A DNA stretch of 64,000 nucleotides from assembly GCA_963575745.1 (NCBI GenBank), contig CAUYUJ010019282.1, forward strand, positions 403,680 through 467,679. The letters run 5' to 3'. The DNA comes from Prorocentrum cordatum. Lineage: Eukaryota > Sar > Dinophyceae > Prorocentrales > Prorocentraceae. The position numbers were made by a program, and so were the translations under genes. Shown piece after piece: positions 1-64,000 of this stretch. How positions within the stretch are numbered: the first letter of the stretch is position 1; each line of letters opens with the position of its first letter. Under the pieces are notes generated by a model. That model saw only the letters and a list, made by a program, of their open reading frames with translations. It did no database searches and had not been told where the DNA came from.

Positions 1-385
1 GGGAAACGCCGAAACCTGAGGGTTTTCCCGTGTCGGGCCCTGGGAGGCGATACCCGTTCGACACTCTCTCGAAACCCTCCTGGGTGCTCGCGATATTCCT
101 CCTGGGATGTGGCCCCTGAGCACGATGGGAGCAACCTCAACTCTTCGGCCTGTCCGCTGCCCGGCCTACGGTCGTGGCCAAGAGGGCGGTTGGGGAGCGA
201 TCGAGGCCACCCCTCCGCGCGGCGCCGTGCGGCGCGAGCGCGCGAGGCCAACGTGGCCACGCAGCGACGCCTTCGCGCACTCTTCGGCGCCTCTAGTGGC
301 GTGCGTGGCCGTACGTCCACGAACACGGCGACCCCAGCACCGGCGCCTAGGCGCAGCGGCCGCTCGGGCCGCAAGCCCTGTTTCC
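1..385. other. GC-rich unique sequence, no gene seen
   Basis: Open frames overlap on both strands but are rich in Arg, Ala and Pro, as expected of random GC-rich DNA. No domain or repeat was recognised. Confidence 0.5.
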
Positions 386-429
386 ACCTCCTCCTCCTCC
401 TCCTCCTCCTCCTACTTCTCCTCCTCCTG
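386..429. repeat. (CTC)n microsatellite
   Basis: An interrupted CTC/CCT trinucleotide run on the plus strand. It is the first of more than ten such pyrimidine tracts in this window. Confidence 0.95.
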
Positions 430-847
430 CCAGTGGCCACAGGCCTGAGACGCTGGAGGAACTGCGCGAGTATTTCGGGAGCGGGATCCGCAGGCGTGGG
501 CTCCGGGGCGCCGACCTGCATTGCGCCTCGCTGGCGCGCTCGGCTCGTGGTGTCAGGCAGCATGGGCGCCAGCTGCGTGGACGGCCTCGGGGAGAAGACC
601 GTCGGCCCGCCGAACGGCCGAACTCGGTCTGGAGTGTGCTGTGGGGCCAGAGGCCACCATGGCACGGCGTGGGATCCTCTGCGGGCGGGGCGGGTCTCCT
701 GCGCACCCGACTGCAGTCCCCGATCGGCCAGAAGGCCCCCGGGCGGCGACTGCGCCGTGGGCCTGCACACGAGACTGGCGCGGACCGGACTCCCCTGCCT
801 GATTTGGCACCAGAGCACCAAAACACCACACACTCATTTTCCCACAT
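430..847. other. Unique GC-rich sequence, no gene seen
   Basis: About 420 bases with no supported gene, RNA or repeat. Confidence 0.4.
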
Positions 848-912
848 TTTCACACATTCACACACACGCACACACACACAAAAACAAACACACACACACA
901 CACACACGCACG

Positions 913-953
<41 letters not shown>

Positions 954-1255
954 CAACGCAACGCACGCACGCACCAGCACGCACGCACGCACGCACGGCA
1001 CGCGCACACACAACACAGGCACCCACACAACGCACACGCGCACGCGTACACATCACACACATACACACACACGGCGCACACACATACACACACACGCGCA
1101 CACACATACACACACACGCACACGCACACGCACACGCACACGCACACGCACACGCACACGCACACGCACACGAACACGCACGCGCACGCACACATGCACA
1201 CGCAAACACACACACACACAAACACACACACAAACACACACACACACACGCACAC
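848..1255. repeat. (CA)n / (CACG)n alternating purine-pyrimidine tract
   Basis: About 400 bp of CA dinucleotides with regular CG steps, including a hexanucleotide CGCACA block near 1105-1175. Every frame is open and gives Thr-His or Val-Cys strings, so the long ORFs here are artefacts. Alternating CA/CG DNA of this length is a classic Z-DNA candidate. Confidence 0.95.
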
Positions 1256-1365
1256 TTTGGCGGTAACGTCTTCGCGAGCAGCGACGAGGTGGATAAAGTC
1301 AAGCACGCACGCGCGCACGCATACTCCGCCGACCCCTCGTGGGTCTCTAAACGTGTGAGATTATA

Positions 1366-1456
1366 CCCCCCCCCCTGGGCGGCCCCCCCCTGAGCCCCCC
1401 CCCCCCCCTTGTGACCTTCCTCTTCTCAACAGGCAATTTGCCCCCCCCCCCCCCCT
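1366..1456. repeat. Cluster of poly-C tracts
   Basis: Four runs of 8 to 16 C residues (1366-1375, 1383-1390, 1395-1408 and 1441-1456) separated by short unique pieces. On the minus strand these are G runs of the size that form G-quadruplexes. Confidence 0.9.
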
Positions 1457-1494
1457 CGTCGGATCGGGCCCACGCCCGAACTCATCAGGGGCGG

Positions 1495-1950
1495 TCCGTG
1501 CCCCGCAGGCTCCGCCTGGAGCTCCAAGACAACTCGTCAAGCCTCCCAAGACACCCCCAAGTCGCCGAATGATCGATCCAAGAAGCCACGAAGACTCCCC
1601 AAGAGGCCTCCAAGAGGCTCCCCAGGAAACCCCCAAAGAGCCGAAATCGTCGAATTCCTATGGGGATCGTACACTTTTCGCACACACGCCTTTTCGGCCT
1701 TCGCGGCGCCCAAAACCGTTCCAAGACGGCCCAAAACTTCCCCACTATTCCCTCAATACGGCCCACGGGAGCTCCAAAACGGCCCCAGCGGCGCCCAAGA
1801 TGGCACTCAAGCGCTCCAAGACGGCCTCAGGAAAGGCCACAAGTGGCTCCCAGCAAGCCCAGAAGCCTCCGAAAGGCACACAAAAAGCACCAAAGGTCTC
1901 CAAGAGGGTGAAAAGAGGCTCTGGAACGGCGTCCAGGAGCCTTCAAAACT
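1495..1950. repeat. Degenerate CCAAGA-rich tandem repeat
   Basis: Irregular 12- to 30-bp units built on CTCCAAGA, CCCAAGA and AAGACGGCCC. The same vocabulary returns at 2480-2660 and, reverse-complemented, at 30905-31080. That makes it a dispersed degenerate repeat and not a gene, although frames stay open for up to 127 codons. Confidence 0.65.
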
Positions 1951-3007
1951 GACGCCCAGAGGCTCGCGGGAGCCCTCCCAGCGAGAGTCCTACGGACATT
2001 CCCGATGCTTCATACTCACAACCCAGGCACGGCGGCGGGATGGGCCGAAGGCTGCGAGATGCTGTCACGGAGCTCGACCTTACCGACAATGCCATACCCG
2101 GCAATTCGACTCACCGCCTGTATACCGCCTGCATCATAGTTTCCCTCCCTTGGCCTCCAAACCGGAACATCGACAAACTCCCTTCCTTTGCATTACCCCC
2201 TCCTCTTCCTGCTCCTCCTGACGGCACCGCGCACTCGCGCGCTGCCACAAGCGCTTTCACGGGTCCCACGCGCAGGCTTTACACTTCAGCGTGCGGTTTT
2301 GGTGGGCACGCGCAAAATGCGGTCCATCCGAGAACTGAGATTTTGGAAGATTCCTCTTGCAAGCGCCGAATATCATTCCTCTTGCAAGCGCCGAAATTTG
2401 GGAGCTGATCTCTTCGCTTGATGGACTTTCCCTGTTTCAGCTTGTCGGAACATGTTCGCCTTTTGCTCTCTTCCAAACGGTGCGAGAAGACCCAAAGATC
2501 GCATCCACTTTGCCCAGGACGCTTCCAGGAAGCGCCCACGACAACCCAAGACGCACCCAGGACAGCCGCAAGAGAATCCAATCAGAGGCACAACCCGAAA
2601 CGCGAACCGAAAATACCAAGAGTCCAGCCCAAGAGAGCTCGAAGAGGCCGCACTGTCAACCCGAGGGAGACCCGAGTGCCCGGGAGAGCGACCCAACATA
2701 GTGAGTCTCCAGTGCCCGAAAGAGTGTCCCGACGTCCCCTACGAGATTCTGAGTTGGTACCCATACCGAATCAAGGGGTCGGCGGATGTGGCGCAAGCCT
2801 GAAGAATCACATAGACACACATGTACGCATGCATGTGTAAGTAGGTATCTGTGCATGGATATTATGTTTACCCATGCATACGAGTGTGGAAATCTAACCT
2901 TACGTATTTCAACGAATGGCTATCTGATCAAGCATGGTCATCCCTTCGACTGAAACTGACTGCACGCTGTCACGTGAATTCCAGGCAGCCTGCGGCAGTC
3001 CACACGC
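1951..3007. other. No gene; degenerate repeats and a short direct duplication
   Basis: A 20-bp word beginning TTCCTCTTGCAAGCG occurs twice, near 2350 and 2378. The stretch 2480-2660 again contains the CCAAGA-type degenerate repeat. ORFs here have no recognisable domain. Confidence 0.5.
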
Positions 3008-3288
3008 GGGGAGGATGGGGAGGAGAGGGAGGCGGAGGCAGCGGAGGAAGGCCAAGGAGCAGCAAGGAGGAGGCCGAATGGCAGGCCGATGAGGCCGACT
3101 GGGAGGTCGAGGCGGAGGAGGAGGAGGAGGCGGAGGAGGAGGAGAAGGAGGAGGAAGAGGAGGAGGAGGAGGAGGAGGGATGGAGGAGAAAGAGGAGGAG
3201 GAGGAGGAGGGATGGATGATGATGAGGAGGAAGGAGGAGGGCGGAGGAGGAGAAGGAGGAGGTAGGGAGGCGGAGGAGGAGGCGGGAG
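3008..3288. repeat. (GGA)n purine tract
   Basis: About 280 bp of GGA/GAG trinucleotides with interruptions. Glu-rich and Arg-rich ORFs here simply translate the repeat. Confidence 0.95.
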
Positions 3289-3429
3289 GCATTTTGTGTC
3301 AAGGCAGCATGCGAAGTTCTACGATGTCGCGGGCCGCGGGAAGAACTGCGCTTCGGACTCGGGCCTTGCCTCGGCTCGACGGAGCAGGAACCGAGCCGGC
3401 GGCGCGAATGGCTGCCGAGCGTCTCGTGA

Positions 3430-4018
3430 TCCTCGTCCTCCTCCTCCTCCTCTTCCTCCTCCTCCTCCTCCTCCTGTTCCTCCTCCTTTCCTCCTCCTCC
3501 TCCTCCTCCTTTTCCTCCTCCATCTCCTCCTCCTGCTTTTCATCTTCCCTCCCCCCTCCCCCTCCCCCCTCCCCCATCCGCCTCCTCCCCCTCCTCCTCC
3601 TCCCACCTCCTCCTCATTTCCTCGCATCTTCCTCCTCCTCCTCCTATCGTCCTCCTCCTCCCTCCACCTGCTCCTCCTCCTCCTCCACCCCCCCTCCATC
3701 CTCCTCATGCCCTCCTCTTCCTCCTCCTCCTCCTCCTCCTCCTCTCCTCCTACAATCCCATCCGCCACCTCCCTGCTCCTTTTCCTCCTTCTCCTTCTCC
3801 TCCTCCTCCTCCTCCTCCTCGTCCTCGTCCTCGTCCTCCTCCTCCTCCTCCTCCTCCTCCTCCTCCTCCTCCTCCTCCTCTCTGGCGGTCTATTGGGGTT
3901 CTGGGAAGCCTGTGGAGGTTCAGGCGGACGCCTCTGAGGGTCCTCCCCAGAAGTCTCCAGAGACCACAACAGAAGCAGCCAAGCCATGTCGTCCTCCTCC
4001 TCCTCCTCCTCCTCCTCA
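3430..4018. repeat. (CCT)n pyrimidine tract
   Basis: About 450 bp of CCT/CTC repeats from 3430 to 3882, then a ~110-bp unique piece, then another pure block at 3992-4018. The long Ser-, Leu- and Pro-rich ORFs are translations of the repeat. Confidence 0.95.
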
Positions 4019-4896
4019 CTGCATTGTGTGAGGACGCCTCTTACAGACCTGCACCGATCTTGGCCACGTCGACCCTGCATCCAGGTTCGGTGTATACGCC
4101 CTCCTGGCTTCACCGATTCTAGCCAGGCCGATCGGCCTGGCAAGCACCAGTGTAGGCCAATATAGAGAGAGCATAAAATCCACCCTCAAAAGAATCACCC
4201 CGACACGCGAAGCCATTTAACAAACGCACCCAACGAAGGAATGGAACAGGACAAAGCTGTTTAATGAACGCCCAAGGCCGTCTCGTAAACGCAAAGTATC
4301 TGGTCCGGGCGATTTTCCTAGAAGGAGAAAAACGCCAAAAACGCCAGGGACGGCGCCGGAGGCGCTGCTGGGGGGCCCAGCGCGCATCCAAGAAATCCGC
4401 GCGGAGCGCCAAAAGTTTATGCTTATTCTTTTTCGAGCAATCGAAGAGTGCCCGATGACTGGGGTGCCGAGGCCCTCCGACATCGGCCCTCCTCCAGCGG
4501 GTCGTCGTGAGCACTGCGATGACAGCAGGATGAGTACGCCCTCGGATGAGGGTACAGTCGAGGCGTTGACCTAAGGAACGCTAAATAAGGAACGCGGCCC
4601 CTATTTTCCATAAGTTAAACTTCGATTCCATATCGAAAACCTAAGGAAAACCTGAGGCAAGCTGCGAAACAATTAAGGAACACGGAGCCCCTCCCCAATG
4701 AAAAGGGTTCCTTCTTCAGCGCCCAGACTGTACAGTCCACCCGTACAAGAAGGATGCGCGGTAAGGCTGCACGGGCCTGGGAGGACCATGCGGAAACGCT
4801 TCTCGAGCGAGGCCGGCCAGCGAAAGTCGCTCCGCCCTGGAAAGGTTGCCCCATCTATACTGTGCGGGTTGGCTGCAAATCTGGAGTCTCTGAGAG
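4019..4896. other. Unique sequence, no gene seen
   Basis: About 880 bp. The word AAGGAACGC recurs near 4573 and 4589, and related words continue to 4690. No frame carries a domain I recognise. Confidence 0.45.
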
Positions 4897-5035
4897 CTCC
4901 TCCTCCTCGTCCTCCTCCCCCTCCTCCTCCTCCTCCTCCTCCTCCTCCTCCTCCTCCTCCTCCTCGTCCTCCTTCTCCTCCTCCTCCTCGTCCTCCTCCT
5001 CCTCCTCGTCCTCGTCCTCCTCCTCCTCCTCCTCA
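4897..5035. repeat. (CTC)n microsatellite
   Basis: Interrupted CTC/CGT trinucleotides, about 140 bp. Confidence 0.95.
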
Positions 5036-5400
5036 TTCTGAGAGCTGGCGTGTCTTGTCTGGAGGACGCATCCGGCGCCGCGGCCGTCCCAACAGACGCT
5101 CGGGCAGCGCCGAGAGCGCTCCAGGACGCCCAGGATCGATTTAGCCATCGTCCTGGGCCTGCCTCAACATTCGGCGGTGGACAAACCTCGATTAGTAAAC
5201 CTCCCTTTACGGAAAACGACATAAGACCGAAACCGACGGACCTGGACCCGCCAAACTGACGGCCGCGACGCCCTCTCGCGAACCGAACACGGCCAATTCC
5301 CTAATCGACGCGTCAGGGTAGGAGGTCCGTCAGCCTCCGAAACAGTCTGGGGGAACGGCTCCTGCCCCGGGGCCAGTACTCCCCAGGACCAGCGCTGTTC
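5036..5400. other. Unique sequence, no gene seen
   Basis: No repeat or supported ORF in these ~365 bases. Confidence 0.4.
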
Positions 5401-5486
5401 CTCCCCCTCCTCCTCCTCCTCCTCCTCCTCCTCGTCCTCCTCCTCCTCCTCCTCCTCCTCCTCCTCCTCTGCTCTGCTCTGCTCTG
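5401..5486. repeat. (CTC)n followed by (GCTCT)n
   Basis: A CTC trinucleotide block passes directly into three to four GCTCT pentanucleotides. Confidence 0.95.
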
Positions 5487-5814
5487 CCGGGTCCCGTGAC
5501 AAGGGCCCCGGGAGGCCGCAGACGAGGGGCACTTCTTCTCGCCGGCGGCGAGGCAGAGGCACGGTCCGCACCGGCGGGAGGCGAGTCGGGGCCACCGAAG
5601 GGCGAACGGTCCGGCGTGCAGGCGGGAGGGAAGAAGGCGAGGGCGGCCGCGCGGAGGGAGGGGGAGGGGAAATCTGACGGGGCCCCGGGACACAGAAATA
5701 GATAGACACGGATAACCGGATTCCCCCATGTTTTCCCATATTTTCATATTTTCAGGGGAGTCGACGATTCATTGTGCCTGTGTTTTTTTCCCTTCCGAAG
5801 ATCTCTCAAACCTG

Positions 5815-5932
5815 GAAGGAGGGAAGAGGGAGGAGGGAGGAGGGAAGAGTGAGGGAGGAGGCAGGCGGCAGGAGGCAGGAGGCAGGAGGCAGGAGGCAGG
5901 AGGGAGGAGGGAGGAGGCAGGGGGCAGGGGGC
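5815..5932. repeat. (GGAGGCA)n purine repeat at gap edge
   Basis: Heptamer-like GGAGGCA and GGAGGGA units run straight into the N gap. The repeat probably caused the assembly break. Confidence 0.9.
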
Positions 5933-6032
5933 NNNNNNNNNNNNNNNNNNNNNNNNNNNNNNNNNNNNNNNNNNNNNNNNNNNNNNNNNNNNNNNNNNNN
6001 NNNNNNNNNNNNNNNNNNNNNNNNNNNNNNNN
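5933..6032. other. Assembly gap of 100 N
   Basis: Exactly 100 N. A round number usually marks a scaffold gap of unknown size, so distances across it should not be trusted. Confidence 0.99.
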
Positions 6033-6216
6033 GTCGAAAAGGAAGCGACAATGAAAACAAACAGCCGTTGCCTCAAGGATGACGGCGAACGCAGTCGGAG
6101 TCAGCAGGCGGAACCCCCCGGGGACTCGGCCCAATCTTCATCGAACTCTGCAGCCCCCCAAGGCCACGGCTCGCGGGCACCTCGGCCGAGGCCCCGCCTC
6201 TCGAGCCTCCACCGCC

Positions 6217-7917
6217 TCACGGGCGCCTCGAGAGAGGCCCCGCCTCCCCAGCCTCCTCCGCCACCAGCGCCACGGGAGAGGCTCCGCCTCCCACGCCTCC
6301 GCCCCCTCCTGCGGCAGCCCGTCCACCAGCGGCCAGCACCCCATGCTCCTGTAGGAGGCGTGCCGCCTTCGCGTAGCCGATGCCCCGCCTGATGAACTGG
6401 CGCCGGGCGCCCCCGTCCTTGCCCCGGCCCGCGTGCATCGCCAAGAACCGCGACTGTTCGAGGAGCAGCTGCGCCACGCTCTCGGGCGTAGCGCCCGGCA
6501 TGGCGGCGAAGATGGGCACCATGTCCATGGCCCCAGCGCGCGCCGGATCGATGGGCTCTTTCTCTGCCGCGGGCAGCGGCGCCGCGACGGGCACCTCTTC
6601 GGCCTCGGGCTGCAGCGCAGCGGCCGCGGCAGCAATCCCCAGAGAGCTCGGCGGCGGTTCCTCGCCCGCAGCCTGCGTCCCGAGGTCCAGCACCACAGGC
6701 GATGCCGCCGCATCCAGTGGAGCCGGGCTTGGAGCCAGGCTGGCCGCCGGGCTGGGTGCCGGGCCGGCCGCCGGGCCGGGCGCCGGGGGGGCCGCCCGGC
6801 ACGGCGCAGGTGGCGGGCAGGGCGCCAGGCGCGCCGCCTGGCTAAAAGCCGGGCTGGGCGCCGGGCTGGGCGCCCGGCTGGCCCTGGCCGCCAGGCTTGC
6901 GCCGTGATTGTCGCCGTCGTCAGTGTCCGCCACGGACGTCTCCTCCGCGCCCTCGGGCTCCACATTCTGGGTCTCCCCCTCGTGGAACCGAGTGTTCTCC
7001 AGGGTCAACAAATTCCCCTCGCTCATGGCCGACATCATTCCCTGCCCCTTCTTCTCATGCTGGTCCTCCTCATCGTCCTCGTCGTAGTCCTCCTCATCGT
7101 CCTCGTCGCCGTACGCCTTCTCGTAGCCGTCCTGCCGTTTGCCATCCGAGAAGCCGCCCTCCGTGGAGCCGGCCGCCGAGATGCCCTCCGCGAGGCAGCC
7201 CGCCCCGGAGCCATCGCTCGAGCTGACCTCGGCGAAGTTGCCCTGCTCGAAGTCGTTCCCAGGGTCGCCCTGTGCGGTGCAGTCCTCCTCGAAGCTGTTT
7301 TGCTGTTGGCCCTCCGCGAAGCCGTCCTCTGAGAGAGTCGGGAAGAAGGCCTCCTCGTCCTCGCCTGCATCCGCACTGTCGAAGGCCACGACGGGGACAG
7401 GATCGAAGTGGTGGAACATCAGCGCCGTCTGCGTCATGGCGCGGCAGGCCGCCGCCTCCGCAGGAGGCTCCCCAGTGCGGGCGGGAGCCGACTGCCCTCC
7501 CAAGTCCGCCTCGAGGATGGGCGCGACCAAGGCGAGCCTCGCCACGAGCTCGGGCTCCGCGGCCCGCGGCCCTGGCGCGTCGCGCTCGGTCGCCGCGGCA
7601 GACGGGCGCACAGCTGCCTGCGCCGCCTCCATGGCGCGCATCTCGGCCTCGAGCCCAGCGCATCGGGCCTCGAGCTCCGCCACGCGGCGCAGCGCCTCCG
7701 CCAGGCGCCCAGCGGCCGCCTGGCGCCCGGCCTCCTGCCTGGCCCGCCGCACAGGCCACTACGAAGGCCTGGCCGCCGGGGGCACTGCCGGGGGCTGCTC
7801 CGCCGCCGCATGGGTGGCCCTGCAGCTGACAGCAGCCATCTCCTCAAGCTCCCAGCTCCGGACGCCACATGCCGCGAGGGCGCGGGCCGCGGCGCTCGGG
7901 CTATGGGCCTCGGCCAT
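6217..7917 (-). CDS. Hypothetical acidic, Pro/Ala-rich protein with in-frame TAG
   Basis: I do not recognise the family. From the ATG at 7917 the frame runs to a TGA at 6217-6219 (567 codons), broken only by a TAG at 7759-7761 (codon 53). After the TAG comes an Arg/Glu/Ala heptad-like helix that looks like a coiled coil (about residues 57-100). Then there is a strongly acidic Asp/Glu block, a Pro/Ala/Ser linker of APSP-type repeats, and a helical region containing PIFAAMPGATPESVAQLLLE near the C-terminus. The tail is Gly-rich. Codon third positions are mostly G or C, and the composition is unlike random frames nearby, so I take this as a real or recently real gene. A downstream Met around residue 91 could be an alternative start. 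The TAG could be a true nonsense mutation, part of an unseen intron or a sequence error. Confidence 0.55.
6716..6896 (-). repeat. 12-bp coding minisatellite (APSP repeats)
   Basis: Imperfect 12-bp units of GCCGGGCTGGGC type lie inside the hypothetical gene. They encode Ala-Pro-Ser-Pro repeats on the minus strand, a flexible linker. Confidence 0.75.
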
Positions 7918-7924
7918 GCGCGAG

Positions 7925-8060
7925 TGTTTGTGGTGGCACAAACTGACGCTGTGTTGCACGCGGCTGCTGTCGTGTACATCGGCGGTGTGGTGTATACACA
8001 GGCGCTGTGGTGCACGCGGCACCATGATGTACACAGGCGTTGTGGTGCATATCGCCACCT
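7925..8060. repeat. Imperfect TGTACACAGGCG repeats upstream of the minus-strand gene
   Basis: Three to four imperfect ~25-33-bp units around GTGTACACAGGCGCTGTGG lie just 5' of the ATG at 7917. They may be in the promoter or 5' UTR, but nothing shows a regulatory role. Confidence 0.55.
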
Positions 8061-8204
8061 ACATGTTCGTGCTACCCGTCTTCCGTCATTCCTAACCATT
8101 CCCAAACGCCGCCGGCGCGAAACGTGACGTCATCGACCCCCTCCCACCCCCAGATGATTGCCGTCATCGGCCCGGACTTAAAACAAGCTCCAGCCGCGTC
8201 CGCG

Positions 8205-8280
8205 CGCACGACGACGATGAGCGACAAGCGACGAACCACGAGCGACGACGACTAACGACGACGACAACGACGACGACGAC

Positions 8281-8311
<31 letters not shown>

Positions 8312-8370
8312 CCTGCGGACCAGACACCTATGCGGATTCCTACGCGGACACCTACGCGGATCCCAGTGCG
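8205..8370. repeat. (CGA)n tract followed by CCTACGCGGA repeats
   Basis: About 105 bp of CGA trinucleotides (to 8311) are followed by three to four ~14-bp CCTACGCGGACA-like units. Confidence 0.9.
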
Positions 8371-8469
8371 CACGGCGGCAGTGCCCGGAGCGCACTGGGG
8401 GGGGGAGCGTTACGTCATAGGGGGGGGGGAAGTGGGGGCCATGACGCCCGTCATGCCCCAAGCAATAAA

Positions 8470-8910
8470 GAAATGGCCTCCTATGGGGCCACGAATCGCG
8501 TAAGGGGTATGCCAAAATGGGCCTGCGGTGGGCGGGGGGGGGCGCATGCGAACTGTGCCGCCGGGACCTTCGGCGCAGCTCCTATGGGGCCACGAACCGC
8601 GTGAGCGGCGTGCCAAAATGTCGTTGCGGTGGGCGGGGGGGACGCATGCGAACTGTGCCACTGGGACCTTCGGCGGAGCTCCGATGGGGCCACGAACCGC
8701 GTGAGGGGTGCGCCAAAATGGGCCTGCGGCGGGGTGGGGAAGACGCATGCGAACTGTGCCACTGCGACCTTCGGCGGAGTTCCTATGGGGCCACGCGTCT
8801 CGCGAAGGGTGCGCCAAAATGGGCCTGCGGTGGGCGGGGAGGGCGCATGCGAACTGTGCCACTGCGACCTTCGGCGGAGCTCCTATGGGGCCACGAGCCG
8901 TGTGAGGGGG
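8470..8910. repeat. ~91-bp tandem array (module A)
   Basis: About five units contain GGAGCTCCTATGGGGCCACG, GTGCCAAAATG and GCATGCGAACTGTGCCACTG. The unit is the same family as the arrays at 24.7, 32.2, 39.4, 46.4 and 49.5 kb. Confidence 0.95.
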
Positions 8911-9071
8911 TGTTGATGATGATGATAATGATGATGATGACGACGATGATGACGATGATGATGATGACGATGATGATGGTGATGGGAAGGGAGGAGGGGG
9001 GGGGGAGGGGGAGGTGGGACGCGGGGCGATGACTCTTCAAAACGAGGACCCAACACCACAGGATGGTTGGG
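8470..9071 (-). mobile_element. Module A: truncated composite element (left end plus array)
   Basis: Read on the minus strand this begins at 9071 with CCCAACCATCCTGTGGTG and GTTGGGTCCTCGTTTTG. It then has a G/A-rich stretch and a (CAT)n spacer at about 8911-8985, then about five ~91-bp array units down to 8470. The shared right end is absent, so the copy is truncated or was never complete. Confidence 0.75.
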
Positions 9072-9244
9072 GAAAAGAAGAGAGGAACACGACAGAATAA
9101 ACAAAACAATTACACTACCGAGGACCCCACATACTTATATTATGCCTGGAGTAATGGTAACTGAAATGAAGCATGTGAGAATGATATTGGCGGCCGTTGC
9201 CCCGCCGATGCCGTTGGTGACGCCACTCAAAGGGAGAGGTGGAA

Positions 9245-9990
9245 GAGGAGAAGCGCCGCGCCAGCCACACTTTGCGAACCCGAAGCAGATAGCGACCGCA
9301 CCCCCAAGGCACCCCCTTGCGGCGTCGAGAAGTTGCCACGCCTGCCACGCTTTGCGAAGCCGAAACGGATAGCGACCGCACCCCTGGCGCACCCCTTGTG
9401 GCATCGAGAAAGTACCGCGCCAGCCGCGCCTCGCGAGCCCGAAACGGATAGCGACCGTACCCCCTGCGCACCCCCTTGTGGCGTCGAAGAAGTTTCACGC
9501 CTGTCACGCTTTGCGAGCCCGAAGCGGATAGCGACCGCACCCCCAGCGCACTCCCTTCGGCGTCGAGAAATTGCCACGCCTGCCACGCTTCGCGAGCCCG
9601 GAACGGATAGCGACCGTACCCCCAGCGCACCCCTTGTGGCGTCGAGAAAATGCCACGCCTGCCAACGCTTTACGAAACCGAAACGGATAGCGACCGCATC
9701 CCTGGCGCACCCCTTGTGGCATCGAGAAAGCACCGCGCCTGCCACGCTTTGCGAGCCCGAAACGGATAGCGACCGTGCCCCCAGCGCACCCCCGTGGCGT
9801 CGAGGAAACGTCACGCCTGCCACGCTTTGCGTGGCCGAAACGGGTAGCGACCGCACCACCAACGCACCCCCTGTGGCGTCCAGAAAGTGCCACGCGTGCC
9901 ACACGTTGCGAGCCCGAAACGGATGTCGACCGCACCCCCAGCGCACCCCCTGTGGCGTCCAGAGAGTGCCGCGCCTGCCAAGCTTTGCGG
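9245..9990. repeat. 79-bp satellite subfamily
   Basis: Nine or so units of about 79 bp share GATAGCGACCGCACC, GTGGCGTCGAGAAA and CCACGCCTGCCACGC. They merge into the ~89-bp subfamily that follows, with a shared core. Confidence 0.93.
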
Positions 9991-12040
9991 CAGTGTCGTG
10001 GATTGAGAGACCACCCCCTGCGCACCCCTTGTGGTGTCCAGAAAGTACCACGCCTGCTTGGTTTTGCGACAGTGACGTGGATAACGGACGCGCTGGGAGA
10101 CCACCCCTTGCGCACCCCCTATGGTGTCCAGAAGGTGCCATGCCTGCTAGGCTTTGCGACAATGTCGTGGATAGCGGCCGCGCTGAGAGACCACTTGCCG
10201 CGCATCCCCTATGGTGTCCAGAAAGTGAATGCCACGCCTGCTAGGCTTTGCGACAGTGTCGTGGATAGTGGCCGCGGTGAGAGGCCAACCCCTGCGCACC
10301 CCCTATAGTGTCCAGAAAGTGCCGCGCCTGCTAGGCTTTGCAACAGTATCGTGGATAGCGGCCGCGCTGACAGACCACCCCCTGCGCACCCCGTGTGGCG
10401 TCCAGAAAGTGCCACGCCTGCTACGCGTTGCGACAGTGTCGTGGATAGCGGCCGCGCTGAGACCACCCTTCTGCGCACCCCCTATGGTGTCCAGAAAGTG
10501 CCACGTCTGCTAGGCTTTGCGACAGTGGCGTGGATAGCGGCCGCGTTGGGAGGCCACCCCCTGGGCACCCCGTATAATGTTCAGAAAGTGCCGCGCTTGC
10601 CAGGCTTTGAGACAGTGTCGTGGATAGCGGCCGCGCTGACAGACCACCCCCTGCGCACCCCGTGTGGCGTCCAGAAAGTGCCACGCCTGCTACGCGTTGC
10701 GACAGTGTCGTGGATAGCGGCCGCGCTGAGACCACCCTTCTGCGCACCCCCTATGGTGTCCAGAAAGTGCCACGTCTGCTAGGCTTTGCGACAGTGGCGT
10801 GGATAGCGGCCGCGTTGGGAGGCCACCCCCTGGGCACCCCGTATAATGTTCAGAAAGTGCCGCGCTTGCCAGGCTTTGAGACAGTGTCGTGGATAGCGGC
10901 CGCGCTGACAGACCACCCCCTGCGCACCCCGTGTGGCGTCCAGAAAGTGCCACGCCTGCTACGCGTTGCGACAGTGTCGTGGATAGCGGCCGCGCTGAGA
11001 CCACCCTTCTGCGCACCCCCTATGGTGTCCAGAAAGTGCCACGTCTGCTAGGCTTTGCGACAGTGGCGTGGATAGCGGCCGCGTTGGGAGGCCACCCCCT
11101 GGGCACCCCGTATAATGTTCAGAAAGTGCCGCGCTTGCCAGGCTTTGAGACAGTGTCGTGGATAGCGGCCGCGCTGACAGACCACCCCCTGCGCACCCCG
11201 TGCGGCGTTCAGAGAGTGCCACGCCTGCAACGATTTGCGACAATGTCTTGGATAGCGGCCGCACTGAGAGACCACCCCTCCGCGCACCCCCTATGGTGTC
11301 CAGAAAATGCCATGCCTGCTAGGCTTTGCGGCAATGTCGTGGATAGCGGCCGCGCTGAGAGACCACCCCCTGCGCACCCCTATGGTGTCCAGAAAGGGCC
11401 ACGCCAGCTAGAATTTGCGACAGAAATGCCACGCCTGCTAGGCTTTGCGACAGTGTCGTGGATAGCGGCCGCGCTGAGAGACCACCCCCTGCGCACCCCC
11501 TATGGTGTCCAGAAAGTGCCACGCCTGCCAGGCTTTGCGACAGTGTTGTGGATAGCGGCCGCGCTGAGAGACCACCCCCTGGGCAACCCCTATAATGTCC
11601 AGAAAGTGCCGCGCTTGTCAGGCTTTGAGACAGTGTCGTGGATAGCGGCCGCGCTGACAGACCACCCACTGCGCACCCCGTGCGGCGTTCAGAAAGTGCC
11701 ACGCCTGCAACGATTTGCGACAATGTCTTGGATAGCGGCCGCACTGAGAGACCACCCCTCTGCGCACCCCCTATGGTGTCCAGAACGTGCCACGCCTGCT
11801 AGGCTTTGCGGCAATGTCGTGGATAGCGGCCGCGCTGAGAGACCACCCCCTGCGCACCTCCTATGGTGTCCAGAAAAGGGCCACGCCTGCTACGCTTTGC
11901 GACAGTGCCGTGGAGCTGAGAGACCACCTGCGCACCCCGTACGGTGTCCAGAACATGCCACGCCTGCCAGTAGTTTCGACTGTGTCGTGGATAGCGGCCG
12001 CGCTCTGAGACCACTTGCCGCGCCCCCCATCAGGTGTCCA
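9990..12040. repeat. ~89-bp satellite subfamily with NotI site per unit
   Basis: About 22 units of 88-91 bp carry GGATAGCGGCCGCGCTGAG, GGTGTCCAGAAAGTGCC and GCTTTGCGACAGTGTCG. Units near 11391-11440 and 11900-11940 are shortened. Frames stay open (up to 469 codons) only because units lack stops. Confidence 0.95.
10359..11165. repeat. 269-bp higher-order repeat, three near-identical copies
   Basis: Three consecutive 269-bp blocks, each made of three monomers (about 90+89+90 bp), repeat with no difference I can see. Their translations are also identical. This is the most recently duplicated part of the satellite. Confidence 0.92.
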
Positions 12041-12043
12041 GAG

Positions 12044-12336
12044 GTGCTGTGCTGTGCTGTGCTGTGTAGTGATGAAGTGTGCTGTGCTGAGGTGCTGTGC
12101 TGTGCTGTGCAATGTTGTGCTGTGCTGTGTACGTGCTGTGTGTCAATGTGTTGTGTGCTGTGCTGTGCTGAGCTGTGTTGTGTTCTGCTGCGTTGTGGTG
12201 CGTTTGCTGTGCTGTGCAGTGCTGTGCTGTGCTGGGCTAAGCTGTGTTGTGCTGAAATGCTCCGCTGTTATGTACAGTGCTGTGCTGAGCTGTGCTGAGC
12301 TACGCCGTGCAATGCTGAGCTGTGCTACGCTGTGTG
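12044..12336. repeat. (GCTGT)n pentanucleotide tract
   Basis: About 290 bp of GCTGT/GCTGA-type pentamers directly follow the satellite. They give artefactual Cys-rich ORFs. Confidence 0.95.
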
Positions 12337-13079
12337 AGAAGGAGGAGGAGGAGGGGAGGAGGGGTGCGAGGGCCGCGGGGGGGGGTCTGAGGGCCGCGGG
12401 TGCGACGAGGCAGGGAAGACAACCAGAACCCCCACTAAGCATGTGGGGACAACAAAAAAACGTGCGCTCGCGCTGTTGCAAATTCTTGAAGAAGCCATAA
12501 ATTGTTCAACAAGAACAACACTTTCTTCTAAACGTGCCTCTCGGACAGCATGCTGGCATCATTCGCGCGCCCTTGCGTGCATGCTTGGTGGGCACGAGCC
12601 ACGTCAAATAATACAGCGCGTGCATTTTCGCGCGTCGGCCGCGCGCGCATGTCAAACTCTTTCCAAAACCTTCATCACCGACGCAAGGACGCCGTCATCG
12701 TCGCCGGCGTGATCAGCATCCGCACCGTGACTGGTCGTGCCGCCGTCGCTGTCAGCATCGCCATCAAATTCGCTGGTACCATCACCGTGTCCACCGTTGT
12801 CGACGTTGTTGTGATACTGCGCCCGCCCAATTTGTCGACTCGCAATGAAGTGCTCGTTGATCAGTGGTCAGCGCCGCCGCGGCTGCGTCGGTCGCGCCAA
12901 AAGAGCTGGCCGCTGCGCGCGCTCATGCGCGGGCTGTCGCGGCCGCAGAGATGCGCCAGCCAGCGCCCACCGCCCATCGCAATCGCCGCCGCATGGGTTT
13001 GCAAATCAAGTTGCGGTGGGTGGATGGGATGTTTGGGCGAGAGTCGGAGCGGGCAACTTCAAATTGAGCATTGATTCGT
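12337..13079. other. No confident gene; possible acidic coding fragment on minus strand
   Basis: Read on the minus strand, about 12830-12653 gives an Asp/Gly-rich frame ending VMKVLERV and a stop. It has no Met and no domain. It may be a C-terminal exon or imperfect GAC repeats. Confidence 0.25.
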
Positions 13080-13300
13080 TGCACCACATAATTACACAAC
13101 AGTGGTTGTACAATATGTATTTGTATCTATGTATATATATATATGGCACAACGCAGGTTGAACCACACAGATAGCACCACATAGGTCGCGCGACAATGGG
13201 CACACCACGTAGACGTCTTCACATATATTATATGATATTGCACAACGTAGACTACACCACGTAGAGTGCACAACAGCAACTGCACAACATATAATGCACA
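13080..13300. repeat. Imperfect GCACAAC/GTAGA repeats, AT-rich
   Basis: Irregular repeats of TGCACAACGTAGA and CACCACGTAGA surround a (TA)n core near 13132-13142. It is an AT-rich island in GC-rich DNA. Confidence 0.6.
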
Positions 13301-14519
13301 ACCGACACTTGCCAGCCAGCCCCAAGCAGACATCGCCAACGCTACCGCATGGGTTTTGTAAAGAAGTTTGCGAATGGCTGCGTGGAATGATTGCCCGAGC
13401 AACAGAATTGACAACTTCATGGTCGGCAGGGCGATGTGCAACGCGTAGATTGCGCCATGCAGGTTTACCCGAACCATAAATTCATCCAGAACTTTCCCTG
13501 GGCGCTGTGCGAGGATGCCCAGTCCGCCACGCAGGGGCCCCGCGACTCCCCCTGACTCCCCGGATCCGCCGCCCAGGGTTTGCCAGGGCGTTTTCGGCGG
13601 CGACGCCCGCGCCAGCTGCGGCTGCAACAGCAGTCCACCTCGAACAGTTGCACGGAGTACAGAGTATTCATTGGGAGGATATAAGGGCGCCATCCCTCGG
13701 CAGAGGGACAGCGCGGGGCTGCCGACTGCCTGGTCCTGGCCCAGGTTGGGAAGAGCCTTTGCGTCTATCCCAGCGCGCGTGCGAGAGCGCATCGCCACCT
13801 CGCCCTGGCTTCCGCAAGCGTCTCCCCCCATGCAAAGATGTTTCATTTCTGACTCGGGCGCTGTGTCCGAATAGCTATCATTCATACGTTTTATGGTGCT
13901 CGACATGTGCTTCGAATTCGGCGCCGTGCAATTCGGATGGAAAGCAGTGCGCCTTCTGATTGCATCGCCCAGAAACGTTGAACTAAAACTACAGGGTCAA
14001 GTACTGCGATGTTGGTGGTGGCCCCGCCCGCAGAAGCGTCGATTTCTGCGTTGCTGGCATTTCGCTGCGTTCTCGAAGCGTCGATTTCGAGGTTGGGTAA
14101 CTTTCCAGATACGTTTGATGCGTCATTTTCGGCCTTCGCCAACGCTGCTGAATTACGGTGCGTTCTGTCTCTGGCCACTTGAAACTCGTCGTGGGACGTG
14201 CCAAACCGGGAAGGCGGCCGCGGTCGCGCAGGCGGTCGCGGCGGCGATTTCTCGGCGGCGGCGGCGATGGGGGGCGGCGGCGGCGAGCGGAGGGCGGGCA
14301 GTTGTTGGAGAAACGGACCCAGTTTGGAAGACCGCATGGCGCCGCCGCCCATCGCGGCTGCCCACGCGGGCGCCCGCTCCAAAGCGCCCACTCAGGGGCG
14401 CAAGGGCGCGGAGGGCGCGGCGCGCAAGAAACCCATCGCATGCTGTGAGATATCGAACATGCAAATCGCCAGTGGGCACTCACTCGGGATTGCCCAGCGA
14501 ACCCCCTGGGAATACACGG
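13301..14519. other. No gene seen; diverged duplication
   Basis: About 13330-13425 resembles 12978-13070 (both contain CCGCATGGGTTT and then an AAGTTGCG- or AAGTTTGCG-like word). This is a diverged direct duplication flanking the AT-rich repeat. GCGTCGATTTC occurs twice near 14036 and 14078. Confidence 0.4.
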
Positions 14520-15300
14520 CGCACGGGCGCGCGGGGGGCGGGGGGCAGGGCAGGGGGGCGGGGCGCGGGAAGCGAGGGGGGGCTCGCGCGGGCGCGCGCG
14601 GGGCAGAGGGAATGGGCGGGGGGGGGATGGGGGCGGGGCGGGGGGCAACGGAGGGGGCGGAAGGCGGGGGGCGGATGGCGGCGGCCGCATTAGGGGCGAG
14701 GTCCTCGGGGCGCGCGCGCGTGGCGCGGCGGGGGCCCCGCGGCCCGGGCGCGGCAGGCCTCGCGCCTGAGCGCCCGCGCCGACGCTGACCGTCGACCACG
14801 GCGCCGCACGAGCCGTTCTGCCGTTGCGTTTGCTCGCGATCAGAGTTCGCAGAGGGCCCGGGCCGTCGTCGGCCGAGGCATGGCAGCCGCGGGGGGGGCA
14901 AGCAAGTCAGCGAGGGACAATGTCGCCGCGCGCCCCGAGCCCTGAATTAACCGCGAGCGCAAGGCGCGCCCGATGGCGCCGGCAGGCGGGCGGGGTGGGT
15001 GGGGGGCCTTTGCAGAAATCGCACGTCCGACGCGGCGCAAAGGAGGCGCCGGCGGCACGGGGGGACTCTGAAACAATCTCGCGTTCGACGCGTGGCGCGC
15101 GGGGGGGGGGGGGGGCGCGACAATCTCGCGCCCGGCGGGGGCCAGGGGGCCGTGCACAACTGCCGCGCGCGACGCCGGAATGCGCCGGGAGGGGAGGGGG
15201 GCGGGCGGGGAATGGCGGCCACGCGGCGACCGCGCGGCGGGTGCTGGGGGAGAGGGGCAGGGGAAGCTCTGCAGCAATCCCACCCGACGCGCTGGGATGA
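14520..15300. other. G-rich island with four spaced CAATCTCGCG-like repeats
   Basis: Very G-rich on the plus strand, with many runs of 5-14 G. A ~25-bp word of the form GCAGAAATCGCACGTCCGAC or GAAACAATCTCGCGTTCGAC recurs near 15010, 15070, 15118 and 15270. ORFs have skewed Arg/Gly composition and are not supported. Confidence 0.55.
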
Positions 15301-15399
15301 AGGGGGGGCGGGTACCTTGCAATATTCTGAGGTCTTAAAACGTGCATCCATATCAATTATAACGTCGTGGCCGTCGCCGTTACGTTGGGAAAAAGTCGG

Positions 15400-16035
15400 A
15401 ACGTGAAGTGTATCAACTATGGCGTTGGGAGTTGCGTTGATGATTCTAGAGCCCACTGATTTGGGCATCAATTCTTCCGTCGCGAGCCGACTCGAAAATC
15501 GACGCCGAGATCGACACCGAAATCGGCACTTCTTCTACTGAGTTTGTATAAACTGGGGCATCAAAACTGACGTTGGGTATAAATTTGGGCATCAATATAG
15601 GCGTCAAAACTGACGTTGGGAACCGACTCTGAAATCGAGACCGAAGCCGACACATCTACTGAGGTTTGCATCAATTTAGGCATCAGCATTGACGCTGGGA
15701 GTCGGCTCTGATATCGAGAGCGAAATCGACACCGAAATCGACTTCTACTGAGTTTGTATCAATTTGGGCATCGAAACTGGCGTTGGATATCGATTCGAGC
15801 ATCAAAATTGGCATCAACATTGACGTCGGGAACCGACTCTGGCAGCGAGACCGAAATCGGCACTTCTACTGATATTGTATCACTTTGAGCATCCAATTTG
15901 ACGTTGGGCATCAGTTTGAGCATCGAAATTGGCATCAAAACCCGACTCTGAAAAATCGAAAGTGACATCGAAAACGAAATAGACACTTCTACTGAGTTTG
16001 TATCCATTTGGGCATCGAAATGGACGTTGGAATTT
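15400..16035. repeat. Degenerate ~92-124-bp tandem repeat
   Basis: Units recur with ACTTCTACTGAG near 15530, 15650, 15740, 15863 and 15988. Internal subrepeats include CATCAAAATTGGCATC, GACGTTGGGA and ACCGAAATCG. It is diverged, so probably old. Confidence 0.75.
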
Positions 16036-19000
16036 CTGTTGGGCAAACCGCTGCGATCGTCGATCGCATCAAAACGGACGCGGAAAAGCGCGCCGACCGG
16101 TGGAGTCGGGAGTCGCGTCGGGAGTCGCCACGGACGTCGCGGCAGGAAGGGGCCTTGGAGAACGCGCGGGGATATCAAACGGACGTCGACGTCGGAAGCG
16201 CACGGCAGCCGCCACGGGAGAGATGGGGCCAATCGGGAACGGCGCCGAACATGAAAGCGCGCGGCCAATGACCGCGAGGGCGATGGAAGCGCGAAGAACA
16301 ACAGGCGAAACGGATGCTCAGCGGCGTCGCTGGCCGCTGGCCCTCCCCCACGACCCCGCTTTGGGCGTTCGCAATGCGCCCGACAAATCTTGCGCAATAT
16401 TCGAAGCTCTTGAACTCGGAGGAAGGTCCGAAGGCGGCCGGTGGAGGCCTCTGCCGGGCACCTCTCCATTGAGCGCGTCCGCCCTCGGCCTCGCGCCTGC
16501 GGCCCCGCCGCTGCCCCCTTCCTCAGCGCGCAGCATGCAGCGCAGCATGTTTGCGATACATCCAACAAGACATGCACTGAACTCCAAAGGTCCTGCAATC
16601 AGCCGCCAATAGCGGGCACATCGCCGAACAAAAAGCCAGCAAACAACAGCTGGGAGAGGGCGGAGGAGGGTAGGATAATTACGCAGACATTACACATGCA
16701 CCAACGATCGCGCATCACCCCACTTCACAGATTGCATAACTCAGAACGCGTGACAGCGTGCGACTTTCGGCGCGCGGACACTTTGACATAATGCGACGTA
16801 ATGTGCATTGCCAGTTTTGAAAATACAGACAAACGCATAAAACGATAATGCGCGTGCGGCGCATGTTCCTGTGCACGCGCTGCAAATGCTGCCATTGCGC
16901 TGCGTCGGGGCAGAGACTGCCAGGCAAAGGGGGGTGAAGAACCTAAGACTTAAGAAACTCTGACACCACGAAACAAGGAATCCATGACCCCACTACCAGA
17001 GCCCAGCGGGTCAGGATCGCCCCTGGCCCTGGGTCCAGGGCCCGGGATCTCGCGGCCCAGAGTCCGGGGCCCAATCCAGGATCCGCGGCGTCCACGGCCA
17101 GAATCCTTCTCTCTTCCTCCTTCCCCCCTCTCATCGTTCCTCGTTGGCCCGAGCCCTTCTCCTCAATAATCCTCTGACTCCCCCCTCGCGCTTCCCCCGC
17201 GCGCCCTGCGCGGTTGCTGCTTCACTGGAGAACGTGCGACTTGATTTAACACGGGTGGCGACGCTGTCGGATGCACAAGGCGCCGCGTTCAAACCTGATA
17301 CTAATGACACTGTGGATATCGAGATTTAGCGCGATCAACGCGCGAGCGAACGCGGTTTTCAAGCACCGACGTTTTTGACAACGCATGGGCGGCATTGCGA
17401 CACTTTTACCAACAGAACGCGCGCGCATCAACGCATTTCGCGACGAAGCCAACATTTTGGAACGATCTCCGCAACACAATAGCCAGCACAAACACAACAA
17501 CTAACGCATTTTGCAGAATATGGCTTCCCGCGCAATGAAACTGAAACTTCTTGGCGCGAAAACCATCCACGCATTGACACAACGCGCGCTTCGAAAATCT
17601 ACACGTCGAAACAACGCACAACACCAAAACCGGCACGTACTCCCACCGTTTGAACTCTCCATGGTTGGCGCGCAACGCCCGAGTCAGTACCATTTTGAAG
17701 ATGGTTCATTCCAGGGTCTCCCGAAGAGGGGCAGAATCCTGGCCGCGCCAGCGGGCCAACTTGATAGGCTCCCCGTATTCTACCCGATCCAAGCAAACCC
17801 GTTTCCCACTCAACTCCGCGGCCAAGTGGGGGGGCCGGCGGTGGCCCCATCGCCCCGCGCGCGGATGACTTCCTTGAAAGATCGTCATCCAATGGCCTGG
17901 CGCCCAGACCCCACCAATGCAGCTCCAATAGGAAGACGTGGTCTTCCTGAACCAGTCCCGAAAGAGTGGGGAACGGGCGAATCTCCGACGCAGCCAACAT
18001 AGGCCGGGGGCGGACCCCCCAATCGGTGTGGCAGACGAAAAGGGCGAAGCCCATGAGGACCGCGCGAGGCTTGCCGGGGGAATGCGATCCGCCCCTTTGC
18101 CTGGCCCCACCGTTCCCCCAAGATGAAGGTCCAGAAATGCTTAACGGCTATCCTGGGCGTGCGAGCCTCCTGGACTTCAATACGACTTTCGTCCGCCTTC
18201 CAGCGAACAAGATGTTTTCCCACCTGTCCTCACCGAGTCCTTCCTCCGATTCCGCGTCGATGTCCTCTGGCTGAACCCGCTGGAGCCACGCGTGGAGGTG
18301 CCTTTTTCACTTCCCTGTCCAAGGCCAGGGAGGCCCCTCCTCGCCCGTTTCCGTCGGCTCGGCCTCCGCGTGGCTGGCCTCGGGGGGAGTTTGGAAAAAG
18401 CGGCGGGCCAGCTTGCTGTGACCTCCGCGCTAGGAGCCAGGAGGCTCACTGGCGTTCCCCGTCGGGACTGGAGGGCTGCCGCCGGGCTCGGCTTGCGGCG
18501 TCCACTTCCTTTTCGCCCTGGAGAAGGTTTATCCCCTCCTCCTCCTCCTCGTCCTCCTTCGAAGCATTCCGCCTGAGGCGCCGCGAACGTTTCACTCCCG
18601 CTTCCGGCCTGCTTTCCGAAGCGCCCTGGGCGGTGCGCGAGGCGAGGGGCCCCTCCTCCCCGAATCTGGTCTGCGGGCGGCAGCACCCCGCGTAGGAAAT
18701 GTTGGGCCTCCTGCAAGGAACGACCTGGGGAATTCTCCGCGCCCCTCTCTCGAATGTTGGAGCGCGCCGGATTGGCCCTGACCCGCTCCGGATGACCCCT
18801 TCACACGCGGGGCGCCCTCGAGGGCCCGCTTAAGCTTAGGGCCATTGCGGTGCTGCTTCGCGCCGCGCGGCTGGCGCGATGGCCGCCACGGGGCCTGGTG
18901 CTCCGACAGCCTCCCCAGCTGAGCGCGCCGATGCCTGGTGGAGCGAATGAGCCATGAGTTTCACTTCCCTGGCTTCCTCCTCCGCATGTGGGGGTGCCCA

Positions 19001-19296
19001 GGGGATGCCCCACCCGAGTTGGGCAGATCCATGGCCAGGCAGTGCGCGGGGCCCTCCGTCCCCAGCGCGATGGGGCCCTCCGTGCCCGACGCCCAGGCCT
19101 GGGCTCAGCCTTTCCCCAATTGACATGAGGCCCGCGAGCACGGGAACGAGGTCGATCACGAGGACGGCCACCATGATGGGGTCAGGGGAAGACCCCATGC
19201 GCAAAAACGGGCAACCTGCTCGAGCACAAAAGGATATACCATTGCAGGGAGAGAGGGGAACGTGGTAAGGAAAGCTAGGCAACGGGCTGTTACTGT
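16036..19296. other. No supported gene in 3.3 kb
   Basis: Several ORFs of 100-190 codons overlap on both strands without a domain. A minus-strand frame at 18836-19282 holds a hydrophobic stretch (MVAVLVIDLVPVLAGLMSIG) that could be a membrane segment, but nothing else supports it. Short CCT runs lie near 18535-18560. Confidence 0.4.
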
Positions 19297-19660
19297 TCTC
19301 TGTGTCTCTTTCTCTCTCTCTCTCTCTCTTTCTCTGTCGTTCCCTCTCTCTTCTTCTTTCTCTGTTTATCCCTGCTGATCCTCCTGGAAATGAACGGAGA
19401 CAACAACAATGGCTGGGAGGCTGCCGAGCAATACATGCACCTTCCTTCTACGCTTCCTCTCTGCATCCACCTACTAGTCTTTGCCCTCGTTCTCATCCTG
19501 CTCCCGCATCGCCTCCTCTTCTTCCTCGATCGTCTCATCGCCCTCCATTTCCCCCTCACGCTTGTCCCTTGCCTCTCCGTTTCAATCCGATCACTCCTTC
19601 TCCCGCTCTCACTTCGCTGCCTCTCCTCCCTTTGCCCGCTCCTTCCAAACGCCAGAATCA
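19297..19660. repeat. (CT)n and CT-rich tract
   Basis: (TC)n at 19297-19336 is followed by irregular CT-rich sequence to about 19660. Confidence 0.8.
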
Positions 19661-20337
19661 AACCATGACCACTGACGGTGCAAGAAGCCCCGAGATCCGA
19701 CGCCGTGAAAAAACAACGCCATGAAAACAACACCCAAAAAACGACTGGAACCTCAACTCTTCTCAACTCCATCGTTCTGTGAGGTCTCCAGAGCTGGGCC
19801 ATTCCGTGAGTGCCCGATAGGCCCTCATCGAGGCGAGCGCGCCCGTCGCGTGTTTCTTCACGACGCCCAGACCCGAAAGATCGATGTTCGGAGCTGGCGG
19901 AGGTACCCGTCGGTGGCATCCGCATCCGCAGACTGCCTTCGCCACACGGCGGGGGGAGCGAGCAAACGCGAACTTGCACAAGAGCAGCTGGCGGCACGCG
20001 ACAAATCTCCTCGTCCTCCCGTTTCCTCCGCCTCTTCCTGCTCCGCGCCCTCTGCTTGTTGTTTGGGGGAGAGGAGGGCGGCCGGGGAGCCTGGCTGCTG
20101 CGGTCCTGGGCAGAGGTCGATTCAGCCGATGACCCCTGACACAAATCTCTTGCCGAGGCCGCTGGCCCTGCGCAGCCCCCTCGTTTGTTTCCCCCTCCTG
20201 CTTCCCCGCCTCCTATTCCTCCGCAACAGCATCTGCAGACTCCTCGTCCCCCTCCGCGTCAGCCCCTTCCTCAAACTCATCTCCTTGGTACTCTGCTGCA
20301 GAATAGAAAAGCAGTCGGCCCCCGACCGAGTACATAC
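19661..20337. other. Unique sequence, no gene seen
   Basis: Overlapping ORFs without recognisable domains. Confidence 0.4.
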
Positions 20338-20445
20338 TGCCCTACCTACCGACCTACACATCCATACACTTACGCACCGATTTACCTACCGACCTACTTC
20401 CCCACCTACGCACACCGGCCGACCGACCGATCGACCGATCGACCC
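20338..20445. repeat. (CCTA/CCGA)n tetranucleotide tract
   Basis: Interrupted CCTA, CCGA and ATCG tetramers. Confidence 0.9.
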
Positions 20446-20517
20446 CACGACCAACCCACTTATTTGTTGTTCAGACTTCGTGAACTGGAACACAGCGTTC
20501 CAAACCACACCTACGTT

Positions 20518-20556
20518 TTCCTCCTCTTCCTCCTCTTCCTCCTCCTCCTCCTCCAC
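20518..20556. repeat. (TCC)n microsatellite
   Basis: Pyrimidine trinucleotide run with TTCC interruptions. Confidence 0.9.
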
Positions 20557-21056
20557 CTCAAGGCACCTGTGCCACTGGGACCCCTTCCCAGAAAAACATG
20601 CGGGTAGCAGCCCGATCGTCACCCTTGTTTGCTCGTAGGGGGCCAAGGGGAGAGAAAATTGCTCCTCGTCGCCGCGGCCACCCACGGAGTGGGTGGTGGT
20701 TAGGCTGGGCGCCGGAGCACGGCCTCCGGCGCCCCCTACCCCGAGCAGGGCGCGCGGAGCACGGCCTCCTTGCGTGCCCTGTCTCGCGCGCCGTTCGCGG
20801 AGCACGTGCTCCTCCTGGTCCTGGCCACGCGGGCACGTGCCCCGTCGGTTGGCCCGCAGGACCTGCGCCTGTGGGCTAAAGCGGACGGCCACGGGGGCAA
20901 GGCCCTGTCGCGTGGCCCGCATCTCGGTGCGGGCAGCACCGCATGTATGACCAGTCCTGTGCGGTGCTCGTCTGTTTCAAGTGCCGTGCTAGACGGCTGC
21001 CTGGCTGGCTGCCAGGAGGACCGCAAAGAATCGGGACAGAGCAGTGCAGCGGAAAA
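20557..21056. other. Unique GC-rich sequence, no gene seen
   Basis: ORFs on both strands; no domain recognised. Confidence 0.4.
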
Positions 21057-21490
21057 ATCCTCCTCCACCTCCACTTTCTGTTCCTCCTCCTCCTCTTCCT
21101 CCTCCCCCTCCTCCTCCTCCTCCTCTTCCTCCTCCTCCTCTCCTCCCTCTTCCTCCTCCTTCCTGCTGCTCCTCCTCCTCCTCCTCCTCCTCCTCCTCCC
21201 AACTCCCTCCTCCCTCCTCCCTCCTCCCTCCTTCCCCCTCCATCCTCCCCTCCCTCCTCCTCCTCCCTCCTCCTCGCCTCGCTCCTCCTCCCTCCGCCCC
21301 ATCCTTCCTTCCCCCCCCCTCGTCCCTCCTCCTCCTCCTTCCTGCTCGCTATTCCGTTTCCCTCCTCCTTCTCCCCCTCCCCTCCTCCTCCCCCTCCCTC
21401 CTCCTCCTCCTCCCTCCTCCCCCTCCTCCCTCCTTCGCCTTCCCCCCCTCCCCCCCCCCCCCCCCCCCCCCCCCCCTCCCGCCCTCCTCC
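21057..21490. repeat. CT-rich (CCT)n tract with poly-C
   Basis: About 430 bp of CCT/CTCC repeats ending in a ~30-C run near 21448-21477. The long Pro/Ser/Leu ORFs are repeat translations. Confidence 0.95.
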
Positions 21491-22156
21491 CTCCTGCCTT
21501 TCAGCCCATTCGGCCCCAATGCCTGGATCCCCTACAGTACAAGAGCGCGAACATCCAGAGCGCAAGATGGTGAGCCATGGTCGGCAGCGCACCGCAGCTC
21601 TCTGTACTACCCCCTACCCCACAGCGCTCCTACCTGGCCCCAGGGCACCCACGGGCAGGCCATTCTCGCCCGTCGCTGCCTGAAGCAGCGCGCGCGCGAC
21701 CAAGAGCCTGCAGAGACACAAAAAATGCGAACGAGCTGGGGAGGCAGAAGAAAGCAAGACAGCCGGGGGGGCACGCCTCGCTGTCGACAACCAGTTTTTC
21801 AGGCCGCGCCCGCACCGCAAGGCTCAGGTAACGACACCCCCCGTGCCGTCGCAAGCCAACCGAACGGCGCCACCCCCCCCAGCCGACCCCCGCCCCCACG
21901 CACACACTGGGCGGGGCACCCAGGGCCGTGGGAAAAATGGTTGGGGATCCCCCGATGAGCCGCCCGCAGGCGACCCGCGTCCCCGCCCGAGCCCTAGCGG
22001 GGTACCAGGCGGGCCACCGCAGGGGGGACGCAACGTGGCAACGAGAATGCACTGTTTTCTCCCACTGTCCCACTACGGGTAAACAGGGGCGACGAACGGG
22101 CTGCAACCCACCTGTTTTCCTGGAGCACCCGATGGCACCCAGCCATACTCCCTACT
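21491..22156. other. Unique sequence, no gene seen
   Basis: No domain, RNA or repeat recognised. Confidence 0.4.
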
Positions 22157-22256
22157 CTCCCTCCTCCTCCTCCTCCTCCTCCTCCTCCTCCTCCTCCTCC
22201 TCCTCCTCCCAACTCCCTCCTCCTCCATCTCTTCAGTTCCCTCCTCCCTCCTGCTC
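22157..22256. repeat. (CCT)n microsatellite
   Basis: Pure CCT to 22208, then imperfect CTCC units. Confidence 0.95.
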
Positions 22257-22966
22257 CACCTCCTCCGTCGTCGGGCCAGTGCGGTGTTCATGTGCACTGC
22301 TACGGCGGCCAAACCGTACAGCCTGGGATCCCGTTTGCACCGCGCGGTCATGCGGTGTACTGCCGATGATCCCATGTGGGATCCCCGTCCCCTTCCCCTC
22401 TTTGGCTCGTTGGGGCTATCGCTGTAATGGCTTGAGCCAGGAGGTCCCTCCACCCCCTTTCCCTTCGGACCCTCAGAAAGGAAGGCGGCACGGCCCCTTG
22501 GGTTCATACGCCCAGGGGGGACTTTGTGCGCACCATTGGTCGAAGAGTGGCCCGCCCTTGCCCCCCCCCCCTCCAACCCCACCCAGGTCCTCGCAGCCAA
22601 GGTTGGCCCTGTTGCGTTGGGTCCTTTGTCCCAACAAGATGCCATTCGCCCCTGATGGGAGTTGCGAACTGCGCTGGGGGTTCGAAGGTAGACGTTCTTA
22701 TGGCGCTGGGCAACGTTTCGTTTCTTGTGGGCGGGGTGGGCTGTCGATTCATTTAGCGGGTTTCCCCCTCAAGCGCGTTCAAGTTACGGTGTTCCCCCTG
22801 GCGCGACTAGGTGTTAGCCTGCTGAACAAAAGGGTCGGATGCCGGTCCCAACTAATGCCTGCGACCCCATCGTGCACGAACGCCCCCGCGTTGGTGCGCG
22901 CCGCTGATGCGGAAACGGAATTGCGCCTCGATTGACGCTGTAACCGCAATAGCCCATTTCGAGCCT
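22257..22966. other. Unique sequence, no gene seen
   Basis: No supported feature in about 700 bases. Confidence 0.4.
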
Positions 22967-23011
22967 TCATTCGTTCATTCATTCATTCATTCCTCCTCCT
23001 CGTCCTCCGCC
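22967..23011. repeat. (ATTC)n then (CCT)n
   Basis: Six or so ATTC tetramers followed by a short CCT run. Confidence 0.9.
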
Positions 23012-23109
23012 TCCATCCCTTTGTCCTTCTGGACAACTCCTCCCGGTCTCAGCTTGAGGCCAATCGGAAGGGCGGGCTGGGCGTTTCCCCTGAGAGTTCC
23101 GTACCACGA

Positions 23110-23620
23110 ATGATCGTGAAGCTGAAGAATTTGCAACAACTTCCCTAATGGAGGGCGGGTGGCTTTCAACATGCGGCTCTCGCTTCAGCGCCGCGCACAT
23201 TCGTTTACAAAACGAATGAGCTTCACGGATCGAGGGCGGGCGATTTCCGAACTGTAGTTCTCGCCTTAGCGCCGCGCACACTCGTATTAGAAACGCGAGA
23301 GGGTGTCACGGATTGAGGGCGGGCCGTGTTCAAAATGTGGCTCTCGCCGTTGCGCAACACACATTCGTATTGAAAAACAATCAAGAGTTTCACGGATTGA
23401 GGGCGGCTCGGTTCCAACATGTAGTTTTCGCCTGAGGGCCGCGCAAATTCGCATTTGAATGTCAAGATATACACGGAGTGAGAGCGTGTCGTTTTCAAAG
23501 TGTTGCGTTCGCATGGGCGCCGCGCACACACGCATTAAGAACGGCAAAGGCTTCACGGATTGAGGGCGGGTTGTTTTAAAAAATGGGGCTCTCGGATTCG
23601 CGCCGCGCACATTCGTCTCG
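23110..23620. repeat. ~82-bp minisatellite, about six copies
   Basis: GCGCCGCGCACA recurs about every 82 bp (near 23190, 23271, 23433, 23517 and 23599), with CACGGATTGAGGGCGGG in most units. It lies directly upstream of the LINE. Confidence 0.88.
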
Positions 23621-23840
23621 AACATGTGCAACAGCTGCCTGGATTCCCATGACTAACGTACCAACCACTGTGTTTGGAACGATTCTGGATTTTCAGGGCG
23701 CAACAGTTACGCTGATTCGCGGTGCTTAGAGCCCAGCAACTGCGCGTGACACGATTCAAGATCGTCGAAACGCAACTGTTAATTTGTTTCGTTGAACTCC
23801 CGAGACTGGCGTTCTGGAACGCTTCAGGATTTTCAGGCGG

Positions 23841-24323
23841 TTGTCTCCCAACGAGGTCTCACCACCCGTCGACATCTTCATCAAAGGGGACACATTTTCA
23901 GGCCTCGTTCTCGGCAAGATGGCCAACCCGGACGACCTCCAGACAGTCGTGCACAAGTTCCGGACCACATCCATCACGTGCTCTGGAAAAAGGGTGTGGG
24001 CGAATCAAGACCAATCTGTCCATGTACGTGTCCCTCATCGTTTTCTTTTTGGCTTCAAGAAGTTGCTCACCAATTGGGGTTTCAATTCTAAAGCTATCAA
24101 AGTTGATGATATGGCTCTTACTTTGAAGATCGGTGCTGACACGATTCTGTCTACAACCTGCTCGGGGAAGAACTTGGCAATTACGTGGTTGAGCGAGGAG
24201 TGGAAGAATTGGGGGTATCTTCACAACGACGATGATTACAAAGCGCTTTACGATAAGTGCCAGAAGTCTTTAGAGGCGGTTGGGAACAAAGGCAAAGGTA
24301 AAGAGAAGCCTCTGGCAAAATAG
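23841..24323 (+). CDS. LINE ORF1-like region (partial)
   Basis: The open frame ends in TAG 36 bp before the endonuclease frame opens. The frame contains WANQDQSVHVRVPHRFLFG and a later W-rich helical part (WLSEEWKNWGYLHND), and finishes with a Lys-rich tail. The order (basic or mixed ORF, short gap, endonuclease) and the W/P motifs match the protein upstream of the endonuclease in dinoflagellate LINEs as I remember them. No ATG starts the frame at its 5' end (first codon TTG), so the true start is upstream, in another frame, or lost. Confidence 0.5.
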   Translation: MSPNEVSPPVDIFIKGDTFSGLVLGKMANPDDLQTVVHKFRTTSITCSGKRVWANQDQSVHVRVPHRFLFGFKKLLTNWGFNSKAIKVDDMALTLKIGADTILSTTCSGKNLAITWLSEEWKNWGYLHNDDDYKALYDKCQKSLEAVGNKGKGKEKPLAK

Positions 24324-24359
24324 GGACAGCACCGGTCAAACCACGTTTCACCCCCTACC

Positions 24360-24521
24360 TTGACAGGGGATTTGCATGTGTATAGCAAGAATGCGCGATT
24401 ACGAACGAATGCGCAAATAGTTGAATTAATTGCTGAATTGACAGATGTGGGGTGGGATATCATAATGTTCAGCGAGACCAGGGCGACATCAACAGAACTT
24501 ACATGGGAAGTGGGCATAATT
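24360..24521 (+). pseudogene. LINE endonuclease, N-terminal part
   Basis: The frame reads through LHVYSKNARLRTNAQIVELI to WDIIMFSETRATSTELTWEVG. It resembles the start of an APE-type endonuclease domain, with the SET(R) motif after the second strand. Module B then interrupts it at 24522. The rest of the domain resumes at 27614. Confidence 0.82.
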
Positions 24522-24626
24522 CCCAACCATCCTGTGGTGTTGGGTCCTCGTTTTGAAGAGACGGTGCCCCGCGTTTTCCTTCCTTCCTTCCTTCCTTCCT
24601 TCCTCCCGCTGCCTCCTCCCCCCTCC

Positions 24627-24667
<41 letters not shown>

Positions 24668-24689
24668 ATCACCCAATTCGGCACACCCC

Positions 24690-26335
24690 TCACACGTTTC
24701 GTGGCTCCATAGGGAGCTGAAGGCCCCAGTAGGGAGGGCACACGATAGGCCCACCGAGGCCCCAGTGCCCGCGCCCGCATGCGTCACCCACACCCATTTC
24801 GGCACACCCCTCACACGCGTGGCTCCATAGGGAGCTCCACCGAAGGCCCCAGTGCCCGCGGCCGCATGCGTCACCCACACCCATTTCGGCACACCCCTCA
24901 CACGTTTCGTGGCTCCATAGGGAGCTCCACCGAAGGCCCCAGTGCCCGCGGCCGCATGCGTCCCCCACACCCATTTCGGCACACCCCTCACACGTTTCGT
25001 GGCTCCATAGGGAGCTCCACCGAAGGCCCCAGTGCCCGCGGCCGCATGCGTCCCCCACACCCATTTCGGCACACCCCTCACACGTTTCGTGGCTCCATAG
25101 GGAGCTCCACCGAAGGCCCCAGTGCCCGCGGCCGCATGCGTCCCCCACACCCATTTCGGCACACCCCTCACACGTTTCGTGGCTCCATAGGGAGCTCCAC
25201 CGAAGGCCCCAGTGCCCGCGGCCGCATGCGTCCCCCACACCCATTTCGGCACACCCCTCACACGTTTCGTGGCTCCATAGGGAGCTCCACCGAAGGCCCC
25301 AGTGCCCGCGGCCGCATGCGTCACCCACACCCATTTCGGCACACCCCTCACACGTTTCGTGGCTCCATAGGGAGCTCCACCGAAGGCCCCAGTGCCCGCG
25401 GCCGCATGCGTCACCCACACCCATTTCGGCACACCCCTCACACGTTTCGTGGCTCCATAGGGAGCTCCACCGAAGGCCCCAGTGCCCGCGGCCGCATGCG
25501 TCCCCCACACCCATTTCGGCACACCCCTCACACGTTTCGTGGCTCCATAGGGAGCTCCACCGAAGGCCCCAGTGCCCGCGGCCGCATGCGTCACCCACAC
25601 CCATTTCGGCACACCCCTCACACGTTTCGTGGTTCCATAGGGAGCTCCACCGAAGGCCCCAGTGCCCGCGGCCGCATGCGTCACCCACACCCATTTCGGC
25701 ACACCCCTCACACGTTTCGTGGCTCCATAGGGAGCTCCACCGAAGGCCCCAGTGCCCGCGGCCGCATGCGTCACCCACACCCATTTCGGCACACCCCTCA
25801 CACGTTTCGTGGCTCCATAGGGAGCTCCACCGAAGGCCCCAGTGCCCGCGGCCGCATGCGTCACCCACACCCATTTCGGCACACCCCTCACACGCTTCGT
25901 GGCTCCATAGGGAGCTCCACCGAAGGCCCCAGTGCCCGCGGCCGCATGCGTCACCCACACCCATTTTCGGCACACCCCTCACACGTTTCGTGGCTCCATA
26001 GGGAGCTCCACCGAAGGCCCCAGTGCCGCGGCCGCATGCGTCACCCACACCCATTTCGGCACACCCACACGCTTCGTGGCTCCATAGGGAGCTCCACCGA
26101 AGGCCCCAGTGCCCGCGGCCGCATGCGTCACCCACACCCATTTCGGCACACCCCTCACACGCTTCGAGGCTCCATAGGGAGCTCCACCGAAGGCCCCAGT
26201 GCCCGCGGCCGCATGCGTCACCCACACCCATTTCGGCACACCCCTCACACGTTTCGTGGCTCCATAGGGAGCTCCACCGAAGGCCTCAGTGCCGCCGCCC
26301 GCATGCGTCACCCCCACCCATTTCGGCACCCCCCT
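24690..26335. repeat. 90-bp tandem array of module B, about 18 copies
   Basis: Exact 90-bp period with near-identical units (CATTTCGGCACACCCCTCAC, GTTTCGTGGCTCCATAGGG and AGCTCCACCGAAGGCCCCAG). The main variation is TCACCC versus TCCCCC. The last units have small deletions. Because 90 is a multiple of 3 and units lack stops in several frames, ORFs of 436-590 codons arise on both strands. Confidence 0.98.
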
Positions 26336-26344
26336 TGCATTTCT

Positions 26345-26820
26345 CGCACGGCAGGGTCATCACCACGGTGGCGTGCCAGGGGCGCACCATGCGCGAAGGC
26401 GACGGGGCGGGGGAACGGCGCTCCGGGGGCGGCCAGACCTCCGGGGCGCGAGCAGTCCGCGGCCAGACCATCTCTCGGTCCTGTGGACTCTCGCCCTGGG
26501 CCGTCGGCTGCCCGGCGCGCTGCTCCCTCGGTCGACGTCGCCCAGGCGTGATCCTGGATTGCGGCCGCCACGAGGTAGGGAACGGCAAGAAGGAGGACGA
26601 CGACTGGTGGCTGGAGCTCTACGTGCTGCTCTCGCGCGCCACGCGCCACGAGGACCTCCTGCTCATGCGGGCGCCGCGCATCGAGTTCTTCCTGGCAGGG
26701 CCGCCGCAGGGCTTGCGGAAGCAGCTGGAGCAGTTTGCTGCGCGCACGAAGCGGTGCAGGAGGGAAGCGACGGCCCTCGCCAGGGAGCTCGGCTTCACCG
26801 AGTTCATCCGCGAGGCCTGA
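26345..26820 (+). pseudogene. Captured C-terminal fragment of an SF1 (UvrD/Pif1-like) helicase
   Basis: Two conserved pieces are visible. VITTVACQGRTMREG resembles SF1 helicase motif V (T..H..QG.T), and LYVLLSRATRHEDLLLMRAP resembles motif VI (YV.LSR). They are followed by a helical tail ending in TGA at 26818-26820. A candidate GC-AG intron at 26399-26545 (147 nt, GC start, CCCAG end) would join the two pieces in frame as TMREGVILDC. Without splicing the frame is also open. Codon third positions are GC-rich, unlike the surrounding repeat. Everything 5' of motif V is missing and the array abuts it, so this is a host gene fragment carried inside module B. It could not work as a helicase alone. 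Confidence 0.72.
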
Positions 26821-26881
26821 CCTGAGGAGCGTCTCCCCCGAGCCGCGCCTTCTCTCGACTGCCCGACTAATTGTTTGGCCT

Positions 26882-27136
26882 CGCGCCGCGGACGACCCGC
26901 GCGCGTCGCTGGGACCCTCTCGGGGCGACCAGCGCGCGTCGCGGGAACTCCGTGCTGCGGGGGGCCCGGCGCCTCGTTCGCCCGTCGTCGCTCTGCCCAG
27001 CGGTCAGAGACTTGCCCGCTATCAGCCAGCCAGTTAGCTAGTCAGCTCTCTCTGCTTCGCGCAGCGGACGACCCGCGCGCGTCGCTGGGGCCCCGCCCGG
27101 GGCGACCAGCGCGCGTCGCGGGGACTCCGCGCTGCG
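26882..27136. repeat. ~79-bp direct repeat pair, GC-rich
   Basis: 26882-26960 and 27058-27136 are close copies (GGACGACCCGCGCGCGTCGC, then GGGGCGACCAGCGCGCGTCG). They lie between the helicase fragment and the right-end block. Confidence 0.85.
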
Positions 27137-27220
27137 CCGCGCCCGCAGCCTTGGATTTTGGAGTGCGCGGGCAAAGAGGAAGGAAAAGAAGAGCCGAAAG
27201 CGGGCGCGAACCTCGCAAGA

Positions 27221-27613
27221 GGCGTGCCGACATGGGCGTCGCGACGTGCGGACGCTGCCGTCGGGGCTCCCGCGGAAGCTGCCTGCGGCGGCCACGCCCA
27301 GTGTCACGTGTGTTCGGACAGGCATACTCGAACCATTCACATTCATATACACTTACACGAGGCGTTTCCATGATCGCGTTCATGCAAATATATTCATTCG
27401 CGCACAGACCCATTCATACTCAGATTCCCTCGCGCTCTGACTCACCCGCGTTCTTTCTTTCGTAATCAGATCTATCGTATTCCTTTGCGTTGTGTACCCC
27501 GCCACATTTCGGCACACCCCTCATGCGGTTCGTGGCCCCATAGGGAGCGCCACCGAAGAAGATACTCACAATTGCGATACTCACAACTGCATATGGTTGG
27601 GTCCTTCGCCAGG
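27221..27613 (+). repeat. Right-end block of module B, homologous to 47934-48334
   Basis: It begins GGCGTGCCGACATGGGCGTC and passes through an AT-richer stretch with CATTCA words. It then holds one repeat unit, two CACAATTGC-like copies, and ends CCTTCGCCAGG. Module D carries the same order of words, so this is an inherited part of the element. Confidence 0.85.
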
Positions 27614-28630
27614 ATAATTTGTTTTTACATTTGGATGGGTATGCTGCTGCGGGCGTTGGCGTCTTGGTGCACGAACGCCACGCTCAGAATATTCGCCGGG
27701 TATGTGCTGAGGCCGGCCGCATGATCGGGTTATTGGGGAGAAGCACATACACATTTAGTTCCACTTATGTTCCTCATGCTGGTTTTTCTCTGGATGAGTT
27801 CACCGAGTTCTACGACCGGCTTGATAACATGGCACGGGCGGCCCAGAGGAGAAGAAGTCATGTAGTTATTGGTGGCGATTGGAATACTCAGTACAATATC
27901 GGCCCAAGGGGGCAAATATTGAACGAATTCGTAGCGTGCCATGGTTTTCAATTAGCAAACTTTCCGCCCAGCCTGACCCACGCAGACGCGTGGACATTCC
28001 GATCGAGTCTTGGACACACAAGGTGCATCGACTTCATCTTAGTGCCTGGCTCCACACAGGTGGTGGACAGTAGAGCGGTTGATCTCTTGAGCTTGGGATC
28101 GGATCACAGGGCTGTACTTGCACACTTGACTATGAGAATCCGTACCCGGAAGCGCCAGCAGAAGTGGAATCATCGAGGTTGGCAACCGCGTGATGATGCG
28201 GATTATGGTCATGATTTGGACGCTCACTTGCAAGACAGTCCGCCAGGTAATCTGTCCCACTTGGACGCGTGCTTGGCCGCCGTTGCACCGGGACACGCCC
28301 AACAGCAGGAAGAGCAAACATGTTTCTGGAATCATACTGCTTTCCAGGAGCTGTTGCGTCAACGTCGAGCTCTCCCACACGGGTCCGCAGCCAGACGGGA
28401 CATGTCCAAACGTATTCGCAGAACTGTGCGTGCAGAGTTGCGGAGAAGAAAAGCGAGGCGCACCGAACAGATCCTCGGCGAGTTCTGCGATCTACATCGG
28501 CTCGCTGCAACCAAGTTCTTTCCAGCCCAAAGGAAGAAGGACGTAGTCGATGCACACAATGTCCTCCTGAATCTTTGGCGGGCTTCCTGGAGAACATATT
28601 CTCGTCTACAGCGGTGCCGCCGCCGGAGAT
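27614..28630 (+). pseudogene. LINE endonuclease C-terminal part and linker
   Basis: It resumes with HLDGYAAAGVGVLVHERH, then STYVPHAG, GGDWNTQYN (near 27871-27890), CIDFILVPG and SLGSDHRAV (28093-28115). These are the Tyr, Asp-Trp-Asn and Ser-Asp-His motifs of APE-type endonucleases. A basic linker follows (RRTVRAELRRRKARR) with a frame break near 28565-28600. Joining 24515 to 27613 keeps the endonuclease in one frame. The ATG near 27600 is not a real start. Confidence 0.88.
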
Positions 28631-30201
28631 GACGGACCAACGCGTGTTTACCAACATTCCCCAGTTTACCAAGATGGAGCTTACAAAAGCGATCCGGTCT
28701 TTGAACAATAAGAGGGGCGCCGACACGGATGGCATCGTCGCCGAGATGTTCAAGCACGCCTCCGATACATTTACCGATTGGTTATTGTTTTCTACAACAA
28801 GGTGCTGCTTACGGGCGAAGTGGAAGATTCTTGGAAAGACACGGTGTTTGCAATGCTTCCTAAGTCTGGGGATTTGGCACAGCCGAAAAACTGGAGACCG
28901 ATAACCATTCTCAAGACAACTTACAAAATATTCTCCCGCATGCTGTACCATCGCTTGCGCGACATCCTCGAACACGCGCAAGGGCCGGACCAAGTAGGCT
29001 TCAGGCCGAACCACTCGGTCGATGACGCGTTCCTGGTCTTCGAAGTGGCATGCAGCAAATGCATAGAATGGCAAGTGCCGCTGTGGTGCGCCAGTTTGGA
29101 TTTGACCAAAGCATTTGATCGGATTGAGTACGGCCCTCTCATTAATGCCCTCCGGCGCCAAGGCCTTGATGAAGACTACACTGCCTTGCTGGCGAGGCTG
29201 TATTCTGGACAGATGGGCAGCGTGTCGGGCGCGCAAGCTTTTCGCATCCAGCGGGGGGTCAAATCAGCCCGATGCTGTTCAACGCTGGTTTGGAGTTGGC
29301 AATGGAGAGATGGAAAATCCGCATTGGTCACGCCGGGTTGTTCATAGGAGCGGGCGAAAAACTCACGAACATACGTTACGCTGATGACATCATGTTGTAC
29401 GCGAGTTCTGCCGACGAGCTGGCCGCCATGATGGAAATTCTTATTGAGGAGCTTGACACAGTTGGTCTCCAGCTAAATCCGGAGAAGACACAGATTCTTA
29501 CCACGGAGGAGGGGATGGAGACTATGTTCATTGGGATTGGCGAGCACATGCTGAAAGTCATGGGAGGCAATGATGTCCACAAGTATTTGGGAAAAAGTAT
29601 ACCCGGGAGTTTGAAACGTCGTAACGATATCGAGTTGGGTCGACGATTCCAGCGAGCTTGGCACAAATTTCATGAACACCGTCATGTTCTCACAGACCAG
29701 AACGTATCCGTAAGACTGCGGCTGAAGCTTTTCCAATCAGTCATTACACCTACATTGTTGTTCGGACTATCGGCTGCGGCGTTGACCAAGCATCAAACGC
29801 AATCCCTGGACGTCCTTCAGAATAAGATGCTTCGCTTGGTTGTTGGTTGGAGGCGTTGCGAGGGCGAGGACTGGGCAGACACCATGAGACGCATGAGGGA
29901 CAGAATCGCCAATGCAATGCAGATCTTTCCGATTGAAAAATGGAGTGAATTGCATTACCGCCGCCTGTTCAGATTCGCGTGCAGGTCAGCATGCTCGGAC
30001 ACGGAATGGACTCAGAAAGTCATTATATGGAACCCGCGCTACACGCATGGGGCTACGAGGGCGCGCGGGCGCCCTCCGACGAGATGGGACGGCCGCCTCC
30101 AAGGATTCGCCCGCGATGTCTTGCATAATGTATCTCGCTGGTATGACAGTGTACACGATGGTGACGAGGACGCATTCGTCGAGTATTGCATTCACGCGTG
30201 A
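28600..30201 (+). pseudogene. LINE reverse transcriptase and C-terminal region
   Basis: RT motifs appear in order over three frames: PKNWRPITIL, DQVGFRPNHSVDDAFLVFE, SLDLTKAFDRIEY, RIQRGV, PMLFNAGLE and IRYADDIMLYAS (YADD at 29377-29388). The thumb reads HKYLGKSIPGS, VITPTLLFGLSAAAL and LDVLQNKMLRLVVGWRR. It ends with RGRPPTRWDGRLQGF and a TGA. Frame changes lie near 28570-28600, 28770 and 29262-29270, and the last one breaks the frame just before MLFN. The catalytic Asp pair is intact, but the frameshifts make this copy non-functional unless they are sequence errors. Confidence 0.92.
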
Positions 30202-30485
30202 GGACCGCCCCCGTTCTCTTTTCTTTCCTCCCCCCCCCCCTCGGAGGCACAACGTTTGCTCTCCGTTTACGCACGTGTGCGCTCAGGCCACTGTGCTGGA
30301 GCCTCGCCCGTCTACGGGCCAACCCATGTGGTTTGACCGGGCCTCTGTCTGTCTGTCTGTCTGTCTCCCAACGAGGCACTTCCATCCGTGGAAATGAGAT
30401 CCTTGTGTCGGGGCCCATGGAAAAGGGAACTTGGCGGGAGGGATCAGTCTAACACCGTTGATGAATATTGGGTTTACACTGGCCC
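30202..30485. other. LINE downstream region, (CTGT)n
   Basis: Contains poly-C near 30230 and a (CTGT)n run at 30343-30366. No tail of the LINE was recognised. Confidence 0.5.
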
Positions 30486-30605
30486 TCCCTCCTCATCTTC
30501 CTCCTCCTCATCCTTCTTTTCCTCCTCCTCCTCCTCCGCCTCCTCCTCCTCCTCGTGCTCCCCCCCCGGCCGTCACCTCGTGCTCCTCCTCGTGCTCCTC
30601 CTCGT
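30486..30605. repeat. (CCT)n/(CTCGTG) tract
   Basis: CCT trinucleotides followed by GTGCTCCTC units. Confidence 0.9.
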
Positions 30606-31649
30606 CGTGCTCCACCTTACGTAGTGGTGCAGCAACTCTGTCACGCGTCTTCCTGACAAGGCCACTCAGCAAGGGTCGGCCCCCCCTCGCGGCAGCGCAC
30701 GACACCCCAGCGGGAGCGAGCGGCAGCTACGGCACCGACGGCGGCAACGACGGCGGCCACGACGGCGGCGACCGCGCACGCGCACGCCAAGGGTTCTCGG
30801 AGACCGCTGGCGGAGGTGCTCGGCGATCGCAGCCATGGGCGCGGCTGCCTGGCCCGCCCGGCCCCCTGCCAGAGAGAGGAAAGGAGGGAGAGCCCAAAAA
30901 ACCTCGGGAGGGCCCATCCTGGAAAGCTTATCCTAAGCCTCTTGGGCCGTACTGGGGGCCCTTTGGGATGTCTTGAAGCCGTCATGGGCCGTCAGGGTAC
31001 TGTTTGGGAGACACCTGCGGCCGTCCGGAAGCCAAATTGTCCCGTTTTGGACTTCATCGGAGCCTCTTGGAACTCATGAAGCTTCCTCCGCGACTGCCTA
31101 CCAGCACGCCCCAAACCAACCCATAGACCCAAATTTCGGATTGGGGGGGCACGGGTCCCACGCGAGTTGTTCAACGTTTTTTGGTGTCCCCTCCCCCCCC
31201 CCCCCCTGCGGGGAACGCAAAGCAAATTGGGGCTTACGGGCTGGGTTGGGGCGGTTTGGTGTGCGGTGACTTTCAGGCGGGGTGGGTGCGAATGCCCCGG
31301 CGGGAAGGCCCCGGGGCAGAAGTTGACGCGGGCCAGGGCCCACGGGGCCAGATTTTGCGCATGTGAAAACTCCTCCCTGCATCCATCCATCGGCCCCCTC
31401 CCCTCCCCTCCCTTTTTGCGCAGCCGCGCTATGCGTATGAGAGATGGCAAATCCCACCCGTCCAAAGAACGACACGCCGCCAAACGGTGCCCACTCCCAT
31501 GGGGGAGGGAATGCGCCAACCAGAGCCTTGAGATTCGCCCCTTGGCTGGGTCCGTGGCCGAGTTTCCGGCAGGGGTCCCTCATGGCCTCTGGACGTCTCG
31601 AAATTCGAAGCCTCTGGAGGCCCAAAACCTGAATCGTCGAACATCGACT
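30606..31649. other. No gene; degenerate CCTCTTGG repeat
   Basis: 30905-31080 is built on CCTCTTGGG, GCCGTC and CCGTTTTGG words, the reverse complement of the degenerate repeat at 1495-1950. A short poly-C lies near 31194-31206. Confidence 0.5.
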
Positions 31650-31806
31650 CTCCTCCTCCTCCTCCTCCTCCTCCTCCTCCTCCTCCTCCTCCTCCTCCTC
31701 CTCCTCCTCCTCCTCTCTTCCTCCTCCTCCTCCTCCTCCTCCTCCTCCTCCTCCTCCTCCTCCTCTTCTTTTTCATATTCCTCCTCTTCCTCCTCCTCGT
31801 CCTCCT
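31650..31806. repeat. (CTC)n microsatellite
   Basis: About 155 bp of nearly pure CTC. Confidence 0.97.
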
Positions 31807-31879
31807 CGTTTCGCTCGGGGCAGGCGAGCGATTCGGGCTTCATGCACATGCGACTGCGAATTAAATGCGCGCGCCATCA

Positions 31880-32088
31880 CAGCAAACGGGCATTGTGCAC
31901 GACCTCCTCAACAAGGGCACTGGCTGCTCCACCCGATAGTCTGGAGAGACGGGTGGAAAAGACGGACTTGCGGTCAAAACTGGCTTCGAACGTTTCCTTC
32001 ATCAATGGGCCTGCCAGGCGCGTGACCCAGGTGTCGGCATGGTGCCGCCTCCGCCCGATGTGGCAGAGCGCTGTTGTCTTGCATGTTT
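31880..32088 (-). pseudogene. Second LINE, 3' remnant (continues from 34738-35700)
   Basis: The minus frame gives LCHIGRRRHHADTWVTRLAG, then PLMKETFEASFDRKSVF and ALVEEVVHNARLL before a stop. It has ordinary protein-like composition and sits directly against the left end of module C. The fragment on the other side of module C is a LINE C-terminal region, so I take this as its continuation. No domain is named with certainty. Confidence 0.5.
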
Positions 32089-34737
32089 CCCAACCATCCT
32101 GTGGTGTTGGGTCCTCGTTTTGAAGAGACGGTGCCCCGCGTTCTCCTTCCTTCCTTCCTTCCTTCCTCCCGCTGCCTCCTCCCCCTCCTCCTCCCTCCTC
32201 CCCCTCTTCCCTGCGTTTCACCCCCCCAGTACACCGTTTCGTGGCCCCATAGGAGCTCCGCCGAAGGCCCCAGTGCTGCCGCCCGCATGCGTCCCCCACA
32301 CCCAATTCGGCACACCCCTCACACGTTTCGTGGCCCCATAGGAGCTCCGCCGAAGGCCCCAGTGCTGCCGCCCGCATGCGTCACCCACACCCAATTCGGC
32401 ACACCCCTCACACGTTTCGTGGCCCCATAGGAGCTCCGCCGAAGGCCCCAGTGCTGCCGCCCGCATGCGTCCCCCACACCCAATTCGGCACACCCCTCAC
32501 ACGTTTCGTGGCCCCATAGGAGCTCCGCCGAAGGCCCCAGTGCTGCCGCCCGCATGCGTCCCCCACACCCAATTCGGCACACCCCTCACACGTTTCGTGG
32601 CCCCATAGGGAGCTCCACCGAAGGCCCCAGTGCTGCCGCCCGCATGCGTCCCGCACACCCAATTCGGCACACCCCTCACACGTTTCGTGGCCCCATAGGA
32701 GCTCCACCGAAGGCCCCAGTGCTGCCGCCCGCATGCGTCCCCCACACCCAATTCGGCACACCCCTCACACGTTTCGTGGCCCCATAGGGAGCTCCACCGA
32801 AGGCCCCAGTGCTGCCGCCCGCATGCGTCCCCACACCCATTTCGGCACACCCCTCACACGTTTCGTGGCCCCATAGGGAGCTCCACCGAAGGCCCCAGTG
32901 CTGCCGCCCGCATGCGTCCCGCACACCCAATTCGGCACACCCCTCACACGTTTTCGTGGCCCCATAGGAGCTCCGCCGAAGGCCCCAGTGCTGCCGCCCG
33001 CATGCGTCCCGCACACCCATTCGGCACACCCCTCACACTTTTCGTGGCCCCATAGGAGCTCCGCCGAAGGCCCCAGTGCTGCCGCCCGCATGCGTCCCGC
33101 ACACCCAATTCGGCACACCCCTCACGTTCGTGGCCCCATAGGAGCTCCGCCGAAGGCCCAGTGCTGCCGCCCGCATGCGACACCCAATTCGGCACACCCA
33201 CACGACAGGGAGCTCCGCCGAATGCGTCACGCACACCCAACACACACTCCGCCGAAGGCCCCAGTTTCGTGGCCCCATAGGGAGCTGCTGCCGCCCGCAA
33301 CACCCAATTCGGCACACCCTCACACGTTTCGTGGCCCCATAGGGAGCTCCGCCGAAGGCCCCAGTGCTGCCGCCCGCATGCGTCACGCACACCCAAGTCG
33401 GCACACCCCTCACACGTTTCGTGGCCCCATAGGGAGCTCCGCCGAAGGCCCCAGTGCTGCCGCCCGCATGCGTCACGCACACCCAATTCGGCACACCCCT
33501 CACACGTTTCGTGGCCCCATAGGGAGCTCCACCGAAGGCCCCAGTGCTGCCGCCCGCATGCGTCACGCACGCCCAATTCGGCACACCCCTCACACGTTTC
33601 GTGGCCCCATAGGGAGCTCCGCCGAAGGCCCCAGTGCTGCCGCCCGCATGCGTCCCGCACACCCAATTCGGCACACCCCTCACACGTTTCGTGGCCCCAT
33701 AGGGAGCTCCGCCGAAGGCCCCAGTGCTGCCGCCCGCATGCGTCACGCACACCCAATTCGGCACACCCCTCACACGTTTCGTGGCCCCAAAGGGGGCTCC
33801 ACCGAAGGTCCCGGCGGGTGTGCCCGCATGCGTCCCGCACATTTATTTCGGCACACCCCTCACACGCTTCGTGGCCCCATAGGGAGCTCCGCCGAAGGCC
33901 CCAGTGCTGCCGCCCGCATGCGTCCCGCACACCTATTTCGGCACACCCCTCACGCGTTTCGTGGCCCCACAGGGAGCTCCGCCGAAGGTCCCATGCGGCA
34001 CACCCCTCGGCATTCACACGCTTCGTGGCCCCATAGGGAGCTCCACCGAAGGCCCCAGTGGGTGTGCCCGCATGCGTCCCGCACACCCATTTCGGCACAC
34101 CCCTCACACGTTTCGTGGCCCCATAGGGAGCTCCACCGAAGGTCCCAGTGGGTGTGCCCGCATGCGTCCCGCACACCCTATTTCGGCACACCCCTCACAC
34201 GCTTTGTGGCCCCATAGGGAGCTCCACCGAAGGTCCCAGTGGGTGTGCCCGCATGCGTCCCGCACACCCATTTCGGCATGCTCTTCACACGTTTCGTGCC
34301 GAAGGCCCCAGTGGGTGTGCCCGCATGCGTCCCGCACACCCATTTCGGCACACCCCTCACGCGTTTCGTGACCCCTCACACGTTTCGTGGTCCCATAGGG
34401 AGCTCCACCGAAGGCCCCAGCGGGTGCGCCCGCATGCGCCCCGCACACCCAATTCGGCACACCCCTCGCACGTTTCGTGGCCCCGCAGGGGGCTCCACCG
34501 AAGGTCCCAGTGGGTGTGCCCACATGCGTCCCGCACACCCATTTCGGCACACCCCTCACACGCTTCGTGGCCACATAGGGAGCTCCACCGAAGGTCCCAG
34601 TGGGTGTGCCCGCACGCGTCCCGCGCACCCATTTCGGCACACCCCTCACACGTTTCGTGGCCCCATAGGGAGCGCCACCGAAGAAGAAATTCACAATTGC
34701 GGTATTCACAATTGCATATGGTTGGGTCCTTCGCCAG
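32089..34737 (+). mobile_element. Module C: composite element in a minus-strand LINE
   Basis: The left end CCCAACCATCCTGTGGTG is at 32089. A (TTCC)n/(CTCC)n spacer runs to about 32215, and about 27 array units lie at 32229-34680. A short right end with two CACAATTGC copies finishes CATATGGTTGGGTCC then TTCGCCAG at 34737. The long right-end block of modules B and D is absent. Flanks GCATGTTT and AATAATTTT are T-rich but not a clear duplication. The element is antisense to the LINE it splits. Confidence 0.8.
32229..34680. repeat. ~89-90-bp tandem array of module C, about 27 copies
   Basis: Units contain CACGTTTCGTGGCCCCATAG and the AGCTCCGCCGAAGG core. Two subfamilies are visible: CAGTGCTGCCGCCCGCATGC units up to about 33780, and GTGGGTGTGCCCGCATGC units after. 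The block 33110-33310 is scrambled, with partial units in odd order. Confidence 0.97.
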
Positions 34738-35700
34738 AATAATTTTCAGCGCCTCGTTCGAAGAAGACGGTCGCGCTGTCCCCGGGGAGCTGCAGGAAAT
34801 GCTCCAGTACAACACGCCGACCGTGATGAGTTGTCCTCCATGTGCACAATCACGCACGTGCGCGTTCCGAACCACTGCATACACACAGGGCAATGGTCGG
34901 CGCCGGTGAAAGCACCCATGTTCCTGCACACTCCACGCACAATTAAAGCATAGGTGGCCAAATGTTGACGCGTATTGCACGTGCACACACACACACACGC
35001 AACTCTGGCATCTATACTCGGCGTCCACGTCGGCCATGCGGCGGGTCCGCGCCCAAGCCTGCACATAAATTACCGCCCTCTCCCCCTTCGTTTTTTCCGA
35101 AGGCCGCGCGGAATCGTCTGAGACTGTCGCGGGCGACAAAAGTCCACTCAGCAACCGTTTTCCGCCCCGGCGCAGAGGAAACACCAACGTGTTCAGACAA
35201 CATGTCGAAGTCTTCGGTCAAGGCCGCACTCCATAAGCGACAAACGCCTACTGTGCGGGAAGACAAAACGCAAAGCGTTAGCGTGCCATTCAAGCATACT
35301 CTTCTGCACAAGCAATGCCTCATGTACAATCTAAATACGGATGGGGCTATGCAATCATCATGAGACGAAACAGCAACGTGGGAGGGGGCACGGACACCGT
35401 CCCGGCTAGACTGGGAAATGCTGGAACAGACTTTCATTACGGCAGTGTGTACGCGCGAGTAAACCCACTGGCGTGGAGCCGTGGCCAAGTTCCAGCCTGA
35501 TGCAAGCCCCGTGTGCAACAGGATGATGCCCTGGCACGCCGCCATCCGCATCTCAGATTCCTGGTGCAAGATGCCGCGGCGAATCTGCTTGAAGGTCGAG
35601 GGCATAGCCCGAGTACTGGCGATGATTTCCGGCTGCACGGCGGCCGTAGAACACGTCAAAGTCCCCGCGCGTTTGGAGCGGGGCGCCGCCACGAGCCGGC
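34738..35700 (-). pseudogene. Second LINE, C-terminal region with zinc finger
   Basis: The minus strand carries HCPVCMQWFGTRTCVIVHME, a C-x2-C-x12-H finger (34842-34892) with Cys residues ten and eleven residues later as possible fourth ligands. Upstream in another frame is STFKQIRRGILHQESEMRMA with a helical region. LINEs of this group end with a similar single finger after the RT. Frames change several times and module C cuts the 3' part. No RT motif was found upstream, so this is a 5'-truncated or decayed copy. Confidence 0.55.
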
Positions 35701-36299
35701 CGCGCGCCCCAAGCGAAGAGAAAACAATGTTGCCATCACCTGTCGGAACAGGAGAATTCGCAGCATTTTGCCGGGATATTGATCATCCCTGCATTATGTT
35801 CCAATACTGTCTCGACATCAGGTGGCTCCGCAGAAACCATGGCGAGGAAGGAGTGTTCCGATAAGCTGACTAAAGAAGTATGTATGAAGTGAGAAGGCCG
35901 GCGGGCCGGCCGACGCGCGCGGGCTGGCTCGCTCCTTTTTTCCGATGCTCGTAGGCCAAATACCTGCAGTCGGATAAGGTACAATACATGTCAGTGCAAA
36001 GGAGCGATGGCAGCGGCACCAGGATGGCGGCGCGGAGAGGAGCGCGTTGACTCCCCCCGCGGCGGGGCGCGTAGGGCCGCGCCGACCCCCACCCACACGG
36101 CCTACACATATATGCACAGCCACGAGAGCCAACCCCGAAAACAATGTTTCGGCTCGACCGTGGTTGCCCAGGGGCACGAGACCGAAACAACCTGACGAAC
36201 CCCACCAGAGCTCATATCTAAAGCCAGCTCATACCACAAAGATCCCCCACTCCTATCACACCCACATCATGCTGGCGAAGACAAGCGACGTAGGACCGA
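35701..36299. other. Decayed sequence, no clear gene
   Basis: Short protein-like pieces on the minus strand (for example SEPPDVETVLEHNAG-type words near 35790-35860) lie between the LINE fragment and the next retroelement. Nothing is recognised. Confidence 0.35.
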
Positions 36300-38960
36300 T
36301 GCCGACAAAGTCGTACTACTCCTTCTGCAAACCATCATCCCCGCCAATCTCCTTCTCGGCGCTGAGGACGATTCCAATCATAGCCGGTCCGCCAGCTCCA
36401 CTGAGACTGATCTCGCCGGCGGTGGCCCTAAGAGTCTTTGCCTTTTCCACCGCTCCAGCCGCTGCACTTGCCTCTGCTCCTGCCCTTGTCAAGCGGCCTC
36501 GCCCTAGGCGTCGGCGGCGGCGGTGGCGCGGGCATGGATGCAGAGGCGGTTACCAATGCTTTACGAGCATGATCATCGGAGACTGGGTCTCCCGTGGGTA
36601 CATCGCCTTTTCTGACCCAAGCTCGTCGGCGGGGTACCCAGTCGCCCCCACGTGATTCATCTTCGTGATCTCCCACGAAGTCTGCGTTATACTCATCCAC
36701 GGCGAAACAAAACCATACTCTTTCGCTCCTCTTTATCTGCCGATGGCGATCCACATAAGCCCAATATCCCTCAATGTTGCCGTTGTTGTCCTTGTCGGCA
36801 TGATCCAGCGAAGGGCCCCGGCCGCCGTCGCGCCCGCGGTCGCCCGCATCATCTACGAGCTCATCAGCCCACGCAAGCGACCGATCCTATTCGCTCCATT
36901 CGGTAGGGGCTCTACGCGACCTCTGATCGCGGTCAGGGTCGCTGCCCGACGCAGCCAGGCCGGCGGACACTGGGTCGCGCGGGGCTGGCCTCGAGGCGCG
37001 TCTCTCACTCCTGCCAGTCCGAGCCCCCTCAGTGGCATCCGTAAGACGCCCCGGAGGTGTTTGTGGAAGCCGCGTGCTGTCCCACTCCGAAGCGGCAGAG
37101 CCACCCGGGGCATCAGCACCCGTGCCTGGGGCCATTGGGTCGTCAGAGTGCTCGACATCAGCTTCCGCGGCGACTGGGTCGTCGGGAGCTGCCGGGGAAG
37201 GTTCGGCTGGGCCGACTTCCTCGGCGAGGTTCCTCACGTATCTAAGGGGTCCGATGGCTGCGTCCGTAACAAAATGCCCATAACGGCCGGTAGCCAATCG
37301 AGCTCTCGCAATGGGTGCGATGTCACGAGATGCGCTCATGAACTCTATGGCATATTGAATGCAAACACAGCAACGTCGGACGGCACCACGAACTTCGTTG
37401 CCTAAACCTTCGGTCAAATTCTCTAGCAAGTCTGACGATTTGATCGCCGACCTGATACGGCTGTCCAGCGCGCAGGCGTCGGTCAACCTATGACTGGGGG
37501 TAATACCTTCAGCGCTCGTAGGTCGCTGTACTTCGCGGCCTGGAAAAGCAGCGCGAAGTCCGCCTGCCATGCGCGAGAGTACCACTTCACGAATGGCCAG
37601 AAAGATTCGCCCCCATCGCCGATGCGTGGGTCCTCTATTTAGGTTCATCCCATATTCTGTCGATGAGGTCGGTCAGTCCTGGCGGCGCATCGTGAACCAC
37701 ATCCGTCTTCAGTCGCATTGCAGCGCCTGGCGTGGCCAAGTGCCCAAGGATAAATTGAACGGCGACGTCACTAGCATCGCGTGGGTCGGCAACGACATGC
37801 GCCTCTCCATCGCCCCACTCAATATGTAGATCCGCATCTGCATTCTTCAGCGGGCTGCACAACGGCTCCCGAATCGCTTCAGACAGACGCCCCCCTAAGG
37901 GGGGCTAGATCTAGCCAAGTGGGCAGTGGCAATCCAGTTGTCTGCTGTTTGAGACGCGTGGGCACAATGCCTCCGGGCAGAACGCCCCTTGATGCTTCTG
38001 CAAGCCTATCGCGGGCCAAAATTACGCCTGCCTGCCGGCTGGGCCGGGTGCAAATCGATGCAATTACTCGATAGTTAGTGTCTCCAACGGCAACCGGGAT
38101 AGGCGCATCGACGCGTCTTAGCCGCTCGGTGAGCGCATGCCCCGTTGAACTTTCCGCGCCCATGTCTCGCCGACCCATCACCCATTGATCCCATCCTTCA
38201 GGCGGTTGCAGTTGTCTACTGTTCGAATAGCTGCATGGGTCCAATCGAAAACGGCGAGGGCAGGTCATCGAAATCGGCGAGCATGCTGATCAACTTGAGA
38301 GGGCCATATTAATGGCCACCATGTCGCCGCCGTGGGAGGGTCTTTGTTCTCCAATGTGGTTGCTCTATGCACAAGCCAACTCATGAAGCGAAGCTTCAAC
38401 GGCTCGAGGAAGTGGCAGAAGGGTTCGTGAAGCACTGGCGGCTGAGCTGCAGCGCTATCAGGGACCCAGGTTGGGACGGTTCCTGGCTGTTGGTTGGGAA
38501 TGGTCTGACCCTCCTTAGCGAATCTCAGACGAGCTCCCTCTTTGTTTGAAGCCCATTTGCGCTGATGTTGTTCGCTTTTCTTCAAATTGCCCAACGCGTT
38601 AATGGGGCCTTTGAATGTTCCTCAGTCTTTCTCCAATCACGAGCGATTCGGTTACCTTTCCCGGACAATATATAACGTAGATGGCGAACCCCAAGCTCGC
38701 CCACGCATCGGCTAGCTCGCTTGCCTGGGCCCGCAAGACAATTATTCTGAACGTTGTGTTGGCGCAGACCCTTCGTCTGACAATAGGGGCAATAACCTAG
38801 TCTGGCTCGCGCGGAATGAATATCCCGTCGTCGGCCCACGGCATTGTTCTTATGAGCAGGATCTCTCTCGTTCAACTGACTGTTGTCGCCGACGGGTCTA
38901 TCTCCTCATCGGTAAACGTCCACCCTCTGATTGAATCAGGCGCGAACGCAACCTCGAAGA
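36300..38960 (-). pseudogene. Decayed retroelement polyprotein, distal part
   Basis: Several minus-strand frames of 75-253 codons have ordinary protein composition. One contains LLENLTEGLGNEVRGAVRRC and an Asp/Pro-rich linker; another has ADADLHIEWGDGEAHVVADP. A third has LGYCPYCQTKGLRQHNVQNN, a possible C-x2-C finger. They follow an integrase-like region in the same orientation and have no RT motif that I can find. I infer a linker and remnants of a retroelement polyprotein. Confidence 0.4.
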
Positions 38961-39138
38961 CAATCCATTATTGGGAGAACACTAAGGTCCAAACCACCTG
39001 AGGTGCTGGACCCTGGGTAGCATTTAAGTTTACAATTCGGCCTATATCGATAAATCGTGCCTCTTCCGTCGTCGCAAGCGAACCGTCGCGACAGATTCGG
39101 CGTGGAAGGCGCCCCGTTGCACGCCAATAGAAAATTAG
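38961..39138 (-). pseudogene. Integrase C-terminal-like segment
   Basis: The minus frame reads FYWRATGRLPRRICRDGSLA, then TTEEARFIDIGRIVNLNATQ, ending LVFSQ and a stop. The pattern (short beta strands with aromatic and basic residues, then TxEE) resembles the C-terminal domain of retrotransposon integrases. The integrase core-like part lies on the other side of module F, at 41751-41975. Confidence 0.45.
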
Positions 39139-39227
39139 CCTGGCGAAAGACCCAGCCATATGCAGTTGTGAACACCGCAAGTGCGAATGCCATCTTCGCC
39201 CGCGCCCCCAATGAGGCCACGGCTTCC

Positions 39228-39425
39228 CGCCGGGGCCCGACGTGCTCAGGAACGCGTTTGTGGCCGTCTTCGCGGGCGCCGACGACGACAAGGACGGCGC
39301 CCCTCTGACCGACGAGCAGAAGCTGGAGAGGGCTTTGAGAGCCATGGGGGAGGACGCGTCGGCGCACGTCGAGAAGGCGCAGTACGACGCCCAGACGCGG
39401 TCGCTGAAGCAACACAACTATAAGG
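39228..39425 (+). pseudogene. Captured coding fragment inside module F
   Basis: The plus-strand frame AFVAVFAGADDDKDGAPLTD continues to EQKLERALRAMGEDASAHVE and KAQYDAQTRSLKQHNYK, then runs into the array. Composition and G/C third positions look like a genuine dinoflagellate exon. An upstream CTCAG could be a 3' splice site. I do not recognise the family. It occupies the same place as the helicase fragment in module B, between array and right end. Confidence 0.6.
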
Positions 39426-39429
39426 CCGG

Positions 39430-41430
39430 TCCTCGTGAGGGGTGTGCCGAAATGGCCAGGGGCCGCCGTGGGAACCCTGCCACTGGGGGCCTTCGGTGGA
39501 GCTCCTACGGGGCCACGATCCTCGCGATGGGGTGTGCGGAAATGGCCCGAGGCCGCCGTGCGAACCCTGCCACTGGCGATTTCGGTGGAGCTCCTTATGG
39601 CTCCTTATGGGGCCACGATCCTCGTGAGGGGTGTGCCGAGATGGCCCGAGGCCGCCATGCGAACCCTGCCACTGGCGCCTTCGGTGCAGCTCCTATGGGG
39701 CCACGATCCTCGCGAGGGGTGTGCCGAGATGGCCCGAGGCCGCCATGCGCACTTCGCTACTGGCGCCTTCGGTGGAGCTCCCTATGGGGCCACGATCCTC
39801 GTGAGAGATGCGCCGAAATGACCCGAGGCCGCCATGCGCACTTTGCTATTGGGACCTTCTGTGGAGCTCCCTGTGGGGCCGCGATCCTCGTGAGTGGTGT
39901 GCCGAAATTGCCCGAGGCCGCCATGCGCACTCTGCTACAGTCGCCTTCGGTGGAGCTCCTATGGGGCCACGATCCTAGTGAGGGACGTGCCGAAATGGCC
40001 CGAGGCCGCCATGCGCACTTTGCTACTGTCGCCTTCGGTGGAGCTCCTATGGGGCCACGATCCTCGTGAGGGGCGTGCCGGCATGGCCCGGGGCCGCCAT
40101 GCGCACTCTGCAACTGGCGCCTTCGGTGGAGCTCCTATGGGGCCACGATCCTCGCGAGGAGTGTGCCGAAATGGCCCGAGGCCGCCATGCACACTTTGCT
40201 ACTGGCGCCTTCGGTGGAGCTCCTATGGGGCCACGATCCTCGTGAGTGGTGTGCCGGAATGGCCCGAGGCCGCCACGCGCGCTTTGCTACTGGCGCCTTG
40301 GGTGGAGCTCCTACGGAGCCACGATCCTCATGAGGGGTGTTCTGAAATGGCCCGAGGCCGCCATGCGCACTTTGCTACTGGCGCCTTCGGTGGAGCACCT
40401 ATGGAGCCACGATGCTCGCGAGGGTGTGCCGACATGCCCGAGGCCGCCATGCGCACTTTGCTACTGGCGCCTTCGGTGTAGCTCTTATGGGGCCACGATC
40501 CTCGCGAGGGGTGTGCCAAAATGGCCCAAGGCCGCCATGCGAGACCTGCCACTGGCGCCTTCGGTGGAGCTCCTATGGAGCCACGATCCTCGCGAGGGGT
40601 GAGTGCCGGAATGGCCCGAGGCCGCCATGCGCACTTTGCTGTTGGCGCCTTCGGTGGAGCTCCTATGGAGCCACGAACCTCGCGAGGGGTGTGCCGAAAT
40701 GGCCCGAGGCCGCCATGCGAACCCTGCCGCTGGCGCCTCCGGTGAGGTCCTATGGGGCCACGATCCTCGCGAGGGGTGCGTGCCGAAATGGCCCGAGGCC
40801 GCCATGCGCACTCTGCTACTGTCGCCTTCGGTGGAGCTCCTATGGGTCCACGATCCTCGTGAGGGGTGTGCCGAAATGGCCCGAGGCCGCCATATGCGCA
40901 CTTTGCTACTGTCGCCTTCGGTGGAGCTTCTATGGGGCCACGATCCTCGTGAGGCGCCTTCGGTGGAGCTTCTATGGGGCCACGATCCTCGTGAGGGGCG
41001 TGCCGGAATGGCCCGAGGCCGCCATGCGCACTTTGCCACTGGCGCCTTCGGTGGAGCTTCTATGGGGCCACGATCCTCGTGAGGGGCGTGCCGGAATGGC
41101 CCGAGGCAGCCATGCGCACCTTGCTACTGGCGCCTTCGGTGGAGCTCCTATGGGGCCACGATCCTCGCGAGGGGTGAGTGCAGAAATGGCCCGAGGCCGC
41201 CATGCGCACTTTGCAACTGGCGCCTTCGGTGCAGCTCCTATGGGGCCGCGATCCTCGTGAGTGGTGTGCCGAAATTGCCCGAGGCCGCCATGCGCACTTT
41301 GCTACTGGCGCCTTCGGTGGAGCTCCTATGGGGCCTGATCCCCGCGAGGTGCGTGCCGAAATGGTCCGAGGCCGCCATGCGCACTTTGCTACTGGCGCCT
41401 CGGGCGGAGCTCCTATGGGGCAACGACCCT
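39430..41430. repeat. ~88-bp tandem array of module F, about 22 copies
   Basis: Units contain GCCGAAATGGCCCGAGGCCG, CATGCGCACTTTGCTACTGG and GGAGCTCCTATGGGGCCACG. They form a distinct subfamily from the arrays of B, C and D. A partial unit duplication lies near 40955-40990. Confidence 0.97.
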
Positions 41431-41557
41431 CGCGACAGCGATGACAACGACGCCGATGACGATGATGCTAGGAGGAGGGAGGGGGCAGCGGGAGGGTGGA
41501 AGGAACGCGGGGCGCTGTCTTTTCAAAACGAGGACCCAACGCCACAGGATAATTGGG

Positions 41558-42043
41558 AACAATGACGCAATACCAATTTGCATTGTGAATACTTGCATGT
41601 TCCCACAGCAGTGGTGTGATGTTAGACGGCCGCGAACCTGAGCGTGGAAGGCCCATGTTCTTTCGTGGCGGAGGCCGGGCAAGAGCATGTTTTGCCCGGC
41701 GGGGCCTCCCCATCCCTCCGCTGGCAGAGCCAGGGAGGGATGTGCTCGCTCTGCTATTCCAGGAAATCACGCCTTGTCGGAATGGAACACAGAAGTCCGT
41801 CGTCGCGTTCTCTACACAGTGCGTCAGCTTTAGCAGGGAATCGAATGATTCCTTCTCCTGTCATCAAATCCTTGATGGCGTCGATGCTTGTCACAAGCAA
41901 GAGCGATCCATGGCGTTCCACCATGCCAAGTTCATGTGGGGCGTACGTGCGCTCGATATTGAGAACAAAACGTGAGTGCCCCTGGCACGCGCGATAGGAA
42001 ACTGGAATTGGCCTGCATCCACGCTTTTTCCGTTCGATGGAAA
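41558..42043 (-). pseudogene. Retroelement integrase-like segment
   Basis: Around 41751-41975 the minus frame reads FVLNIERTYAPHELGMVERH, then GSLLLVTSIDAIKDLMTGEG, up to a stop. The YAPHELGMVERHGSL pattern (41907-41945 plus flanks) fits the third acidic residue of a DDE integrase, where G.VERH precedes a helix. The first two Asp residues are not identified. Frames shift before and after, and module F interrupts the 3' part. Confidence 0.55.
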
Positions 42044-43742
42044 CTATCTTATCCCCGTCGTCCTCATCAACGACTGAGTCGCGAGAGGCAGCTGGGCCTT
42101 GATTCCTGGGACCTCCACTGCCCCAGGCGGCAAGGCGGTTAAACCGTGCCCCGCGAGGGCAGTCGCATAATGAACTATTCCACCGGCTTCCATTTTAGCG
42201 ATGAAGCCTCCGAAATACACCCGCCCCCCGGACGATCGGGCGCAGTCCGAACAGCGTCTTGCCAGGAGGGTCGCATGCTCCCCGACGCCAATTGCAGTTG
42301 CATTGTTGCGACGACTGCATTTCCTCCAAAATTCGTTAATTCCCAACGCGAGTGAGTTCTCTGCGTCCATTTCTGCTACATCGGCTAAGCCGGGAGCAAC
42401 GGTGGGCTTTGCGAGCGGGGGAAGTGCTGCGTAGATCGTGCGAGGTAGATTGTCCAGCCAATCATCTGAATTATATTCTGCTCGGAGGAATGAGACAGCC
42501 TGTGGGAACTCCTCTTTTTAAAGCTCTCCCATCAGCGTAAACACTGGGTCATGAACCAATTCAGCGTTTTCTCGAATAGCGTCGCACGCGCGCCCGCAAA
42601 TCGCTGCAACGCGGGCCGGCGCCAGGCCAGCCCCATGAGCTTCGATACTATGTTTCTGAAGCTCGCGAGGTGCATCCTGACGTAAAATCTCTCGCTCGGC
42701 ATCCCCGCTTCTGGGCAATTTTGCACGATCGACGCTTCTCCTCCTTCCTGGGAAGCCCCGTTCCTCTGGACGACGAAGCTGTTTATGCTCTGGGGATGGC
42801 GGGACAACTACACGCGAAGACAAGTTGACCGGTCCCGCTCCGGCTTCCGCACCCTCGTAAAGTTGAGAAGTCAGGTAGAGCCTGTCCCCCTTATGGGGCA
42901 TTCTCAGCGGCGCATCGGCCGCTGACGCCGGACCCCCAAGACCACGCTCCTCTTCGCCTTCTGAGCCACCTTTTGCGTCGTCTATAGCATCGGTAAAGCC
43001 GGGCTGTACAACAGGTGCACTTGCTCCCAGTGTCTCGGGGACTCCGCGAGATATCTGGAAATCCTTATAACGGCCAACAATTCACCATCGTATCATTGGC
43101 CCAACTCTTATAGGCAATGAGCATTCGTTTGCATCCTTCGCTCCTCCCGAATTCAGCCACATAACGTCTGACTCGGGTGATAAAATCATCATGAAGGTGT
43201 TGGACCTCCGTCTCCGTCAAAAGTCTTACACCTTGAGGTTGGTCCCCATTAGGGCGAGCATGCCAGCGCCAATTCAATTCATTTGCCAACGGAAGCCTGG
43301 CACGATCTGAACCCACCCCGATGTGGGTGTCTAAAAGACATCTGGTCTTCCTTATGATTGCCGACATGCGATCTCCGTCTGCAAGATCTCTCGGAGGCAT
43401 GGACAAGGCGCCAGGGGGTTCAACTACGGCAGCCCCCCCCTCACTCTGCCCTGCCCTTTCCTCACCCGCAGGCGCCGAGCTCGCAGGGGGATGAACCACT
43501 GCGTCAAGCCGAGATTTCGCCCGGTCTCCAGGGGTCAGAACTTCGAGGACACTTTGACTAGCGCTGGATGTGCCAGGCTTCCCGTCCTGCTCGTCAGGCG
43601 GCCTCTCTCGTTTCTCCTCTGTGGGCCCTGGGCTCAGGTTCGGCGGGCCCTTCGGCGGAGGCGAGGGAGTCGTTGCTGAATGTTCTGCGAGGCGGCCCCC
43701 GCCGGGATAGGCGGGTCGGGTGGCCTTAGGGAAGGTCTCCAC
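42044..43742 (-). pseudogene. Decayed retroelement polyprotein, central part
   Basis: Long minus frames cover most of this stretch. They include NELNWRWHARPNGDQPQGVR, EVQHLHDDFITRVRRYVAEF, helical basic segments, and a frame with HATLLARRCSDCARSSGG (a possible Zn-binding C-x2-C before the integrase-like part). Composition is protein-like, but no named domain is certain. It sits just upstream of the integrase-like segment in the same orientation. Confidence 0.45.
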
Positions 43743-44163
43743 GGATTTTGAATATCTGGCGGGAACTTCTTCGCAGTGGCCCCTGGGCCTTGTCCGCCGC
43801 CACTTGGCTGAGCCACTGGCTTCGGAGGAGTTGGTGGCCCGGGAGGCGGGGGGGGTTGCCTTGGCACGCGCTGCGGGGGGGCCTGGCTCGCGAGTGGTGG
43901 AACCATCGGAGACTGGCTCGTAGCGCGTCCACTACCGCTCGATTGGGCTGTCGATAGAGCCTTTGGATCCGCTGGAGGCGGCGGTGGCTTTGCTGGCCTT
44001 GGATCCGCTGGAGGCGGTGGCGGCTTCGCGGGTGCAGTCTGAAACTGAGCTCCCGCGCCACTCGGTGGAACTGGTGGTAGCTTGGCCTCGGCGGTAGGGG
44101 GCGAACTCGAAGCAGACCTGCCCGCTGGCTGAGCCGGTGGCTTGGTCTTCGCTTCAGTTAATT
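43743..44163 (-). other. Pro-rich coding-like linker
   Basis: Minus frames are rich in Pro, Ala and Gly, and several are open. It probably links two parts of the decayed retroelement. Confidence 0.3.
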
Positions 44164-45175
44164 AAGCTTTTGCCTCCTACAATCCGAATCGTTTCCTCCG
44201 AAGCGCCATCCAATAGTGGGCGCGCAGAAGCAATCCAGCACCCCGCGCCTGTCATATATATCCAACGTCCTCCATCGGCGGATGAAAAACAAGGTATGGG
44301 GACGCATTTCTTGCCAGTCCATGGGTTGACAGCCCGGGACCCACTCGCACTGCGCCGTTATGACGCTGTTGGTCTCTATGGTTATGTCGGCGTCTCTGGT
44401 TCTTTCAACTCCGAAATATCAGTCAACGGCTTCGCCGTCTTCAAGAGGATGCCGCATCAACGTCCAAGCACCCTGGATCGAATGAAGAGCGGCTGGGGTC
44501 CAATGGTAGATGCGTATCTCAGACACAGCAATCTCGGCTGGGCCCTTCGTGCACTTATGATTTGGACTGTTGCTGGCCGTGACGTACTTCGGCCTGCTCC
44601 AAAACGCGATCTCGATGGTGTTCCAATAACCGTCGGCAAACGTCTCCTCCGCCATCGTGCATTTCCCGTGGACAGAGGGGTCGCCCTCCTCATATGAAAA
44701 CGAATCAACCCCAACACTGCCCTGCTTTACGTTTCCCCCGCACTTGGGATCCGACGCGAGGAGTTGATGCCCTTCGAGAATTCGAGAAGGGCGCGGAGCA
44801 TGCCTGCCGAGGATCCATGTGACTGCCCTTGCCAGCCATTTCCAACAATGACCTCCTCCATCTTCGTGCTTACCCTGAGAGGAAATGTGAGCTGTACGCA
44901 GTAGTCTTTCTCTGCGCGCCCCAGAACTGCCGCCTTGCCCCACATGGCGCGGCCGGCAATGGATCTGTTTTCTCTCGGCACCGAGCGATCACGTCTCGCA
45001 GTGAAGAACTCTGCCCCGCTTGGAACCAGGTACTCAGCAGAAAGCGTCGGTCTGCGAGTAAACCGTCGGAGTGCATTTGCTCCGCCAGAAACAATTTCCC
45101 CTGAACTGACCTATTCAGCCTACGATCGGCAAAACTATGCTCGATTGGATCGGCACGGCGCTCTATTTGTCGCAA
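44164..45175 (-). pseudogene. Unrecognised coding-like segment of the decayed retroelement
   Basis: Two frames look real: KDYCVQLTFPLRVSTKMEEV at 44727-44981, and EETFADGYWNTIEIAFWSRP at 44419-44720 continuing to AVSEIRIYHWTPAALHSIQG. A frame change near 44720 separates them. Beta-rich character (many V, Y, W and T) could suggest a globular domain, but I do not recognise it. Confidence 0.4.
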
Positions 45176-46290
45176 CAGCTCATTGTAATCTTCTCCTGGC
45201 TACAAATCGTTCGGGCTGCGACCGCGCTCCATCAACTTCTGCGCTGCCAGAGGCTTGAGGAACATGGCTCTTTCCTCGCCCACCGTAAAGGTGGCCGTGG
45301 TATGGTATCAAAGTTTGTCTTGCCATCTGCGTGCGCCATGATCCCCCACCGGGGGGTGCTTCCAGCCCGTCTTCTCCCCTGGCCTTCTTCTCCAGCGCTG
45401 TTTTCATGACATTTCTCCCTCATCTCTCGTTCGCAGCGCTCTGGCGGAGTCTCCGCAGCTGGTGCCCTAGCGGGTTCGACAAATCGCGCGCGACTCTTTG
45501 CTGCACTCGCGGCTGAGGAGCAAGCGGCGGCCGCGGCGCCCGCTGGGCCCTGCGCGGCTGCGACAGCAGAGCCAGCTGATGAACTGACTACCTCCACTTC
45601 AGCTTGCGGTTGTTCGGCTGAGCCGACGGCGTACTGAGCAGCCACGGCGCTCCCAATCGCCTGTCCGGCTATGCCGGCAAGAGATTGGAATGGCAGTCGT
45701 GAGTCTTCAGTTTGTCTGACTGCTCCTTGCAAGTGCTGATCGATTCCAATCTCCTGTCGGGGTTGCCACAAGGTCTGCCCCTTAGGGGGGGGGGGCGAGA
45801 ATGGCGGGGGCGCTGCGTTCGAGAAAGAAATGAAATTCCCTCCGCTGAACAAAATTCTCGCATCCTTCTCCCGCCAACAGGAAATCGTACCATTCCGCAG
45901 AGAGCGTCGCGCCCCGCCCTCCGAACCGTCTGAGACGGCCGGGAACCGTTTCGCGTCGATATAAGCGCGCCAAGGGTCGATTGTGGCGTGCCCGAAACCG
46001 TTGGGCACCATTGAGTCCAATGGTACCATATCGTCGTATGTCGCTTCCACCTGCGCGCATCCGCCTGCCCGGGTCGGACCAGCATTACCAGCTCCATGAA
46101 TGGCTGCCGCCAGAGGGCTGGCGCAAAAAAAACCATGCTGCAATCTTAGCAGCCTTCAGCCGAAGGTCCTCAAACGTTTCAGCAATCGTTGCGTCCGCCT
46201 GTTGGGCCCCCTTCTCTACCATGTATGTCTCGCGCTTGGCGAGACAATACTGCGCGTCGTTCGGTGGATGTTTGAACTTCTGTTTTTTTC
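45176..46290 (-). pseudogene. Gag-like N-terminal region of the decayed retroelement
   Basis: Starting at the module D junction the minus frame reads KRETYMVEKGAQQADATIAE, then TFEDLRLKAAKIAAWFF. It shifts at an A8 homopolymer (about 46126-46133) into a frame with DDMVPLDSMVPNGFGHATID and later an Ala/Ser-rich stretch. Composition and position suggest a Gag-like N-terminus. This is inference, since no zinc knuckle was found. Confidence 0.4.
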
Positions 46291-46386
46291 CCAACCATCC
46301 TGTGGTGTTGGGTCCTCGTTTTGAAGAAACGGTCCCCGCGTCTCCTCCTCCTCTCCTCCTCCGCCTCCCCCCCCCTCCTCCTCCTC

Positions 46387-47933
46387 GCACCCCTCACACG
46401 TTTCGTGGCCCCATAGGGAGCTCCACCGAAGGCCCCAGCGCTGCCGTCCGCATGCGTCCCGCACACCCATTTCGGCACACCCCTCACACGTTTCGTGGCC
46501 CCATAGGGAGCTCCACCGAAGGCCCCATGGCTGCCGTCCGCATGCGTCCCGCACACCCATTTCGGCACACCCCTCACACGTTTCGTGGCCCCACAGGGAG
46601 CTCCACCGAAGGCCCCAGGCTGCCGTCCGCATGCGTCCCGCACACCCATTTCGGCACACCCCTCACACGTTTCGTGGCCCCACAGGGAGCTCCACCGAAG
46701 GCCCCATGGCTGCCGTCCGCATGCGTCCCGCACACCCATTTCGGCACACCCCTCACACGTTTCGTGGCCCCACAGGGAGCTCCACCGAAGGCCCCAGTGC
46801 TGCCGTCCGCATGCGTCCCGCACACCCATTTCGGCACACCCCTCACACGTTTCGTGGCCCCATAGGGAGCTCCACCGAAGGCCCCATGGCTGCCGTCCGC
46901 ATGCGTCCCGCACACCCATTTCGGCACACCCCTCACACGTTTCGTGGCCCCACAGGGAGCTCCACCGAAGGCCCCAGTGCTGCCGTCCGCATGCGTCCCG
47001 CACACCCATTTCGGCACACCCCTCACACGTTTCGTGGCCCCATAGGGAGCTCCACCGAAGGCCCCATGGCTGCCGTCCGCATGCGTCCCGCACACCCATT
47101 TCGGCACACCCCTCACACGTTTCGTGGCCCCACAGGGAGCTCCACCGAAGGCCCCAGTGCTGCCGCATCGTCGCATGCGTCCCGCACACCGTTTCGGCAC
47201 ACCCCTCACACGTTTCGTGGCCCCATAGGGCAGCTCCCCCATAGGGAGCTCCACCGAAGGCCCCATGGCTGCCGTCCGCATGCGTCCCGCACACCCATTT
47301 CGGCACACCCCTCACACGTTTCGTGGCCCCACAGGGAGCTCCACCGAAGGCCCCAGTGCTGCCGTCCGCATGCGTCCCGCACACCCATTTCGGCACACCC
47401 CTCACACGTTTCGTGGCCCCATAGGGAGCTCCACCGAAGGCCCCATGGCTGCCGTCCGCATGCGTCCCGCACACCCATTTCGGCACACCCCTCACACGTT
47501 TCGTGGCCCCACAGGGAGCTCCACCGAAGGCCCCAGTGCTGCCGTCCGCATGCGTCCCGCACACCCATTTCGGCACACCCCTCACACGTTTCGTGGCCCC
47601 ATAGGGAGCTCCACCGAAGGCCCCATGGCTGCCGTCCGCATGCGTCCCGCACACCCATTTCGGCACACCCCTCACACGTTTCGTGGCCCCACAGGGAGCT
47701 CCACCGAAGGCCCCAGTGCTGCCGTCCGCATGCGTCCCGCACACCCATTTCGGCACACCCCTCACACGTTTCGTGGCCCCATAGGGAGCTCCACCGAAGG
47801 CCCCATGGCTGCCGTCCGCATGCGTCCCGCACACCCATTTCGGCACACCCCTCACACGTTTCGTGGCCCCACAGGGAGCTCCACCGAAGGCCCCAGTGCT
47901 GCCGTCCGCATGCGTCCCGCACACCAGGTGTGT
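46387..47933. repeat. 90-bp array arranged as 180-bp dimers (module D)
   Basis: Units alternate between CCATAGGG...CCATGGCTGCCGTC and CCACAGGG...CCAGTGCTGCCGTC forms, giving a 180-bp higher-order period over most of the array. An irregular unit with a partial duplication lies at about 47160-47250. ORFs up to 756 codons result from the repeat. Confidence 0.97.
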
Positions 47934-48334
47934 GGCGTGCCGACATGGGCGTCGCGGCGCGCGGGCGCTGCCGTCGGGGTTCCCAGGGAAGCCCCCTGCA
48001 GAGGCGACGCTCAGAGTCACGAGTACCGAGAGTCACGCAGACCCAAACTGTTCACAGTCGTATACATACATTTACACTGGGCGTATCCATGCACGCATTC
48101 ATGCGAATAGAATCAATCGCGCGCAGATTCATTCATAATCAGACTCGCTCGCGATCCGACTCGCACGCGCTCAAGCTTTCATATTCGGACCTATCGTCTT
48201 CGTTCGTGTTGTGTACACTGCCACGCATTTCGGCACACCCCTCATACGGCTCGTGGCCCCATAGGGAGCGCCACCGAAGAAGATATTCACAATTGCGGTA
48301 CTCTCAACTGCATATGGTTGGGTCCTTCGCCAGG
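47934..48334 (+). repeat. Right-end block of module D
   Basis: Same word order as 27221-27613: GGCGTGCCGACATGGGCGTC, a CATTCA-rich stretch, GTTGTGTACACTGCCAC, one array-like unit, two CACAATTGC-like words, then the CCTTCGCCAGG end. Confidence 0.85.
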
Positions 48335-48930
48335 CGAAGTTTATTAAACATGAAATACGCCGACCGGCGTGTGTGGGGTGTCTGTCCGGTCCCATCGACG
48401 GGGAGCCTTCTTTCGTCCCCTCGTTCCCATCCTCCTCTCCCGTTGGGGGAGAGAAAAAGAGAGCACCCTTCTTCGTTCGGGAAAAACGGGTTCGCAGCTG
48501 GAGGGAATTCCATCCACGTCCTCATCACGTCAAAGGGAAGCCCCTTCCCTTTTTCCCTTCCCCAGGGGGGGGGAGGGGGGTCCCGGAAGGGGAGGGGGTC
48601 AGATTCGTATCGCCTCTGGGGGTGCTCTCCCACGCCGGTCACTCTCCGGCGCGCCCGTCCTCCTCGAGTCCTCCTCCCCAGGTGGGGAGGAGTCCCACCC
48701 CCTCCCCTCCCTTCTCCCGCGCCGGTCCTCCTCCGGTCCTCCTCCCCAGGGGGGGGGGGGGTCCCAGGGCGGAGTCCTTTTCCTCCTCCTTCTCCTCCTC
48801 CACCTCCTCCTCCTTATCTCCGTTTCCTCCTCCTCCTCCTTCTCCTCCTCCCCCTCCTGGTCGTCGTCGATGTCTTTCAGGGTCGGCGGCACCAGCCGTA
48901 AAGCCTTCACAATACCCCTGACCCTCTGGG
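48335..48930. other. G/C-homopolymer and CTCC-rich sequence, no clear gene
   Basis: Poly-G runs near 48566 and 48750 and (CTC)n at 48780-48855. A minus-strand frame with LVPPTLKDIDDDQEGEEEKE translates part of the repeat and could be the edge of a coding region. Confidence 0.4.
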
Positions 48931-49406
48931 AGGAGACCTGAGTTAGGAGGGCCAGAAGCATCAGGGATAAGGGGATCTTTTCTGAAGGTGTATCGGACCA
49001 GACCGCCCAGATGTATGATCCCGAATGCAAGAGCGGGGACCTGAGTGAGGCCCCGTCTCCATCGTGTTATTAGGGTTAGGGGTTCTTGTATTCCCGATCC
49101 TCTCAATCTTTTGGTAAACAAAAAATTCTCCCTAGCCCTTTTGGAGCAGACCTGACTTAGGAGGGCCAGAAGCATCAGGGATTGAGAGTCTTTTCTGAAG
49201 GTGTACCGGACTAAACCGCCCAGATGTATGATCCCGAATGCAAGGGCGGGGACCTAAGTGAGGCCACGTCTTCATCGTGTTAGTAGGGTTAGGGGATATT
49301 GTGGTCTCGATCCTCTTAACCTTTTTGACAAACGTAAAAATACTCCCTAGCCCTTTGTGAGGAGACCTGAGTTAGGAGGACCAAAAGCATCAGTGACAGG
49401 GTTGTT
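48931..49406. repeat. 215-bp tandem repeat, 2.2 copies, cut by module E
   Basis: AGGAGACCTGAGTTAGGAGG starts at 48931, with a variant at 49145 and a third start at 49360. Units share CCGCCCAGATGTATGATCCC and TAGGGTTAGGGG. The third copy stops after ~47 bp, where module E begins. Confidence 0.92.
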
Positions 49407-51046
49407 CCCAACCATCCTGTGGTGTTGGGTTCTCGTTTTGAAGAGACAGCGCCCCGCGTCCTCCCTCATCCTCCTCCTCCCCTCCTCCCTCGTCCTCCCT
49501 CCTCCCCCTCCTCCCTGCGTTTCACATACCCAGTACAGCGGTTCGTGGCCCCATACGGAGCCCCACCGAAGGTCCCAGTGCTGCCGCCCGCATGCGCCCC
49601 GCACGCCCAGTACAGCGTTTCGTGGCCCTCCTCCCCCTGCTCCCTGCGTTTCCCCCACCCAGTACATAGTCTCGTGGCCCCGTAAGGGAGCCCCACCGAA
49701 GTGGCCCTCCTCCCCCTGCTCCCTGCGCTTCACCCACCCAGTACATCGTTTCGTGGCCCCATAGGGAGCCCCGCCGAAGGTCCCAGTGCTGCCGTCCGCA
49801 TGCGTCCCGCACACCCAGCACAGCGTTTCGTGGCCCTCCTCCCCATTTTCCCTGCGTTTCACCCACCCAGTACAGCGTTTCGTGGCCCCATAGGGAGCCC
49901 CGCCGAAGGTCCCAGTGCTGCCGTCCGCATGCGTCCCGCACACCCAGCACAACGCTTCGTGGCCCCATAGGGAGCCCCACCGAAGGCCCCAGTGCTGCCG
50001 TCCGTACGCGTCCCCCCACCCAGTACAGCGTTTCGTGGCCCTCCTCCCCCTGCTCCCTGCGTTTCACATACCCAGTACAGGGTGGCGTGGCCTCATGGGA
50101 AGCCCCACCGAAGGTCCAATGCTGCCGCCCGCATGCGTCCCTCGCACCCAGTCCAGCGGTTCGTGGCCCTCCTCCCCCTCCTCCCTGCGTTTCACCCACC
50201 CAGTACAATGTTCCGTGGCCCCATAGGGAGCCCCACCGAAGGTCCCAGTGCTGCCGCCCGCGTGCGTCCCGCACACCCAGTACAACGTTTCGTGGCCCCA
50301 CAGGAGGCCCCACCGAAACCACTAGTGGGACCGTCCGCATGCGTCCCGAAACGCCTAATTGGGCATTTTCGCCCACCCAGTACAACGTCTCGTGGCCCCA
50401 TAGGAAACTCCACCGAAGGCCCCAGTGCCGCCGTCCGCATGCGTCCCGAAAACACAATGTGGCATTTTTACCAACCCAGAACAGCGCTTCGTGGCCCCAT
50501 AGGGAACCCCACCGACGGCCCCGGAGGGACTGTCCGCAAGCGTTCCGAAACACCCTGTGGCATTTTCACTCACCCAGTACAGCGCTCCGTGGCCCTATAG
50601 GGAGCCCCACCGAATGCTTCAGTGCCACCGTCCGCATACGTCCCGAAAGCCCAATGTGGCACTTTCACCCGCCCAGTACAACGCTTCGTGGCTCCATAGG
50701 GAGCTCCACCGAAGCGCCCAGTGAGACCGTCCGCGTGCGTCCCGGAAACTCAATTTGGCATTTCCTCCCACCCAGTAAAGCGCTTCGTGGCCCCATTGGG
50801 AGCTCCACCGAAGGCCCCAGTTCCACCGTCCGCATGGGTCCCCGAAACCCAATGTGGCATTTTCACACACCCATTACAGCGTTTCGTGGCCCCCATAGGA
50901 AGCTCCACCGAAGCGCCCAGTGGGAGCGTCCGCGTGCGTCCAGGAAGCCCAATTTGGCACACCACCCACTCAGTACAGCGTTCCCCCCACGCAGTGCAGC
51001 GCTTAGTTGCCCCATAGGGAGCTTCATGGTTGGGTCCTTCGCCAGG
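49407..51046 (+). mobile_element. Module E: composite element with irregular array
   Basis: The left end CCCAACCATCCTGTGGTG is at 49407. A CTCC-rich spacer, an irregular array (49530-51020) and a shortened right end (ATGGTTGGGTCCTTCGCCAG) at 51046 follow. The two CACAATTGC words are missing. The left flank is GGGTTGTT and the right flank ATATTTTTT. Confidence 0.75.
49530..51020. repeat. Irregular ~75-95-bp array of module E
   Basis: Units share TTCGTGGCCCCATAGGGAGC, CCACCGAAGGTCCCAGTGC and GTCCGCATGCGTCCC, but replace the usual CACACCCCTCACAC part with CACCCAGTACAGCG. CTCC-rich spacer pieces (CCCTGCGTTTCACCCACC) are interspersed in the first half. It is more diverged than the other arrays. 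Confidence 0.93.
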
Positions 51047-51830
51047 ATATTTTTTGCCCTACAAGCTGGCACCATCCAGAATCATTTGTCTGGGCTGAAC
51101 TCCCATTGCTTTGTGGCGCCCGATGCGTTGATTCATCCTTGCTCGCACGAGCGTAGCAACATCGTCCCAGAGCTTATCTACCTGAAACAGACCGCTAGAA
51201 GAACGCCAACATCTGTGGTCCCCACCAACATAGAAGATCTGGATACCTCCTGACTTGGAACGGCCCACCGCCTCATCGACCATTCCCCCAGCTACCTCAA
51301 AGAAGGGGCAAGCGCAAAAATAAGCTTGGTAGGACCGCGAAACTTCTTCGCTGCACCAGCTAGGCCGATCAAATTACAAGGACCCCCATCCGACAAATCA
51401 TTCAAGGGCCAACATACATTTCCATAGACGCATGCTTTCCTGGGACGCAGTAGCCCTGATTCGTACACACTGGCGCAGTCCAATCGATATTCCTAGCCAA
51501 TTCGAGCAGAAGCGTCCCGCGGGCGTTCCCACATACATCCGCTCGGACACCATGGGAAGTTGGATGCACATGGTGCCGGAGGCCTGTTCCCGGACCAAGC
51601 TTCTTCCCGTCATCCCCATAGAGGGTGCGCGTTGAGTCCGATGCGATGTGAATAGCTGAAAACACAAAAAAATACGACTGGTACGGCGACATCGTGAAAG
51701 GACGGAAGAACGCTGTCGGTGCCTTTCCAGTCCTTATCATTGCCGCTAGATCTCCCCCGGCATAAAGAATCCACACTTGACCATTAACCTCCGCTAAGCG
51801 AGTGATGGCCTGGCACTTCTCCTGCAAATG
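51047..51830 (-). pseudogene. Unrecognised coding-like segment next to module E
   Basis: Minus frames have protein-like composition: VNGQVWILYAGGDLAAMIRT (51402-51827) and GGIQIFYVGGDHRCWRSSSG then DDVATLVRARMNQRIGRHKA (51059-51283). The two pieces share a hydrophobic strand followed by GGD, which hints at a repeated or duplicated fold. I do not recognise the family. Frame breaks near 51300 and 51400 and the adjoining module point to a dead copy. Confidence 0.4.
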
Positions 51831-53929
51831 CAGCCGTGCTGTCGAAGCGTGGAGGCCAAAATCAACTACGGAGATGTACAGGCTTAGTATTTCCGTGACA
51901 CAGTTTACCCACTCGGATGGGGCGTCATTGCTCAGGGGCGCGGCTCAGCCGGCCCCTGTTTTTTCATCTGTGCCACGTTCCAAGTGCCACGGGCCAAATA
52001 GCTCGGGTCGGGACCTTCCTGCTCCCCTCCCAGAGCTGAGGGAGGCGTCGGGCCCGGGCTGGGAGGAGGCTCGCCCCCTCCATCTCCGCGCGGCGCACCC
52101 AGAGGCGGTCGATCGTCTCTGCCATAGCCTCCAGCCCCAGCAGGTGATCCCCAACCACCGGCTGAGCCGGAAAGGGGATTCCCGTTGCCTCCACTGCCGG
52201 CTGCGCCGGAGGAGGCGGCGCCCCCCGCCGCGGCCTGCACTGGGCCATCATACTGACACAGCGAAGCCTCGGATGGATGCGCCTCTCTCTGCCTCTAGTG
52301 AAGACTCGACTTTGGCATTCGTTGCTAGTCTCGACTCGTCAGCATCGCTTGACCCTCTTCTGCGGCAGCTGTCCTTCCATTGCCCGGATGATTTCAGCGT
52401 CTGGAGCTCTGACAGTCTTCGCTGGTCTCGAATCGCCAGCGTCGCTCGACCGCTTTCGAGGCAGTTGTCCTTCCGTCGCCCAGAGCATTTCGACGTCAGG
52501 GGCCTTCACTTTGACCTCCGGCGGCTGAGACGTCGAGTGGCGCCTTGCCCCTCTCTGCGGAGGGCTCTTCCTTCAGCGCCCCCCACCCTCGGCACTCTGC
52601 CAGGCGTTGTCGAACAGAGCCTGTCCTACTGCATGGGTGCATGGGCCCTCGCATGAACATCCCCTCAGATTGCTGGGAGGGCGAAATGCGCTCCCCATGA
52701 GTCAGCGGCTGAGCCGCGCGGGGCCTCATGGCGAGAAGATCCCCACATGTTCATATAGACTACCTGATCCGTTCTCCTGTCTGGAACGCGAACTGTGGCA
52801 CAATGTCACGCGCCCTTCATAACGGTGAATTCCGGCGGGCCCAATTGGCCAACAGCCCACAAATCTGCTTCTACGGTCGCCTGGCGGCCCACTGTAAAAT
52901 TGGCATCTCAAAGTTGCGCGCGGGTCAACGTGGGACTGGAAGTGCTGACGCACTTCGATGCATTCCAGATCCTGGGGAAGGTCGTCGAAACTGCCCCTAT
53001 AATTATCCCCGGAATTTCTCTCGCAAGTGGCCCAGGAAACCATCCGCGGATCCTCCGACATCCTATTCTATAATCTTTGGATGACCGACTCACTGCATGC
53101 CTTAAGGTCATCGTTCAGATTGTTGGCGACGAATTCCGAGAATAAGCATGCGGGCGCACGTTTCGCACGACCCGCTGCATCCAGCCTCTCCGGCCAGAAA
53201 GGATTATGCCAGCTCCTGGATGGAAACGGCAGCGGAAGATCATCCCTGGCTCGGGCGTTTCAAAGTGGTACGCGTGTTTCATCTCAACATCCGTCCAAAT
53301 CGCACAGCCCGACCCTGTCGTGTCATCCCACTTCAAACAGCTCCACTATGGGCCTCGCTGCTGACGACTTGGCTCCCCCTGCCGACAGAGCCGGCGGGGA
53401 ACCCCTCGCCCTCAAATTATTGGCCACTTCTTGCAACATGTTGTCAGGGTCGTCCCGGATAGCAGTGCATCACAGGCAACCTTTGTCATGCACGGAGCTC
53501 CCCGTGCCTTCTCCGAGGGATGCTCGCCGCCGCGTTCTGCAGCAATGGTCGGCCCATGCAGGGTTCTCGTAGTGGTCCATCGGTCGGGCCGTCACTCACA
53601 CTTCTTGCGGCTCGCAGAACGGCTCCTTTTCTGCAATGACTGTCCGCTTGACTTGCTCCCACCCGAGCCCCGCAAGGTACTGACGCCCTATGGTTTTACA
53701 TAGTGAAAACCACTTTTCCGTCCCCGTCATCTCGGACGGTTGAGCCGTTGAGACTTCCAGAAGTTGCCGAGTGGGATCGGTCAGTGCGCGGGAGGCCGTG
53801 GAATGAGATCCGCAGCCTGCAGGGGGGGCGCGGCCGCGACTACGCGGCGGCGCCACCCGCGGGGAGGCCGGCCGACGGCGGGCCCAAGCTGTTGAGAGAG
53901 AACGGCGACAGCACAGATATCATGAATTG
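51831..53929 (-). pseudogene. Decayed coding-like region, unrecognised
   Basis: Minus frames with plausible composition alternate with stops: EDPRMVSWATCERNSGDNYR at 52726-53061, MKHAYHFETPEPGMIFRCRF at 53115-53336, KWFSLCKTIGRQYLAGLGWE near 53650-53760. A Gly/Pro/Ala-rich linker lies at 51932-52251. Same strand as the copia-like element upstream, so possibly its 3' remainder or a separate old element. Confidence 0.35.
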
Positions 53930-55062
53930 AAGAGGCGGGATCAAAGCATGAGCGCGATGCAGAGCGCGCAAGCACCACATGAACCTGTCGAGCACACGCA
54001 TCAGTGCAGTCCTCAGCAAGTTTGCAATCCTTACCCCGTGCTTCAACATGTGCATGCATGCCGTCACGCGTGCATTCCAATCCTGTCGTCACTACCCGAC
54101 GTGGACGCAAAAGCCTATGCTTTCTTCATGTCATTCCCTTTTTCTATCTCGCGAAACGTACGCGCACCCGTGCAAAACTGATTTATGCAACCCTAACTCT
54201 CGCACAAAAGCCTCAACCTGTGAATCTCTCCAACACTGACACTGCTTAGGCCATTCAATGCAGACGGTTCCCCTCGCTTCGACGACAACGCGCAATGCCT
54301 CCATGAAATTCCAAAGCAGGCGTCTGCAGACCGTCCTAATTCCCCGAAGCCCACGCAGAGACGCATGATCACCTTCGCGGAAAGAATGAGCCTCGCTAAC
54401 ATATTGCCAAGGAGACCCCCCGCACGTAGGATCGAACCCCAAAATGAAATGCGTTTCCCCTTGAACGCTTCTATATCCGCAAGTGCCTCAGATCTACCCT
54501 CATCGGTTCTCATAACGCCATGCACGATACATCGTATAAGTCTACACGAATTATCAACAACATTCTCGGGATTGTCAATTCTACTGTTGGGCCACTCGTG
54601 TAAAATTGTCGATTGCTCGTTCCCTTGCTGCGAAGTCGACTGGGGCAGCCCATTGGCTTTCGATTTGGCTGCGGCCGCGTCAGTGTTTGTGTTAATGTCC
54701 CCCCCTCCTTCCAGCATTTCTGGTATGCTGGGAATCTCTGCTTGTATATCCGAAGCGTCTGATTCACTGGCAGTCATATCAAACATGGCCGCAATTTCTT
54801 TGTCTGCTCTCGATTGGCGTTTATGGGAGCTCTTCATGAAATCTTCCTCTTCTGTCGCGGAAGGTATTGCGCCGCATGCGTTTTCGGCCAAGCCGCACGC
54901 ATCATTGACACTTTGCGCGGCTACCGCAGCTGAGCCGGGAGCAGGCGTCGGACGCAGCGTTTGGCCACTAGGCATGGTTGCGCCAGCTCGTGGTGCATCC
55001 GGCCCCTTGGCCAGTTCTGTTTTGGGTATAGTCGTCGCGGGCTTGTCTTTAGTGGCTCTCTT
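53930..55062 (-). pseudogene. Accessory ORF downstream of copia-like RNase H
   Basis: After the RNase H TAA (55063-55065) the same frame stays open, giving KRATKDKPATTIPKTELAKG and a Ser/Asp/Ala-rich linker. It then holds a domain readable over three frames: STILHEWPNSRIDNPENVVD, then CGGSPWQYVSEAHSF, then RLLWNFMEALRVVVEARGTV and CIEWPKQCQCWRDSQVEAFV (54131-54442). It ends with MHAHVEARGKDCKLAEDCTD (53930-54110). I associate this arrangement (xEFC, PCxGGSPWQ, xxEWPxxCxYW, HxHxxCxGK) with proteins linked to dinoflagellate retroelements, from memory. The PC-plus-GGSPW motif loosely recalls a methyltransferase active site, but that is speculation. Frameshifts near 54420 and 54120 break it. Confidence 0.55.
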
Positions 55063-55818
55063 TTAGGTGTGCGTGTTGTTGCTTGGCGCAATAGCCCATT
55101 TGCGCACCGCCGCCTTGGAACCTATCCGCGGCTTGAGAATCCCCCCGGGTTTCTGGGGAAGGCCATCAGGGAACGTCGACGCCAGGTAGTCCTGGTAGCG
55201 ATTGACTTTCCAACATTTGGGAGTAACGATATTGACGAGGTCAAGCACTGTAACCCATGCTAGTGTGTCCGTAAATCGCTTGGTTCCAACATCCGCGGCT
55301 TCGTTCTGCGCACGCTCGCGCTGCCAATCAACAACTCCTCGAGTGAATTGTTCAGGAGTGGCAGCGGCATATATCCGGCGCGCTCTCGGGAGGTGCATTA
55401 ACTTCACCGGACCCCCCGCTTGGATGACCTTGCAGGCTGCTTGAACATCTTCCATAAGCCTGCATTTGACTCTTCTTTGTAGCAGAACTTCCCAGAGAGG
55501 CAGCAGCGCAGGCAATAACTCCGTCTTCAGTGCCAGATCTGCCGCAACAATTTCTGCTTCAAAAGTGCTGTGGGAAACGCAGGTTTGCCTACGAGAGTCC
55601 ATGCTCTGGTTGGCCATCGTGTAGGGTGCGCAAATAACTTGATGGCTGGCACTGGTGCTTCGATGCGTTCGCAACTCACTAGCAAGATCAGCATCGGAAT
55701 ATTGCCTCACTGTGACATCTCCCATCCTATCGCCAACCGCGATATAGTTCGGTAGTGAGTGGTCGATGTAATATTGCATAGTAAGCGAAAAAGATCCATA
55801 TCTTGCTGCTCGGCCCAC
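55063..55818 (-). pseudogene. copia-like RNase H
   Basis: From about residue 20 of this frame: YIDHSLPNYIAVGDRMGDVT, then YSDADLASE (residues 40-47), RRQTCVSHSTFEAEIVAADL (77-96), LMEDVQAACKVIQ (121-133) and AADVGTKRFTD. These place the RNase H acidic residues D-E-D-D (Asp42, Glu89, Asp124 and Asp175). The tail is longer than most copia proteins and runs to a TAA at 55063-55065. The RT connection lies in another frame that overlaps at 55707-55818, showing a frameshift near 55760. Confidence 0.92.
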
Positions 55819-56397
55819 TTAGCGATGCAGCTAGCTGTGCGACATACAGCTCGCAATTCATCGAATCGAGCCACTCTCGCCCCGTATCGAATTTTCAAAA
55901 ACAGTTTGGCGGCAATCGGCTGGAGATCACCCGACGGAGTCGGTGGCTCTGGGTCATCTGCGCGGGGTTCCGCGGCTATGCCGTGAACCTCAACGGGCTT
56001 GTCTGGGAGACCGGAGCCGACGTTGAGTTTCAGCGCGGTTGCCCATGCTTCCTCCGCTGGGGGATATTTCTCACCTCTCGGGCCCCACTCTCCATCTTCA
56101 AAGCCGGTAATCTCAAGCCCGAAAAGTGCACCCGCAGCAGGGTATGTTTCGGGGTCAGTGTCTGTCAATTGTGCATGCAGACCATCCTTGGTTCTCTGGG
56201 CTGATAAGGCTCAGACGACGACTGTGCCGATGAGTCACCCCCGGCATTCTCGTCGGCGCTCTCCAGCTGGTTTCCAGATGCTGACGGTTTCTTGATATTC
56301 GGTGGCGGCGGGTCGAGTACTGCCGGTAGCTCTCCTTGCAATTCAGCAAACTGCGTGGACAGATGATGCTCACATCCTAGGTGACGCCCCACATCTG
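55707..56397 (-). pseudogene. copia-like RT connection/thumb region
   Basis: Frames contain MGRHLGCEHHLSTQFAELQG at the start, then a Pro/Ser-rich insert, then PEPPTPSGDLQPIAAKLFLK, IRYGARVARFDELRAVCRTA and SCIAKWAEQQDMDLFRLLC. The last part matches the conserved helices between RT and RNase H (aaKLL..RyGaRvARfDLLRav, W...D...RL). Frameshifts lie near 56165 and 55760. Confidence 0.82.
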
Positions 56398-56892
56398 TGG
56401 GGGAAAGATCAACACCCTTAGGATATCTCTCGGATGGCTCTTGTGTTGAGCTTCATCCTTTGTCGAGATTAACTTTGGTCCAGCAAGTTTGAAGTCGTCA
56501 ACATGAGCGACGAGACAGTCGCAGCTTCAGATGGAAGTAACAACTACGCTAAGGACTACACATGATAAAACCTTTGGATAAAACATGCCCCTCGCAATGT
56601 TGTTCCCAATGTCCTCCAGAATCGGGATGTCCGCACAGCGAGAGGATAAGTGGGCACGCAGGGTTGCGCATGTTCCTCCAGGCAGGCAGCCACTCGTCAC
56701 GCGGCAAGAAGATCCACGTCGGAGTTCCTCCGAGCTTGGATTGTGCGCAGGCCTGTTCGGCGTCGCCCTGTTGGAGGTCACGCCCCTCAAAGAAGCCGCG
56801 CGCGTCTGCTGCTTTGCTACCCCGCATCGCTGGAAAAAAACTGCTAGGAAGTTCCTGGAATATTGTAACTTCTTTGTCTTGGCCCCTGCCAT
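56398..56892 (-). pseudogene. copia-like reverse transcriptase core
   Basis: The minus frame gives FEGRDLQQGDAEQACAQSKL, GGTPTWIFLPRDEWLPAW and CPLILSLCGHPDSGGHWEQH. A stop and a frameshift follow, then CLVAHVDDFKLAGPKLIS. The VDD box (56494-56502) is the catalytic Asp pair, and the D-x-x-x-A-x-x-Q-x-K pattern before GTPTW is typical of copia RT. Fragments of the region after VDD are in the next entry. Confidence 0.92.
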
Positions 56893-58131
56893 CCGATCCG
56901 CCGAATTACAGCTCTACCTTAAAATATTTGCGGCCCTTATGCCCAAGCGGGAGCTCAGAGTTCTTTTCGACTAGGATTGCGAATAAACGTCCGAAATGGT
57001 TTGTCTGCCCTTTTCTCTGTCTAATCACATCGTCGTGCTCATGGCGCCTGATTCATCCCCAGGGCCTCGCGGGCATCCGCGCCAACTAGTGCCTCGGCCA
57101 TGGACGCGGACCTAGCTGCGGCAGCGTCGATCCGCGGCTGACACAGCTCAATGGGAAGTTTGAACGACTGTTCGATGGATCGCAAAAGTGATTGGCTTGT
57201 AAAAGTATGGATTGTAAGAGCATTCCAAGTCTAGTCTTTCCTCCTCCCGATGATCTGGGACATGTGATGATGCGGTTTGCAATGGCAAGCGGGGCGCGCT
57301 ACGTCGCGAAGCGGCGGCCGCCGGACTCGAGGTCAGGCTCGCCCCTCTGGGGCTCGGCAAGCCAGGGAGATCGAGGTCCTCACCGACTGAGTCGGGAGAT
57401 GCCCCGCCCCTCAGGACGGCCCCGCCATGCCAGGCCTGTTTCCACCGCGCCTCTTCGTCATCGGAAGTGCCTCCATCGCTCCCTGAGCCTGCATATGAAG
57501 ACAACTCCTCCGCTGCTCCAGCTGGGTGCAACAGCGCGTGCCAGTCGACTTCAGTCTCATCGGGCACTATCGTTGCCCCCTCTTTTGCTGGCGGAGGTCG
57601 GTCTCAGGCTCAGGATTGCCGTCGGAGGTTCTGAGCGGCGCAGGTTCGCGCGGCCACTCCTGGAGTTCGACTGGGTCGACTCCAATATCACGAAGGAGCG
57701 CAATACAGGGCCCTGGGTCGAACTTGGCAATCTCCTCAACCATTGAGCATAGTGGGTTAGGGTCGCGAATCTGTCTATCCGGCGCCGCAGGCACGCCGTC
57801 CACTACAATTCCCCCCGGACCGCCATCGTTGGGATCGTGGTCGGGGTCCGAAGGTGGCGCGGCCTCGCCCCCTGGAGGGGGCGGCGGCATCTGTTCGCCA
57901 GGGTCTCCGTCACTGAACGGCGGGGCCGTCTGAACCTAGTCGGGCCCCCTGTCCGGCTGAGCTGGCAGAGGAGGCACCAGGGGATATTATAACGTCCAGG
58001 ATTTCGGTCTGGGCTTTTTTTGCCCCGCACGCCTCTCTCATAGGGAATGCAAGCCCTTGGCCAGCTGCAGTGCCATCCAAAATGTCACTGTAGGTTTGAT
58101 CAGACTTCTCTATTATTGGGCGCTTCCCTGC
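56893..58131 (-). pseudogene. copia-like linker between integrase and RT
   Basis: Pro/Asp/Glu-rich frames, including CSMVEEIAKFDPGPCIALLR and DIGVDPVELQEWPREPAPLR, and SYAGSGSDGGTSDDEEARWK. This is low-complexity, acidic sequence of the kind found between integrase and RT in these elements. Several frame changes; no named domain. Confidence 0.6.
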
Positions 58132-58461
58132 TTACGTTCGCAAGGATTCCACGTTGAGTCCGTCGAATTGTCTCAGCGGTGACATATAGCTCTCGGGCCC
58201 TGCCATGCCCCCCGACAATCGCCCCGCGAGCTTCTTAGCCGCGTCCGAATCTGCGCTTCCATGACGAATCACCTCAGGGATCCGAGCGCTGTTAGAGAAA
58301 CAAGAAATCGGACGGCATACGTCCAGTGGCGGAAGAAGGTCGGCCTGCATCAGCAAGGCTCGGGCCCCCGTCTGAACGATTCCGCTGGGCCGTTCAGCAA
58401 CAGCCATGAGCTTTTTATTACCAGATATGGCTGGATGATGTGCGATCTTTAATTTATGCAC
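58132..58461 (-). pseudogene. copia-like integrase, C-terminal part
   Basis: AVAERPSGIVQTGARALLMQ then ADLLPPLDVCRPISCFSNSA resembles the integrase helix (N.vAER..r.v..gaRalL.qa.lp...W..A...fc) around the third acidic residue (AER). The frame ends in a stop at 58132. Confidence 0.78.
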
Positions 58462-59185
58462 GCACGCGCGAGTTCCCTCGCACCATCAGTTTGACAATAT
58501 TATAGCATCTCTCCCGGAGCTTTAAAGTTGATGGAAGAATACGCACGTGAGCCGCAGATTTATCATGCACACCCTGAGCCGCACAGAAATCTGCAGCCCG
58601 GTCGCAAAAAGTCACGCACGCGGTCTCCTCATGGAGCCACAGCGATAAGTCATCCATGGCAAGCCAGTGATCTATTGTGGCCAGGTGTCCGAAGGTGACG
58701 GCGGTCGCGCATGTTCCAGGTAACCAAAGCCCTTTGTTGAGCGCTTTTCTTCGTTGGCGCCTAAATGCCTTTGCCCAGTTACATGCAGGGCAGAAAGGGC
58801 GCTTCGGAGTCTGAAGAAGCACATGCGCAAGGGAAGCCGCGCTCTTTTTGAGTCGCTCATTCGCGGAGACTGGCACATCGACCTCTGAATCATCTGGGTC
58901 GGAATCGGGCGGTACGTCGACGTCAACAAGGTCAACACCACCCGAGCCTTCATCTGCATCCCCCCTCTGGCCAGGTGCTACAGCAGTTGCATTGGAATCA
59001 AGTCCTTGATCCATGTCGTAGGACAAACACCCGGAGACCCCGCATAGGCAAGGGCTCTTATGCACAACCGCACAGCCTCCGGCTAAGCCGTGGTGCGGTA
59101 CAGCGCAAACAACGACCGAGTCGTGGTTGGGAGAAGATGAGGGACTGAGCTCACGACGCCGGTAGGTGCTCGATTCCAACCGCAC
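58454..59185 (-). pseudogene. copia-like integrase, N-terminal part
   Basis: After an acidic, Asp-rich stretch the frame has SLAHVLLQTPKRPFCPACNW, matching the Zn-binding H-x3-H ... C-x2-C region with the second His replaced by Gln. Then FGHLATIDHWLAMDDLSLWL gives the first catalytic-type Asp. A terminal VMR-type tail follows. The second Asp of the core was not located; it probably lies where the frame breaks near 58460. Confidence 0.8.
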
Positions 59186-59330
59186 CCACGAGCTTTCTGA
59201 GGCGAATGATAGAAATAGGTGACGATATCCATGGAGCCTACGTCGGACGGGAACGGACTATCGGGCACGGCCGGCCTGCCGTCCGCATAGCCATAATTAC
59301 CAACCATCTCTTGTGTATGCAAGCCTATGG

Positions 59331-59651
59331 TTACGCGACTCTGGTATATTGGGGCGGAGGGTCTCCCGCAGATTCCACGTCACCCAGAAATGTCTTGGCG
59401 CCTGACGTCACGCAACGCCACCACTCGGGGATTGCAGGCTTCCCGGCAGCAACTGCACACATCCACTGACCCAGCGCCTCTCTGCCAGATAGGGTCAAGT
59501 AAGGTATCTTGCCCTTAGCGATCCGGTCCACGCGATGACCGCTGGGCAGAAGTAAATGGGGTCGCTGGCCAGCTGGCCAGACGAAATTAAAGCCATGATC
59601 CATGCACCGCTCTCCCACTGAGATCACTGCTGGCGTTTCCAGCATGACCAA
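59331..59651 (-). pseudogene. copia-like protease-to-integrase linker
   Basis: AVISVGERCMDHGFNFVWPA then GHRVDRIAKGKIPYLTLSGR matches the conserved stretch after the protease in these elements (vlSVG.RC...G..F.W...p.....G...l......iPYL). Confidence 0.78.
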
Positions 59652-59950
59652 CGCTTCAAATTTCCATCCCTAAAGTTGGGGCATGTAACGCGAACTGAGA
59701 CGAGGGCCCGTGAAGAACCTCCAGCAGCGTTCAGGGTGATCGACTCCTCGAGACGCCTGATCATTCACATTGCGCCTGCAGCGCGAATGAACTTATCTGC
59801 GGTGAGATTGCGATTCTGTCCACAGCCTGTGTCGACTATGAACCTATGCGATCCGAGGTGCACGGATGATGTCTTCTTGCACCCCACGGCGGCTGAGCCG
59901 TCTGGGACAAACGCATCCCTTCCCTCGGGGTCCAACACAAGATGTCAAAC
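59652..59950 (-). pseudogene. copia-like aspartic protease active-site region
   Basis: The minus frame reads RFIVDTGCGQNRNLTADKFI, with DTG at 59825-59833. This is the aspartic protease active site followed by a CGQNL-type loop. A stop follows 20 or so residues later. Confidence 0.8.
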
Positions 59951-60267
59951 TTCATCGGCGAGGCCGGACGCCCTAATCTGGGCTTGCATCGACGATGCTT
60001 TCCATGGCGTTGACATATGTCGATATTCTACGATCGGGAACCTCAACCTGTCGTCTACACTCGCAGGCAGCTCCTTCGGGCTGTGGCGACGTACCTTCCT
60101 CCGAGCGGCAGTGGGCCATCGAGTTGAGGGTTGCAATCGAATGCGAAGGCCGCGCCGATCCGTCTTCGCAGACCTGTTGCAACTTTTAAAATTGGGTTCG
60201 CCACAAAACAATGCATTGGCTTCCCTCTGAAGAGCTTGTACCTGAACGAGGATAGCGACGAGTTTAG

Positions 60268-62209
60268 TCAGCCTTTCCTCACGTTCCTGTTGTGTTTCGG
60301 AAGCGGGAACTGTTTCCTCTGAGAACTCAAAGCCATGGGAGCCTCTAGCCAGCGGGGCTGGACATGCGCAGGTGCGCACACAGGCTGAGCCAGCGCGAAG
60401 CCCTTTGTCCCTTTTTTCGGCTGAGCCGACACGGGCGTCGTGACATCCCCCTGGCGAAGTGCATGAGCATCAGCGTGTCCCGTCTGCGTCTCGGCACTGG
60501 CCCGAACTCCGCCAGCGCGCAGCCATCGCCACGGATGACCACGCGTGTTCTTCGCGAACCAGCAATCCTTGCCGCGCGAGCAGGCCCCTGTTTCCGCGAA
60601 CACTTTGCACGGCTTATCTTTTCCTGTCCCTTTGCCCTTCTCTCAACTCTTGTCACGACCCCAAGTCGACTCTCGGCTGCGCGGTGTCCCCCCTGGCGCG
60701 GCACTGCTGGCATTAGCAGCAGCGGAGTCGGCTTGCTTGGTGGTCCGTTGGTAGCCCAGAGACCTTCCTGCCTCGAGCTGAGCTTCCTCGTACCTGTCTC
60801 GCTTAATTGTCTAAGCATCCGCCGAGCCTCGATGCTATTGATAGCATCCGCTCTGTGGACCCTTGCAGTTGCGACGGTCTCGCGAGAAGGCATAGGACAC
60901 CACCTTCCTCTGACGTCCTCGCGACGTCTCGGATTGGCCCCTCGTCCGCGGCTGTCCTGCATTGGAGTTGCCAAACTTATTCAACGGAGTCGAAGAGCGA
61001 AGCCGACCCTTCCCTGGTGGGCCTTTGTTTCCTGGTTTCTCGCCCCTGCCTCTCCGACCATTCCCCCCGCCAGCTCGTTTGTTAGCGCCGCCCGTCACCG
61101 GCTGAGCCGGGGCAGCTGGCGTCTTGGGCATCTTGCGGTTGCAAGGGCAACCCTGCCCCGCTTCGGGGCAGTTCTCTCCTGGCCTGACGCATCTGCAGGT
61201 CGTCTCGCTTCTGGTCCGTCCGCCGGCGCGCTGTTGCCGCCGGCGCGGAGGCTCACCGTCCGCCCCCGCCACCCTCACTCACCCCGCCGCTAAAGCGAGC
61301 CTGTCTATGTCTAGACTTAAAGGTCGACTCGCGTTCGGAGACTGCCCGCTGCTCACGAACCCACATCATGAGAGCAACTCAACCTGCCACAAGAGCCACT
61401 GGTAGGAACGTATTTCCGTCCAGGGAGGGTCTGTCGATATGTCGCACCACTGGAGATGACCCCGCTTAGTCTCGAAACTTGCATGTCCTGTGCACAGAAA
61501 TGCGCATGGATTGAAGCCTTCATTTCGCCCGAAGGTTTTCTGTCGCCGCATGATTCCTGATAGCGCACCATCCATTCATTGCAGAATTAGTACAAGTCTT
61601 GATTCGATTTCCGGCGATCGATTGTGATCTTGAACAGATCATGGAATATCCAATGCTGCCCATTTTCGGATCTGACCGAACACCAGACGCATATGGCACG
61701 GATCATCTCGCGCCCCGTGAGGAGGCGCTCCTCAGTCTGACTTGAATGTTCCACGCGGTTGACTTGCGAGAAGAAATGAATATGTTGTACCGAAAAATTA
61801 CGGTACCTTTCATGTTCGCAAAACTATCAAGCAGGTTCGTTGCTATCACCATATCAAGACGCATGAAGACTCTGGCAGTCTGGAGGATCTCCTTGGGAAT
61901 ATATGGACTCATGGCTTCCATGATCCACATTTGCGCTGCCCTGACGTCTTGCCAAGATCCAGCCGCCGCCCTTATACAGCGCTGTTCCCATTCTCGCGGT
62001 GTCTGGACACTTGGGATGTTCATGAGGCCAAGCTCCTCGCCACCCCCAAAGGTTCTCAAACTGGGCCATGCACGGCTGCAATGCGGGGTTGCCGGGGCCG
62101 TCTGGCCCTCCACCGCCATCTCCGCCGGGGCCCCCTCCATCGGCAGGCCCCCCCGGAGGGTCGCCTGGCGGCTCAGCCCCCCCTGCCCCATCGAACTGCG
62201 TCGCCACAC
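60268..62209 (-). pseudogene. copia-like Gag with CCCH-type finger
   Basis: A basic region and CKVFAETGACSRGKDCWFAK with H eight residues after the third Cys gives C-x8-C-x5-C-x3-K (60535-60609). It is a CCCH finger with Lys at the usual His position. Upstream, Cys-rich and Arg/Gly-rich frames (CRCVRPGENCPEAGQGCPC) and a helical Gag-like segment (QMWIMEAMSPYIPKEILQTA, then RLDMVIATNLLDSFANMKGT at 61703-62209) fit an RNA-binding Gag. Several frame changes. Confidence 0.72.
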
Positions 62210-63970
<1,761 letters not shown>

Positions 63971-64000
63971 CATCCCTCTCGTCTTGCATCATTAGCTCGC

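Follow-up and report, generated by a model that had tools for sequence, protein, structure and literature searches.

A comparison for the repeats described here is provided by rolling-circle transposons, and elements of this kind are already known, as represented by Cg_HINE of the Pacific oyster and by DINE-1. The anatomy of Helitron2 and HINE elements, as given in the available text of four reports (PMC3627910, PMC5148889, PMC4067079, PMC7492417), was used as a yardstick. Helitron2 elements, from Chlamydomonas and others, carry asymmetric terminal inverted repeats (ATIRs), with a 5' hairpin that uses the ATIR and a 3' ATIR about 20-30 bp from the end, and insert after T runs (PMC3627910). FoHeli1/2 of Fusarium oxysporum likewise have ATIRs, a 5' hairpin and a T-rich terminus (ATATTTT), their target being TNAT|T; a central satellite is not described in the available part of that report (PMC5148889). 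Helentrons and the related HINE/DINE-1 elements use a TT target and have subterminal inverted repeats (subTIRs), tandem repeats in some non-autonomous copies, and the Rep motif ExQxRG(S/L) (PMC4067079). In Cg_HINE, a 5' subTIR with a complementary inverted repeat is followed by a microsatellite, satellite-like central repeats and a 3' subTIR, targets are T-rich and no target duplication is produced; the same paper asks whether HINE central repeats were captured or grew from the element's own sequence (PMC7492417).

In the window, i.e. the whole 64-kb stretch of Prorocentrum cordatum DNA analysed here, six left ends were found (five exact, one with three mismatches; 0.08 expected by chance on average), together with five right ends (four exact, one with two mismatches; 0.00 expected), all where an initial annotation had placed them, and a left end lies upstream of every right end on the same strand (5/5). 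The remaining left end has no partner right end, element F being a 3'-truncated or one-ended copy. Two boundaries were corrected: the start of element D moved from 46291 to 46290, and the right end, previously drawn at CCAG, proved six bases short, the terminus being CCAGG[A/C]TAAT in most copies, with T-rich host DNA directly 3' of it. Judged from their sequence, the blocks (Table 1) are very probably non-autonomous rolling-circle transposons of the Helitron2 type and HINE kind, internally deleted from RepHel elements of the same genome.

Table 1. Coordinates of the element copies, their parts and the host target in the window
Feature	Position	Strand	Description
Element F	8470..9071	-	left end, spacer, ~100-bp array; without right end
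Host target 5' of element A	24324..24521	+	5' part of the LINE endonuclease ORF into which element A is inserted
Element A	24522..27618	+	from 5' to 3', left end, spacer of (TTCC)n/(CAT)n, ~90-bp array, C-terminal remnant of RepHel, 3' region and right end
Element A conserved left end	24522..24575	+	CCCAACCAT (5' ATIR); GTTGGG downstream, can pair as 5' hairpin
Element A satellite array	24751..26335	+	90-bp monomer; within-array mean identity 98%
Element A RepHel C-terminal remnant	26341..26820	+	helicase motif VI and tail; stop 26818-26820
Element A 3' region	27221..27618	+	common to element D and RepHel copies; ends in terminus CCAGGATAAT
Host target 3' of element A	27619..30198	+	remaining LINE: endonuclease and reverse transcriptase, frame-shifted
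Element B	32089..34743	+	left end, spacer, array, right end
Element C	39134..41557	-	diverged copy running from left end (41557) to right end (39134)
RepHel N-terminal fragment in element C	39221..39421	+	antisense to element; ~60 bp from 3' ATIR
Element D	46290..48339	+	left end, array (higher-order pattern of 180 bp), 400-bp 3' region in common with element A, right end
Element E	49407..51051	+	left end, irregular array, right end

A genome search with both ends, proposed as a check in the initial annotation, returned thousands of matches. In the Prorocentrum cordatum genome (4.13 Gb), there are 17,959 exact matches to the left end and 9,304 to the right end, so that left ends are about twice as numerous; the reversed control gave 0 for each. 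The annotation had also made its reading depend on the two ends co-occurring in a fixed orientation, and they do pair in one orientation for 34 of the 60 right ends listed (other arrangements, 5, 1 and 2), an exact left end being missing within 4 kb for 26 of these 60. From the other side, 34 of the 100 left ends listed have an exact right end at most 4 kb away.

Written after the target T, the left end starts T|CCCAACCATCC, and its terminus CCCAACCAT constitutes the 5' ATIR, within the 8-15 bp length and 0-2 bp distance from the 5' end that define Helitron2. The 3' ATIR, ATGGTTGGG, starts 26 bases from where CCAGG[A/C]TAAT ends (27593-27601 in element A, whose 3' region also holds one partial satellite monomer), in agreement with the ~20-30 bp of Helitron2. 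The two had been proposed to be inverse complements, which is true of elements A, B, D and E but not of C, where the sequence has drifted. Of 34 left ends examined, 30 have the predicted CCCAAC/GTTGGG stem in full; as DNA, the common sequence folds at -5.4 kcal/mol (z -2.6) and that of element C at -2.8 kcal/mol (z -1.3). At the other end, a hairpin following the 3' ATIR was sought in four window ends (A, B, C and D). In contrast to Helitron2, D alone forms a strong one (-5.2 kcal/mol, z -2.9), its CTTCGC/GCGAAG stem being perfect and GCGAAG replacing GMTAAT; the hairpin is weak in A (-1.7 kcal/mol, z -0.9) and nearly absent from B and C. The 3' palindrome is mostly degenerate compared with that of Cg_HINE, an element of another host to which this family is likened by anatomy and not by sequence.

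Insertion sites are T-rich. T precedes 26 of 28 sampled left ends (TT in 23 of them) and follows the 26-base right end in 18 of 20 copies, consistent with Helitron2, which inserts in T runs (TTTT|T/C) and duplicates no target. Matches of at least four bases between the flanks occur in 5/20 copies against a shuffled mean of 3.5, so that target duplication is not above chance. Uninterrupted paralogous sites from which the whole block is absent were recovered for element A (24) and element B (16). All 16 of the latter are shorter than the joined flanks by 2-10 bases (nine of them by 6), and the element B site may therefore not be exact. These data bear on the possibility that the blocks are MITEs mobilised by a cut-and-paste (DDE) transposase, a comparator put forward beside HINE/DINE elements in the initial annotation. 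A short inverted repeat near both ends, a high copy number and the absence of an intact gene would suit MITEs. However, the repeat is terminal at the left and starts 26 bases from the end at the right, and copies contain RepHel remnants; because of this asymmetry and of the lack of target duplication beyond chance we reject the MITE comparison, which we consider extremely unlikely. The HINE comparison holds, on the strength of the pairing in one orientation, the two empty sites, the Helitron2-type ends and the RepHel genes that share the right end.

As to coding capacity, which the blocks had been said to lack, no intact gene was indeed found, but elements A and C contain RepHel remnants. That of element A shares 85% identity with P0002 along 159 aa and contains an intron-like insertion, seen also in P0002. 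For element C, host-gene capture was a first guess that was ruled out, the piece being RepHel; locus L022 has an N-terminal fragment in the same arrangement. Among the 164 window ORFs of at least 150 aa, a Pfam scan covered 40 and gave only LINE and sub-threshold matches. Nothing was found in Rfam or in a PDB sequence search, and no dinoflagellate spliced leader (up to three mismatches) was detected. Neither both ends in viral_contigs, nor P0004 in viral_contigs and genome_contigs, nor the element 3' region in phages gave a match.

RepHel genes with long open frames occur in the Prorocentrum cordatum genome, some joining the helicase in one frame with Helitron_like_N, HxH and Y motifs. PF14214 was matched in P0023 and L029, and EAQGRGSLHPH, YVNSYT[TA]K and GQGGSGKT were all present in 9/9 RepHel loci scanned (all of the ten but L033), with the S of the Helentron Rep motif. 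The 82-aa helicase tail is 91-98% identical in the 8/10 loci where it was found, and the distance from the start of motif VI to the protein end is 50-75 aa in 33 of the 34 relatives with a recognised motif VI, and 123 aa in P0039. The family right end lies 379-779 bp after the stop in 11/13 RepHel genes with a recognised helicase end. In the RepHel copy at C3814, a search of the 14.6 kb preceding the right end revealed no left end, and hence none of the RepHel copies was seen to have both ends; a left end was also sought upstream of RepHel in L029-L038, L045, L046 and L047, and not found. Gene capture is a known behaviour of Helitrons, and the helicase piece of element A could be regarded as a captured host PIF1 gene, the more so as Pfam matches among its relatives are mostly weak PIF1 or AAA, with Helitron_like_N in only one of 18 scanned (P0023). 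Against this stand the single frame shared with the Helitron_like_N, HxH and Y motifs and the near-identical tail; the family right end behind long-frame RepHel genes refutes PIF1 capture, to which we assign practically no probability.

The motifs, PF14214 and the shared right end together provide the RepHel partner (HxH, tyrosine motif, SF1 helicase) expected of Helitron2, and the subTIRs, inverted repeat, microsatellite, central tandem repeats and TT target are those of HINE/DINE-1-like elements. Assignment to canonical Helitrons (Helitron1; 3' CTRR, A|T target, no 5' hairpin) was rejected, given the mostly TAAT 3' end, the T|T target and the 5' hairpin; the initial annotation had noted that the right end departs from CTRR. 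Helentrons in the strict sense were also rejected, as Pfam found no endonuclease domain in P0023 and L029, RepHel proteins with an N-terminus. Introners, insertions that create introns, are common in dinoflagellates. They have been reported in Prorocentrum cordatum (PMC10666404, available text), and the CCAG|G of the right end might serve as a 3' splice site. Yet the ends and empty sites are accounted for without splicing and the right end is common to RepHel partners, making it very unlikely from the sequence that the blocks are introners. The original view of a non-autonomous, satellite-carrying mobile element is supported by paired ends, empty sites and RepHel genes sharing the right end.

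Long satellite arrays distinguish this family from Helitron2. A spacer followed by a tandem array had been described for each block, and an array is present in each, but with monomers of ~88-101 bp and not ~75-93. The monomers share one core (110 copies with at most three edits inside blocks, two outside). Almost all sampled copies carry the tandem repeat, which shares sequence with the full-length transposon end, and in most the array is the dominant part. This dominance would be expected of a dispersed satellite spread by recombination or extrachromosomal circles, with common borders merely incidental. The sharply conserved ends adjoining T-run targets, the A and B empty sites without the entire block, and locus L016, with both ends in 335 bp and a single recognisable core, refute this as a full account, leaving it a negligible probability, and local changes in array length may owe something to such processes. 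The 54-bp monomer core lies once near the right end of 7/11 RepHel copies, which indicates that the satellite probably originated from the transposon; this presence of the core in the RepHel partner's 3' region differs from Cg_HINE. More tentatively, and with somewhat less than even probability, the transposon may act as a satellite generator, rolling-circle copying repeatedly amplifying its own ~54-bp 3'-subterminal segment.

For the Helitron2-type reading, non-autonomous copies would arise by internal deletion of RepHel-encoding elements of the same genome. The RepHel protein would nick the 5' end and displace one strand, transfer would terminate at the 3' ATIR region, and the copy would be inserted between two Ts. 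Tandem amplification of the ~54-bp 3'-subterminal piece together with ~36 bp of other sequence would yield the satellite, which would travel with the element and be re-homogenised copy by copy.

Literature searches found no satellite-carrying elements of the HINE kind in dinoflagellates, and the present family takes such elements outside the animals treated in the HINE papers, as far as their available text goes. A name, the two ends and a family of transposases can now be assigned to a repeat whose exact left end is present ~18,000 times in a multi-gigabase genome. The RepHel copies with a single 54-bp core (7/11) offer a concrete case for the question of captured versus self-grown central repeats. 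If the satellite-generator reading is true, transposition creates and scatters a satellite family across a dinoflagellate genome, every copy homogenising its own array.

The window's genome (4.128 Gb in 21,875 contigs) contains 8953 + 9006 exact copies of the left end of the element family and 4604 + 4700 of the right end, and none of the reversed control sequences; the window itself holds six copies of the left end and five of the right, both far above chance. Pairing of the ends was assessed within 4 kb over the stretch covered by the first 100 listed places of each. Of the 60 exact right ends in the stretch common to both listings, 34 had an exact left end on their own strand upstream; the count was 5 for a left end downstream on that strand and 1 and 2 for the opposite-strand arrangements; an exact right end lay within 4 kb of 34 of the 100 listed left ends. 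The two ends therefore co-occur elsewhere in a consistent orientation, as the initial annotation, which had read the window's blocks as a mobile element with common ends, would lead one to expect.

Termini were compared in 28 copies taken in listing order, eight of them with flanks of 1.5 kb and the other 20, consecutive from contig C26 onwards, in stretches of up to 8 kb. The left end was preceded by T in 26 of the 28 and by TT in 23, and right-hand conservation ended after CCAGG[A/C]TAAT. A right end with up to four mismatches preceded the next left end in 16 of the 20 longer stretches, that of L011 being a weak match, and none did so at this tolerance in L010, L012, L014 (where the contig ends) and L017. 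At two mismatches or fewer, a threshold that loses L006, L011 and L022, 15 of the 28 copies were paired, giving with the five window elements 20 elements of 335-3335 bp (median 1826.5). T follows the 26-base right end in 18 of these, and target duplication was not above chance (matches of at least four bases in 5 of 20, shuffled mean 3.5). At least one satellite core was present in all 20 and at least six in 19; in the 335-bp copy (L016) a single core could be recognised. In L042, L043 and L004, neighbouring copies on one strand stand head to tail, a left end beginning some 9-13 bp past the other copy's right end; insertion into the T-rich border would give this arrangement, and so would tandem rolling-circle products.

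Two insertion sites could be compared with uninterrupted relatives. Block A interrupts the endonuclease reading frame of a LINE, and the joined reading (GHNLF) aligned with the related protein P0045 without length change at the junction, except for a one-base frame slip (marked X). At the DNA level the joined flanks had 27 matches, 24 of them uninterrupted across the junction at 76-96% identity; of the other three, two come from the split copy in the window and one is a further piece of another copy. The 13 matches ending by base 244 differed from the query by -5 to +5 bases (eight by 0 or +1), and the 11 reaching base 258-260 were 7-11 bases longer; most of the extra bases thus lie past base 244, at a distance from the junction (base 130). 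At block A host ATAATT coincides with element GATAAT, so that a 6-bp duplication is possible at this one site; the evidence of the other copies speaks against it. Of the 20 rows obtained for block B, 16 cross the junction at 75-81% identity; the remaining four belong to two split copies, the one in the window and one interrupted at another place. All 16 are shorter than the query by 2-10 bases (nine by 6), which indicates a small difference somewhere in or near the site.

Features located in the course of the analysis (window positions unless a contig is named)
Feature	Position	Strand	Observation
Satellite array	9249-11914		Different 79-90-bp satellite, higher-order period 269; adjoins element F (left end without right end)
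Intron-like insertion	~26392-26544		In frame in the helicase, after CQGRTM and before GVILDCGRHE; shared with P0002, relative to P0003 and P0004
LINE	27544-30198		Endonuclease and reverse transcriptase domains, frame-shifted; bears the block A insertion
Tandem repeat	48911-49393		213 bp, 2.3 copies; immediately adjoins the left end of E
L037	C18433:682698-687179	minus	Near-full-length RepHel on the window's own contig; left end 226 bp past the stop, same strand

Inside their ends the blocks have a spacer of simple repeats and an array whose monomers, ~88-101 bp long, have a common core. Among the matches listed in the array-masked self-comparison of the window, those between blocks cover 84-123 bp at the left end and 90-116 bp at the right end, the latter without E; A and D also share a 401-bp 3' region. 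Monomers average 98% pairwise identity in block A and 85% in block C; between A, B and D the figure is 84-87%, and between C and any other block 50-67%. Allowing three edits, the core occurs 110 times within blocks and twice elsewhere in the window. No ends of the family were found around the different array adjoining F, and a search of the window for the spliced-leader motif found none.

The C-terminal part of a RepHel helicase lies in block A (159 aa at 85% identity to P0002 by tblastn, the last 82 aa at 90%). A wider search yielded 41 proteins, including the query P0004, out of 8000 scored candidates. Among 18 relatives scanned, Helitron_like_N matched P0023 only (1959 aa, E 1e-12), whose Rep motif is VEAQGRGSLHPH; an S after RG is Helentron-like according to the part of PMC4067079 consulted. 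The YxxxYTxK motif was present in 6 of 43 relatives, with Walker A at residue 777 or later, against 682 or earlier in the others with a recognised site; most relatives are thus without the N-terminal part. P0011 had at least 38 matches in the genome and P0002 at least 78, many in long open frames and some with internal stops; eight C-terminal matches came as separate pieces, as expected from the intron-like insertion.

The helicase end was recognised by pattern in 13 of the 16 RepHel loci covered (L029-L044; the three unrecognised were L033, L038 and L044), and in 11 of these the family right end, with up to three mismatches, lay 379-779 bp past the stop (772-779 bp in eight). In L042 and L043 T-rich bases follow CAGG instead of MTAAT, the sequence of L032 stops 538 bp past the stop codon, and the stretch examined for L037 had no right end. 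The tail was found in 8 of 10 RepHel loci, and the block A tail was 91-98% identical to it there. L009 and L023 are organised like block A, with left end, array, RepHel C-terminus and right end, and L022 has the antisense RepHel piece known from block C. Two RepHel copies are 98.5% identical over 6 kb upstream; the 14.6 kb upstream of the right end of the copy on C3814 contained no left end, and none of the RepHel loci examined showed a copy with both ends. The link between left end and RepHel comes from A, L009 and L023.

The C3814 RepHel element also bears on the origin of the satellite. In it 54 bp, ~35-95 bp ahead of the 3' ATIR (the asymmetric inverted repeat near the terminus), match the satellite monomers, with 47 of 54 positions identical to the element A consensus and ~82-90% identity to copies in other loci among the matches listed; nothing in this element matches the other ~36 bp of the monomer. 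Exactly one core, ~60 bp before the right end, was found in 7 of the 11 RepHel loci with a right end, additional cores in L036, L042 and L043, and none at up to three mismatches in L041. In the lineage of the RepHel elements an array could have collapsed to a single partial unit, and the simpler reading is that it grew from the element's own sequence.

Titles and abstract openings in the literature covered, which leaves out most subscription journals, describe no such elements for dinoflagellates; helitrons in Symbiodinium receive a passing mention in one paper. The window elements have the same overall plan as HINE elements, as far as these are presented in the parts consulted of PMC7492417, PMC4067079, PMC3627910 and PMC5148889, and by analogy with the known family they would be copied by a rolling-circle mechanism.
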